This document shows, in pieces, positions 1 through 64,000 of a DNA stretch of 64,000 nt. Source of the DNA: Telopea speciosissima (Eukaryota > Streptophyta > Magnoliopsida > Proteales > Proteaceae); assembly GCF_018873765.1 (NCBI RefSeq), contig NC_057919.1, positions 67,388,984 to 67,452,983 on the forward strand, given 5' to 3'. Position numbers and translations under genes: made by a program. The notes under the pieces were generated by a model. That model was given only the letters and a program-made list of their open reading frames with translations, was not told the origin of the DNA and did no database searches. Every line of letters begins with the position of its first letter. The stretch's first letter is position 1.

Positions 1-2148
1 ACCGTATGCAGTCGATTAGCTACCTCCACGTACTACCAGGGCATCTTCATGCGGGAAGTTTAGTCCTTCCAAGTCTTCATCCGAGAAGGAGATCACCGCC
101 TCGATCCTGGCTATCTTCTTGGGCTTCTCTGCCACTCCCACGAACCTGGCATGAGCTTTAGCTTTCCGGTGGACTCTTGTCCCGGTCCTCCAAGTATGAT
201 GAGGATAGGAGGTCCCTTGGTGCCACTAGGTTACCGTTGCATCTCGCTCTTACGGGCGGTCTCTCTCTTGATCTATTCTTCTTTCTTCTCGTCTCGGTTC
301 CATTCGTCTCGCCGCAACCTCTATCTCCTTGGCCAGGCGAGTTGTCACGTCTCCCCTTCACATACTTGTTCGGGCTTCTGCTCTTACCGGTTGCTCTATC
401 TCTCTCTTCAATTGATAGCACTCCTCTGTGTTGTGCCCATTCTCTTTATGGAAGAGGCGATTTGTTAGGGTTTCGCTTCTCGGTCCCGCTAGCATGGGTC
501 GTGGCCAATGGAGTAAGTCACGGTCCTGGATCCGCATGAGTATCCGGGACCTGGTGGTGTTGATGGTGTGAACTCGGGGTGCTTGCCCTCTCACTTCTCT
601 CGGCGGCGGTCTGTCCTCCTAGATGGGCGGTCGCCCTTCTCTTGTCGAGCTCTGTCCTTGACCTCTTACCCTCTTTACGGTCATCGGTGCTGACCTCTTG
701 TTGTCTTGTGGCTTGGCCTCGATTATTTTCGTTCTAGCTTGTAGTACCTCGGCCATATTTGCAAACTCGTTGCACCGCTCCAAGAGCTCTTTCATAGTCC
801 TGGTCTCATGACGTGTCGGGTCCTTGATCGAGTCCGGTCCCTAATACCTCCTACTAGGACTGCATCTTGTGTCACGGTCATCCAAGTCTCGAACCTCCGG
901 GGACTCTTTGGTGAACCTGGTAACGTATTCCCGAGAGATTCCCGGGATTCGTACCACGTTGATGGATTGGTGGTCTTCTTACGCTGTGTGCTTTGGAAGC
1001 GGGTGACGAAGCTGTTCGCATAGCTCTACGACGAGCCTATAGATCTCGATCGTAGCACGGAGAACCATGATGTAGTTGCTCCCTTGAGGGATGCTGGGAA
1101 TGCCCGATAGGAGACCACGTCCGACCCCCCATACAGTGTCATCATGCCATTAAAGTAGTTGATGTGGTCATTGGGGTCGAGTGGTACCTTGTAGAGTTCA
1201 AAGGTGGGTAGTCGAAACCTGGAAGGTAGTGTGGCGACATGATTTCTGCCGAGAAGGGGTGTTGCCGGGTATGGAATGCGTCTCGCCTTTGGTCCGCTTC
1301 TTCAACCCTTCCACTTCTCATCCGGTCGCGGAGTCTTTGATCGAGCTCCTCGTCCGTGTCCGCCCCCACGCTGGCCGGACGTTCGCTGCGACCCCGTTCA
1401 CGCTCTCTCTCTGGATGTCCCCTCCCGCCTGAGTGTTGGTGGGATGGGGAATGGTTACGCCGTGATGAATCTGCCGTGAAGGTGAGGGGCTTTCTTCAAT
1501 ATAGGTCCGACCGTCGTGGTATGTGACTTTCTTCCGGTCGTCCGTCAAACACGAGACCTCGGACCGATCTCTGCGGGCTAGACACCCTCGCCCTTGGTGT
1601 TGGCGTCCTCCCACATTCCGACCGTGGCGAGAGGTCCCTTGTTCTCTGGGATGGGAAGGCTCCCCTGCGGAGTGGGGGTCGCTCGTCGCGCTAGTCTCTT
1701 TGATCTCACGCCCCCGGGAGATGATCTCCTAGGGTTCGGTTGTTGTCGAGTACGGACTCCACCCTGCGATGGTGAAGTCCTTCGACGATGAGGCGTCGCC
1801 GCGCTACGTCAAGTATTCTTGAAAGAGTCGTTGTTCATCGAGGATGCTGTCATTGCGGTCGTTGATCGACCCACGATGGGCTGGAGCATTGGGGTCGGTG
1901 TCACCTCCACCACCACATCGTCGGCCTCGTCATTGTTAGGCTCGGCGATCACGAACTGTCATTAAGGGGGATCTCTTCCTCCGGAGGGACATGGTCTGGT
2001 CGTTGGCTGCTGGGCGAGAGCACTCGGGGTGGGGATCCATTCCTTGCTCCGTTGTTGGTGGTGGTAGTCTTCCTTCGTGCCATTGAATGAGTATGGAAGC
2101 GAGCTAGTAGCCGTAATGGCTAGCGTCGTTCCCACGAGCGGTGCCAAC

Positions 2149-3289
2149 TGTTGCATCAAGAAATCGTTGAGCGGTCTTGCGAGTGCCGTCACCCAAGTGG
2201 ACCAAAGGGGTCACGAGAGAGAACCGGTGTGGTCGGCCTAGGGCTCTCCGATGCCAAAGTTAGATCTCCTGGCGCAAATAGATGAATAGTGATTATTCAG
2301 TATGAGTTTAGATGTCCCTTGATGGGGTTGTGTACCTTGCCTTTTATAGTAGCGTATGGCGGTGTGGAGAGTCCCGGTTTGATGGCGATTATGCCGTTGA
2401 GTGGATAGAGGCCCTGGGTGACGGGGCTCTATCACGATTGATCATCTCCCGCGGGAGGAGTGTCCTAGTGGTATCAAGATCCTTGGTAGATAGATACCCG
2501 TGTGTGGTGATAACGTCCTTGGTGCTTGAATCCTTCTAGATGATATGACTTCTAAGCAGTGGCCTAGAGTCCTGGTGGTGACATGAGTCTGTCGCGATAC
2601 GATCGGGTCATAGGTGAGTGGCCCCCACCTCACGTTTGTGCCCACGATGCTATGCCTGGGTGCAGGCCGCGCCTGAGCGAGAGGCCATGCCTGAGTGGCC
2701 GCCTCGCCTGGGTGAGGCCGTGCCTGGATGTGTGTCGCCCCTAGGTGAGGTCGCGCTCGAGTGGTGGCCACGCCTGGGTGAGGCCGCGCCTGGGTGAGAG
2801 GCCACTCCTGGATGTGGCCGCGCCTGGGTGAGGCCGCGCCTGGGTGAGAGGCCACTCCTGGGTGAGAGGCCGCGCCTGGGTGTAGCCACGTCTAGGTGAG
2901 ATCACGCTTGAGTGGTGGCCGCGCCTGGGTGAGAGGCCGCGCCTGGGTGACAGGCCGCGCCTGGATGTGGCCGTGCCTAGGTGAGGCTGCGCCTGAGTGG
3001 TGGCCGCGCCTGGGTGGGGCCGCGCCTGGGTGAGAGGCCTCCTGGGTGTGGCCGCCTGGTGCAGGCCGCGCCTGGGTGAGGCCATGCCTGGGTGCTGGCC
3101 GCGCCCTGGTGCTGGGACCCTTGTTCGTTCCCCTTGGTTCAGGAGCGGGTCGTCCTGTGACACGTGGCGGCAGCTGATTGGCCCGGTGAATATTGGATGT
3201 ATCAGGTTCACTTCAGGATCTACGGAGATCTAAGTTTTTGTTCAGATGCTATAGTCATCGAAAGTACATGGCCAATTCTCTATTGAACA
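2149..3289 (-). repeat. probable 5' LTR of the Gypsy element
   Basis: The plus strand reads TGTTGCATC at 2149 and reaches a matching AACA at 3286-3289, giving TGTT...AACA ends and about 1.14 kb. The inner edge is supported by the adjoining primer-binding site at about 2130-2148. The outer edge is not confirmed because the partner LTR is outside the window. Confidence 0.5.
2650..3112. repeat. GC-rich minisatellite inside the LTR
   Basis: An imperfect tandem array of a 16-20 bp unit whose core reads CGCGCCTGGGTGAG(A)GGC, about 25 or more copies. It creates long false open frames rich in Pro, Arg and Gly on the minus strand. It sits in the probable U3 part of the LTR. Confidence 0.85.
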
Positions 3290-4251
3290 ACTAGGGTTCT
3301 TAGGCCTGTTCCTCTTCTCTGTAATCAAGTCGAAATAGAAAAAATTGCAGATACCAGTAGAGGATTCGCCCCTCATAATTGCAGAGAATCGCCAAGGTTT
3401 CGCCCCTCTCTCTCTCTGCTTTACCGTTGAGTTCCAAGTTCAGTCGTGAAAGAAGAAAGGAGGAGGATGGTAAGGGGGGTAAATCTATCAATTTACTGTT
3501 TTTCTATTGAATATGTGATAAGGATAAAGTGGACTTTTCCATTCAACCACTAACAGCAAACTAACACCATTAGGTTTCAGGGGGTGTTAAGTAATTATTT
3601 GAAACATTAGTAATCGTAAACAAAATGACCATAGGGGTGTCCAAGTAATTTTCTCTCAAAAATAAGATAGATGAAATAGAAAGATGCGTCGGAAGTGTTG
3701 TGTGATATCAATGTATTTTTTTAAAAATTAAAGAAAAAATTTATAGGACAATCATTCGACTGACTACAATGTATGGTGTGGATTGTTTGACAATAATTTA
3801 AAAAGCATTACATAGATAAACTAAATGTAGTTGCGATGAGGATGCTTAGATGAATGTGTGATAAAATTATGAAAGATAAAGTACAGAACAATCATACTAA
3901 AGTTGATTTGGGAGTTGCTCTAATATATAATATACTGCAATAAATTATTTTTAGGTGACATGACTATGTTCAACAAAAGCTTTTGAATACTCTATTGTGG
4001 AAGAGTGGCTTGATTTATAGCGAATGAACCAAATCACAAGAAGACAAAATGATCTTAACAAAAGTGGTGACGAAAGACATGCATAATTCAGGCCTTTATC
4101 TATCAAGGATGACCTCAACAATAGGTGTAGAGTTATAGACTTAAAATATTGCAAGAAACTCAACCTTAAAGCGACAAAATGATAGATTTTTCACTTAACG
4201 TCCGACCGCAATCATTAAAAAACGCTATTTGTATTATTAAATTGTGGATAA
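3290..4251. other. AT-rich intergenic DNA, no gene seen
   Basis: No reading frame with recognisable similarity. CT-rich and AT-rich stretches only. An A6 run at 4217-4222 reads as T6 on the minus strand and could serve as Pol III terminator for the adjoining tRNA gene. Confidence 0.6.
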
Positions 4252-4333
4252 CGTGAACGGCAGGATTCGAACCTGCGCGGGCAGAGCCCACATGATTTCT
4301 AGTCATGCCCGATAACCACTCCGGCACGTCCAC
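4252..4333 (-). tRNA. tRNA-Ser(AGA)
   Basis: 82-nt type II tRNA on the minus strand. The 7-bp acceptor stem GTGGACG/CGTTCAC is followed by discriminator G. The anticodon stem is CATGA/TCATG with loop CTAGAAA, giving anticodon AGA. A long variable arm (TGGGCTCTGCCCGC) and the T arm GCAGGTTCGAATCCTGC are intact. Both internal promoter boxes are present and a T6 run lies about 30 nt downstream. No intron. It looks functional. Confidence 0.95.
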
Positions 4334-4562
4334 ATGAATATATAGTAGTTATTAAACTTTAATTAGATTCTGATTAATAATGTGTAAATGCACTTGAAAT
4401 TTGAGCAAATTCATGTCTGTTCATGAATGAAACCTTCTGTTAGTAATGCACAACCGCCCTTAATTAAGCAGAGATTACTGTCATTAAAAATTGGTACGTG
4501 TTACTATTATACAAAATTTATTGTGTCTCGATTATTATTATTAAAATGTTGGTTGATTTAAG

Positions 4563-4697
4563 TTGTGTTTAGTATGTAATCTGGAAATAGATTATGGGTC
4601 TAGAATGTATTCTGATCCAAGTAAAAAAAAAAAAACACAGCTTTTAGAATTTGTTCTAGACCTAGAATCTCTTTCGAGAATGCATATGAAACATTGT
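4563..4697. mobile_element. short inverted-repeat MITE (copy 1)
   Basis: The left arm (TGTGTTTAGTATGTAATCT...) is matched in reverse by the right arm (GAGATTCT...GCATATGAAACA). The arms are about 50 bp and imperfect, with an A-rich centre. It resembles the MITE at 5970-6108 in word order (RTATGCATTCT, AAATAGATTCTGG). No clear target duplication was found. Confidence 0.6.
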
Positions 4698-5747
4698 ATA
4701 GAATGCAAATCGCAAACTCCCTCCACCCACAGTGAATGGAAGCGGGCGAGAGGATACTTTGGAACATACTAAAATCCTACGAGGGGTTTGTGAACCCTAT
4801 GATGGTGGGTGAACTGTCCTAGGGTGGAGGAAAACTTTGTCCACTCAGTAGTATATCAGATTTGCCAAAACCCTTTAAACAATGGCTCTAGTTTAGATCT
4901 TTATTCGGATTTTTCATGGTTTACACTTCAGATGAACCATATTTTTACCAAAGAATGTTTAGGTTTCATTTCTGACACTCTAAATATGGGAAATGAATGG
5001 ATGCTAGAGTATTACTTCTCTCTTATGCAATTTTATTTATTATTTTCTCTGCTATACTCAAACCATTTGGGTCCATGTGAATGATTCCATTCTCCACACC
5101 ATCATTTGTGTGACAAACAGATTACGCCAGTATTTCCCCATACTGGCGTAATTGGAAACCCTCTCCTCCAAAATAAATAAAGTTTCAAAGTAAGTAATGG
5201 TTGGTGACTTCTCTTCACCAACTGCCTCTCCACCTTTGTGACTTGGTCCTGCCCAACTTTTGCTCCACATAAATAAGCAATCCATTGGAAGTTGGAACTA
5301 GACTCCCTTTATGGGGTGGGGTGGGGGTCAATTTACTAAATTGACCTTGGTATTAACTTATATTTACCACCAAACATAAAGAGAAAATGCTTTTCAGGTT
5401 ACCTCAAGCTTTCGAAACAAAAATGGGTATCTGAATTGGGTTAAGTCAGTTATGCAAACAACTGTTAGCTCGGATGGTTGATGGCATGCCAGATTAGTGC
5501 ATCACCCCAGAAAGATAGGATTTAGGATTGGACTCGGCTGATTCACCCAATGGGATTCCTGTTTTTAAAACTTGGATTACTAGAGTACCAAAGCATTTGG
5601 GTCCACACAACAGTGTTCACTGTCCAGTGAGCTGCTCCAAAAAATTAAAATCAGAATAGTGATAGTGAGGGGGTATTTTGGTCAAAGAAAGGACATTGGG
5701 TAGGTTTGGTCATTAGCAGCTTTCTTGCTAATGTAAGAATAATTTCC
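4698..5747. other. intergenic, upstream of the DUF7731-type gene
   Basis: No protein-like frame. It holds a perfect 13-bp hairpin at 5121-5152 (ATTACGCCAGTAT, 6-nt loop, then the reverse complement) of unknown meaning. The last few hundred bases are promoter-proximal to the gene starting at 5801. Confidence 0.5.
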
Positions 5748-5758
5748 TTATATATATG
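5748..5758 (+). promoter_or_regulatory. TATA box of the DUF7731-type gene
   Basis: TTATATATATG lies 43-53 bp upstream of the start codon at 5801. A short 5' leader of about 20-25 nt is implied if transcription starts about 30 bp downstream. Position and sequence fit a plant TATA box; no transcript evidence is available here. Confidence 0.5.
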
Positions 5759-5800
5759 AGAAATTAGATGACTTCACTAAAATTGAAAGCTTCTTCTGCA

Positions 5801-6942
5801 ATGGCATTCCCATCCACACAAAAATATTGTTTCTTTATTGTAGCTCTGATCTCCATTGTTGTCTCCTGCTGCAAGTCAGGTGTGTATATATTTAAGGTTT
5901 TGATCACAAGACAAAATTTCTTGTCTCTGTTTTAGTATTCAGAAACCAACCTTGATTCTTTTTAATATTTGTTTGGTATGCATTCTACGAATAAATTCTG
6001 GGTTTAAAACACATTTTGAAGCGAGAAAATAGAGAAGAATCGGGTTTCAAAATATATCCTAAACCCGGCCAGAATCTATTTCTAAAATGCATACTCAACA
6101 CAGCCCTAATTTCTGAATTTTCAATGTTTTGTTTGTAAATTTTGTTGCAGAATTAACAGAACATGATCCAAGTCAACTTGTTGCAAAAGCATTACTGTGC
6201 TTCAATAATAAATATGTAAGTGACAACCGCAACTCAGTTATGCACATAAAAGCTTTGTATTTGTTATCAAACATGGAATTTGAGCTTGACAAAAACCCAA
6301 ACAGATTTATAGTAGCTGTGAGGAAACTTATAGATTGAAGGAGAGTGGAAACGTCAGTGTCCCTCATGAAGCAACCGATGAATACTGCAATGGGCCATGC
6401 CTGGAGGAGACAAACCTTGTGCTCCATTGCATCGATGGCATCTTATTCAACTTCTTGTTTCACAACAAGGCAACTGTACAAGACATAAGAGCTACACTCA
6501 ATGCAGGATGTGGCCACACCAGTGAAAGAGGTTCCATTAAAACTAGACTTAATTTTTAGTCTCTACCTCCATGAGTCTCAGAATATATATGATGGGCCGC
6601 TGTTCTCTGTGCCGCAGCGCAGCCTGCCCCCAGACACATTGGGGTGGGTGCAATGACCAGCCTGCCCCCTGCACAGGCTGCCCATGTGCCTGGGTGCAGG
6701 CTGGGCTGCGGCACAGAGAACATTCTCCCATATATGATACTCAAAGTTCTTTCAATCCTACCCAGAAAAAATAATTGTACTCTCAATAGAGTTTTTAGCT
6801 TACATGGGGTGTTTTTGCAGGGAACTTCAATGTTGCAGAGCACATTCAAGATGAATATAGCCATGGATACAGTGAAAAACCCCACCTGATGTGCCTCTAT
6901 CTGTCTGTGTCCATGATCACCCTCTTTGCTTTCTTGTTCTAG
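5801..6942 (+). CDS. small secreted cysteine-rich protein, DUF7731-type (4 exons)
   Basis: Exons read as 5801-5879, 6151-6215, 6305-6530 and 6821-6942, all with GT-AG introns and compatible phases. They give 163 residues. The start at 5801 opens a signal peptide (MAFPSTQKYCFFIVALISIV). The mature part has the pattern I recall for the plant DUF7731 family: ALLCFNNKY, IYSSCEETYRL, EYCNGPCLEETNLVLHC, FHNKATVQDIR, AGCGHTSERGNFN. Eight or more cysteines suggest disulfide-bonded extracellular folding. The C-terminus (LMCLYLSVSMITLFAFLF) is hydrophobic and may be a membrane or GPI-type anchor. Function is unknown. Intron 1 contains a MITE at 5970-6108 and intron 3 a MULE-type MITE at 6594-6729, both outside splice sites, so the gene looks intact. 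Exon boundaries are by eye. Confidence 0.85.
5970..6108. mobile_element. inverted-repeat MITE (copy 2), in intron 1
   Basis: The left arm TGTTTGGTATGCATTCT... pairs with right arm ...AAAATGCATACTCAACACA. The arms are about 45 bp with roughly 80% match by eye. The outer right end reads ACACAGCCCT, suggestive of hAT-type CAGGGC ends. It is related to the copy at 4563. Confidence 0.7.
6594..6729. mobile_element. Mutator-type MITE in intron 3
   Basis: 136-bp fold-back element with arms TGTTCTCTGTGCCGCAGC and its near-perfect reverse complement at the other end. It starts GGG and ends CCC. It is flanked by a 9-bp direct repeat ATATATGAT at 6585-6593 and 6730-6738, the duplication size of Mutator-like elements. 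It is GC-rich in an AT-rich intron. Confidence 0.85.
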
Positions 6943-8677
6943 TATACATCTCTGTGGCTCTTACTGAAATGTTAAAAAAAGAGAGGGTTAATCTCCATGG
7001 CTTAATACTGTGGTCACCTTTTAAAATATATATATAAGTTACTTATTATAGATTTGGAGGGAAAGGTTATGTTTAAAGAATGTGCTTAATCAAAGAAACC
7101 TATGTACTACTTGATGATTATATATATTTCATAAATACGCCTAGATTATTATGATATGTGCCTGATTTTGTTTAATAATAATTAATCATTGCTTTGTTGT
7201 TCTATCGTTTCTTGAACCCTTAGATTTTTATTTGCAAAATGGTAAAATGGATGCAAGTTCGATCTAGTGGATGGGGGGTACCTACCACATGGCACATATG
7301 GAATGGTGGAGTTACATCCTGATGAATTAATAGCAAAATTTTTTTATAAGCTATTGAAAAATGAAAACTTGAAATAGATTTAGAAAGGCGAATTATTATT
7401 ATCACAAATGTCTGTTATTTTTTTTTTTAATATTATAAAGCATCTATTATGCCACGTAGACAGATGATATGTCCATTCTGACGCTGGATAGAGAGGATAT
7501 GATCTAACTTAGCCACATGCCAAATTTCAAAGTCTAATTCAATCAACTACAATCTTTTGTATTGACATGTATTCCATATATATCCATGCATATGTACCAA
7601 TATTCTAGACATTATTGTGCACTCTCCCAACTTTGAGTGAAAAGAAACAACTTATATTAAAAAAATATAAAAATCGATGATTCAAATTTGTTTTGTGATT
7701 TGGAAGACGAAACCTTCCATTGTTACATGGATAAATATCTGAGAAGAGAATTCCCTTTTCAAGAATAAAGACACGGAAAAAAAAAAAGAAGGACAAAAGA
7801 ACTTTTACGGCAAAAGGTTTTCTATGCGTCTCATTATGCTATATGGAAAGATGATGTGATAATTCGAGAGAGGTAAGTCTAGAATCTAAATTAATTAAGG
7901 GTCATATTTTAGATCTAATAACTTCCCATGTATGTCATGCATCCTCTTGGTTGTCCATGCCTTAGTGAGGTCCCTCTTGATGGTATTAATTTATAGAGGT
8001 TTATCTTACCACGTGGCTAACTCTATTTGAGCTAAAATTTGACATATAAGCAGGGTCCATGGGATCTACTTATCCACAAGATCTAGGCTCCATCTTCTAT
8101 AAGCTTCAAAGGGACATTATGTAGGCACAAGAACAAAGTTAAAAGGATAAACCTCAACCCAATGCACTTAAAATCCTTGATAAGTATTCATTCAATCAAC
8201 AACTTGAAGTAGGAACATGAAAGATTTCTTTCCTTTACCTGCTGTATCCGAACAAGGCAGAACACTGGACCTCTATACTGTTGAAACACCATTATTCTAA
8301 GAGATTAATGCCATAAACTACTATTCCTGGGGGAGCAATATCTCATTTTCCCCATCATCAGGTTCCCATTAAAATGTTATGACCAGCTTCCAACAGAATC
8401 AATTCTGAACTAAGAGAAACATGGATAAGAAGCTGCTTGCATCCTTGTCCAAGCACTCACTGGCTTCCCCAAAACATAATTCAAAACTATTTCAATTGTA
8501 ACCTCTTAAATTAGTATAACTTTCCAATTTGCTTCCTTGTTGCTGATTTAGACACTTCTGAGTCTGTTCTTCAGGAACAGACAAGTTTTCTAAAGATTTA
8601 AATACTTATCATCCTCGATTTTTCCTTGTTAAATCTAACTCAGAGACTTTATCAATGAACTTCCTCAGATTCTAATC
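6943..8677. other. intergenic AT-rich DNA, no gene seen
   Basis: Lies between the ends of two convergent genes. No recognisable frame, RNA gene or repeat with clear ends. The first and last few hundred bases are presumably 3' UTRs of the DUF7731-type gene (plus) and the PPR gene (minus). Confidence 0.5.
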
Positions 8678-10132
8678 TCATCCAATCAAACTCCGGCCTG
8701 GAGCTTTCCTTATACTCTTCGCCCTCATTAACACCCTCACTTCTTCAACTTTATCCCACTTGCCTGCTTCTGCATAAATGTTTGATAACAAAACATAGTT
8801 CCCCGAATTATGGGGCTCAAGGTCAATGAGTTCCTTAACAGCGCATTCTGCAAGTTGTAGGTCACCATGAGTTCTGCAAGCACTCAGCAATGCACCCCAT
8901 AAAGCAGCGGTTGGCTTCATGGGCATGCTTGTAATCAACCCATAGGCCTCCTTCACACAACCACTACGACCAAGGAGATCAACCATACATCCATAGTGCT
9001 CGTGCCCAGGCTCGAGTTGGTGTTCTGTTAGCATTGAATTAAACAATTCCTGACCCATTTGCACAAATCCTGCATGGCTACAACAAGCAAGAACCCCAAT
9101 AAAAGTTGCATGGTTTGGGGCCACGCCTTGCTTCATCATCTCCTCAAACAAATCCACGCCAAGCTCACCCCGTCCATTAAAAGCCAGTCCAGAGATCATG
9201 GCGTTCCAAGAAACCACATTTTTCCGAGGCATCTCATTAAAAACCCTGCTAGCAGTTTCCGTATCGCCAGATTTGCAATAGAAATCTACAAGGGAGTTCC
9301 CCACGGAGACAACATCTCGAGAAAGCTTCCTAGAATCAGCATACGAGTGGATCCATCTCCCAACGTCGTACGCTCCCAACCGGGCACAGACAGGAAGCAG
9401 TGTGACGAGAGTTGCATCGTCTGGGTCCAAACCACTGTCCCACAATTGATGGAAAAGCTTCAGAGCATCATTGTCCCGATCACTTTGTGCTAAGCTGGAG
9501 ATCATGGAATTCCAAGTAACAATGCTCCTCTCTTCCATCTGACTGAAAAGATGAAGACCTAATTGCACATCTCCTCTCTTGCAGTACCCACGGATCATCA
9601 TATTCCATGCAACCACATCTCTGTGAGACATAACATCAAACACCCGTTCGGCATCCTCCATCGAGTCGTGACAGGAGTAAAGCTCCACAAGCCCTATCTG
9701 AATGGGAGGGTGGGATTCGAACCCAAGAGCGACAATCTCGGCATGGACTCCTCGGCCTAGATTGATATCGGGATGGTTGGAGCAGGACTTGAGCAGAGGG
9801 GCCAAGGTGAATCGGTCGGGCCAGATTCCACGGCTTCTCATGAGGGAAAAGAGATGGAGGGATTGTAGAGAAGGTCCGGAGATGGAGTAACCTTTGATCA
9901 TGGAGTTAAAGAGGATGAGATTGGGGTTTTGAGTCTGGAGGAAAACGAGGTGGGCATAGGGCATCTTGTGGAGGGAGCCACAGACGGAAACGAAATGGGA
10001 GAGGAGCTGGTTGGATTGGTGGAGGTGATGGCGGAGGAAGTGAGCATGGATTTCGGGCAATTGGGTTCTGGTGCTGTGGCCATGGAGTAGGCGTAAGATT
10101 CTCCGCTCCGCCTCCCGTCCACCTCTGCTCAT
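8678..10132 (-). CDS. PCMP-E70: PPR protein, PLS class, E subgroup (At1g09190/PCMP-E70-like)
   Basis: Single open frame of 484 residues without introns, as usual for plant PPR genes. The N-terminus (GREAERRILRLLHGHSTRTQ) closely resembles what I recall of Arabidopsis At1g09190. PLS repeats run from about residue 70 to 390, with motifs such as DVVAWNMMIRGYCKRGDVQL, SIVTWNSMISSLAQ and NVVSWNAMISGLAFNGRGEL. An E domain follows (about 390-484: HYGCMVDLLGRSG, LWGALLSACRTHGD, GNYVLLSNIYAEAGKWDKVE). There is no DYW deaminase domain. Such proteins bind organellar RNA and help C-to-U editing in mitochondria or plastids, with a deaminase supplied in trans. The start is the first Met of the conserved N-terminus. 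The upstream region on this strand runs into the long-TIR element at 10310. Confidence 0.93.
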   Translation of the reverse strand: MSRGGREAERRILRLLHGHSTRTQLPEIHAHFLRHHLHQSNQLLSHFVSVCGSLHKMPYAHLVFLQTQNPNLILFNSMIKGYSISGPSLQSLHLFSLMRSRGIWPDRFTLAPLLKSCSNHPDINLGRGVHAEIVALGFESHPPIQIGLVELYSCHDSMEDAERVFDVMSHRDVVAWNMMIRGYCKRGDVQLGLHLFSQMEERSIVTWNSMISSLAQSDRDNDALKLFHQLWDSGLDPDDATLVTLLPVCARLGAYDVGRWIHSYADSRKLSRDVVSVGNSLVDFYCKSGDTETASRVFNEMPRKNVVSWNAMISGLAFNGRGELGVDLFEEMMKQGVAPNHATFIGVLACCSHAGFVQMGQELFNSMLTEHQLEPGHEHYGCMVDLLGRSGCVKEAYGLITSMPMKPTAALWGALLSACRTHGDLQLAECAVKELIDLEPHNSGNYVLLSNIYAEAGKWDKVEEVRVLMRAKSIRKAPGRSLIG

Positions 10133-12210
10133 CCTCTATTCCTTCCAATTCTTACATTACATAATCAAAACATCATCACAGATTCATAGACTCATGGCCA
10201 TGAGACTTAATGGAGATAGAGCGAGGCATAACGCTGCAATGCAGGTTGGTGCAGTAATTGTACTTGCGGATGTTCCTTCTAAATGAACTCCTACACTCCC
10301 GGATCCCAACCAACGGATCCAGATCCTCTACGGCCCATGAAGAGCAGCGATCTAACCGGCCCAAGCAGCTGGCCGTGACACCTATAAAAACAGAAATCCA
10401 ACGGTTAATTTTGTAAAATTTGAATTTCGTTGTTGGGAAATCGTTTCAATCACTAGACCGCTGATGGACCAAGACCGGTCTACAACTAAAACAACAATAT
10501 TTGGCTTCATCCATTTTCCGCCAAAACCACAAATCATCGTCTTCTTCCTCTGTGTCACGAAAAACCTAGATTCAGATCCTCTTCCTAATCCGTTGATCTT
10601 GGCGAAATCTATTCTCTAACAAACCGAGAAATCTGCATCTCTCCTCTCTTCTTCCTCCCGTGTTCTTTTCCCTTCTTCCCAGCGAATCTCGAAGTTCGGT
10701 GACGAAAAACGCAGATCTAATCTGGTGAACCAGTTCGATCGTCTTTCTCCTGTGGCTCTTGTGTCGAAATAGGTATCTCTTAACTCTGGTCCGGCAAAGC
10801 TCGAAGGTGAGAACAGATATATTTTTTTTTGGGTTGTCTAAAAACCCTAACCCTGTTGGTATATTTTTCCAAGAATCAAAACCCTAACCCTGTTTGTATT
10901 TTAAGTGGTTGGGGTTTGGTTGTTGTTTGGAGTTTCTTAAAAGCATATTTATAAATGAATTTGATTCTGATTCTTCTGAGGAACGAAAGCCTGGAATCCG
11001 ACTCTCTGTTCAGTCAAATAGGGGGAGAGAGGAGCACTTCTTTTTTTTTTTTTTTTTCAGATTTTTGTACGTATGCACATTGGATCTGTGCATCAGCATC
11101 ACCAACCGTTGTTTTTGTTTTCTTTTTTATAAATGTTTTATTTTTCATTAGTTTGATATTTCATTGTTTTTGCTGGTTATGGGAACTGCCAATATGCGTA
11201 ATTAATGGTGAAAAAGCTGCATCCTCCATGTGCATAACTAAACTTGTGCTAAAATAATGTTTAAACTTTGAAGTGGATATTTTTCTCTTTTGACAGAGTA
11301 CACAGTGAATGGAATAGAATTTTACTTGCACCCATTTATTTTCTCCATCCTTTTTATCTTTGTTTTATTCCCTTTTTTGCTACTTCCAAGGATAAAATGG
11401 GTGTCGTATTGGCTGCGAATTATAAGCATTTTAAGTACCACTAAAAGATAAACCTTAATCTTTCCACATCCATGCTGTTATGCAAGGACTAAGGAAGGCC
11501 CTTGATATAAAGGTTAGTATTTGCTTTTGGACTATAAGATCTTAAGTTCCACTCAGTTCCAGCTGCTTAGTGTATCTGGGTTTTAATAATGTTTAAAGTC
11601 ATGATGCATCTGCAGCTTCTAACAGTGAAATTGAATCAAATTCCAGTATTCTACTCCCATTTCTTCCTCTAGAAGTTCTGGTTTAGTCTTTCTATGCTGA
11701 GAACTTTCAAGTTTTTAAGCAAAAAATGGCTGTCAACTTCCTGGCAAGATTACTTGGGAGAAGTGATAAACTCGCAGAACAGTAGTTGGGTTCATTCAAG
11801 ATTTTAAAACTAATGGACCTTTCCTTTACACCATCAAATCTAGAATCCTTTACTACTGTGATATCTTGGAAAGTTCAGTTTGGTCTCTGATTTCAAGTGT
11901 TAATTTCAGATTGTTATTCTCCTACCACTGCTGAATTTCTCCTACTGTTTTATCCATCATTAGTTGCTGTTTCATAATATTTAACCCTATCAACTAATTC
12001 TGCAACATTGGATTTTAGAACAAGAATCCTAGTCTCAACTGAATTCTGTCATATTACAGAAGCTATCCATCTGATTCTGATCTGATTGTTTGCTTTAGTC
12101 ATATATATTTGAGCTTAAAACCCATATTGGTCAAACAATGATGCTTGTTTTGTTCTCTATACTTTATTTTCAGCTCAATAAAACTTAAAATCCATGTTTA
12201 TGTAGATAGG

Positions 12211-12284
12211 TGAGTCTTTAGCTCAAACGGAAGAGCACCTGGGTTTGTTCCTAGGCGATGATGGTTCGAGTCCATCAAGATTCA
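12211..12284 (+). tRNA. tRNA-like sequence, probably degenerate
   Basis: A cloverleaf can be drawn: acceptor TGAGTCT/AGATTCA (7 bp, one G-T pair), D arm GCTC/GAGC, and perfect T arm GATGG-TTCGAGT-CCATC. The anticodon arm is poor (8-nt loop or two mismatches), so no identity is assigned. A and B boxes are present and T5 lies about 8 nt downstream. It could be a tRNA pseudogene or a SINE head. Confidence 0.4.
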
Positions 12285-12615
12285 TACAAACATTTTTCCT
12301 CTCTACCTTTTTATTTAGAATTTGTTATTAACACAACATGTTTATATATGCTTGATATATCAAAGACTATAAAAACATAACATGCATAATGCTAGCAAGA
12401 AGCAACAGATTAATAGGTTGAGATGAACAACAGATTCACTTTAATACATACAACTACAGTCGTTGTCATTAACATATTTCTTATTGGATTCTCCTAGGGA
12501 ACAACAGATTTACTTGAGTGCATTGTGGTGGAGAATTCCCTCATGGATATGACTGAACTGCTGCACTTTATTATGCTCAGAATTACAGGTTAGAACTGAA
12601 GCAGATTAGAACTCG

Positions 12616-12653
12616 GTATCAAGCCAGCCATGAAACATAGGCTGGCTTGATAC
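12616..12653. repeat. perfect 14-bp hairpin
   Basis: GTATCAAGCCAGCC, a 10-nt loop, then its exact reverse complement. It lies inside the long-TIR element. It could be a remnant of a small fold-back element; no function is claimed. Confidence 0.8.
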
Positions 12654-12836
12654 TTTGTAACATTTACATGTCTGAAAAATAGATCAAGTTTTGCAGTATG
12701 TATTACTTGAAGAAATGGTCCTGGAGGAGATCTTTTATTTTTATTGGCAGGTGATGAATTTTATTTTATTTTTTTGCCTCAAAACTAATAGCAGGTGGTT
12801 AACAATCTAATTGCTGCTCCCAAAATGGGTATGGCC

Positions 12837-13375
12837 TTAAGAGTATAAAAAAACCCCAGAAGTGCAGGAAGAGCGCTCATCGTCCCCACCTCCACCAGAA
12901 CCTGAACCTGTTAAAGTGGAGTGCCTTGTTTCAGAACCACCTAATCTGTTCTGTAAATTACTCAACCTTCTTTCTGTCTCAACAACAGCATACATCATAT
13001 TTAATTCCATAAGTTTTTCTGGGTGTTCGTAAGAATATTTTGCTTGGTGAGTAGCATCTTGATGATCCTGTCCTGGAAACATGGAACTCGATGAGAAGAA
13101 TGTCCTTGCTCAGGCTGTTGCTCCAAACGGTAAGTTTTCCAGAATTAATGTGAAACCATAAGCTCAAAGGTTTGAAAACTTGAACTGCCTTGAAGTTGGA
13201 TGTCTTCCAAGTTAAATTGACTCAGACAAATCAATTCAGGCTTGTGTAAGAAAAGGGGATCAGTAGTCACTTTTTTTTTTTCCTTTTTTCTGAGAGCATG
13301 AGAAGTAGATGGAAATGAAGGACAAGCAGATGGGATTTGTGGCTTTTGGAGGCTGGTAGGGAGGACTGGTTTCAA
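12837..13375 (-). other. unassigned gene-like fragments inside the long-TIR element
   Basis: Minus-strand frames at 12837-13082 (81 aa, with a Gly-Ser-rich tail) and 13145-13375 (76 aa) have protein-like composition but match no family I recognise. A plus-strand ATG at 13081 followed by GTAAGT at 13131 could equally be a captured exon. If captured host sequence, this would make the surrounding element a Pack-MULE. No function is proposed. Confidence 0.25.
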
Positions 13376-14550
13376 GACAGAGATGTAGCATATGTTGTGT
13401 GTATGCAGTTACTAGCATTGAGCTTAGCAGCTAATTAATGTGGCTACAAAATATGACATATATATTTAGATGGTCTAGAAATAAAAACAGCTTGAGCTTT
13501 ATTAATCAGGTAATGTATTTCATATCTTCTTAGAACACTTGCGTTTTCTAGAGATTTTACTTGCTTCTTAAATAGATATATACCATTTTGAAGGAGAACT
13601 TTTTCTCTTCAGATCCTACAGATCTATTGAAACAGAATTCTGGGTTTATTGGGCGATAAACCCAGATCGAGGTTGTGAGAGAGAGATAATAGAGATTCAC
13701 CAAGTTTGTGAGAGAGAGAGAGAGACTTAGAGACTTAAATTTGCCTTTTTCCACCCAGAAGTTTGAACCAAGGTCGTTTAGAGCTCCCAAATGTTTCCCA
13801 GATCTGGATTTTTGTGATTTTTGTTCCCACCTTCGAGCTTCGCCGACCAGAGGAGGTAAGAGAGGCGATAAACCCATGACAGATCGAGTTTGTGAGAAAT
13901 AGATAACCGAGTTCTTGATAGAATGTGCCGTGCATTTCAGTTGGCCTTTTGACGATTAAATTGGGTTCGAAAAGAATCAGAGGACGAAGAAGAGAAAGCT
14001 CAGGGAAGAAGAATGGAGGGTTTCTGATTTTGAAAATGTTTCTTTTGTTTAGTTGTAGACCGGTCCGGTTTGGCAAACACAGATCGGCCCGGTTGAGTTT
14101 GGTTTGCCATATTCAAACAGTTTTACTTTAAGAATCCAAAACGTTTTGAAACTTACCGTTGGATCATTACCTTTACACGTGTCACGCCCAGCTGCTTGAG
14201 CCGGTTAGATCGCTGCTCTTCATGGACCGTAGAGGATCTGAATCCTCCGATTTGGCTTTCTTCCAACTGTGGCGGTGGGTCCCTCTGTGAAATGACCGTA
14301 ACCCCCCTTAGTTTTGAGGAGTGACCTTGCTGCTCCCGCCACGACTGGAGGAGAGCCAAATTGGTGTAGGTGTGCATTCCACTATTCCCTTAATTTTATT
14401 TTTTTTCTTCCTTAACCCATATGATGTTATAATAAGGTAGTCAATCCTATTTCTGCCGCTTCTTTCTTAGGCTTCCACAGTTCCACCTCCGCTATCGCCT
14501 GGCGTGGTCGGACTTCTGAAGCAAGACCAGAGCCTTTACCGGTGAAGGAC

Positions 14551-14595
14551 ATGAGGCTCCGTTCCATTGGCCTCTGCGTTCTGATCCGAAGATGA
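14551..14595 (+). promoter_or_regulatory. upstream ORF overlapping the VHA-E start codon
   Basis: ATG at 14551 opens a 14-codon frame ([14 protein letters not shown]) ending in TGA at 14593-14595. The stop overlaps the VHA-E start (14592-14594) as ATGA. If the transcript begins upstream of 14551, this uORF could reduce or couple initiation at the main start. Sequence only; no transcript evidence. Confidence 0.55.
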
Positions 14596-17500
14596 ATGAT
14601 GCAGACGTTTCCAAGCAGATCCAGCAGATGGTGAGATTCATCCGCCAAGAGGCGGAGGAGAAAGCCAACGAGATCACCGTCCCCTCTGAAGAAGTATGCC
14701 AATTTCCTCCGTGATAGGAAATCACTTTTGGTTTAATTCCTATAAACTGGCAATTTGAACTGATTCCTCTGAATTTCGTATACTTGTTCTCTTCATTACG
14801 TATCTGAAGATTCACATATACTGGTCTAGTGTCAGTGTTGGAAGTTTAATGATATCAACTGTTCCCCTCTCGATTACTTGGGACTGCTTCTGCAGATACC
14901 ATAAATACGGATATCGGTGGTGACAATTGTTCTTTGTTGCAGGAGTTTAACATCGAGAAGTTGCAATTGGTTGAAGCTGAAAAAAGGAAGATCAAACAGG
15001 AATATGAGCGCAAACAGAAGCAAGTAGAAGTTCGGAAGAAAATGTAAGTCTCAAGCTCACTCTGCCACTTCCTCTCTTTGTGTCTCTCGATTTGGCGTTA
15101 TCCTTATTGCCAACTTTGTTACTCAGTCCTCATTTCAAACAATTAATTCAACTGGAAATGTAAATCCCTAGCATCGTGGTTGAGATTAATTTAGTTTTGT
15201 TACTTCCAGATTATGATCATAGATTTTGAGTAGATGCTAGACCGAGTTATTATGCATATGCAGGTTAACTTCTGTAAATGTGTAATTTTCATACATGGTC
15301 AATCTAAGTAGTCACCCCTTGTACAAGCCATTTGTATGGGATGATGGTTCGAAACATATATGACCTATGCTCAGTATTAGTTGTTTCTTTAATTAATGTT
15401 AAAACTTCTTACTCATACCAGCTATACTTTGTGAAGCAGCTTATAAGATGGACCACGTTTGCTCTCTTTTTCTATTTCTGTCTTAATTCGTATCGAGTGT
15501 GCTCTTGCTTATAGGCATTATTCATGCATATCATATACTTGATCTGTTTCAATCCAAGAGCAACCCTGGTTCATTTCTTTATAATGTAAATATTTTTTTT
15601 TAGCGGATATATAATAGAGAATGAGATTATGCGGAAAAGTTACGCCTCTGTCATTTCACCGATATATTGTCATGCATTGGTTTCATTTCTTTTTCATATT
15701 ACAAATTTAAACTCTTCAAATTTGTTTCACACTGAGAATACTCAATGCAGCTCAATGCTTCTCGTATCAAAGTTCTTCAAGCACAAGATGACGAGGTTAA
15801 CTCCATGAAGGAGGCAGCATCGAAGGACCTTCTGAGCTTCCACAACCACCCTGCATACAAAAATCTTCTGAAAGACCTTATTGTTCAGGTCAGTACCTTG
15901 GAGATTTGATGTTCTATTTATGTGTAGATTATTTTTTTAGGAAATTATGGAAACATATCTCCAAAAATTCATCCAAATTTCATCATTCCTTCATCTTCTT
16001 GCCCATAAAATCACATAGACAAAACAAATTTTTTTTTTTTTTTTTTGGGAGGGGGGGGGGGGGGGGTGAGGGGCAATTAAGATGCATAGAAATAAGAAAA
16101 TGGGAATTAGAATTTGTGATGAAGTTATTTGAAGAATCTAAACATGGTCAAGAATCTCACTTATTTGTTTTCAAGAGGACATCTCCAAGGATTTACGAAT
16201 ATATCTTTTCCGATCTCAACCTTTAAGAGAGGAAAAAGGGGGGAGAAAAGAGAATCCTGATCTTTATATAAACCATAGATATCCTGCCTGGGAGTACATT
16301 TGCAAGAACGAAACTCGAAGGAATTGACCGGGGCTTGCACAAGCGGTGGACATAGTTGTCATGGCGTCGCCATGGCGTCCTGGCGCTGGAGAGGGTTGCA
16401 TGGCGACCTACGCCATGGCGTCCCTCTTTGATTTCTTCTTCGTCTCTGTTTCCCTCTTCGATTTCTTCTTCCTGTCTTCGATTTCTTCTTCCCTCTTCGA
16501 TTTCTTCTTTCCCTCTTCAATTTCTTTCGATTTCTTCTTTCCCTCTTCGATTTCTTCTTCGATTTCTTCTTCCTATGTTCTTTCCCTCTTCGATTTCTTC
16601 TTCCTGTCTTCTTTCCCTCTTCGATTTCTGAATTTTCTTCTTAAAACTTGAGAAACAATAGAGAAAAAATAAAACATGGCTTGAGTATACATCTATTAAC
16701 ACATTAAAAATAGAGAAAGAAAAAAAAAAAAAAACATGGTCGACATGCTCGCCATGGCGGGCGACATGTCGATATATCGACGTGACACCCCTCCACCGAC
16801 TTGGATCGCCGTGACGCCGTGACAACTATGGCGGTGGAACATGTGGTTTAATTTGATGCAAAATGAAGAACCTTACCAAGGCTTGACATGCCGCGAATCC
16901 TCTTGAAAGAGAGGGGTGCCTTCGGGAATGCGGACACAGATGTTGCATGGCTGTCGTCTGCTTGTGCCATTTGATTCATGTAACAGGAGAAAGATTTCCC
17001 ATTACTTAGCCGGAAAGATATGTGGTCATGAAAGAGGGATTAAGTGGAACAGAATTGACGGGGTAGTAGAGTCGTGGAAACACTTGTTTCTTCCATATTT
17101 TGGACCTTAGTTCCATGGAACAATATGCTACTGCTGAAACATGGAAGAATTGAAATCTTAGATCAAAACACTATGTATGGATGGTATAAACTGCCTAAAC
17201 AAGAATTCTTGAACGGCGAACAACCAGAGCCTATTATTCACTACATCCAAAAGTTTCCATTAATGAAATATGTAAATCCATTGGAAAATAAAAAATACGC
17301 ATGTCCGATGAAATGGTTGTTGCTATCTATTCCAATAAATTGAAACATTTCCAAAAGTCATCCAAATTGCTTCATTCCTCCATCTTCTTGCCTCTAACAA
17401 TCACAAGCACATATGCATAGACATAACAAAAATTTGTTTTTGGGGGAGGGGGGACGAGGGACGGGGAGCAGAAAAGATGCATAGAAATAAGAAAATGGGA

Positions 17501-20500
17501 AGCAGAATTTGTGATGAGCTACTTTGAATAATATAAACATGTTCAGGAATCTCACTTATTTGTTGCCAAGAGGATATCTCCAAGGATTTAAGAATTTCTC
17601 TTTTCTGATCTCAACCTTTAAGAGAGGAAAAAGGGAAAAAAAGAGAATCCTGATGTTTATATAAACCATAGATGTATTGAATATAATAAATTAAAAATTA
17701 TTACTTAAATGCTAAGTAGTGAAATTTCATACAAAAATATTTTTTCTTGTTTTACTTGCAACAACAAACTCAGCCTTATCCCAACTTAATGGGGTTTGCT
17801 ACTTGGATCCAAACAAAACAAAGTAGGGAAAACTGAGGTCTAAACAAAACAGGGGAATGAAGAGATGGGAAAAGAGGTGTGGGTAATGAGGTGAGAAATG
17901 AACAAAGGTAAAAGACTAATGCAAGATGGAAAATAACAAGAAAAATGGAAGATGAAAGTAAGAGGAGAGAGGCACAGCCCAACAAGTCAAGAGAATCTCA
18001 GCTAAATGGGGTTTGCTACATGGATCCTTGCCCTCCAATAGGCTCTATTTGAGGTCATACTTTGTACAAGACCTAGTCTATACATGTCCTTTCTTACAAC
18101 TTGTCCTATGGTCATTTTAGGCCTGCCCCTAGCTCTTTTAGCTCCTTCAATCGGGATTATATCATTCCTCCTTATTGGGGAGCCCCTAGGCCTCCGTTGA
18201 ATATGACCATACCACCTCAAACGACTCTCTTGGAGCTTGTCATTTATTGGGGCAACTCCCTTGTCATTTTTTCTTATTTAACTTTCAACTACCAAATCTT
18301 GATGCTCTGATTTTTCAGACCAAACATCAACCTATAGATTGAAATTACATTACCTTTTAATATTTTAATAAAATTTTCTTCATTGTAAAAATGAGAAAAG
18401 GGAAGAATATTAATGTAGGGCTAAGAACCTGAAAAGGTCTAACCCCTGGGAGGATCACAAATATAGGCTCAAATTGCGGTGAAGTAAGAGAAGATAATAA
18501 CTCACAAACCAGCAGCAATGAGCAACTGCTATTGTAGTCGATTAGGGCCCTGGATGAGGGAAAGAAACCCAAAACCTGATGCAACTCTGATCAGCCAAAT
18601 AACAAAATCAATCTTGTCTGTCAGTGTTCTGAAACCCTATTTTGGTGAAATCGATATGGCTGAATAATCTTCTGAATTCCAGCAACTGGTGTAGATCTTC
18701 AATAACAGCAGTAGTAGATGATTAAGGGAGAAGAATAACCAGCAGTAATGCAGCAACTTCTTGTTGACTCAATTCACATAATAAAGGATGGAAGGGGAAA
18801 TAAGAAAGTGAGTCCCTCACCCTAGCTCTCACAGCCAATCCTTTCACTGGACAATCACTTGCCAAAGCAAAGCAACTCGAATTTTATTAACTCAAATCTC
18901 TCCTGCTCCTAAGAGCTGATCACATATATATAGCCCAATGACTGAGACGAAATAAGCAAATTAGAAACTAGACTCTATCTAGGATTCCCAATTAGGATTA
19001 CAAACTCAAACATAACTAGGAAACTAAATAAAAGTCTAATAATAAAAATAAAACCTAACATTAACTCCTCTAAGCCAGCTGTCCAGGTGGGGGCCCATAT
19101 CACTGTTCACGTGAACAGTGCCACATGAATAGTACTTGGGTGCTATTCACGTGAACAGTGTTACCATTTTCTTCATGCTTTGATCTACATCAACTCTCCC
19201 CCCACTTAAAAGAAACTCGTCCTCGAGTTTTATAGAATTTAGGGGCAAGTCTGGTGTGGTGCACGTTCATTTTCACCCCAAAACAGTACTCTGGCAGCTC
19301 GTGGATGTTAGGAATGTAGTCTTCATGGCATGAACTTTCTCTTCAAAGAACTCTGGTGGCATGATGAACTCTTATGTGCTTGACTTTGAAATCAACAATC
19401 GTGTCCATGGGGTCTTCTACAGGTGTGTCTTTGACCTTGTTTGCTTCAAACTCTAGCTTTTTATGTTCTTTTTTGTAGCTAACAGTCTCTTCAATGGTTT
19501 CTTCAACCACCTCGTCAACTATAGTATCAAGTTCCACATTGTCCATTGCCTCAACTTTACTTGCTTCAAAATTCTTCAATGTAAGCCTCGCCATTCAAAA
19601 CATCAAGGACTGACTCTTCCTTGACGACAAAAATTTCTGGAACGTCTTCGACATTAACCTCAACTTCATGTTCTGGTTCTTTGCTTGGAGGTTCTTTCTC
19701 TTGTTGCTTTTCCAACTTCAACGACTTCCACGGTTGCATCCGTTGGAGGTGGAGGGCGGTGGGGACCATGGCTTTACAAGTTTGCTGAAGGTCATTTGGC
19801 CTTTTAGTTGCTTCATGCTCTCTTCAAGTGTAAATACCTTCTGGTGGTAATCTTGTTGAAGTGAAAACTTTCTGCATATATGTTCCGATAGGTACTTGTT
19901 CTTCAACTCGTACTACATCTCTTCCCAAGTCCTAGGTTCACATCTTCTAACTCTAAGTCTCTCTTCATGAGATTTCCACCATTGTTTAGCATAACCAGTT
20001 AATTGAAAGTAAACAAACCTAAGCTTATGCGCCTTTTTTGGGTTGTGCCAGTCAAAATATTCTCTCTAGAGAATCCAACCAATCAAGGAAGAAGAATAGA
20101 TCCCTCTGCCCAGCAAGGGAAGGAACTTCTGACTTCATCTTCCTTGTATTAACATCAACCCTACGAGGTGAAACGCTTTGATACCAAATAATGTAGGACT
20201 AAGAATCTGAAAAGGTCTAATCCCAGGCAGGATTGCAAATATAGGCCCAAACAACAATGAGGTAAGAGAAGTAATAATAACTCACAAACCAGCAGCAATG
20301 TGGAACTGCTATTGTAATCGAGTAGGGCCCTGGATGAGGGAAAGAAACCCAAAACCTGATGCAACCCTGATCAGCCAAATAACAGAATTGATCTTGTCTG
20401 TCAATGTTCTGAAACCCTATTTTGGTGACATCGATATGGCTGAATAATCTTCTGAATTCCAGCAACTGGTGTAGATCTTCAATAGCAGCAGTAGTAGATG

Positions 20501-23500
20501 ATTAATGGGGAATAATAACCAGCAGTAATGCGGCAACTTGTTGTCGACTCAATTCACATAATAAAGGATGGAAGGGGGATCGATTAGATTGATGGAAGGG
20601 AAATAAGGAAGTGAGTCTCTCACCCTAGTCCTCTCGCCCTAGCTCTCACAACCTATCCTTTCACAGGACAATCACTTGCCAAAGCAAAACAACTCGAGCC
20701 CCTGCTCCTAAGAGCTGATCACATATATATAGCCCAATGACTGAGACAAAATAAACAACTAGACTCTAACTAGGATTCCCAACAAAATAGAAACTAGAAT
20801 CTAACTAGGATTCCCAACAAAATAGAAACTAGACTCTAACTAGGATTCCCAATTAGGAGTACAACTTAAACATAAATGGGAAACTAAATAAAAGTCTTAT
20901 AATAAAAATAAAACCTAATATCAACTCCTCTAAGCCAGCTGTCCAGGTGGGGCCCATATCACTGTTCATGTAAAGAGTGTTTTACCCTTTTCTTCATGCT
21001 TTGATCTACATCAAATATATAAGAGTTTCAGAAGCTTCCTGCCTCGTCTAGTCTACAAACATCATATGACATTCTCAGAAGAATTGCAATATTATTATTG
21101 TAGGGGTAGGGTACTGATGTCCCAACCTACAAAAAGGATCAAGGTACTGATAGCCGGCAGAACAGTATGATAAAAAAAAAACTCAGAAATAGCAACTGCC
21201 TAGATTTAGTTACTACCAACTTGGATGGATATGTTGGTCCAGTCGTATGTAGGGTACCAGGGGTAGGTTACCTCTTCAAAGTTACGGCCAAGTTAATGCC
21301 CAAATTAGAAGGTGAAGGTTCAGAATTAGAAACTCAGTACTTGAGAAGACTCTAACCATTGGATGGTCAAGAGATTTCAATCAAAGGAAAATTAGGGCTG
21401 TGGGAGAAACATACTAAAAGTTGAGCCTAAATTACTGGTTGAATGGCAGAATTCACCACTGAATATTGCTGTCCAGAAACACAGAATAGAAGGTGCTGCA
21501 GGTCTGGTCCTTCTTCTAATATTCAGAATATCAAATGGGAATGATGTCTCCAGTAAAAGGTTAACAGCACTGCTTGAACCTCCTTAGATGGTCTTGATAC
21601 TACCCAATAAAACTCAGTAACAGTGAAACAAAATAAAAGCAGAAAAGAAGATGGTAAAGAAGAAGGGAAGAAGGATATGTAGGCAAGGATTTAAGTATCG
21701 GTATCGGGTATCGTATCGGTCTGGCGATTTTAAGAGAGGCGTATCGTATCGTATCGGAGATACGTGTCGATCGGTGCAGAAGCGCATGAAAATGATCAAA
21801 ATACACATGAAAATACACTTTTGGACAATAAAAACAATATAAACAAGCAATTTGTGTCATATATCATGCATATATACTAAGAATTGTGAATAATCAATAA
21901 CCAGACAAGTGCGGCACATTGAAATTGTTATAAAAGATTAAAAGATGAAATTTCTTACTTGTAAAGTCACTCAATTGCCATGAAGAATGTCGAGGTGGAT
22001 CAAAGTCATGTCTGTAAGGGTCTTCAACAATAGGAGTGACTATTGTGATAGATTTTAGGGTAAATATATAATCTTCTTGGAATGTGATAGATCTATACAT
22101 AATATAGTACATATATTATATACATTAGCATTTGTTTTAAATTTTAGAAGAAAATAAAAAAAATCATTTTAAAGAAGCAATTTTCGGTTTGGGTAAAAAT
22201 GCAAAGAAACATGGATTTTGAACTCAAATCTTTGTAAATGTATACAAAGAATGCAATACTAAGTTAGTTTAACATATTCCCTTTGAATCATAACAAAAAA
22301 ATACCAAAAATCAAAGATTTAAACAAAAGAATCAAGTTTTTTTCAAAAAACCTACCTTGCCCTTCAAGAACACCTTTTGATTTCAAATGTGGGCTGTTAG
22401 ATGCGGCAAATGATGAGATTTCACCTCCTTTAGGATCGTTTTTGGAAAAGGAATCAAAGCCCTCAACAAATCTTTGGCAAAAACCAAGTTTAAAGATGTT
22501 TTTTTATGGTTTCTCAAAGCTGGAACTGTTTTTTTTCTGCCAGCCTGCTCCTGCTCGAATTTTCTGTTTTGAGAAGACTTGGGCCCATGTGGTTTTAAGT
22601 TTGCCGATCGTATCGAGGCGTCTCGGTATGTATCGATATGTATCGGTCGATACATATCGATACATACCGAGACGTCTCGTCACGTCTCGATATGTATCGT
22701 TATTTCAAAAATAATAAAATAATGGTTTAAATCATGTCTCATCTCGTATCGTCACGTATCGACTACGTATCGTATCGATATGTATCGGTCGATACATACC
22801 GATACATTCGAGACATTTGCATTAAAAAAAAGATATGTCTCGACTGTCTCGTCTCGGCCATGACCGATCACGGACGTATCGGCGAGACGATACGATACAC
22901 TCCGATACTTAATTCCTTGTATGTAGGTATCTCACCTACTGTAGAGAAGGTATCCCACCTATCTCTACAAGAGCCTCTCACCATACTCTCTCACAGAGGC
23001 CAGAGCAACTGTCTCTCACAGAAACATGGTTGTAAAACAACTCTTTTTTTTCTTTCTCAAATCGTTGCCTTTGTCCAGTCATTTTCTTTATTAAATAACA
23101 AAGCAACCATTACAAATATTGTTAACGTCGAAAATAGAAACTACTGCTATTCTAAGCTCTCTCTTCTAGAAACATTCGAAATTAGAAACTAAGACTCCAA
23201 TAATGTTATTACATAAAATGGAAAATCAACTTTCTAAACCTGAAAATAGAAACTCAAAATAGAGAAACCTAATATTCTTAATGACTGAAAAACAGAAAAT
23301 AGAAACTAACTTTTAGTCCCATATAGGATCTAAATCCCTAATAGTTGGGCTTATAGAATTGGCCCATTACAATAGTAAACTAAAAAATATAAAGCCCATG
23401 GCCAATACAACCCATTGGACACTCAAAATACATATATTAGTCCATTCTTGGTTTAGTTTGATGGCCTGGTTGGTGCTGCCCGTCTTGTTCTCTTGAACTA

Positions 23501-26500
23501 CATCAGGCGTGATAAGAAAATGGCTAAATTGAACTTAGGTTAATATATTTTGAATTTTACGTTGTTATAAAACTTACAACGCAATGTTCTCTCAAGTTTT
23601 AATCTCACACTCACCTAGCGAGAGAAAAAACCCAGTGATGCTGCTGAGGAACAGCCCGGCCTCGCGGTCAGGTTGCTCCTCCCCACTCTTCCTCCCTTCT
23701 CCTTCTCTCTTTCTCCCCAACTCTCGCCCTACCTTCCTTTCTTCATCCTCCTTTTCTTTTTCCTCTTCTTCTGGTTTGGAGTCTGGCAGTGAGGTCAGGC
23801 TCCTCCTTCGCCTTTCTCCTTCTGTTTCTCTCCATTCCTTTCTTCCTCCTCTTCTTTCTCCTCTTCTTCAGGATTTGGAGCTTGGTCTCCTTGTTTGGAC
23901 CTGCGTAGAGCTTGCAGTCATCATACTTGTCTGCAGTCATGCTTGTCTACAACCCTCTTGGTTTGTCGTTTTCGTGGACGACTGTCTTGCTTTGCTTGCT
24001 GCCTTGCAAGTCGCCCTCCCTCTAGGCCTGTTTCTAGGCTCGTTGGGGTCTCTCCTGCCTGGTCGCAATGCTTCGTTGCCTTTTGTCTCCGACAACCGCT
24101 CACTCTGCTGGGTCGCCTCCCTCGCTGGCAGCCTTCTTTGCTTGGCTTGCTGGCCCGTCTCTTCGCCTCCAGCCTCATTCGCCTTCTCTCTCCCCGGACG
24201 TCTTGCATTGCCAGCACCCTCAGCTGTCGCTTGGTCGCCAGCCCCCTTGGACTGCAGTTGCTTGGCCGCAAGCCTTCTTGGTCAGTCTTCTGTCTGATCC
24301 GCCTGGTTCGCTCAGCTAACGCCATGTTACTGGCAGCCGCATAGTCTGCCTTCTGCAAGCTATGCTCGGCCGGCAGCTGCTTCACTGTTACCCTCTGCAA
24401 GGCCGGTGCCTCTGCGACGTGGCTGTCACCTTCGCTTGGCCTGCTTCCCGCTTGGCGTGGTCCTCCGCAAGGCCAGCGTCCCTCTGCCGTGGCTGTTCGT
24501 TTGCTGGCGATGCTCCATTTTTCCGTCTTGGTGGCTGGTCCAAGTTGTGCTGAGATAGTTGGTTAGGGTTTTTGCTTCCCTACCATAGTCCGAAATCTCG
24601 CGAGATCTCGCTGAGATTCTCGGTTTTTTCGAAAGCCGAGACGAGATGTGATACGAAACTTAAAAGTGCAGATTCTCGGTAAGATCTCGACTCGATATGG
24701 CTTGAAAAAAATGTGAAAAAATGGAAGGAGAAGTCCAAAATCTCGCTGAGATCTCGCCGAGAGATCTCGGGTCGAGATATGGGTCTCGGGTATGGGGGTG
24801 GGTCATTTGACCCAAATAACTTGTTTTAAGTCAAAGAGAAGTGTTTTTGGGGCTATTCTATCGACAGAATAGACCCCTTCTTCTCTCCTACTCTCTTCTT
24901 CTCACCAACTCTCTTCTTCTCTCAATCTTCTCTTCCTTTCTTCATTATTTGGTTGGATTCAAACATTTGGAAGGTGAATTTGGTGGCAAAGTGAAGATTG
25001 CAGCTCAATATTGGAAGATTGCTCAAGTTTGTGAAGGTTTTTGGAAGGTAAACCCATTTTCCATAAACCTATTTTTTTGAAAAAAAATTGATGAAATGTT
25101 GGTAGATGGGTTTGATTTTGAGTTATGTTATACAAGTTAGGCCGATCTATGACTTGATGGAGGCCGATTTTTTTTTGGGTTATTAAATTATTTATTATAA
25201 TTTCTGGAAAAAAAATGATTTATTTCAAAAAAAAAAAATTAAAAAAATACTTATTGTTTGGATGTGATCTTGAGGTATGTTAGACTACTTTGCATGCTCT
25301 ACAGCCTCATGGAGGCATTTTTATTTTCACCCATTAAAAAAAATAATTTATTTTTCAGATTTAATAATAATATTATTTAAATAGTTAAAAAATATATAAA
25401 ATTAAGGGTTTTTTACAATTACCACCCCAAAATCTTTACTATCTACTATTACCCCAAAACTTTCAAACAAGCTGCATTCATTCCCCCTCCGATGCATACT
25501 AACCACTAATTCCCCCCACCGTTACATTTCCGTGAATTGGTGCAGGATAGTCATAAATGACAGTGTGCCGCCGTTGTCACGAATTTTCTAGGACCAAAAT
25601 GCCCTTTTGAGGTGTTAATTGTTAAAAAAAAAAAAAAAAAAAACCATCACCGTCCTCCTCCTCCTCCTCCTCCTTCTTCTTCTTCTTCTTCTCCTTCTTC
25701 TTCCATGGCATCGGTTGCAGACAAGACGACATAGACTAGGACGAAGGTACCAATGATCTCAACACCAAGACCATCATCCTTTGTGTAGCCATGGCTGACT
25801 TCGTTGGCTCCACCACCCAACATCTGGTATTGAATATTTTGGAAGCCTTTCACAACACCGGCACCACAGATGGCTCCAAGGCATTGCATCACCATGTAGA
25901 ACAATGCCCTGGTCAAAGATAGCTTCCTTGCCAAGAATAAACCAAAGGTCACAGCTAGGTTGATGTGTCCTCCTGCACCCACAACATCCATCAAACTCTA
26001 ATATTTCAGGAACAAATCAAGAACAAAACAAACCCTAAATGAAATTGTATAAATCAAGAACAAAACAAAACCGAAACTGGAAAATTATAGGAGAGAAGAG
26101 ATAATGAATGAAATTTCTTCCTTTCTCTCCGATTGGACTGTTGAAGATTAGCATTCAGAAGAGGGTTCTCTCGCTTCTGTTCCGATTTCCTTACCCTCGT
26201 CCCCGAGCTCCGCATCAGCAGCCAAGATGCCAGCGCATAAAACCTTGAAAATCAAGAAGAAGCTCACGAAGAAGATGAGGCAGAACAGGCCCATCCCTCA
26301 TTGGATCCGCATGAGGACCGATAACACCATCAGGTACAATGCAAAATGTAGGCATTGGCGCCGCACAAAGCTAGGGTTTTAAGGTGTCGTGAGCTGCCCC
26401 CTTTCTGGGTCAAATTAGAGTTGTAGGTCTTGCAAGAGAATGGCAAGTTACTGTTTATTGTAATTCGTTCGTTAATTAATTGGGAACTCTAACGAGTCCC

Positions 26501-29500
26501 TAAACCAGATTTTGTTGTGATTGATGTTTGTCTCTTTGTGGCGGAATATTTTGAACAAGAGGGTTAGTTCAATTTTATAATGGCTTTTGAAGAAAAAAAA
26601 AAAAAAGATTAGCATTCAGAAGGAATCATCATCACTAACATCTCCTTCATTTTCTGGTCCATTGAAGCCTTCCTAAGAGAGCTCTCCCACCATCACTCTT
26701 CTTGCCCTTTCCACTATTGTGTTTCCAGAGGTAGGAGACGACCTCTCCAAACCACCTCTTCCATGATTATTTTGTGCTTCCATATGTACCAAGGTTTGAC
26801 AGTTGAAGGACTAGAGAAGGAGCAGGGAAGAAGAAGCATAGAAGAAGTTATTTGCACAGATGGTCGCTGCCGGAGCAAGAGGTGTTTGCCGGAGAAGGAA
26901 GCCGATGTTCTAGTGAAGAGGAAGGGTTTGGATGAAGGGCATTTTGGTCCGATATATTTTGTGACAACAGTGAAGTATCACTACTAACCCCCTCCGTTAT
27001 GGGTCTGTAACGGTGGGGGTCAGTTAGTGGTTAGTATGCATTAGAGGGGGGTAACAGTTGTTTGAAAATTTTGGGGGGGGGGTAAAATAGTAGATAGTAA
27101 AGATTTTGGGGTGGAAAAATACCTGTTTTTGTTGGAAAATTATGCACAACAGTTGTAAATAATGTCCAACTTCAAATGATGTCAAATACATCATTATGTC
27201 ATAATATTTTATATTTGAAGGTATAATTACTTTTAATAAAAATTATAAATATTATTTATAATTAAAAAATAAATACTAGGGTTAGGGAATAAATAAGAGA
27301 TAGGTATTTGATTGTTGTAGTAGCTTCATATTATGTTTAATAGTTATAAATATAATACTTTAAGTGTTTAATACCTTACTTTAAGTCTGTAATAGTTACT
27401 AATACATGTTTTTTTATGTAACAGTGTAAAAAATAAGATATTTCTTACACAATGGGGGATATAGCATGGTTACATGGAGTCCCAATGTCTGAGGACAAAA
27501 AGAAGTCAAAGTGTAACTACTGTGGGAAGATTCTAAATTCTGGAGGAGCAACTAGGTTAAAGGAACATTTGTCTGGTCTGGGCAAGGATGTTGCCAAATG
27601 CAAAAATGTTCCGAGCCAAGTGAAACTGGCAATGACACAAAATATAAGAGGAGTACGGACAAAGAAAGCTGAGAGAGAAAGACACAAATAGCTTTCGATG
27701 AAGCAGTGCTAGAGAGGCCTGGCGTAGACATCCGTGGGGGAGTAGGAGATGATACTGAATATAGGCCTACACCTGGTGAGTTCGAATCAGAGGCTGAATG
27801 GAGGATTTACCAGCAGACTTTGGCAACGAGTAGGTAAAGTTTTCATTTTGACAATATCAGAGCATATGAGCAAGCAAGAGGAGCTGGTGGATCTGGCTCA
27901 GCTGCACCAGTGCAAGAAGATGAGAGGAGGAGAAGCACTGGCACGAGATATCCCACGGCCCCAAGTCCGACCATGAGCACGATCCCCAGATACCATTCTT
28001 GAGCAGGATCCATCTACCTTTAGGCAACAAGATGCCTTCTAGCCAACCATCCCACAAGTGTATGGTGGTAAACAAGAGGATGCACGGAAAGCCTTCTGCA
28101 AGTTCATGTTATACAATAGCATTCCAGCTAATGTAGCACAAGGAACATATAATAATGCATTCTTTGATGTTGCAGGGAGGGCTGGCGTAGGATGGAAGGG
28201 GCCTACACCATATGAGTTGTATAATGTGTATTTGCCTAAAGAGGTAGAGGAGCTGAAAGAGTACATAGAGGGTCTGAAGCCAAGGTGGGACACATATGGG
28301 GTTACTCTTTTGGCTGATGGTTGGACTGGATCTACTAGACAGTCCATTATAAATTTCATGGTGAGTTGTAATGGGAAGACTGTCTTCTTGAAGTCTGTTG
28401 ATGCATCAAAACATGTCAAGGATGCATCATACTTGTACAAGCTACTGAAGCAAGTGGTGGAGGAAGATATAAGAGCAAAGAACGTTATCCAAATTGTGAT
28501 GGATAACGGTTCTAATTTTAAGAAGGCTGGAGAGAAACTGATGAACAAGAAGAGTAAGAGGATCCTCCTCTTTTGGACTCCATGTGCAGCCCATTCTATT
28601 GATCTAATGCTGAAGGACATGGGGAAAAAAGCTTTGGTGGCTGGTGTGGTCAATAGGGCAAGGCAAGTGACCACCTTTGTGTATAACCATGGTTATGCTT
28701 TAGCCTTGATGAGGGAGAAATGCAAGGGGGATTTAGTGAGGCCAGGTGTCACTAGATTTGCCACCAATTACATTGCATTGAAGAGCATCTAGTCAAAGGT
28801 GATAGGTCTGAGGTTAATGTTTACAAGTGACCAATGGTTTACTTGGCCAGGCTCTAGGACACAAGAAGGGAAGGCAGCACAAGAGACCATTGCAAGTGAT
28901 GGATTTTGGAATGACTTGTATAAAGTTGTTGCCATATTAGAACCAGTGGTGGCAGTACTAAGGATGGTTGACATAGAGAAGAAGCCTACCTTGCCCCACA
29001 TATATGCTGCCCTGCAAAAGATGAAGGAAATGGTCCGAGCTGCAATACCCTGAAGTGCGCGCTCATACATTAACATCATTGATGAGCGATGGGAGAAGCA
29101 CTTGAGTCATCCCTTGCATAAAGCTGGTGAGTTCAACACTTCAACATCTATACACTTTATATGAGTTTTTACATTTATGTATGCAAACCTCTAAAGTATT
29201 CAGTCACTAACAACTTATATTTATGGTTTCCCCTTTACTAGCATACTATTTGAATCCAAAGTACCAGTATTCGCATGATCTTGGGCTGGACACGGATTTG
29301 TTACTTGCAGTTGAAAATGTTATTGAGAAGTTGGAGGTCAATCCCAAGACACAATCTAACTGCAATGATGAGGTGAGACTATGGGACTTTGGTATTTTGC
29401 TAGTCAGTAAAGGAATGTAATTACTAAATAGAAAATACTGATGCCTCGAACACTGTTTGAAATTTCAAATGTAAATAGATCAAGGCCTTCAGAGAGGCCT

Positions 29501-32500
29501 CAACAAGTTTCGGTCGAAAATCTGCAGTGGAGGGTAGACAAAAGTCAGACCTTGGTAGGTGGCAATATGGCATGAATTTACATATATGACTTATAATTTT
29601 ATCCCTTTACAATTCACATATTCTTAATATTCTTTGTTTATAATGCAGCTGACTGGTGGGTGCTGTATGGTACAAGTTCACCAAACCTGAGGAAGGTAGC
29701 AATCAAAGTGTTGTTACAAACTTGTTCATCCTCTAGCTGCGAGCGCAACTGGAGTACATTCGCCTTGATACACTCAAAGAGGCGGAACAGATTGGGTAGT
29801 CAACGACTGGAGCAACTGGTATATGCGCATTATAATATGAGATTAAGGATGAGGCACATACGTGAAGAATTTGAGAAGAATGACAAAGAGCCCATCGAGC
29901 TAGCCAATATATTCCAGGAGGACTCTGATGATGATGAGGATCCCCTATTCCAGTAGGTGAGGGATCGTGGTGTACCAGAGATGGATGAGCCTGGAGGTAG
30001 GCCTGACTCCACCATTGCGTCCATAACCGGCATAGATGTTGAGGACTATATGTCGCAAGAGGGGTGTGCACATTCTCAGTCACCGAAACCATTTGAGGCT
30101 GCAACAAGAACTCCACCTGATGATGATGATGATGGTGATGATGGTGATGGTGATGGTGATGGTGATGACCCTCCTGCTGGTAGTGGTGGTGGTGGTGGTC
30201 GTGGTGGTAGTGGTAGTGGTGGTGGTGGTGGTACTGGTGGTGGCATGCTTGCTGGTGGTTATTATGATGATACTCATGAGGGGATGCGTGAGTAATAACA
30301 ATATGAAGTGGGAACACAGCAGGACCCTGTCCATTTCACAGGTGAGTCTCAGTTTACACATGTCACACACGATCAAGACCATGGTGGCCACAGCAAAACT
30401 TACAAGAGAAGGACGGGTCGCAAACATAATCAACCTCAGTATGATGACACGAGTGTGAACACCATGCTAGCAAGTTTTGGAAGCATGAGTATGGATACTG
30501 GTACTCAGCATCAGTCGTGACAATCATCTCAACCTCATTATGACTATGATTATGGCCAGCAGAGCACCGGTTCGGAATATAGTTCCTATGGTCAGTTTAG
30601 GCAGTCAACACATGCGTATGACTATCAAAGCAGTGACTCTGGCATTGGGTCCAGCATTGGGTCCACCTATGGGTTCACATTCCCAGTCCCATACATTCCT
30701 CAATATGACAGTGGCATAAGCAGTGGATCTCAACCTTCACAGCAACAGTCTCACGTCAGTGTGGAACAGCTATACCCTAGGATAGGGGTCTAGGAATATG
30801 TGGATCAGAATTCTTATACGAATGCTGTGGAGAACTATATGCAACAGTGGAGCAACAGTATGTCATGGGAAGATTATGTGGGACAATGTGGGACTGAATA
30901 TATCATTAAATCTCATTTTATGTGATGTTGGTTGTAACTTGTAACATTGTTAAACATTTGTAATGCTTATTAAGTTGTTTTCCTATTAATTGAATGTTTT
31001 GTTTGAGCCCTATATACATAAATTATGTCAATAATGTATATAGTATGTTATTTTAATACGTCTTCGCCTACCAACTAAGGGTCCGATGTAAAAGTCCTAT
31101 TTGGACTTTGTTTTTGCAAAATCTAATAATGTCATTATGTTTAAATGGCCTAAAATAAGCTGTGTACCAATTTTCAGACCCAACAGAGCCCTAAAACCCA
31201 CCGAGATGGGCTTCCGAGTAAAAAAAAAAAAAAATTTTACAAGAACTCGCCGAGATCTCGGCCCAACTCGGTTTTTTTAAAGGCCGAGTTGGCCCCGAGA
31301 CCCGAGTTTTCGGACCATGTTCCCTACCTAGAAATTACTTGGTTGCCCTTCTCCTTTTGTTGTGCTTGTGGGCTTTCTTCTCTGGTTTTATGCCCACATG
31401 GGCTTTGGATTTTACAGGCCTTACCTCCTCTCAGGTGGGCCTTATAATTTGTTTATGGCTTTGTGACCTTGTACGCTCTCTCTCTCTCCCCCCCCCCCTT
31501 TCTTTTCTTTGGTAATGAATTAAATTATTTATTAACTAAAAAAAAAAAACTTACAATGCTTTTGCTCATTTTGAATTTATATATATATATAAAAAAATTT
31601 TGATACTGTATTCAATAATATAATGGAAAAATATCCATGCAATTGGCTAATATAATTGTATGGTTTGCTTCTCTTGCAGAGTTTGATCCGACTGAAAGAG
31701 CCTGCTGTCCTATTGTGTTGTCGGGAAGATGATCTATATTTGGTTCAATCTGTTTTAGAGTTAGTAGAGCTGGAGTATGCAATGAAAGCACTTGTTCAAA
31801 AACCTGAAATTATCATTGACGAGCAAGTCTGTTTGCCTCCTGCTCCTACCCAGCATCAGGCCCATGGACCTTTCTGGTAAAGTTTTCAATCTATCTGGAG
31901 CTGTGAACAGATCCTTCGGAGAATTTTGCTAACAGTTTTGTTTTCTTTCTTAATCTGTAATTTACGTCTTTTATAATCTTTGACCTGCTGCATTTTTCAT
32001 TTGAATATGGGGCCATTATCACCAATATCACACCAGGAAACATATGGGGTCCACATTATAGAGGACCACACACCTATCTAATTAGTCGAATTTCGTCCCA
32101 AAACAAGTATTATATTTGAGTCAAAATTTTGGGACAAAGTTGTGAAAAATTACAGAAATGCTATTACCCTCTATCTCTCTATATGTTGAAAGTTATAGCA
32201 TGCTTATTATTTTAAACCATGTTTTGCCCCCTATTACATATTCATATTTGGCTGAAACTGCACTAGTGACTAGTGGGATGGATGTGACTTGTGAGATCCT
32301 TTGTCACATGAGGATCCACCTATATCCATTGAAATGTGCCACATGGTAAAAGTCTCCTCATGAACTTGATGACAATTCATTAATGTTCATGACATAAATT
32401 TCCCCTTTTAATATGTGTCACCCCTTTTTGTTGTAATTTCATATCTTTGGATATGAAGTTGGTTAAAATTCAAAATGCTTTGAATTTTATGTGTTTTTGT

Positions 32501-35500
32501 TTTCTGTGCTGGGGTCAGCATTGGTATGGTCTTAATCAGACTTTAGATGCCCCATGCAAGTTGCACCAGGCACAGGTTTATAGCATGTCTGGCAAGTTAT
32601 GCATGTAAGTCTAAAATGAATACATGAGGTTAATCAGTAGGCTCAATGTTCTGATCTAGAGGTTCTAAACTCATTGATTCATTAAAAATTATTGGTTTGT
32701 ATTTCTACCATTGTCTTTTCAGTAAGTAAATTGATCTTACGAGTAAAGGAATTGTAAATTCATTTTAGTCGTGACTGTTTATGGAATCATGAACAAACAG
32801 GGTTTGTGATGTCTTTTTGTGTTTTGTACACTTGAAATGAGGAACTCTTTATATCCTTCAGGTTTACTAATGTCTCTCTCTTGTATTATTGAATTGGATG
32901 TTGTAGCCAGTTGGTATACTTGAGTATAAATCCTAGTACTTTTTTTTGGAAAGAAAAAAAAAAAAGAGAAGAAAATAAATCCTTGCCTAGGCTGTTATCA
33001 CTTAGATTCCATTCGGCTAGGATGCCTGGTTATCTAGGCATTGCCTCTTTCTCATTCAAGGCTGGTTTCATCAATAACAATCCTGAGCCCTATTAAATAT
33101 TGCCAAAGCCGAACCTGTCTCATCCCATGAGGCATGAATGGGACTAATTTTAATTGCAGTGTAACTTTTTGTTTTGTGGGGAGGGGGGATTGTGATTAGT
33201 TACCAAAACCCAACCCTAACCCATAAAGTGTCATACCAAAATTAACCACTGGGAGTGGAAGTTTAATGCATGGAATTTAATATTTGATTAAAATTTTTGA
33301 AAACCAAGAATGTAAATTGGAAAAGCTTAGATAGTTGATTCCAGATATCTGGGTTCCACCAAAGACGTGCCTGCCCAAAAATAATATCAAACCTGAGTCA
33401 GCTAAGCCTTTTTTTCAAAATTTCCAATTGCTTGGGACCCCAAAATAAGCATAGGCAAAAGATACATCTTGCTTCATTTATGAAGGTGCTAGCTGGCTCA
33501 GCTTGTAAAGTGTTTGGCATGTTGTAATGAAGACCTGGGTTCAAGTCTTGCCTCCACCTTACTACTTTTCAAAAAGAAAAGAGCACAGAGATGTGATATT
33601 TTCTAGTGACTAAACCATGCGTCTGCACTCTGTGCTGTGTAGATCATGGATTTTTGACTTACCTTCTTAATTTTGAGTGAATTATGCGTCTTCAAATACT
33701 TTGGGGTGGATCATTTTGAACATTTTGAAAATTGTTAAAGAAACCAAAAGAAAGGAGAGTGGGGAGAAGATAGGTCTCGGATTCTTAGTATTAAGTTTAA
33801 GGGTATTTTTGTCTTTCTAGTATTTGTGGCTCTACTTCCCAGCCTTACTGTAGAGTCGTGGGGTTCAGGGGTTTGCACATATTTTATTTCGTTCATTATT
33901 ATAAATATAAGGGAGCTGTCCTGCGGCTGTGCTCTTCTCTTGGATAGTTTGCTTCTCCTCCCTCTTTCTCTCTAATCTGATTGCAACGCCTTGATATTGT
34001 AACATGGTATCAGAGCACTTGTAATCAGGTCTGAGATTTTTTTTAATCATTCTCTGTTGGTTCTGTTTTTCGATTCTCACCTTGTGGTGTGCAGCCACCT
34101 TATGCTGCAATTATTATGAAGTAATCACTCCTCTTATTTATTGAGTGCACTGTACCTGTTTCTGCTGGAGTATCCTAATGCTGATTGAAGTCTACATTGA
34201 ATTCTGATCTACTGTTGATGTATCAATCTCAGGCTGAATCCTGTAAATTCGATCTCTCTTGTGTTGTTGGTTTTGGTGTTTTTTTTTTTTTATGGAGCTT
34301 ATGGGTCTGTGGCTCCTGGTTGCTGCTGTTGGTGATGCTACTTTGTCTTACATGGTTCTCCACTATTTTTAATTTTGATTTTGACTTCTTCATCAAAACC
34401 CTGGTACATCCGTTTCTTCCTGGTTTGTTTTCTGGCATTGCTCTATGGTGGTGAAGCCTTCCCTATTGCTGGTTGTGTATTCCAGCATCTCCTTTTTGGT
34501 GATTTGGGCTGCTCCTGTTCTTTTTCAATCCAAATTGATTTTGGGTTGTCATAACCTTGCTTCATATTGTTTTTATTTTTGGATATATTATTTTTCTTGT
34601 GACATGGCTGAGTCCAAGAATATTATGGACAATGTTAATGTCCAGATTACTTCCATCAAGCTCAAAGGGAGCTCCAATTACCTGCTTTGGGCTCAAGCCG
34701 CTCGAGTTTACATCATGGCTAAGGATAAGCTCCGTTATATTACTTTTAAGTCTTCCCACATCTGATTCTAAGGATTATAATGAATGGGTTAAGGACAATG
34801 CAATTATTCTTATTTGGTTATGGAACAACATGGAGCCCGATATTGCAGCCAATGTCATGTTCCATACAGCCAAGGGAGTGTAGGATGATTTGAAGGACAC
34901 ATATTCCCAAGAAAAGAGTATGACTTGCATCTATGACTTGTATGAGAAGCTGTTCCAACTTCAACAGTCTGACAAGTCTTTATAGGCTACATTACATTCA
35001 AAGGAATGGATGAAGAGCTGAATGTGTTTCAGCCACTTACTAAAGACATTGAGAAGCTAAAAGCCCAACGGAATGAAAATTTTTCTCTAAATTTCTTGCT
35101 GATATGAACCCTAAATGACATTAAAAATAGAGAAAAAAATTGTTGATGTCAATATGTGATTGTGTATTAGTCAATAGTGTATTAGTGTTTTCTGTTTGAT
35201 GTTTTTTTAATTTTTTTTATGTTAAGGAAAAAGCATTAAAATAAAAAATGGTTAAAAAAATTTATTGTTAAAAAATCAAGTTTTGTAATTTGAAACAACC
35301 ATGTCGCCCGATATGGCCATATGTCATGGTATGGTGTCCATGGCGGCGCCATGGCAACGACATGGAGGCCATATCAGTCGATATTCTTACATCATCCATA
35401 TTGGTGGTTGATATACCCACTTCTCCAGCGATATGACGCCATGGCGCCGCCATGACAACTATGATATTGATTTTTGATGACTTGATGTGACTTAATGTTG

Positions 35501-38500
35501 ATTTTTTATGATATAAGGTAAATATTGTAGTATACTAAATAATGTTAGAACAAGGGTAAATAAAAAATAACACTTGGCGCCTTGGTTGCCTAGGCAACGC
35601 CTAAGTGGGTGCCTTCTGCGCTTAGGCACCCCTGCACTCCCTTGGGTCGCCTTGCTGCCTTGAGAACTATGATTGAGAGTGTTGACTCATTATTACTCAC
35701 CATGGCTGTAGGAATTTGCTCTGATACAAATTTGGTGCAATCCTGGTTTGAGAACCCAATTCGGATTGCTTATAGGCCCACCCAAATTTAATGAAATAAA
35801 CTAATGATTACATCTAATGTCAATTACCAGCCCCTTCAGACTAGAAAACCGGATTCTACTGGGTTCGTTTCGGCTTAGGTCTCCAAAGAGGGTCATTGCG
35901 GTCCAGTCAAGCCAAGGCAACTGCATCACTTTTCTTTCTCTTTCCCTTTTTCTCCTCTTCAGTCTTCACATAATCTATATTTACCATAAACTTGCTTGAC
36001 TTCAAAATTTAGCTTCCATTTTGGAAGTTGGAACCTTTCTTGCTCCAGAGCATGCATACATTGTTTTTTTTTGGGTTGGGGGGGGGGGGGGCATGGGGAA
36101 GTGGGCAGTTGGTAAGTTCCTTGAGTGTTGTGCAATATATCATATTGCTCCCCAAGGTAGAAGATTTCTTTCTCCTTTTTGATTTCCTCAACTGGGCTCT
36201 GGCTGAAAGGTCACCCATGAATTAAATTTGTTAACCATGTGTGCAAATATTGGATAGGATCCATTGAATATGGTGTATCTGAGGCTGACAACCATCATAT
36301 GACTTCTTGAGATCAAATGGATAGCAATTTTATTATTTGTTGGGTTGTTTCTAAAGTAATACTTTTTTGTTCTTAAATTGGCTTTGGAACTAATGTCACC
36401 AGATATTTTATAAACTGAATTATAAACAATACATGGTTTTCATTCTTTTCTTGGATGTTATGAAAAAAGATAAATCTTTATGATTTGTTTTTTCTTGAGC
36501 TTGACAATTCTGAGACTCATGAATCATTTGTAGTTTTTATGATTTTGAAATCATGATGTTGATATAAAATAATTTGTCTGATGATAACCATTGCTTATGC
36601 AGCTCTGGAGGTGTTGTGTTAGCTTCTAGTGATGGCAAGATTGTTTGCGAGAACACCCTTGATGCAAAGTTGGATGTGGTATTCCAAAAGAAACTGCCAG
36701 AGGTATCATCTCACATGCCAGTTAAGCTTTTATATTGTTTTCATCTCGTTACTAACATATTTATGTTGTTGGGGTTGCTTGCATTGCTCTATTTGGGAAT
36801 GCTTTTGTGCCCTGGCTGTGAGAACCTTATTCATTATTGTGCAAACGTGATATAATTTGCAAAAATAAAATGGACAGGACAGAAAATGCTTCTGATGCTT
36901 TGTAATGCAAACATTCTGTTTAAAACAAAAATCATCTGTTGTGTTTTCACCAGTTTCATATTTTCTACTTTTTGGAAAGATGAAGAGATCAGATTAAGGG
37001 ATGAACAGTTTTTAAAGTTGTAGTTTATCGCAACATCTTTCCAACATCACAGTTGAAACTGGTTGAAACCTGTCTAGTTAAGGGATTTTTTAATGTCACA
37101 GTTGATCTCATCTAGGTTTCTTGCAAAACCGAAATATCTCGGTCAAAACTACAAGTTTTGATTGAGAGATAGAATTGATGGAATTTTGAGGAATTGAATT
37201 TATGTCGATGTGACCCAAGCCTTCTTTATTTATAATATATCATATGAAGTACAAGTTACAATTATAGGCCTTAAGGCAACACAAGCTAAAACACTACTAG
37301 ACAAATATACCTTTGTACCCATATTACAACACTCCCCGTCAAGTTGGTGCATAGATATCAATCATGCCCAACTTGCGAACAATAGAAACAAAACTCTTAG
37401 TGCTCAAACCTTTAGTGAATACATCAACTAACTGACCATCAGATGGGACAAATGGAATACAGGTCAGACCCTGTTCCAGTTTTTCCTTGATAAAATGGCG
37501 ATCCATCTCTACATGTTTGGTTCTATCATACTGGATCGGGTTGTAGGCAATGCTAATTTCTGATTTGCTGTCAGAATACAGACGCATGGGCAGCTCAAGA
37601 GGGAATTCAAGATCTTGAAGCAACCCCCGAAGCTAGAGTAGCTCACAAATGCCATGGGCCATGGCCCAAAACTCTACTTCTGCACTTGATCGAGCCACAA
37701 CTGCATGCTTCTTGCTTCGCCATGTAACTAGGTTACCACCAACATAGGTATAGTAACCAGATGTAGATCTCCGATCATCTGGGCAGCTCAAGAGGGAATT
37801 CAAGATCTTGAAGCAACCCCCAAAGCTAGAGTAGCTCACAAATGCCATGGGCCATGGCCCTAAACTCTGCTTCTGCACTTGATCGAGCTACAACTGCATG
37901 CTTCTTGCTTCGCTAGGTAACTAGGTTACCGCCAGCATAGGTATAGTAACCAGATGTAGATCTCCGATCATCTGGGCAGCCAGGCCAATCAGCATTTGTG
38001 TAGGACTCAATGCAAAGGTGGTTATGAGATGAAATGAGGACACCCTTACCAAGTGCAGCCTTTAGATATCTCAAGATTCGATACACAACATCTATATTCG
38101 ATGAATAGGGGTCATGCATGTACTGAGTCTAGCAAAGGCGATATCTGGTCGAGTATGAGATAAATAAACGAGTCTTCCAACTAGCCTCTAGTAGCTACCC
38201 TTGTCAACAGCCTCTGGGAATTAGGCTCAACAGGAGTGTCAGCTGGTTTACACCCTAGCATGCCTGTATTTGATAAGAGATCAATAATGTATTTCCACTG
38301 TAAGAGGGAAATCCCTTGAGCTGAATAGGCTACCTCTATGCCCAGAAAATATCTCAATTTTCCCAAGTCTTTAATCTCAAACTTTGTGCCCAGGAACTTC
38401 TTCAAGGAAGAGATCCCTTCAATGCTATTCCCAGTTATGACAATGTCATCTACATAAACAATCAAGAGAGTAATATGGTCAGCTTCCTTTTTATGAACAA

Positions 38501-41500
38501 AGCATGATCTACATACTTTGTTCATAACCGATGGAGACCATAGTTCTATGAAACTGACCAAACTAGGCCCTAGGAGACTGTTTCAGTCCATACAAAGCTC
38601 GGTTAAGCTTACAAACTTCCCATGAGTTTCCTGGGATATAAATGATGTAGATTCTGGTCAGAAGAAGAAACAAAAGAACCAAGGTGGTTTGAGCCAGCCT
38701 CATGTGGACCAACTTGGACCAATTCGAACCAGCCAAGAAGACCAGCTTGAGCCAGCCAGCTGACCTTCTAGAAGAGGCCTTTGTTGGCCATGATTTTGGT
38801 AGGAGATCATCTCCAACTACCTAGTTGCTAATTTATTTAGGGGAAGCAGTTTCTGTCCAGGAGTATGGCCTACGCCAACACTCTCATGTGTCTATCTCTC
38901 TCCTTAAAACAAGGGGGCAGAGCTGTCTATTCATATGGGGAGCATAGTTCGAGAACTCGCGAGATCTCGCCGAGTTTCTCAGATTTTCGAAATCCTGAGA
39001 CGAGATTGCCTGCGAGTCTCAAAAGTGCAATATCTCGGCGAGATCTCGGATCTGGGTGTGGATCTCAATTTCGACCCTTTTTTTACCCCACCTACCACTT
39101 AAGTACCTTACCTAACTTGCCAAAACTCGACATATCTCGGCGAGATCTCGGGTCCAGATCTCAGGTTGACCCAAAGTTGAGGCTTTGTGTTAGGAAAAAA
39201 AAAATTCACCAACTCGGCTCGTCTCGATTTTTCCAAGAGCCGAGTTGGTACCAAGACCCGAGTTTTAGTAACCATGATGGGGAGGAGAGAGATAGACTCA
39301 TGGGAGTGCAAGCGTAGGCCACACTCCCGAACATAGTTCTTTTTCCCTTTATTTAGTTTCTATTTTAGTGTCCTTATTTGTTTTACAAGGCTGAGCTATA
39401 AAGCCTAGTAGTTTCTAATTCTAGTTTCCTTCTATTTTAGTTAGGTTTTAGTTTTTCTATTTCCCTACTTGCTATTTTAGAAAGTTTCTATTTTTATTGT
39501 AAGCTTGCCTAAGCTATTAATAGGCCCCTTATTGTAAGGAAGGATAAAAGTACAGATTGATTGTATGAGAGCTGACTTGGGAGTTGCCCCAATCAATGAC
39601 AAGCTCCGAGAGAGTCGTTTCAAATGCACTTAATGCACGAGTGATGCATTAAATCAGGCAGAGATTCAGTGTAGCAGTGGTGTACCCTTTCTTCATGCGC
39701 CCAACCAATAAGCTTGCTCGCAAGGGAATCTTTCCTGCGGTGTAGCACTTACATTAAGCGCTCTTCAATCTCAGCCTCCATAATGGAATCAGACGACGCG
39801 CCCGAAAAGGTGTCTAGGGCATAACTTACTCATTTCTCAACATTATTGAGTGCGGTTTGCGACAATGCACTCTTGGCGAGGAGAACCATTACTCTACGTA
39901 TCAAAAGTCAATCGAATGACCCAAAATTGCAAAAATCTCTCCCATTTAGCTTCTTTTCAGCACGACTATACGGAAACTGCAATACCTCCTCTATCCGACA
40001 TCAAAACGACGCACTTCCAATTGCGTTGGAAAGGCGACTCGATGAACTACAATTCTATGTAGATTGCTCCATCCAGTTCTGCCATTTGCCTTCACCTGCT
40101 GCTCCTGTGCACTGCCCAATGCTGTAAAACAATGAGGTTTAGGGAGCTTCACCACAATGCCTGAAGTTGATAAAATGACCAAAATCCCCTTATCAAATGG
40201 CTGAATGCTCTAATTGATTATCTGTTTTCCCAAACACTTCCGGGACATATGTAAGGAATAATATACACTGTAGTGGACCATTTTGGACTGCCACCTGCTG
40301 CCGGACATGCCCACAAGCCTCTGAAACATTGCTCAATTGCCAAGTGTCCATGTTGCACTGCCAAGTCATACACTTGCCATTCTAGCTTTGCCAACTGACC
40401 AATAGCCACTGCCACATCATCTGTGCCACTTATATACTGTCCATCTCAGCCTGGGAACACTACCATGTTATTGCCATGTCATATTGCACACTGTACATGC
40501 ACTGTCATGCCTGCAAATGACAGAGTTATCCCTGGAAGACTCTCAATCACTGTGGGACCTCTGTGTACACTATTAAACACCAGTAATACTATTACTGCAA
40601 TTGTAAACATTGTAAGAACTATTGTGGATCCTGGGAATACTGTCTAGTCATTACCTGCATTACCATAAGTCTGCCAACTCAACCAAAAGGTTGCCTGTGC
40701 TGTATTGACCACTGTAATTGCCCTGGACTGCCAATGAGTACTCCATATATCACTGTGATCCTTGTGACATCACTGTAGCCATCCTGCTAAACCAGTACAC
40801 TGCTGTACATGCTTGTAGTCACTCATAGCCATCTATATTGCCGCTCTACTTACTGAATTGCACCAAGATGCACTGTGTTGACAACAACAACACACATGCA
40901 CTGTGTTGACAACAATGACAACCAACACACAGTCACTACCATCTGCACTGTTTGTTCAACAAACTTCAATCCTTTTACATTCATAAAGGACATTTGTGTT
41001 TTTGCTGATCATTGATTCTATTAGAAGATCATTTCGAATTTCAATGTTAAATTCTATCCCATGGTGTGTACATCTGGTCCAAAAGCAGTAAGTATACCTA
41101 TGGCATGGACATATAGAAAACATTTAGTCGGGGGCAATCATTGCTCTTATCTATCCAAAAAATGTCAGGTCAAAGTACAGGTACCCCCTATGGTCAGAAA
41201 CTTGTCTTCCACCTCCCCCACAACAAAATAAATAAAAATAAAATAAAATAATGATTGTTTAGAAAGAGGTCCGTCAATAAGATGGTTATTATTGCTCGTC
41301 TGTGTTGGTGTTAATACCTATTGGCTATTGCATAACGTAGTTGAGACCAGTAGAATGCAAGTCAATCCCCCATATATTAGCTTACAGTGTGCACTATTTT
41401 TTCCATTTCTGTGCTGTAGTTGATGCATATAGATTTTAGCATTTCTGTAATTATTTATTCATCTGTATGGCAATACCTCAAGCATATTCATCATGTGTTC

Positions 41501-41542
41501 ATGCAGATCCGTAAGTTGCTTTTTGGACAGGTTGCAGCATGA
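14592..41542 (+). CDS. VHA-E: V-type H+-ATPase subunit E, six exons over 27 kb
   Basis: Exons: 14592-14693, 14943-15043, about 15735-15888, 31680-31876, 36603-36702, 41507-41542; together 690 nt, 229 residues, the usual length. Subunit E is a peripheral-stalk protein holding V1 to V0 in the endomembrane proton pump. Landmarks: [84 protein letters not shown] and terminal [11 protein letters not shown]. The N-terminal third is the expected coiled-coil helix. Introns 1 and 2 are small (249 and 691 bp); introns 3-5 are 15.8, 4.7 and 4.8 kb and filled with transposons. Oddities: exon 4 diverges from the family (LLCCRE where I expect [13 protein letters not shown] where I expect AKEEYA). At exon 3, keeping the frame requires an acceptor ending TG (15733-15734); the nearest AG (15735-15736) shifts frame. 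So it is a divergent working gene with unusual splicing, or a recent pseudogene. Confidence 0.85.
15945..16282. repeat. direct repeat, left copy, flanking plastid-derived DNA
   Basis: About 335 bp from 'ccaaaaattcatccaaattt' to 'tatataaaccatagat', repeated at 17343-17676 in the same orientation with moderate divergence and a variable G run (a very long poly-G at 16047-16066 here). Shared blocks include AAGATGCATAGAAATAAG and AACCTTTAAGAGAGGAAAAA. The pair brackets the plastid-like segment. Confidence 0.8.
16283..16968 (+). other. nuclear plastid DNA: 16S rRNA fragment, split by a MITE
   Basis: 16283-16350 and 16831-16968 match the plastid 16S rRNA region around CCTGCCTGGGAGTAC, GAATTGACCGGGGCTTGCAC, AAGCGGTGGA, then ACATGTGGTTTAAT, CTTGACATGCCGCGAATCC and GTGCCTTCGGGAA. 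Together they cover roughly 200 nt of the 3' half of 16S. Several substitutions from the canonical plastid sequence mark an old nuclear transfer. The GCCGCGAATCCTCTTGAAAG stretch fits plastid rather than plant mitochondrial rRNA. A 480-bp hAT-type MITE interrupts it at GCGGTGGA. It is not a functional rRNA gene. Confidence 0.88.
16351..16830. mobile_element. hAT-type MITE with CATGGCG subterminal words
   Basis: 480 bp. Ends are CATAGTTGTCATGGCGTC and, inverted, CATAGTTGTCACGGCGTC. The 8-bp target duplication GCGGTGGA lies at 16343-16350 and 16831-16838. Because this octamer occurs once in plastid 16S rRNA at this point, the uninterrupted target is known. Subterminal zones repeat CCATGGCG-like words. 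The centre (16420-16640) is a degenerate array of CCCTCTTCGATTTCTTCTT. No coding capacity. Confidence 0.9.
16969..17342 (+). other. possible further plastid-derived segment
   Basis: Between the 16S fragment and the right direct repeat. A frame at 17074-17343 (89 aa) reads coherently, for example [20 protein letters not shown] and [19 protein letters not shown], and looks like an organelle protein gene piece, perhaps ycf1-like. I cannot confirm the gene. It is bounded by the same direct repeats as the 16S piece. Confidence 0.35.
17343..17676. repeat. direct repeat, right copy
   Basis: Same orientation as 15945-16282 and colinear with it through AAGATGCATAGAAATAAG to TTTATATAAACCATAGAT. Here the G run is shorter and interrupted. 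It could be an intron duplication into which plastid DNA was joined, or an end-joining product. Confidence 0.8.
17758..18245 (-). mobile_element. RTE-type LINE, 3' fragment
   Basis: A minus-strand frame (18002-18220) carries the C-terminal signature of plant RTE LINE polymerases: [33 protein letters not shown] and [13 protein letters not shown]. The end sequence (CAACTTAATGGGGTTTGCT and a CAA repeat at 17758-17767) is the RTE 3' tail and appears twice (17775 and 18000) around about 200 bp of unrelated or duplicated DNA. It is 5' truncated. The minus orientation is opposite to VHA-E. Confidence 0.8.
18411..21013 (-). mobile_element. short LTR retrotransposon, Gypsy-like, gag remnant only
   Basis: Two long direct repeats, 18411-19192 (782 bp) and 20189-21013 (825 bp), bracket about 1 kb. 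They are flanked by a 5-bp duplication AATAT (18406-18410, 21014-21018). Minus-strand order: a primer-binding site reading TGGTATCAAAGCG beside the right LTR and a purine tract beside the left LTR. The interior shows only gag-like frames (for example [20 protein letters not shown] at about 19800-19906) typical of Ty3/Gypsy gag; no polymerase. Frames are broken. LTRs differ at many positions and by indels, so the insertion is moderately old. Probably a non-autonomous derivative. Confidence 0.85.
21019..21675. other. intron 3 DNA, unassigned
   Basis: Between the Gypsy-like element and the TATCG element. No coding signature. Style and the continuation at 22928-23568 suggest one older insertion (perhaps an LTR) that was split by the TATCG element, but its ends are not clear. 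Confidence 0.35.
21684..22919. mobile_element. 1.24-kb hAT-like element built of TATCG/CGATA words
   Basis: Ends CAAGGATTTAAGTATCGG and, inverted, CAAGGAATTAAGTATCGG. It is flanked by the 8-bp duplication TATGTAGG (21676-21683, 22920-22927), the hAT size. Subterminal 100-300 bp are dense with GTATCG, CGATAC and GAGACG words, forming long palindromes such as those at 22625-22680 and 22755-22805. The interior is AT-rich with no transposase, so it is non-autonomous. Confidence 0.85.
22928..23568. other. intron 3 DNA, unassigned
   Basis: No gene seen. It may continue the older insertion at 21019-21675: text such as 'gaactacatcaggcgtgata' at about 23495 is LTR-like, but no partner was found. Confidence 0.3.
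25691..25981 (-). pseudogene. PIP aquaporin gene fragment captured by the element
   Basis: Minus-strand frame with the PIP signature: [33 protein letters not shown]-like [38 protein letters not shown] and [17 protein letters not shown]. It covers loop B through TM5 of a plasma-membrane intrinsic protein (roughly 95 of 280 residues). The first NPA pore motif reads NLA. The frame then runs into a Glu/Gly-rich tail made by the GAA/GGA microsatellite at 25648-25702. The start lies where a PIP intron usually ends, consistent with genomic capture of an exon. A fragment, not a working channel. Confidence 0.85.
26162..26606 (+). mobile_element. RPL39: processed retrocopy of eL39 mRNA
   Basis: An intronless cDNA copy with 5' leader (26162-26226), coding region, 3' UTR and poly-A (26593-26606). 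The exact 16-bp direct repeat GATTAGCATTCAGAAG flanks it (26146-26161 and 26607-26622). This is the hallmark of L1-mediated retroposition of a host mRNA. Confidence 0.93.
26227..26382 (+). CDS. RPL39: ribosomal protein eL39, intact frame in a retrocopy
   Basis: Full-length 51-residue frame: [20 protein letters not shown], then [20 protein letters not shown], then [10 protein letters not shown] and a stop. eL39 is a tiny basic protein of the large ribosomal subunit at the exit tunnel. Normal plant length is 51. Differences from the usual sequence include Cys where NAKRRHWRR is expected (NAKCRHWRR), and Ala, Thr, Leu and Lys in the first 14 residues. No stop or frameshift. As a retrocopy without its own promoter, nested four layers deep in a VHA-E intron, it may be silent. 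It could still be a young pseudogene or an expressed retrogene. Confidence 0.8.
27452..30520 (+). pseudogene. hAT transposase, decayed
   Basis: 27452-27691: BED-type zinc finger ([20 protein letters not shown], then C). 28058-28792: DUF659/catalytic region ([54 protein letters not shown]). 28799-29420: further core. 29660-29956: hAT dimerisation domain ([20 protein letters not shown]). The tail at 29957-30520 is Asp/Gly-rich with Tyr/Gln-rich stretches. Frame is interrupted between BED and DUF659, by a TAG at about 28790, and within the tail; some gaps (29125-29222, 29421-29640) look like introns with plausible GT/AG ends. Not expected to make active transposase. Confidence 0.88.
31560..31679 (+). 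other. end of VHA-E intron 3
   Basis: AT-rich DNA ending in the pyrimidine tract and acceptor GCTTCTCTTGCAG before exon 4 at 31680. It is likely original intron sequence. Confidence 0.6.
31877..33483 (+). other. VHA-E intron 4, unassigned part
   Basis: Donor GTAAAG at 31877. About 1.6 kb of AT-rich DNA without coding or clear repeat ends; some poly-A/poly-T runs (for example 32940-32965). Confidence 0.5.
33484..33563 (+). repeat. tRNA-derived SINE head or tRNA pseudogene
   Basis: GCTAGCTGGCTCAGCTTGTA (A box) is followed 35 nt later by GGGTTCAAGTCTTGCC (B box), with a matching GGTG/CACC acceptor-like start and end. The cloverleaf is imperfect. No clear SINE tail or target duplication was found. 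Confidence 0.5.
33733..35110 (+). mobile_element. Ty1/Copia element, 5' LTR plus gag only
   Basis: Fossil in intron 4. LTR 33733-34004 (272 bp, TGTT...AACA) with a TATAAATATAAG promoter box near 33898. It is followed directly by primer-binding site TGGTATCAGAGC (34005-34016). The gag starts near 34605 ([10 protein letters not shown]...) with Copia gag motifs such as [13 protein letters not shown] and [20 protein letters not shown]. Sequence is lost after about 35110; no pol or 3' LTR. Broken. Confidence 0.85.
35285..35462. mobile_element. end of a CATGGCG-type hAT-like element
   Basis: The right end reads ...GGCGCCGCCATGACAACTATG at 35462, the reverse of the CATAGTTGTCATGGCG ends of the MITE at 16351. 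CATGGCG and CGATAT words recur, in inverted orientation, through 35300-35460. The left partner was not found, though CATTAAAAATAGAGAAA at 35117 also occurs in the 16.7-kb copy. Confidence 0.55.
35575..35674. mobile_element. possible AAGGCG-type hAT-like end
   Basis: A dense run of GGCGCC, GCCTAGGC and CGCCTTG words ending GCCTTGAGAACTATG at 35674, which inverts to CATAGTTCTCAAGGC. It looks like a further relative of the CATAG-ended elements with a different subterminal word. Only one end is visible. Confidence 0.4.
35680..36602 (+). other. VHA-E intron 4, 3' part
   Basis: No coding signature; a poly-G tract lies at 36080-36092. Ends in acceptor TTGCTTATGCAG before exon 5. Confidence 0.5.
37170..38641 (-). 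mobile_element. Ty1/Copia fragment: 3' LTR, RNase H and RT part
   Basis: Fossil in intron 5, minus strand. An LTR-like piece at about 37170-37328 adjoins the typical tract CTCCCCGTCAAGTTGG. Then RNase H (37339-38119: [36 protein letters not shown]) and the reverse transcriptase C-terminal half (38181-38561: [27 protein letters not shown]). Part of the RNase H region is present twice as a direct repeat of about 200 bp. It ends abruptly at about 38640. Broken and incomplete. Confidence 0.85.
38642..39840. other. unassigned insertion, possibly LTR-like, hosting a hAT MITE
   Basis: Starts TGATGTAGATTCTGG right where the Copia fragment stops. It contains repeated ACCAG/CCAGC words (38690-38765) and a TTTAGTTTCTATTTTAGT-rich stretch (39350-39490) that is LTR-like in style. 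No second copy is in the window, so it is left unclassified. Confidence 0.3.
38943..39276. mobile_element. hAT MITE related to the 6.7-kb hAT
   Basis: 334 bp. Ends CATAGTTCGAGAACTCGC and, inverted, CATGGTTACTAAAACTCGGG. The 8-bp duplication ATGGGGAG is at 38935-38942 and 39277-39284. Subterminal words TCTCGGCGAGATCTCGG and CCGAGTTGG match both ends of the hAT at 24584-31319. No coding sequence. Confidence 0.92.
39841..41506 (+). other. VHA-E intron 5, 3' part with CTGCCA/CACTG-rich stretch
   Basis: 40080-40960 is strongly enriched in CTGCCA, CACTG, ACTGT and GCCATG words without forming a clean tandem array, and has no protein-like frame. The final 500 bp are ordinary AT-rich intron, ending in acceptor TTCATGCAG before exon 6. 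Confidence 0.45.
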
Positions 41543-43727
41543 TTGGTTGGATGTTTTTGTGTCATCACTTGTGTGTTTGAGACTATAATTTTAGGAATCT
41601 GTCCATCAATGATCAAAATTTTGCTCTATTTGTTGGTTGATTCTTTTCCATTTGTCATTTTTTGGGAGGTATTTTTTTCCATTTGTCATTTTCTGGGAGG
41701 TCATTATTTACTTTATTGACAAGATTGTTTGCGCTCCAGTTTCCGTTGTTACTTGGGACGTACAGAACTCTCAGTTTTTCATAGTTGTAAAATAAAATAA
41801 CAATCTACTTAGTTCAAATAATAACTTTGGATTTGTATCTTCGAATTCATCTGGAATGGATATGAAAAGCCTGGGTATTTTGTACCAGATTATTATGTGA
41901 GGATCAAAATGTCTGTTAACAGAGGATCTGTGTTTTGGATTTTTGATTTTTATTTATCGATGGTCCATAATTCCAAGGATCATGTGCATTGTTGCATTCT
42001 CTTGAATTGTTCAATCATCAAGAACCAACCAATGTTTGAAATTTCAAGGAAAACTTGTCAAAATTAGTGAAATATTTTTCTTCCTCTAGTGTCAAAATCT
42101 GGTGAAATTGCCAGAAGTTTGAGCAAAATATGGTAAAATTGACAAAAATATTTCTGTTCTCCCAGGGTTTGAAATCACCTCCACCAGTCAGAAATTTTAA
42201 AAAACTGGGCACAATTCAGTGCCAACACCCCCCCCCCCCTCCAAAAAAAAAAAAAAAACTTATAAGCATTTTGTCTTCCTATTGTTAGAGAGAAATTTTT
42301 GGCCTTTATTCAAATACAAGGTTTACAGCCATTGCAACTATCTGATTTTACCAGAAACACGAAGCATAGTAAACCTTTTATTAATCGACTTCCTACTTTA
42401 ATAACCATTACAACCATCTGATTTATCAGAAAAATTAAGCATATTAGAAATTATCAGCCTAGACTTCCCATTTCGTGGAATATTTGGCATATGCTACCAA
42501 TATTGAAGACCCGTATCTGCTGGAGCTGTGTATCTTTAATTTTCTTCAAGAGGATGGCTATGGCCTCAAAGAGTGAAAGCTTCAACAAAGTATCCAAGTT
42601 GACTCTTTGATGCTTATAAAATCCAGTGCAGATAATCTCTAAAACGAAGCTGTATGGCATGTTGAGTTATGAAAACCAAGAATTAGGGCTTGGATGAAAT
42701 TGGCACATCTTGATAGGTCATTTGTATTGGTATTGATGGAGACCGATTCGTGAGTCGTGACAGATATAATATTGATCCAAGGGAATTGACCAAGGATAAA
42801 AATATAAATAAAATCATTTTCTGTAGAATCTTGGGTTAGAATGGCATTAGCTTTTCTTTTTCTTTTTTTTAGTTTCGACGATATCCATCTCCATGGTTAC
42901 CAATCAATTTTGTCTGAAGAATGCGAGAGTCTAGGATTTTAGGATTTGCGTATACTGCGACCAACTCCAAATGGGTCCTTTTTTCATTAGAGACTTCTGC
43001 ATGATTCCGACAAATAAAATCTTTTTTTTGTCATAGTAGGAAGAATGAGAGTTAGATCATGTTTTACTACTGACAATCCTTTGAATCTTCTAGGTAACGA
43101 AAACGAAGAGGAGGAAACAAAGCAATTAAGCTATAAGCTTCAAGATAATTTTATTTCGTTTAAAACGTTTCTTATATAAGGAGATCGAATTACAAAGGAA
43201 AAGAAAACATAAACATAATACTGAAAAATAAAATAGAAAACTAAGATTCCTGAATCACACATTAGAGGCCCAATATACCCCATAAACGTGCGAATTTGAC
43301 CCCAAAACTTGGGGTCTAATAAAGAAATTGTTATCCCTTAATTGGACATCATGTAGATCACTAGTTGACGTTTTCAAAAAGATATTATGACTCCTGTAAT
43401 TCTATCCGAATTAAAAATTACGATTCTTAAAAATTATGCTAACTAATTAGTACGTTTGATCTGATCGGATGGACTTCTACAGGTTCAACTGATCCAAAAA
43501 TTCTTTATAAATCTTCTCCACATCATATAGAAAGTGCTAAAGACCTGGACTGGCTACCCTCTACTCTCACGCTTCACATTTCCATCACACGTTTCCTTAA
43601 CATTCATCACCCCTCTCCTGCAGATCAAAGATTTCCAACAACGAGATTTACAGACGATAACAGCCCTGTGGGAAAGACGAAGAAGTTAAGAGTTTTTGTG
43701 GTGGTGCAGGGTCCACTTCTTATCACA
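41543..43727. other. VHA-E 3' flank and spacer, no gene seen
   Basis: The VHA-E 3' UTR presumably lies in the first few hundred bases. It holds a C-run and A-run at 42227-42257 and unassigned AT-rich DNA. A TATA-like TTTATAAAT at 43503-43511 may be the old P450 promoter. Confidence 0.45.
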
Positions 43728-45306
43728 ACGGATACATCAACGGGTATAATGTTCTTGGTTGCTGCCATGGCCGCATATTTACTGTGGTTTACTTTTATCT
43801 CGCGTTCGCTGAGGGGCCCACGGGTGTGGCCTTTACTAGGTAGTCTGCCGGGGATGATCCAGAACTACAACCGCTTGCACGATTGGATAACTGGTAATCT
43901 CCGCGCGTGTGGTGTCTGCCCTATTCCTTTCCTTGTGCGAAAACAAGGCTTGGTGACTGTCACGTGCGATTCCAAGAATCTAGAGCACATTAAAGATCCG
44001 CTTTGAAAATTATCCAAAGGGCCCCACCTGGCAAGCCGAGTTCCACGATCTACTTGGCGAAGGCATCTTCAACTCCGACGGTAACACGTCGCTATTTCAA
44101 AGGAAGACTGCCGCGGTGGAGCTCATTCCCCCGATTCCCCGAAGACTGAGACAAGTCATGGTTGGGTGGGTGAACCGAGCCATCAAGCTGCGGTTCTGCC
44201 CAATCGTTAAAACAGCCCAAGTGGAATCGAAGATCGTGGATCTTCAGTACCTCCTCCTCCGATTAACCTTCGATAACATATGTGGACTAGCTTTCGGTAA
44301 GGACCCTCAGACCCTGTTCCCCGATTTACTAGAGAACCGGTTTGCATCAGCATTTGACCGAGCCACCAAGGCCACCATGCGGCGGTTCATCTTCCCCATG
44401 GTCATATGGAAGTTGAAGAAATGGCTTCGACTGGGGCAGGAGGTTACCCTGAGCCAGAGCATCCGCCACATGGACAAGTACCTATATATCCAATGTCATC
44501 AAGACACATAAGCAGGAGCTGGAGCTGGAGCTGGAAATGCAGCAAATTCTTGGGGCTGGAGAAGAGGGGAACCCACAGGACGATATGCTGTCCAGGTTCA
44601 AGAATAAACACTCGGACTTCTCCCTCAACCACGTGGTACTCAACTTCATCCTAGCTGGATGAGACACGTCATCAGTGGCTTTGAGCTGGTTCTTCTGGTT
44701 GCTGACGCTGAACCCAAAAGTGGAGGAGAAGATCTTGCGTTCTGATGGAGACACGTGATGATGACACGTCAAAGTGGTTGGAGGAGCCATTGGTGTTCGA
44801 CGAGGTGGACCGGCTGGTCTACCTGAAAGCAGCGTTGTCGGAAACCCTCCGATTGTACCCGTCGGTTCCCCAAGACTCGAAGCACGCAGTTACAGACAAT
44901 GTGTTACCGGACGGCACATTCGTACCGGCGGGTTCGAAGATAGTTTACTCGATATATTCAGTGGGGAGGATGGAGTGGACGTGGAGGGAAGACTGCATGG
45001 AATTCCGGCCGGAGAGGTGGTTGTCACCGGACAAGAAGAGTTACGAAGCGAAGGATGAGTTCAAGTTCATGGCGTTCAATGCAGGGCCCAGGATCTGTAC
45101 GTTTAGGGAAGGACTTGGCTTATATGCACCGGTTGACGTTAGCACCAGGGCACCGCGTGGAGCAGAAGATGTCGTTGACTCTGTTCATGAAAGATGGGTT
45201 GATGGTAAATGTGCACCATAGGGATCTCATGGACATTGCCGCCGCAATTCGCAAGGAGAAGGAAAGAGTAACCGCCGGTAACGGCAACTCCTATGCACGC
45301 GGTTGA
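43728..45306 (+). pseudogene. CYP86A-type cytochrome P450 pseudogene
   Basis: Full-length copy of a fatty-acid omega-hydroxylase gene (CYP86A, cutin/suberin pathway in the ER). Homology starts [20 protein letters not shown]; the expected first Met codon is ACG at 43728-43730. Later landmarks: [68 protein letters not shown] (ExxR helix K), [11 protein letters not shown] and FNAGPRIC. Damage: a missing stretch after LRACG, a frameshift near 44004, frame changes near 44490 and 44740, TGA in place of Arg in the oxygen-binding AGRDT motif (44660-44662), and a frameshift plus loss of about 15 residues right after the haem Cys (about 45100). Clearly non-functional. Confidence 0.93.
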
Positions 45307-45485
45307 TCAAATCAGATGGTCGTTGCCGCTGCTAATTAAATGATCTTACGCATAATTAAAGGGATACGGACTAAAGACTACCCAGAGGAGAGTTTGGTCT
45401 TTGGTGGTGTTAAGACTTAAGTGCATGAGTAGGTGGTTAGTGCATGGTTCATGCAAAGTGGTGTAAGACGTGGATTATTGAGTTA

Positions 45486-45533
45486 TCACATGATATCCGA
45501 CTCCTCTACTTCCGCCTGCTCGGTATTTCTATG

Positions 45534-45565
<32 letters not shown>

Positions 45566-45698
45566 AGGCGGGTGGAAAGTACCGCTTTACGCTGCTCGGG
45601 CAAGGCACTCGGGCAGGGGTAAGGTAGTACATTCCACCCGCCTTGTTTGTGGGGTGCATGGAAGTATTGCCCGAGGTGGAAGTAGAGGAGTGTGATTG
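45486..45698. mobile_element. inverted-repeat MITE with AC microsatellite
   Basis: Arms CTCCTCTACTTCCGCCTGCT...ATGCACCC and inverse. An inner pair, AAGGCGGGTGGAA and TTCCACCCGCCTT, makes a long fold-back. (AC)14 lies at 45538-45565. The paralogous flank at 48585-48600 lacks it, giving an empty site. Confidence 0.8.
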
Positions 45699-46003
45699 TG
45701 GATGTGAAAGTTAGTTACTATCGTATGTTATTAGTAGTGTCATCGTATGTATTGGAGAGTGTACGTGGTCATTTTTCTTATGTACGTGGGATCTGTATCC
45801 TATTTATTATTATTCGGAAGTTAGATTCTGATCTTCTACAGTGCGCTGGCTCATAACGGTTTGAGGGGCAAAGACTGAGTCCCACGCACAAAGAATGCCT
45901 TACCCTTGCCCAAATGTTTGACTCGAACGGGGGTAATGTAGTCATTGCGCATGCAGTCTAGTGTACACAACACAAACCGCTACGGGTAGCTACTCCGTAG
46001 ACG

Positions 46004-46112
46004 ATCTGAATTGGTTAATGAAATAGGCATCGAATTATCTACCTAAAACATCTCGTAAAACATCTGAATTGGTTAATGAAATAGGCATCGAATTGTCTAC
46101 CTAAAACATCTC
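46004..46112. repeat. 58-bp tandem duplication
   Basis: Two copies of ATCTGAATTGGTTAATGAAA... (46004-46061 and 46062-46112), nearly identical. Part of the unit also occurs at 48738-48755. Confidence 0.85.
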
Positions 46113-46253
46113 TTACGAGATTGAGGCACATTATCTGTTCTTGGTTCTCGTCCTTCTCAACTTCTTGTTCTTTCCCTTCCAAAAATAGGTAACCAGCAGA
46201 CGTACGTGCTAGGTGGGGGTCTGGATTTTTTGACAAACAAAAAACAAAAGAAA

Positions 46254-46923
46254 AGAGAGTAAGTTACTCTTCCCTCCCTCGATTATATCTGAATGACAAG
46301 TCCCACCCTTGCATATTGAGTAATAAATCTCTATTTAACATTAAAAAAAATTCACAAAAAACGAAACCTGCTTCTAGCATTGATAAAGCACTCTCGCCGT
46401 TTTAATCGCTGCATCCGAGGACCCCCCGATCTCATTCTATTCCATCTCGTTAGTTACCCACTTACCCTACAGAATTCTCTCTTTATCTCTGTATCTTTAT
46501 TACGAGTTGCCATCAAAGTCATTAATGGTAAATCTGTTTGTAATCTACTCATTCATTTAGTTACCAATTCTAATTTCACCTCTCTCTCTCTCTCTCTCTC
46601 ATAGGAAAAGATTAGAGAGAGAAAATTAATAATCCTTCGGTGACAGTCTGACAGAGAATCTCTTCTCCACTCCAAAACCCTTGTTGGGTTGGCATTGGGT
46701 GGGGGTGTAGTTACAGGAAAGGGGTTGCAGGAGGAGGAAGAAGAAAAAGAAGAAGGGTGCAATATAGTCTTTTTTTATTACTTAACAACAATTTTTCACG
46801 GAATAGATATGGTTGATAGAATCTTTTGATTTCAGGAGAGAGGAGAGCTATTACTCAATATGCAGGGGTGGGATTGTCATTCGGGCATAATCGAAGGGAG
46901 GGGGCCGGGGAGTAATTTTCTCC
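46254..46923. mobile_element. 670-bp element with about 75-bp inverted repeats
   Basis: The left arm GTTACTCTTCCCTCCCTCGA...GGCATATTGAGTAATAAAT-type sequence (46262-46328) pairs in reverse with 46845-46920 (TATTACTCAATATGCAGGGG...GGAGTAATTTTCTCC). The interior has CT/GA runs and no coding sequence. Non-autonomous DNA element of unknown family. Confidence 0.75.
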
Positions 46924-48135
46924 AAAAAAAATATGGTTTAATAGTACTATCGCCACTATTGATATTTAAACTACTACTGTTGTATATATTGGATGGTAGT
47001 CTTGATAACGAATTGGGTTTCTAAAGCACAAGGAAAGGAGTACAGGTGGAAGAGACAAGAAAGAGAAGGTGGAGATGAGACCGGAGAGCTATCAAAAACC
47101 CATTTTATGTTCATATTTCTTTTCTTTTTCAGATTTTTAATTAACGAGATTAAAATATCTATATTTTCTGTTTCATGAATAATATTAGGCCTTTGGAACA
47201 TTTGTGTGTTGTCAATGTTAGAAACATTGTGTTAGTTGAGGTATTTTCTTGTGTTTGTCTTGTCATTGTTAGAAACATTGTGTAAGGTTAGGTATTTTTT
47301 TTGTCTTTGTTGGTGTTTTGAAGGTGTATATATATATATTGACAGTGATTGAGTTTGTTTGGTCGTCCGAGGGCATTATTGTAATTTTATGAATGTACTA
47401 ATGTTGTACAATACGAACCTGATGTGTTGGAGAGGTGTTAAAAGTCATACAGATTGATTTGAGCCTATTTCACATGCCAGGGGCATTCTGGTAATTTTCC
47501 ACGATGCTTGATATGTTATGATAGGACCGGATATGTTTGTGATAATCATTGATATGTTTGACATGTGCAGAGTCAGTTTCAGTTTGGAACAATTTGATTT
47601 TGATAGTGGTTCATAGCACAAGGGTATCTTTGTAATTATACATAAGCCATGATATGTCTAATGATGTGTACTGACAACTTTTGACAACTGGCTAGGTGGT
47701 AAATGTAAGTGTGTGGCCAGCTGGCCTCAGAATATTGGCCAAGATCAAATGGAAGAGATTTGAAATTAAACCCAAAATCTTCATTTTTTTATTTTATTTT
47801 TTGGGTTTAAGAAATATTTATTGCAAAGGCCAAGGTGAACTACTGAATTCTGGAACAACATCACCAAATAAACAGGGATTGGAATTGGGTCAAACCATTC
47901 TCCCCGAAACGGATAGGACCCTCCTAGCAAAGCTATCTGCTATAGAATTAGCAGTCCTTGAAACAAAAGCAAAGAAACAAACATCCAGCTAACACATGAT
48001 ATGTCTAATATCAAACATTAGGTGGAGGCGATTGAGGGTTACTTTAAATAATATTTTCAATTGTTGCCTACAAATAGATAATAATCCCAAGGGGCAGCTA
48101 TGGAAATGTATTATCCTCTCATGAATTTTTTTTGT

Positions 48136-48284
48136 GTACGGTTTTTGACCAGTGTGGTTTTCTATTTTCTCTCACAAGAGGAGGGTGGATCCCACCTGAG
48201 CAGATTATTCGATCAGGTGCCCCAGGTGGGTCCCACCCCTTCTTGTGAGAAGAACTAGAAAACCACACCGGTCAGTGAACCGTA
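48136..48284. mobile_element. fold-back MITE, about 60-bp arms
   Basis: TACGGTTTTTGACCAGTGTG...TCACAAGAGG...CCCACCTG pairs with its reverse complement at the right (CAGGTGGG...CTTGTGAG...CACACCGGTCAGTGAACCGTA). Only about 20 bp separate the arms. No clear target duplication. Confidence 0.8.
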
Positions 48285-48444
48285 GATGATAATTAATTTC
48301 ATCTCTCTCACCGAAGCCCAAAATCCAAATTCAACCTTTCTTGTCTTTTTTTTTTTTTCATCACCTGTGTCACAAGTACGACACTCCAAGGCTAAGAGTC
48401 CTTCAGCCAGTTGGGCATCAGTTGGGCATCGATCTTATCAAATG

Positions 48445-48770
48445 ATCTTACGAACAAAGGAACAAGGACTAAAGACTACCCTGTGGAGAGTTTTGTCTTT
48501 GGTGGTGTTAAGACTTTAAGTTCATGAGTACGTGGTTATTACATGGTTCATGCAAAGTGGTCTAAGACGTACGTGGGTTATTGAGTCATGTGGAAGTTAG
48601 GTACTATTGTCTGTTGTGAGTAGTGTCATCGTATGTAGGGGAGTGTGGTCATTATTTTATGTACGTGGGATAGTTATGGAGAGTGTGGGAAGTGGGGAGG
48701 TGTTGGGCAATCTATACCCTATGTATTATTCGGAAGCTAATGAAATAGGCATCGAATGCCCTACATTATT
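48445..48770 (+). repeat. copy of the CYP86A pseudogene 3' flank
   Basis: Colinear with 45345-45830 (same strand): GACTAAAGACTACCC, GTCTTTGGTGGTGTTAAGAC, TGGTTCATGCAAAGTGG, GTAGTGTCATCGTATGTA, TTATGTACGTGGGAT. It lacks the MITE present at 45486-45698. No P450 coding sequence was copied. Confidence 0.85.
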
Positions 48771-49124
48771 CATGAAATAGAACATATAGATATTTAATGT
48801 CTTTAAAAATCAGAAAAAGAAAAGAAATATGGACTTAAAAAAGGTTTTATTTTTACTTTGGAGTAGGTATAATCCTTTCGGACCCCCATATACCGTTTCC
48901 ACTTCAAAGAAGGTGAGTTAATGGCCCCAAGGTTGACGAAATCACCAATGGACCAAACCCTTTTGGGTTCTTAAAAAGGTTTTTTTGATAGCTCTCCAAT
49001 CTCATCTCCACCCTCTCTACTTTGTCTCTTCCACCTGTACTCCTTTCTCTATGCTCTAGCTTTAATGTCTCTCCTCTCTCACGAAGAGATGAATGAGACC
49101 CAATTCGTTATTAAGAGTACCATC

Positions 49125-51774
49125 TTTATTTATTTATTTTGGTAAAAACGATTTCAATGATCAGAGGAACATGTTACAGCCAAGGAATCCAAATTACATA
49201 ACTCTTGAATCCAAGGAAAGGAAATAGGCCACATCGTCTCACACATAAGAGACAGGGCCTTCCGGGCTAGGGAGTCAGCAGTGCTGTTAGTCTCCCTAAA
49301 GATTTGTGAGATCGAAAACTCCACGAAGTATGACACGAGCAAGCGAATATCATGGATCACTGGTTCCACGACACTTGGGTTAGTCTTCTGCTGGTTTTGG
49401 ATGAGAAGGCCCAAGTCAATGCAGTCCGACTCCACTTGGACCCTATCAATACATTCACCGAGAGCATGAAGGAGGTCTGCCCGCAGTGCAAGGGCCTCCC
49501 CAACCAAAATTGACTAGAATTTGGCGGATATGGAGACTGCACGGGTACACGAGCCTTGCTCATCCCTTATGACAAACCCCATTCCTCCACTATCTGTACC
49601 TGGCTTTAGTAAGTCATCGCTGTTCAGTTTGTGGAACCCAGCTGGTGGGGGACACCATCCTACACTTTGTTGCCTTTGTACCGAGGGGGGAGAAGGAGCA
49701 TTTATTTGTAGAGAAGCTTGGGTAAACTCAGCATGCACTCGAGTGGCTGCTATAACCACCTCTTCTGGGGACCATACTTTCTTCTTAAAAATGAGATCAT
49801 TACGGGCCAGCCATAAAAACCAAGCGATGAAAGAGGCAAGACTTATGACTTCCTTGTTAGCTCTCTTGTTTCCTGCCACAATTGAACTCTAGGACTTGAT
49901 CCATTCAAGGAATCGTGGCTCAACCAGCTGAGGATTGATGTAGGAAAGGGCAGAACCAAACCATATAGCCTTAGCAAAGGGACACGCCAGTAGGATATGG
50001 TCAATCGACTCCATAGGTGCCCCACATCGATGACATGTCATGTCAATGGAAACTTTCCTCAGGTGAAGAGCTTCAGTTGTCGCAAACCCACTAGCATAAG
50101 CTCTCCACATAAAATTCCTAATTTTGGGAAGTGTTGGGCACTTTCAAATGATGCTCCAAACCTTGTCGTCTACCTCATCCCATTCATGGAGTCTTGAGGA
50201 AGATGCTTTTTCCTTTCGGCGCTGGGCACTTTGGTCAGCAAGCACTCGATATGCAGATTTTATTGAGTAGACATTGTTCTTCGCTGCTGGCCAGAATTCA
50301 GAATCTTCACAGTGGAAGATAGTCAATTGGATTTTCATGATCGCCTTTCTATTTGAAGGTTGGAAGAAGGTATTTAAAAGTTCTTGGTTCAATCTCGACG
50401 TAGATCACATTGCACCCAGCCAGTCTAATGAATTAGAGCTTATTGTTGTCCTTTAGAGATGGCACCCATTTGTCTTCCTAGATCCTGATGTGATGCCTTG
50501 TGCCCACCTTCCAACAAAGACCACTACAAAGAGCTTTCCTTCCCTCAATCAAGCTTTTCAAAGCCCACGAAGGCTAGTGTCCAGAATGGGCCTCCATGAA
50601 ATCTGTATGTGGGAATATGCTTTTGATGAACTTGGCCCATAACGAGTCGAGCTGGCTCCATAAGTGCCAAGCAACTTTAGAGAGTAGGGCTACATTTTGA
50701 AGCGCAAGATCCTTTAGGGCCAAGCCCCCTTATCCTTGTGTTGACTAAGTCTTTCCCAAGAAATCCACTGGATTTTGGACATTTGATCACCTTTCCTGCA
50801 GAAAAAATTGGTCACCAGCTTCTCAAGAGACTTGTGGATGGCTTGAGGAATCTTGAAATGAGAGCTTGTGTAGTTTGGCATGGAGAAGACTTTAGCTTTT
50901 AACATCACTTCGCGGCCCGTGTGAGAGAGAAGATTATGTTTCCACTTTGGACCCTATTCCCCACCCTATCCTCCAACTCCTTAAAGACTTGCACTTTTGA
51001 AACCCCAAATTCGGTCGGCAACCCTAGGTACTTAGCCGCTCCATTGCCATAAGGGATTTTTAGGATTCTAGAGAACCACCGCTTGAATTTTTGTGGTGTG
51101 TTGGAGCTAAAAGTGAATCGAGATTTCTTAAGATTGATTGCCTGGCCGCTCGCCTTATAGTAAAGCTCTAAATAGGCCTTTAGGTTGCACACCTCATCTA
51201 GCTTCATCTCCGAGAACAAGAGGCAATCGTCCGCGAACATCAGGTGGGAGATTGAAGGGCCTCTACTCCGCACCTTAATACCATGCAGGAGCCCAATTTC
51301 CTCGGTTTTTGAAATAACAGAGGAGAGGGCTTGGGAGCAGAGGATGAAGATGGCCGGTGATAGGAGGTCTCCTTGCATGATGCCTCTTGAAGGCTTAATT
51401 GACCCTTTGACTGTACCATTAATGAGAATGTTGTAATTTGCTGATGAGATACAAACCATCATCATATTGACCCACCTAGACTAAAACCCCAACTTAAGAA
51501 GCACCGTTTCAATAAAAGCCCATTCTAATAGATCGTAGGCCTTCTTCATATCGAGCCTTAGGGCCAAAAAAAAATTTTGCCCTTCTTTCTCCTCCTTAAG
51601 TAGTGAAAAACTTCATGGGCCATGAATATATTGTCCGAGATTAGCCTAGAAGGGACAAAGGCTGACTGTGTAGGCATAATGATCTAGTCCAGAACGCCAT
51701 ACAACCGGGTAGCAATAACATTTGTAATGACCTTAAACACCACATCACAGAGACTTATAGGCCTTAGTTGGTTC
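49125..51774 (-). mobile_element. L1-type LINE, 5'-truncated, with 12-bp target duplication
   Basis: Exact direct repeats AAGAGTACCATC at 49113-49124 and 51775-51786 flank 2650 bp. Minus-strand order: reverse transcriptase (50905-51774; LMFADDCLLFSEMKLDEV, SRGIMQGDLLSPAIFILCSQ), thumb/connector (50144-50908), zf-RVT zinc finger (49889-50110; CHRCGAPMESIDHILLACPF), RNase H (49154-49879; FVIRDEQGS, VESDCIDL, RETNSTADSLARKAL). The 3' end is an AAATAAATAAATA tail. ORF2 lacks its endonuclease part and has several frame breaks, so it is dead. RNase H after RT is typical of plant L1 lineages. Confidence 0.93.
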
Positions 51775-51850
51775 AAGAGTACCATCCAACATATACAACA
51801 TTAGTAGTTTAAATATCAATAAGAGCGATAGTACTATTAATCTATATCTT

Positions 51851-52651
51851 TTTTAAGAAAAGCCAGACCCCACCAAATTAAGGATAGGTAAGTGGAAAGC
51901 TCTTAGACAGCATCCTTGTGTCAACACAGATGTTCTTTGGCGAGCTACCCTGTCCTGCCTATGCTATGCAGACACATGGCCGTGCGTAATGACCGCCTTA
52001 CCCTTGCTCAGGCAAAGCGCTTAGGTAGGGGTAAGGCGATCAAGCGTGCCACCTTGTGTCTACGGACGGCAAGATGGGCAGCCCGCGCCGAAGATCTGGA
52101 TCCACCATGTCTTCAGGCTCCACTTTTAGCTCTCTCCGTTGCAACTCCACCAACTGTACTCCTCCTTCCCCACTCCCCACTCTCACTTGTACCATAAACA
52201 ACGAAGGTGCTACTTCCAACACCTCTATCAACAATCCTATCCTCTCCTTCCCCAACCCAATCACACTTTTCTTCCTTCTCTCTATTGTATATCCTAATTT
52301 CTTCTCAACTTCCCTCACTTTCTCCAGTCTCCACAATCCTCTCTGCTGATTCTATCATTGATGTAATCTCTTTGCCCACTTCCTCCTCCCTTCAAACAAC
52401 CCCGATAAATCGAATCCTAACAACATCAATATTATATCAAAAGCGCTCATTGAACCTTTTTATAGCGACATTGTTAGCTGCAAATCGAAAAGGGTTTGTA
52501 TCTGATGGTTCTGATTCTGATCCTTCGATTGCAAGGATTTCTTGAACCAACCCACTTCCATTAGAGCTTCGATACTGATGCGGGTCTCAAGATTTGAGTC
52601 AAGAAGCCCAGCGACCACCCACCTCATCGGTTTTGAAAACTATGACAGAAA
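51851..52651. other. spacer with a small fold-back MITE
   Basis: 51968-52068 folds on itself (CGCCTTACCC.../GGGTAAGGCG and ACACATGGCCGTGCG/CGTGCCACCTTGTGT). Similar CCTTACCC/GGGGTAA words occur at 45600-45625 and 45895-45940. A Ser/Thr-rich frame at 52056-52349 matches nothing I know. Confidence 0.5.
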
Positions 52652-52972
52652 CTAAAAATACAAATGATGAATCTTCTGGTACATGATGGCAAGATTTGAA
52701 TCGTCGAAAAGGAGGAATCCAGCGAGGAAGACGAAGAGGATAACACCATAGGACCAAACATCTGCTTTGGTTCCGTCGTAGCCTTTGCGTCCAACCACTT
52801 TAGGGCCTATATATGCAGCGTGCATTCCGCAAGCCGTGCGGAGAAGCCCATCTTTCAATTGCTCTGGGAGAGAAGAGAGACCGAAATCAAACACCTTAAG
52901 GTTGCCCTGATCGTCAAGGAGAAAATTTTGGGGCTTGAGATCTCGATGGACGATGCCATTTCTGTGATAGAA
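52652..52972 (-). pseudogene. CIPK-type protein kinase fragment
   Basis: Minus-strand frame of about 106 residues from the catalytic loop on: [72 protein letters not shown]. Best fits CBL-interacting kinases (SnRK3). HRD and DFG motifs survive, but the APE motif reads GPK and TCGTPAY reads ACGMHAAY. The N-lobe, the end of the C-lobe and the NAF/FISL regulatory domain are missing. A dead fragment. Confidence 0.85.
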
Positions 52973-53667
52973 TTGAAGAGGAAAGACTAATCGGTAATGG
53001 CGATGGAGGTTGTTGGTTGTTCAGCAGCGATGGGTTTTCGTTTTCATCATTGTATTAGTTTTTTCAATTTTGAGAAGATGATGCTTCATCCCTAATGGGG
53101 GTAAAAATGTAATAGCACTTCATTTTAAAATGAGGGTAAATATGGGACGAAGTGCTATTAAGAGTATTATGAGCATTTAGATTAAATTTGGATGAAGCTT
53201 AACTGTTCTAATCTAACGATAGGGGTACGATTGTAAGAATATTTTAAATACACAAGAAGTTTTTGAAATAGATGAAATTTCAAAGGTGATATATGTAATA
53301 GTTTAAAATTACAGGGATGATAAACATAAATTTCCCTAAGAATTATGTTTTTTTTAAATAGATTATGGATGTGTAAAATCTGCAGATGAAGTTAAAGGAC
53401 AAGTCATTCAACAAGGATAACAAGAAGCAAAAGAACAAGGCATCAAGTAAATAGAAGTATAGACCGATTCTACTCAAATGGCAAATGGTGCTCTGGCTAA
53501 AAAAGGAGAATTTTCATACATAGCCTTGGAAGCTATTCCATCTCTTACTTAATATCATATCATACTTTGATCGCTTTGAGGATGTATATATTAATAAAGT
53601 GACATGGTAGGCAGTTAGGCCAGCTCATGTATTAGCTAATAGATCTAGAACTACCAAGTCTGTGGGG

Positions 53668-53912
53668 GTAATATGGATTAAAATCCTTTGCAATTCCTTC
53701 ATCTTGAGGTACCTTGCAATTAGGACCTGAGAGCTCGGCACATGAAAGATGCTTCATCCAACGGTGCGAGCTCAATTAACCCAGTTTTTTTTTTCTTTTT
53801 TCTCGAGCTCAGCACCATTGGATATCGCATCTTTCACATGTCGAGCTCTCAGGCCCGAACTGCAAGGCACCACAAGATTAAGCCACTGCAGAGGATTTTT
53901 TCAGGTAATATC
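53668..53912. mobile_element. 245-bp inverted-repeat MITE
   Basis: Arms of about 105 bp: left GGATTAAAATCCTTTGCA...CTTGCAATTAGGACCTGAGAGCTCGGCACATGAAAGATGC-type sequence pairs in reverse with 53800-53910. A T-rich loop lies at 53786-53806. No firm target duplication. Confidence 0.8.
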
Positions 53913-54273
53913 TGGTACAGCTTCTAAATTCTATAATCTTTGTTAAGTTTCTAATGGATTTTCTTTTCGCCAAAAAAAAATTACTAGAGATTCAAGTACC
54001 CATGAGGTTATCGCTTAATTACTGCATACTGCCTATAGAGGGGAAAAGGTCCAAGAAGAACTACTTGAAATTTTCTAAACTAAAACATTTATATAAGAAT
54101 TAAAGGAATTTTAGAAACCTGTGCAAAGATGGTTTTCAAGCCAAGCGACACCCACATATTTGTGGGGGCACAGCTTCAAATGAGTCAACCGGAAGGAGAG
54201 ATAATTCCAAAATGGTGGCATTCTGGTTTTGGCCACGTTTAGCTCCATTCACCTGAAACCTGATATTCTAGTT

Positions 54274-54805
54274 TGTAGGCATCGCAAGTGCGATCGCAAA
54301 GGATCACAATATCGATGGAGAAGTCATTCAAAATAAAGAACGAAGTAGGGATCGATTATTACCTAAGCCTCACAAGTGCAAGACTTCCAACCGATGATGG
54401 CCCTTTCGCAATCGTTCTACGCACCACGCAAGCTTTGCATTCCCACACAGTCAAGATTTATGTCTCCTCCAAGCCACCAAGGAACACACACCTTGATTTC
54501 TTCTAGGATCAAATACCAAGAGAAGAAGAGAAGGAGAAAATGAATTCTGGGAGGAGAAGAGAGAGCTCCACGTTTGGGTTCTTGTGTGTCTCTTGTGTGA
54601 TTTTGTGATTCCATAAATAATATATATTTGTCTCACAAAATCCCCAAATATGCTAGCTCACATGGGTGTCATATATTAAGTTACCAAAAGTGACTCAATT
54701 ATCTCCCATCCAATCTTTCTATAGAAGGAAAGATATGCATTGCTAGAGGAATCAAATATTGGGTTGAATATCCAATATTCACCGACCAAGTTTTCTTTTC
54801 TAACA
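54274..54805 (-). repeat. 3' LTR of the Copia element
   Basis: 532 bp, plus strand TGTAGGCATCGC...TTTTCTAACA. Direct repeat of 61482-62011. Confidence 0.93.
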
Positions 54806-57800
54806 ATCTCCTCCATCCTACTGTAAGATCCAATCTTACAAGAGGATCATGAAAAGGGAATCAGGATCAACCGTTACCGCGTAGATGAATGGAACTGAAA
54901 GAAAAGGGGTAGGATCGCAATGGGATACCACTTATCTTCTAAGAAATATGACATCGAAGATGCTAAGTAGATGTAATAACCTACGCCCAAGACAGTAGTT
55001 AAAACAAGCATCAGTCCCCCACAAAACAATGCTGCATGGTTCAATATAAGGCATGTGTACGAGACTGTTAATCCTCAATGAACCGTTACACCGATCGAGA
55101 GATTCAATTACCTTAATTGGACCGAGAGAAAACATTTCAAGCAAAATGTTCATAAAAATAGGTAATGTTTCATATATATATAACTAAAAACCTTTCAAAA
55201 ACATTTTGAAGATGCTACCGGATCCGGATTTGGGTCCAATCCTGTATAAAATACTCTCCTCAACATAATCCCAACGTATGGGCTATGGGTTCCATGTTGG
55301 GCATCTCTTTCGAATACAGTCAGACATTGAGAATCCAGCGCACCGATATATAGTCAGAGAGAGACATCAACCATTGGTACACCAAAACTCTCAACATATG
55401 AATGTGCCGATAAGGACCCCTCAGGTCAAGGGACCAATCGTGAACTACTTAAGAGAATCTCATTTTCTTAATGGACTAACAGTACATCACATGTGAAATT
55501 CTCAATGATCCAGTCCAATGTACACACCAAATGTACACTCACATTTGTGTCTTGGAAAAAGATCCTCCCTAAGCACACACAATGTGACCACCATATCGGA
55601 TGGGATGTCCAGTCCCATCCCTAGTGGTGAACAGTTTTAGGTATAAATGCCTAAGGACTAAAACTGAGTTCAACAACTGATCATGCTAATCAAAATAAGA
55701 ATTTATTAATTCAAATAGAAGGAATTTTGTACATCAGTGCCAGTCACCCATGGACTTCACCCCCATATTCCCAACATGTTTCTCAAAAACACTAGGAGGC
55801 AATGTCTTAGTCATGGGGTCAGAAATGTTACCTTAGCTATGGCTACATCACCACACTAAATAATCTCACACATCAAATGATATTTTGGCTCCACATGCTT
55901 GTTCCTCTGATGAGCTCTTGGTTCCTTTACTTGTGCTATAGCTCCCCTGTTGTCACATAAAAGTTGTGTGGGTCGCTCCACTAGCTCATTGACCACCCCT
56001 AAGTCTGTCAAGAATTTCTTGAGCCAGACCCCTTCCTTGGCTGCTTCACTAGCTGCCAAGTATTCAGCTTCTGTTGTGGAATCAGCTGTTGACTTCTGTT
56101 TGACACTCCTCCAAATTCCTGCACCCCCACCAATTACAAAAACCATCTCAGAGGTGGACTTTCTGTCATCCTTATCAGTTTGGAAATTCGAATCCGTATA
56201 TCCAACTACTGACAACTGATCACAAAGAAGTAATCTTTGGTCCTCCTTAGATACTTGAGGATCCCCTTGACAGCTGTCCAATCTTCCTTTCCTGGATTGG
56301 ATTGATATCGACTCACAATCCCTACGGCATGACAAATATCTAGCCTGGTACACAATATGACATACATTAGACTTCCTACTGCCGAAGCATAAGGAACTCT
56401 CTTCATAGTCTCAATTTCCTCAAGAGTTTAAGGACTTTGTGACTTGGATAAACCGATTCCATGTCTGAGGGGCACACTACCTCTCTTCGAATCCTGCATG
56501 TTGAACCTCTCAAGCACTTTGTTAATGTAGGTGGATTGTGATAATCCAACATCCTCTTCTTGCGATCTCTCACAAACTTAATACCTAGGATGTAGCTGGC
56601 TCCACCCAGATCCTTCATTGAGAATGTTTTAGATAACCACATCCTTACAGATGAAAGTAACTCCACATCATTCCCAATAAACAATATATCATCCACATAT
56701 AGGACTAGGAAACATATGGCACTCCCACAGACTTTCTTATACACACATGGCTCATCAATGTTTTGTTCAAACTCAAAATCCTTGATTATTTGATCAAAAT
56801 GGATGTTCCATGATCTGAAAGCTTATTTTAGTCCATAAATAGACCTCAATAAGCTGCATACCTTATTTTCCTCTCCTAAAGAGACAAAACCCTCTGGCAG
56901 ATTCATGTATATGACCTCATCAAGATAACCATTAAGGAAAGCTCTGTACATCCATCTGCCAGATCTCATAGTCATGGTATGCAGCAATCGATAATAGAAT
57001 TCGAATGAATTTAATCATCACTACAGGTGAGAAGGTTTCATCATAATCAACACCCTCTTTCTGGGTGTATCCCTTCACTACCAGTCTTGCCTTGAAACGT
57101 TCCACCTTTCCATCCACACCTCTCTTCCTCTTGTAGATCCATTTTCACCCTATGGGTTTTACCCCAACTGGCAGATCTTCAAGAGTCCAGACATGGTTAG
57201 AATCCATGGAATCTATTTCACCGCGCATAGCTTCCTGCCATTTCACCGAGTCAACGTCCTTAAGAGCCTCAACGTGAGTATAAGGATCTGTGTCTGAACA
57301 ATCAGACACCATGTGGAATTCTTCCACCTTTTGATGCTCCTCAATGAGAAGGTTCAAACGAGTTGGTGGTCTGATAGACCTCCCACTCCTCCTAGGCTCT
57401 TGAGGCAATTGCTCAACTGTGGGTACGTCAACTGGAACCTCTATCGGTGCAGAGGGTACTTGGTCATCAGTTATTTCTTTAATGATCATTGGATCTGATC
57501 TCGGTGAGATCATGTCATTCTCAAGAAAAGTCGCATGCTTACTAACTTTGACTTTTTGATTAACAGGACCATAGAAGTAGGAGCCTATTATAGTCTTAGG
57601 GTATCCCAAGAAATAGCATCTATCTGTTCGGGATTCTAACTTATCTGTCTGTTAATTCCTCACATGTGCTATGCAACCCCACACCTTAAGATGTTGAAGA
57701 CTAGGCTTATGCTGATACCACAACTCAAAAGGTGTTCTGGTCTCAGACTTCGTTGGTACACTGTTTAGTATATAGATGGCAGTTTCCAGCGTAAAACCCC

Positions 57801-60800
57801 AAAAACTCAATGGCAGTTCCGAATAACTCAACATAGACCGAACCATGTCCAACAAGGTTCGGGTTCCTCCTTTCTGAAACTCCGTTCTATTAAGGTGTTC
57901 TTGGGGTAGTCAACTGGGTTATAATCCCAACTTCTTTCAAATAGTCTCTGAACTCATCTAATAAGTACTCTCCTCCTCGATCAGATCGAAGGCACTTGAT
58001 GCAATTACCCAACTATTTTTTAACCTCCGCTCAAAATTCCTTGAATTTATCAAAGGTTTCTAACTTGCGGTACATCAAGTAAATATAACCATAACGAGAG
58101 TAGTCATCAGTAAAAGGTCACGAAGTATTCATAACCATATCTCGCCTGAACGTTGATGCATCCACATACATCTGAGTGTATCAATTCTAACACTGCTTCG
58201 GCTCTTCTTCCCTTATTAGAGAAGGGTTTCTTGGTCATTTTTCCTTGCTGACACGACTCACAGGTTGGGTAAGGTTCTACCTTCAATGATTCCAAAGGTC
58301 CATCCTTCACCAACCTGTTTATCCTTTCTACTCCAATATGACCTAACCTCAAGTGCCAAAGATATGTTGAATTATCTTGGGCTGATTTTTTTTTTAAAGA
58401 ATTATTGGAGATCTTATTAACCTCTAGTACCGGTTTTAAGAGATATAATCCGTTATCTAGTAGGCCAGAATCAATAAAAGAATTGTTCAAATGAATAGTT
58501 AACTTATTACCAAAAAGAAAAGTATAACCATCCAAAACAAGCCTACTAACAGAAATAATGTTCCTGTTAAAATGAGGAACATAAAAACAATCTCTTAAAA
58601 CTAAAGTACTATTATAAAAAAACTAAAGAAACATCTCCAACGGCCTCAGCACCCGTACCATTCGTAACCGAACTTCATCCTTACTCAGTCTTCTTGTTAG
58701 CTTGAACCCCTGCAGCAAGTTGTAAATATGGGAGGTAGACCCCGAGTCCACCAACCATGTGTTAGTAGGTTCCTCTGACAAATTAAACTCATAAAGAACT
58801 AAGGTTTCATAAATACCTTTTTCTTGTTTCTTCTGCTTTTTTTTCTGAGCAGCCAGGAAAGCACGACATTCCTTTTTCCAATGTCCGTCCTTCTTACAAC
58901 AGAAACAAGTCCCTTTGCTCTTATTCTTCTGAATTCCCTTATCGCCAACCTTAGGGTTTTTGCCCTTGTTAGCCTTCTTCTTCTTCTTCTTGCCCTTGGG
59001 CTTTAAGGAAGAAGACTTGTCCTCTGTAGCCAAGACCTCCACTTTTTGTTTCTTGAATGCAGCTTCCACTTCTTACAACATGTTACCCAGCTCAGGGAGT
59101 TCCACGGAAAGTTTATTCATGTTGTAATTAACAATAAACGATCCATAGTTATCTTGAGGCAATGAGTGGAAGATGACATCCGTCTTATAATTCAACTTGA
59201 ATGATGTCCCAAGGTTCTCCAGATCCAAGAACAAGTTCCTCATCTTCATAACATGGTCAATAACTGGAGTACCTTGAGCCATCTTCGTGCTATGGAGGAG
59301 TGTCACCAGTTGATGATGGGCATGGTGTTCTTCCCTCTCGTACTTCTCCTTCAACTCCTCCATCATGTCCTTGGTCAAGTACAGATCCTTGACCGAATTA
59401 GCAATGGTCTTCTCCAGAGAACTCAACACAAGGAGTTTTGCCTTAGAGTTTTTCTATCGAAACAACTCATAGGCAGGCTTAGAATCAGGGTTATCCTCAT
59501 TAGGGAATTCAGGCTCATCTTCGTCTAGGACAGACATTAGACCTTTCGTAAATAGGAGTAACTTGATGTTCCTCCTCCAGTCAACATAGTTAAGGCCAGT
59601 CAAAACATGGTCTTTGATAAGGATGGCATAGTTCATTTGGGTTGACATTTTTAAAATCTACATGATGTACAAAAATTACTAATTAACATGATCTACAACC
59701 AGTAAAATAACTAGGGTAAGAACAATCAATGGTCAATCACACCCCAAGCTTTCCTCTAGCTTGTAGGGCATGAATTGGAAACGACCAACCCTCATGCTCC
59801 TGACTTAGTCTATTGGAGTTCATCATTCGCATCTTGGTTGGGTGGACTATTCTGTCCGTCACTTAGACTTTCAATGTATTTGGCCACCTAAGTGTCATGT
59901 CTATTCCTATCGACTGACACACACTCAAGTCAAGTATTTACCCTTAATTTTAGAAGGAACTATGGTGTTTGTGGGCAAATGCCTATTATCATAAAACACA
60001 TTCCACTGACCATATTCTCTACCTATCATATGTGAGATGAATGCAGACAATTTCACCAATTCACCCAAATATCATCCTATCGGCATCTACAAGGGTGAAT
60101 CAATGGCATTTCTGCATTCACCAACTAAGGGAGGCCATGAGAATCCCACCAACCAGGGTTTTTCATATCACACTTGTATTATAATGAGGGAAAACGGAAA
60201 CGCATATAAACTATAAACATATATCCAATGTATAAAAGCACATTCATCCAATGGAAAACTATGAACACATATATATACACCAATGGTTATGGGATAGCAT
60301 TTTTAATCAACATGAGTTCATGACAAAGACAAACTCACTTTGACTAAAAATGGATGGGAGCAATCATAGCCCCATATGTCGCTCCCACTCATGGCAATTA
60401 TAGTGTGATAATACATATGCAATAACTATTACAGGGAAAATAAAAAATTGTAATAAATTAGGACACTCCAAGAGAGCATGTCCTTCCTTCAATATTCTCT
60501 TCAATGAACCGACATGATCCCTAATCCATGATCCACGATCCATAATCCATGATCCACGAAAGTCTCCAAGTGGTTACAATGAATATTTTTAAACTATGCA
60601 AAAAATATTACAACCCTTTCCAAATAAATAAAATTACATAACAGGAAACTAGTCCACCAAAATTAGACCGCCTGGAGGATAATAAAGAAAATTACATATA
60701 AAATCACAACCATGCCATGTCTAGCACACACATACGTCTAATGCATTTAATTTCTTAAATCCCATAACCATGGTCCTCATTATATATATGATGCTCAAAA

Positions 60801-60850
60801 ATAATATTCCAATATTTATGTGAAAAATGCCCAAAAACATATAAAACATC

Positions 60851-61038
60851 ATTCCATGACAATCCAAGTCATTATGATCATATGCATCCAATGCATCCAT
60901 CATGCAACCATTACCATGACAACTTATGCCATAATGGTTATGTGCATTACATGACTATTACCATGACAATCCAATGTCACTATGATCATGTACAACACAT
61001 AACCATTACCATGACAACTTATGTCATAATGGTCATGA
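60851..61038. repeat. tandem repeat in the Copia leader
   Basis: About four copies of a 47-58 bp unit beginning ATTACCATGACAA(C/T), with CATAATGG/TATGATCATG words. It lies between the 5' LTR and gag. Confidence 0.75.
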
Positions 61039-61481
61039 CACATGCCCCTACAATGTCATTACATACATGCTTACAAAAAAAATATTAATCCATAAAAATA
61101 TCTTAAGCCATTATGGATATGGGGAAGGTGGGTGAATGAATGGATCTTTCCACCCATCTTCTCCAAGAGATCTTCCCAATAAAACAAACCAGAAATTTTT
61201 TATTTTTTGAAAAATTGCTACATAAAATAGCCAAATCAAAAGGGAAAATCAAGAAAAAAAGGCCAGGTACACATGGCCATGGGGGGTATGGGCACGGTTT
61301 GGGGTGGGGTGCATGCAGCTAGGGGCGTACGTAGGCAGCAAGCCAGCGGCCCCTATGTGCGCATGCATCTCATCTCAAATTTTTTTTTTTAATAAAATGG
61401 GATAAAATTTCATAAGCATCACATAATAATGAACAAAAAAATTTGAAAACAATCCCATCGATAAAGAGGCTCTGATGCCAC

Positions 61482-62011
61482 TAAAGGCATCGCAAGTGCG
61501 ATCGCAACAAAAGCGTAAATAGGATCACAATATCGATGAAGAAGTCATTCAAAATAAAGAACGAAGTAGGGATCGATTATTATCTAAGCCTCACAAGTAC
61601 AAGACCTCCAACCGATGATAGCCCTTTCGCAATCGTTCCACGCACCACGCAAGCTTTGCGTTCCCACAGGTTCACTAAGCCACCAAGGAACACACACCTT
61701 GATTTCTTCTAGAATCAAACACCAAGAGAAGAAGAGAAGGAGAAAATGAATTTTGGGAGGAGAAGAGAGAGCTCCACGTTTGGGTTCTTGTGTATCTCTT
61801 GTGTGATTTTGTGATTCCACAAATAATATATATTTGTCTCACAAAATCCCCAAATATGCTAGCTCACATGGGTGTCATATATTGAGTTACCAAAAGTGAC
61901 TCAATTATCTCCCATCCAATCTTTCTCCAATAGGAAAGATATGCATAGCTAAAGGAATCAAATATTGGGTTGAATATCCAATATTCACCCACCAAGTTTC
62001 CTTTTCTAACA
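61482..62011 (-). repeat. 5' LTR of the Copia element
   Basis: 530 bp, colinear with 54274-54805. Its inner edge adjoins the primer-binding site and its outer edge the TAGTT duplication at 62012. Confidence 0.93.
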
Positions 62012-62108
62012 TAGTTATGTTTCTCTTCTTTTGACCTTTACGAATTCTGTCCCTTCATTATAAGCTTCATCTTTTTCTTTCCCTTCTTTCTATCATTTAA
62101 TATTTCCC

Positions 62109-62387
62109 CTATTCGAGAATTTTCTCACTAGTTGAGAAGAAGTTCCAGACCAATATGCCGATGATATACAAGGTGACAGAAACTTTAAAGACATCATCCC
62201 ATGAACCTGCAAGAGTTAAATTCAAAGATTCAAGTAATTAAGTTTAACCAAAGGTGACACCTCACAGCAATTAAGTAAACAGTGTTGGTTTCATGGTTGT
62301 ACCTTGTTGGAGAATGTATCCAGTGGCAGCCATGCCAAAGACAACAACAAGCACTCCAACAGTGTTTGATAGTCCCAGCAATACTCC
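62109..62387 (-). CDS. PHT4-type anion transporter, last two exons
   Basis: Minus-strand exons 62303-62387 and 62109-62206, joined by a GT-AG intron in phase. They read GVLLGLSNTVGVLVVVFGMA, ATGYILQQG, then SWDDVFKVSVTLYIIGILVW and NFFSTSEKILE followed by a stop. This is the C-terminal end (TM11-12) of the PHT4/ANTR family of MFS phosphate or anion transporters of plastid and Golgi membranes. The preceding exon (LYSNHQDI...) was not found up to 64000, so the gene is truncated or continues beyond a long intron. SNTVGVLVVVFGM departs from the usual SNTAGVLAGVFGT, hinting at decay. The Copia element's TAGTT duplication lies about 93 bp downstream of the stop. Confidence 0.8.
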
Positions 62388-62543
62388 CTATGTTTCCAAA
62401 ATTTACATAACAAATTGTGTTGACAGACAGCCAAAGTTGAAAGATTCCTTGTTTCGATGAACATATGACGGAGATATGTGCAAACAAAAGGGGCAAGTCT
62501 ACAAATATTTGTTAATATTTCATAATTTTATAAAGTATGAAAA

Positions 62544-62766
62544 GAAACCCCAAGGGGGTAGCGGAGTTGGCATGGGCGCTGGTCTAAATCGACAGGCGAC
62601 CTGTGTTTTACTCTTCTTACATGCCTGGGGCCACTCACCTTGGATTTAATTGGCTTTCCACTTAAACCCTTGAATGACCCGGTTCTGTGATTGTGGTGCT
62701 CGATGGACCCAAGGGAATAGTTAGGCTGAAGGCCTGGATACGTTCGTTAGCAAAAAAAAATTAATA
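62544..62766 (+). mobile_element. Au-like SINE with 14-bp target duplication
   Basis: Starts GGGGGTAGCGGAGTTGG after a short AAACCCC lead and ends with GGAATAGTTAGGCTGAAGG, CCTGGATACGTTCGTTAGC and a run of A, the layout of plant Au SINEs. The 14-bp duplication ATAAAGTATGAAAA is at 62530-62543 and 62767-62780. A tRNA-like head with degenerate A and B boxes (GGCGACCTGTGTTTTACTC) is visible. Confidence 0.88.
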
Positions 62767-62780
62767 ATAAAGTATGAAAA

Positions 62781-64000
62781 TATAAGATTTTGATTGTTAT
62801 TGCTATTTCTACTCGTTTCCTCAAATTATATTTTGGCCTTATAAGGTCTTCCCCATGAACTCCTTTGATTTAAATGAGTACCAGGAAGGTTTAGAATTTT
62901 GGATCCAACATAAGTCAGCACCCAGATCACTTTACAAGTGTTTGTGTCATCCTTATTTTCTATAGTTTTTTATATCCTTTCATGCCAAGGATAAAAGAAA
63001 CCTTCCGTTTATATATAGCTATCCAGCTCATATTAAAAGAAAAAAAAACTCTATCATCCTATCTCCACTCACCAGTGCCTCTTTGCTGGAGTGGTCTGTT
63101 AGAAAGAGAGCCCTAGTAGCATCTCGAATCCTAGTAGCATCTCAAATAAGAAAATGTATAGTTCCATTCTATGAGGAACAATTTATCTATGGATTTTTCA
63201 ATAGAAGAAAATGGAAAAAGATATACCTTTTTAAAGATGTGAATCTAAATATTTCGATGAATGAATTGAAGAAAAAAACTTAAACCTCTCTTAGTAGATT
63301 TTAGAAAAGATTGTAGATGATCATACTTTGTTGAAGCCACTAAAATTTTCGAGGATCTCACAAGCAATCAGGGTGCTCACCCCAGCTGGACAAGTATACC
63401 ACAACCCAATATTTCGAGCTTCCAAAATCCCCTTGCTTGTGTGACCTTGAGACATTTATATCTCTAGAGTGGAGAAGACCAGCCATAAAGTCCAACCCTA
63501 AGTGAGATGCTAGCCACCTAATATCCATATCCAGAATGCCTTTTGGGCTTACCTTGACAATTACCAAAAATGCCCCCAAACAAAAAAGGGAATAAAATTA
63601 CAAAACTGCCCCTACTAAAAGCAAATCAAAAAGTGGTTTTGCAAAGATAGAAAATAAATAATATTTGTATATCAATAAATAAAAATGTTTTCACAAAACC
63701 ACATTAACGATAAAACCTTTTAAAATGGCAGTTTGTAGATACGCGTACACTCCTATAATTGTCAAGTCACTGGCAATGGAATATTAGTCACTAAGATCAA
63801 TACTCAACGTACACGAGGTCATTCCAAGGATGGACTCCATAGACCTTATATGTACTGACCATCAAGAGACTAGTCCTCACATCTCCCATAGTCTAAACAA
63901 TTTTGACTTGCACCCCTTAAACCTATCACAGTCCAACAATGCATACATAAACATGTAATACATCATGATAGATGCGGTCAAGTCGAGGATTACAAAGTGG
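62781..64000. other. unassigned DNA to the window end
   Basis: No gene recognised. A frame at 63358-63579 (minus, containing GLDFMAGLLHSRDINVSRSH) is of a type that recurs in plant repetitive DNA and is probably repeat-derived. Text at 63690-64000 is repeat-like, but no ends or partner were found. Confidence 0.35.

Follow-up and report, generated by a model that had tools for sequence, protein, structure and literature searches.

Subterminal words follow transposase lineage among BED-DUF659-hAT transposons of Telopea speciosissima

The question raised by this locus is why transposons of one plant genome, similar at their outermost bases, should carry different short words just inside them. 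The window (the whole analysed stretch of Telopea speciosissima DNA, 64,000 nucleotides) had been read in an initial annotation as holding three elements with CATAG-type ends, 8-bp duplications and differing subterminal words, possibly sister lineages whose recognition had diversified while the tips stayed fixed.

Elements of the window and the hAT superfamily

A mechanical scan of the window for CATRG...CYATG tips bounded by an 8-bp duplication with at most one mismatch recovered exactly those three elements, here E1, E2 and E3, all with exact duplications (Table 1). When the count was limited to exact duplications with 5 or more of the 12 tip bases matching, three were observed, whereas 200 Markov shuffles averaged 0.07 and never exceeded 2; a decoy scan with reversed tips, run without the tip-match condition, gave one pair in the real window. 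The differing words also proved to be present, CATGGCG in E1 and CGAGAT in E2 and E3. Widening the tip to CAWRG added a fourth element, of lineage C.

At its ends E1 matches transposase-bearing elements of lineage D (87% over 141 bp against the right ends of L021 and L015). Its duplication lies inside 16S-like DNA (Rfam SSU_rRNA_bacteria, 16848-17106), and the genome has the undivided site at 16 further positions (up to two mismatches; 7 exact), which are paralogous copies and do not represent this locus in its empty state. The lineage-C element matches one end of the transposase-bearing L025 at 93% over 363 bp, and its longest open frame is 148 amino acids. In E2 the coding part is interrupted by a stop codon (28790-28792) that closes the DUF659 frame ahead of the next matching piece, and its length is inflated by a nested insert that is missing from the four relatives and lies outside the hAT element proper. 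The longest end matches of E3 are to A1 and A2, those to lineage B being shorter; lineage B was dropped as its parent because the ends fit A better, and both CTCGGCGAGATC elements of the window belong to lineage A. The two partial ends first placed at 35462 and 35674 do carry CATGGCG and CAAGGCG words, and their true stops are 35463 and 35671. No partner end was found for either, and their flanking 8 bases do not recur in window positions 30000-36500.

Table 1. Positions and diagnostic features of elements, exons and solo ends in the window
Feature	Position	Strand	Tips	8-bp duplication	Words or evidence
E1, non-autonomous element, lineage D	16351..16830	+	CATAGTTGTCAYGG	GCGGTGGA	8 CATGGCG
Non-autonomous element, lineage C	21684..22919		CAAGGATTTAAGTA / CAAGGAATTAAGTA	TATGTAGG	23 CGATAC in terminal 2 x 300 bp
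E2, broken transposase-bearing element, lineage A1	24584..31319	+	CATAGTCCGAAA / CATGGTCCGAAA	TTCCCTAC	12 CGAGAT in terminal 2 x 300 bp
Foreign insert nested in E2	~25407..27113				blastn of four relatives (L029-L032) breaks here
E2 BED zinc-finger exon	27437..27691	+			Pfam zf-BED (PF02892), E 3.9e-08
E2 DUF659 exon	28043..28792	+			Pfam DUF659, E 1.5e-46
E2 hAT C-terminal dimerisation exon	29597..29956	+			Pfam Dimer_Tnp_hAT (PF05699), E 3.6e-14
Solo lineage-D end	35281..35463				5 CATGGCG; 72% over 163 bp to L015 left end
Solo CAAGGCG-class end	35562..35671				2 words; 80% over 54 bp to L017 right end
E3, non-autonomous element, lineage A	38943..39276	+		ATGGGGAG	9 CGAGAT, 2 CGAAAT

Several features of the hAT superfamily are found in this group. 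The 8-bp target-site duplication is exact in all four window elements, and both ends could be defined for 19 of the 24 transposase-bearing elements described below, with 15 exact duplications, three with one mismatch (L019, L022, L031) and one with two (L026). The N-terminal BED zinc finger and the C-terminal hAT dimerisation domain are both present in E2; the latter also gave tblastn matches in the 28 longer stretches, six others ending short of it. In both stretches read for lineage C, the first zinc cysteines normally seen in a BED are missing.

The tips are more varied than the initial annotation supposed. CATAG stands at 25 of 25 tabulated ends of B, D, E and F, the lineages for which the claim of fixed tips holds; A1 has CATAG at four ends, CATGG at three and CAAGG at three, A2 has CAAGG at five and CATGG at one, and C has CAAGG at two. 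Exact CATAG as the fixed tip of the whole group was dropped after the A1, A2 and C ends had been read. Exact CATAGTTRTCAWGGCG tips number 5,997 in the genome, with none for the reversed control. The published hAT tip consensus is (T/C)A(A/G)NG, or (T/C)AGNGNNG for plants (PMC6027215). CATAG and CATGG depart from both forms through the T in third position, and the CAAGG of A1, A2 and C agrees with the former alone. Repbase plant hAT families share short terminal inverted repeats (TIRs) and BED and hAT dimerisation domains with the present elements and differ in their tip consensus (PMC6027215). Because the domains and the duplication are present, we regard CATAG and CATGG as a variant tip inside the hAT superfamily.

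Words and transposase lineages

De novo word enrichment by lineage revealed that the subterminal word follows the transposase lineage in 24 transposase-bearing elements: CGAGAT in A1 and A2 (10-15 per element), CGAAAT (12-19) together with CGAGAT (5-9) in B, CGATAC in C (24), CATGGCG in D (5-9) and CAAGGCG in E and F (5-9). The table of words by lineage is nearly diagonal, and element interiors are nearly empty of words. These elements represent 24 of 36 examined transposases; for the other 12 (L009, L010, L011, L012, L013, L014, L018 outer, L027, L033, L039, L041, L042) either ends could not be assigned or the words were not counted, L041 having a degenerate left tip, CAAAGCG. Since copies within a lineage share descent, the 24 elements amount to about seven lineages and few independent word changes. 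Judged by their letters, the five words are related to one another when written as NNNNCG (ATCTCG, ATTTCG, GTATCG, ATGGCG, AAGGCG).

A tree of 30 DUF659 rows places each of A1, A2, B, C, D and E in a single clade with ultrafast bootstrap values of 95-100 and supports the supergroups (A,B,C) and (D,E,F) at 100, without fixing the branching order of D, E and F. None of 35 duplication-bounded elements carries more than one word of the other supergroup. That scan omits L001, which is identical to E1, and L004, whose duplication fell below the threshold; L031 and L026 enter other counts but as whole elements missed the threshold too. Words are mixed in short elements with E-type tips, at L022:7664-7795 (three CATGGCG, two CAAGGCG) and L025:8985-9135 (four and three), and three of the four E transposase-bearing elements contain two CATGGCG each, so that CATGGCG and CAAGGCG may be cross-recognised.

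Transposase-bearing elements were found in the same genome for each of the five words, and the outcome named beforehand as fatal to the idea, clusters tracing to unrelated transposases, did not occur. Diversified recognition among sister lineages is largely supported, in that there is one BED-DUF659-hAT family whose word class follows the DUF659 tree; it is the fixed tips that fell away.

Palindromic lattice, word base and BED loop

The ends of A, D, E and F share the site geometry NNNNCG-N-CGNNNN. A word-blind count found 32 such 13-bp palindromes in ends (nine in A1, two in A2, two in E3, eight in D, one in E1, eight in E and two in F), none in the ends of B and C, none in 72 kb of interiors (A1, A2, B, C, D, E) and none in 55 kb of the window outside elements. 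The +7/-4 spacing occurs 22 times in A1, against 0.93 expected by random placement, and 14 times in D, against 0.33, these lattice counts being likewise inflated by the shared descent of copies. Lineage B has only the -4 overlap (12 cases) and no +7, and lineage C has a 5/10-bp direct spacing. Palindromic repeats near the tip, the arrangement of the housefly hAT Hermes, are present in A, D and E, weakly in F (two cases), partly in B and not in C. The CpG observed/expected ratio is 1.0-2.4 in ends, versus 0.36 in interiors and 0.5 outside.

At 35 alignable terminal columns, D (with E1) is split from both E and F only at 12, 33 and 42, which are three copies of the variable word base, a one-base step between CAAGGCG in E/F and CATGGCG in D; column 113, further in, is a fourth. 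The exceptions are the E row L022, which is D-like at column 33, and the D row L021, gapped at 12 and 33. The chance that all three differences fall at the word base is 1.5e-4 for one chosen string pair, motif and pair having been picked after looking. In the D/E/F clade the ancestral word was probably CAAGGCG, from which CATGGCG would derive.

With the zinc-binding histidine as anchor, the BED loop reads TR in A/B and the one readable C copy, with TG in L035 (A2) as the exception, and KR in D/E/F; two further residues are SC in D and [KR]G in E/F, alongside the word-base difference. In the Hermes crystal structure, residues 63-67 and 70 make the base contacts and two BEDs sit on an imperfect palindrome (PMC10368747). 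Those residues align with the variable loop, and hence with the differences between word classes, under our own histidine anchoring. Lineage-specific columns are no denser in BED (18/92) than in DUF659 (54/299), and BED as a hot spot of lineage-specific change was dropped; two of ten loop columns are lineage-specific, close to the BED base rate. On these alignments BED residues are candidates for setting the word. An AlphaFold model of the E2 BED alone was set aside (mean pLDDT 55.6), and a PDB sequence search with the D-lineage BED gave seven weak matches, the best at E 0.24 and none named BED.

Explanations, known systems and significance

We consider it likely that the elements represent a radiation within one plant genome, in which BED-DUF659-hAT transposases dock on lineage-specific half-sites. 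Each transposase lineage would dock via its BED zinc fingers on many such half-sites near both ends, and the catalytic core would act on the tip, CAWRG, which is short and loosely conserved. The NNNNCG half-sites of A, D, E and F face each other across a CG-N-CG centre; those of A and D overlap tail to tail as well, which makes an 11-bp inverted lattice that would suit paired BED fingers. Specificity would have shifted stepwise in the four variable bases, with the centre, the CG and the spacing kept. Non-autonomous copies, since they carry the same words, are probably moved mainly by their own lineage. More tentatively, and with somewhat less than an even chance in our judgement, the ends may be a stepwise record of a recognition code, with a fixed CG-N-CG lattice that varies at its four outer bases alone (ATCT, ATGG, AAGG), each change matched by a few BED-loop residues, so that sisters would be mutually incompatible behind a near-common tip; ATTT and GTAT occur in looser or other layouts.

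Word class is confounded with phylogeny, and local 11-bp additions are visible between aligned blocks, as would be expected if the words were inherited sequence with no role in specificity, end repeats that drifted and were locally amplified in each lineage. This is improbable given that the D versus E+F split among alignable end columns falls only at the variable word base, that the CG-N-CG lattice is common to lineages about 36% identical in DUF659 and not found in interiors, and that the CpG ratio is raised in ends. It is rather unlikely, though less so, that the words matter while specificity is read by transposase parts beyond the BED loop, the loop differences being bystanders; the BED overall has no excess of diagnostic columns, and the Ac transposase reportedly has a bipartite DNA-binding domain for subterminal sequences and TIRs. 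Against this stands the BED-DNA structure of Hermes, where base-specific contacts are made by the loop and helix that align here (PMC10368747). Binding of the words by a host factor, or a role as methylation or silencing signals, would accord with the one CG in each of the five words; it is very improbable, since a host factor is not expected to track transposase lineage within one genome and hAT transposases are known to bind subterminal repeats (PMC10368747, PMC3260210, PMC8097297).

Docking on lineage-specific half-sites would resemble Hermes, whose BED fingers bind many short repeats, two BEDs per imperfect palindrome near the tip (PMC10368747); the Hermes site is AAG(T/C), unlike the NNNNCG half-sites around CG-N-CG. 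Maize Ac/Ds likewise has 8-bp duplications, a short TIR and internally deleted and filler-bearing non-autonomous copies, and its subterminal AAACGG hexamers bind transposase cooperatively (PMC3260210). The present elements differ in words, tips, a DUF659-type transposase and several word classes in one genome, and there is no AAACGG in the ends of the 24 elements, E1 or E3. Related hAT-derived BEDs of CGGBP and hAT-19 proteins also bind different motifs, and four hAT-encoded proteins have motifs that correspond to their own subterminal regions (PMC8097297); these proteins are animal and fungal and largely domesticated, and the text consulted does not compare a set of sister transposons of one genome at their ends.

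Among the best-ranked matches in the open-licence literature, judged by title and abstract start, there was no plant-transposon paper for the tip strings and, on the same basis, no description of this set of lineages among papers on DUF659 or subterminal hAT recognition. Several related hAT families with like tips and unlike proposed docking words share one plant genome, and each has transposase-bearing members, so that a proposed DNA-binding code can be traced as it changes by small steps. How a transposase and its numerous sites evolve in concert is still a puzzle, as each site has to keep up with the protein. The coexisting protein-site pairs and the very many ends offer a natural test bed for a BED recognition code and for mobilisation confined to a lineage.

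Elements of the window and their surroundings

The three elements named in the initial annotation are real. A blind scan of the window recovered E1, E2 and E3 and no others, each with an exact 8-bp duplication, and a separate count gave three against an expectation of 0.07 (maximum of two in 200 shuffles; one with a reversed-tip decoy). E1 interrupts nuclear 16S rRNA-like DNA, which we take to be of plastid type. Other genome copies of this DNA provide an undivided-site control: the undivided E1 site, with a single copy of GCGGTGGA, is present at 16 other places, seven of them exact, in the 823 Mb and 1,287 contigs searched, window included.

Coordinates of the elements and neighboring features (L-numbers, fetched genome stretches; others without prefix, window positions)
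Feature	Position	Lineage or word class
16S rRNA-like DNA	about 16260-17106	
E1	16351-16830	D
Element with widened tip	21684-22919	C
E2	24584-31319	A
Foreign insert in E2	25407-27113	
Solo end	35463	D
Solo end	35671	CAAGGCG
Possible copia-type segment	about 37200-38650	
E3	38943-39276	A
Two short tandem elements	L009:289-612	
Element with two words	L017:993-1474	B by commonest word
Nested element	L018:1898 onward	F, within A2
Element with mixed words	L022:7664-7795	D by commonest word
Element with mixed words	L025:8985-9135	D by commonest word
Frame with two BED matches	G000:C2:10496699-10497364	

The E2 exons encode zf-BED, DUF659 and hAT dimerisation domains; the coding stretch is broken by a stop, and E2 also contains a nested insert. 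Inverted-repeat stretches lie near the ends of this insert. By eye it seems to contain a reading frame like that of ribosomal protein L39, near 26230-26380, and a piece resembling an aquaporin, and for that reason the insert is possibly a gene-capturing transposon. One further element, apparently a deletion derivative, emerged when the tip was widened to CAWRG; it has matches to the two ends of the lineage-C element of L025. The segment preceding E3, which by eye resembles an antisense copia-type polyprotein, contains a duplication, near 37590 and 37780.

Transposase lineages, words and tips

A search of the genome with the DUF659 exon found at least 150 matching places (150 of the 150 scored, from 3,298 first-look candidates), and searches with BED and with the Pfam family each gave at least 150 scored places. 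From 34 fetched stretches and the window, 36 transposases were examined and ends were assigned to 24, both ends for 19 and the left end only for five (L016 and the four of lineage F). In the DUF659 tree of 30 rows, of which L019 and L028 are partial, A1, A2, B, C, D and E each form one clade, and F is represented by a single row. Mean DUF659 identity is 82% for A1-A2, 63-64% for A-B and 45% for A-C; it is 73.5% for D-F, 65% for E-F and 60% for D-E, and 35-37% between A and D, E or F.

De novo counting found that end words differ from lineage to lineage (CGAGAT in A, CGAAAT with CGAGAT in B, CGATAC in C, CATGGCG in D), with one word, CAAGGCG, common to E and F, and the table of word against lineage is almost diagonal. 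By commonest word, 35 duplication-bounded elements comprise 15 of D, eight of A, six of E/F, four of B and two of C. Two of the 15 D elements have E-type tips at both ends and mix CATGGCG with CAAGGCG; they are possible cross-mobilised hybrids. One of the four B elements has eight CGAAAT and seven CGAGAT. Both tandem elements of L009 have ATGTGAAG as their flanking 8-bp duplication, with CATGGCG at one tip and otherwise CAAGGCG words. In L018 one hAT is nested in another; a right end of the inner element was looked for there and not found.

CATAG is present at 25 of 25 tabulated ends of B, D, E and F. The tips of A1 are CATAG (four), CATGG (three) and CAAGG (three), those of A2 are CAAGG (five) and CATGG (one), and both C tips are CAAGG. 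CATAG departs from the hAT tip consensus given in one published account, where position 3 is A or G (PMC6027215), and the presence of CAAGG in sister lineages means that the tip varies too. The core of the initial proposal, of sister lineages that may have diversified in transposase-DNA recognition, stands: the transposases are related, the words distinct and the tips similar. Its assertion that the tips stayed fixed does not hold for A1, A2 and C. Genome-wide, the tip CATAGTTRTCAWGGCG occurs at 5,997 places and its reversed control at none; a hand count of the 100 places listed gave 47 TTGTCAAGG, 28 TTATCAAGG, 23 TTGTCATGG and two TTATCATGG. The D tip by itself occurs at 1,673 places.

Shared site geometry and a one-base step

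All words can be written 5'-NNNNCG, as ATCTCG, ATTTCG, GTATCG, ATGGCG and AAGGCG. Forward-reverse offsets of +7 and -4, which are 11 apart, occur in A and D, where 11 is also the commonest same-strand spacing; E has +7 in eight cases and -4 in one, and F has +7 in two. When NNNNCG-N-CGNNNN was searched for without regard to the words, its arms being required to be complementary, element ends gave 32 cases (from A1, A2, D, E, F, E1 and E3), among which same-lineage copies are not independent. None was found in B or C ends, in 72,216 interior bases of A1, A2, B, C, D and E, or in 54,828 window bases outside elements. The layout resembles the paired BED binding on an imperfect palindrome described for Hermes (PMC10368747).

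In a column-wise reading of aligned left ends from D, E, F and E1, the first two alignable blocks comprise 35 columns, and those at which D and E1 are set apart from both E and F are columns 12, 33 and 42, each directly preceding the GGCG of a word or similar site. The exceptions are L022, an E row that is D-like at 33, and L021, a D row gapped at 12 and 33. Deeper in, column 113 is a fourth such site, where E1 also has T but is otherwise unaligned; at column 123 D differs from E and not from F, and column 8 sets E apart. Because CAAGGCG is present in both E and F, it is likelier to be the ancestral state, although the DUF659 tree does not fix the order of D, E and F.

The BED loop and word recognition

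BED loops were anchored on the zinc-binding histidine, and the commonest reading was taken per lineage: LGGGATRLKQH in B, LGGGVTRQKEH in C (one readable copy, L025), MSCGIKRLKQH in D, TKGGIKRLKQH in E and L[KR]GGIKRIKQH in F, with the first residue variable in A2. Single copies depart from these, for example L029 and L032 (GR), L035 (TG), L027 (GS) and L041 (KGR). Hermes residues 63-67 and 70 are described as making base contacts (PMC10368747), and loop positions -8 to -4 and -1 correspond to them in a histidine-anchored alignment, as distinct from a structural superposition. Positions -9 and -8 distinguish D from E and F, and positions -5 and -6 distinguish A and B from D, E and F. We hypothesize that a code in the BED loop might read word identity. 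Of the 92 BED columns, 18 are diagnostic for D versus E and F, compared with 54 of the 299 DUF659 columns; BED is therefore no hot spot for them, and the two of 10 in the loop are near the base rate. At a separate genomic locus, two BED matches some 410 bases from each other share a listed open frame of 824 aa, perhaps that of a transposase with tandem BED fingers.

Diversification of hAT BED domains in DNA preference has been reported (PMC8097297), and Ac/Ds, as described in PMC3260210, shows the same general plan. What appears to be new here, in the literature searched, is the occurrence in one genome of sister lineages with a common site geometry and small word changes at aligned sites.
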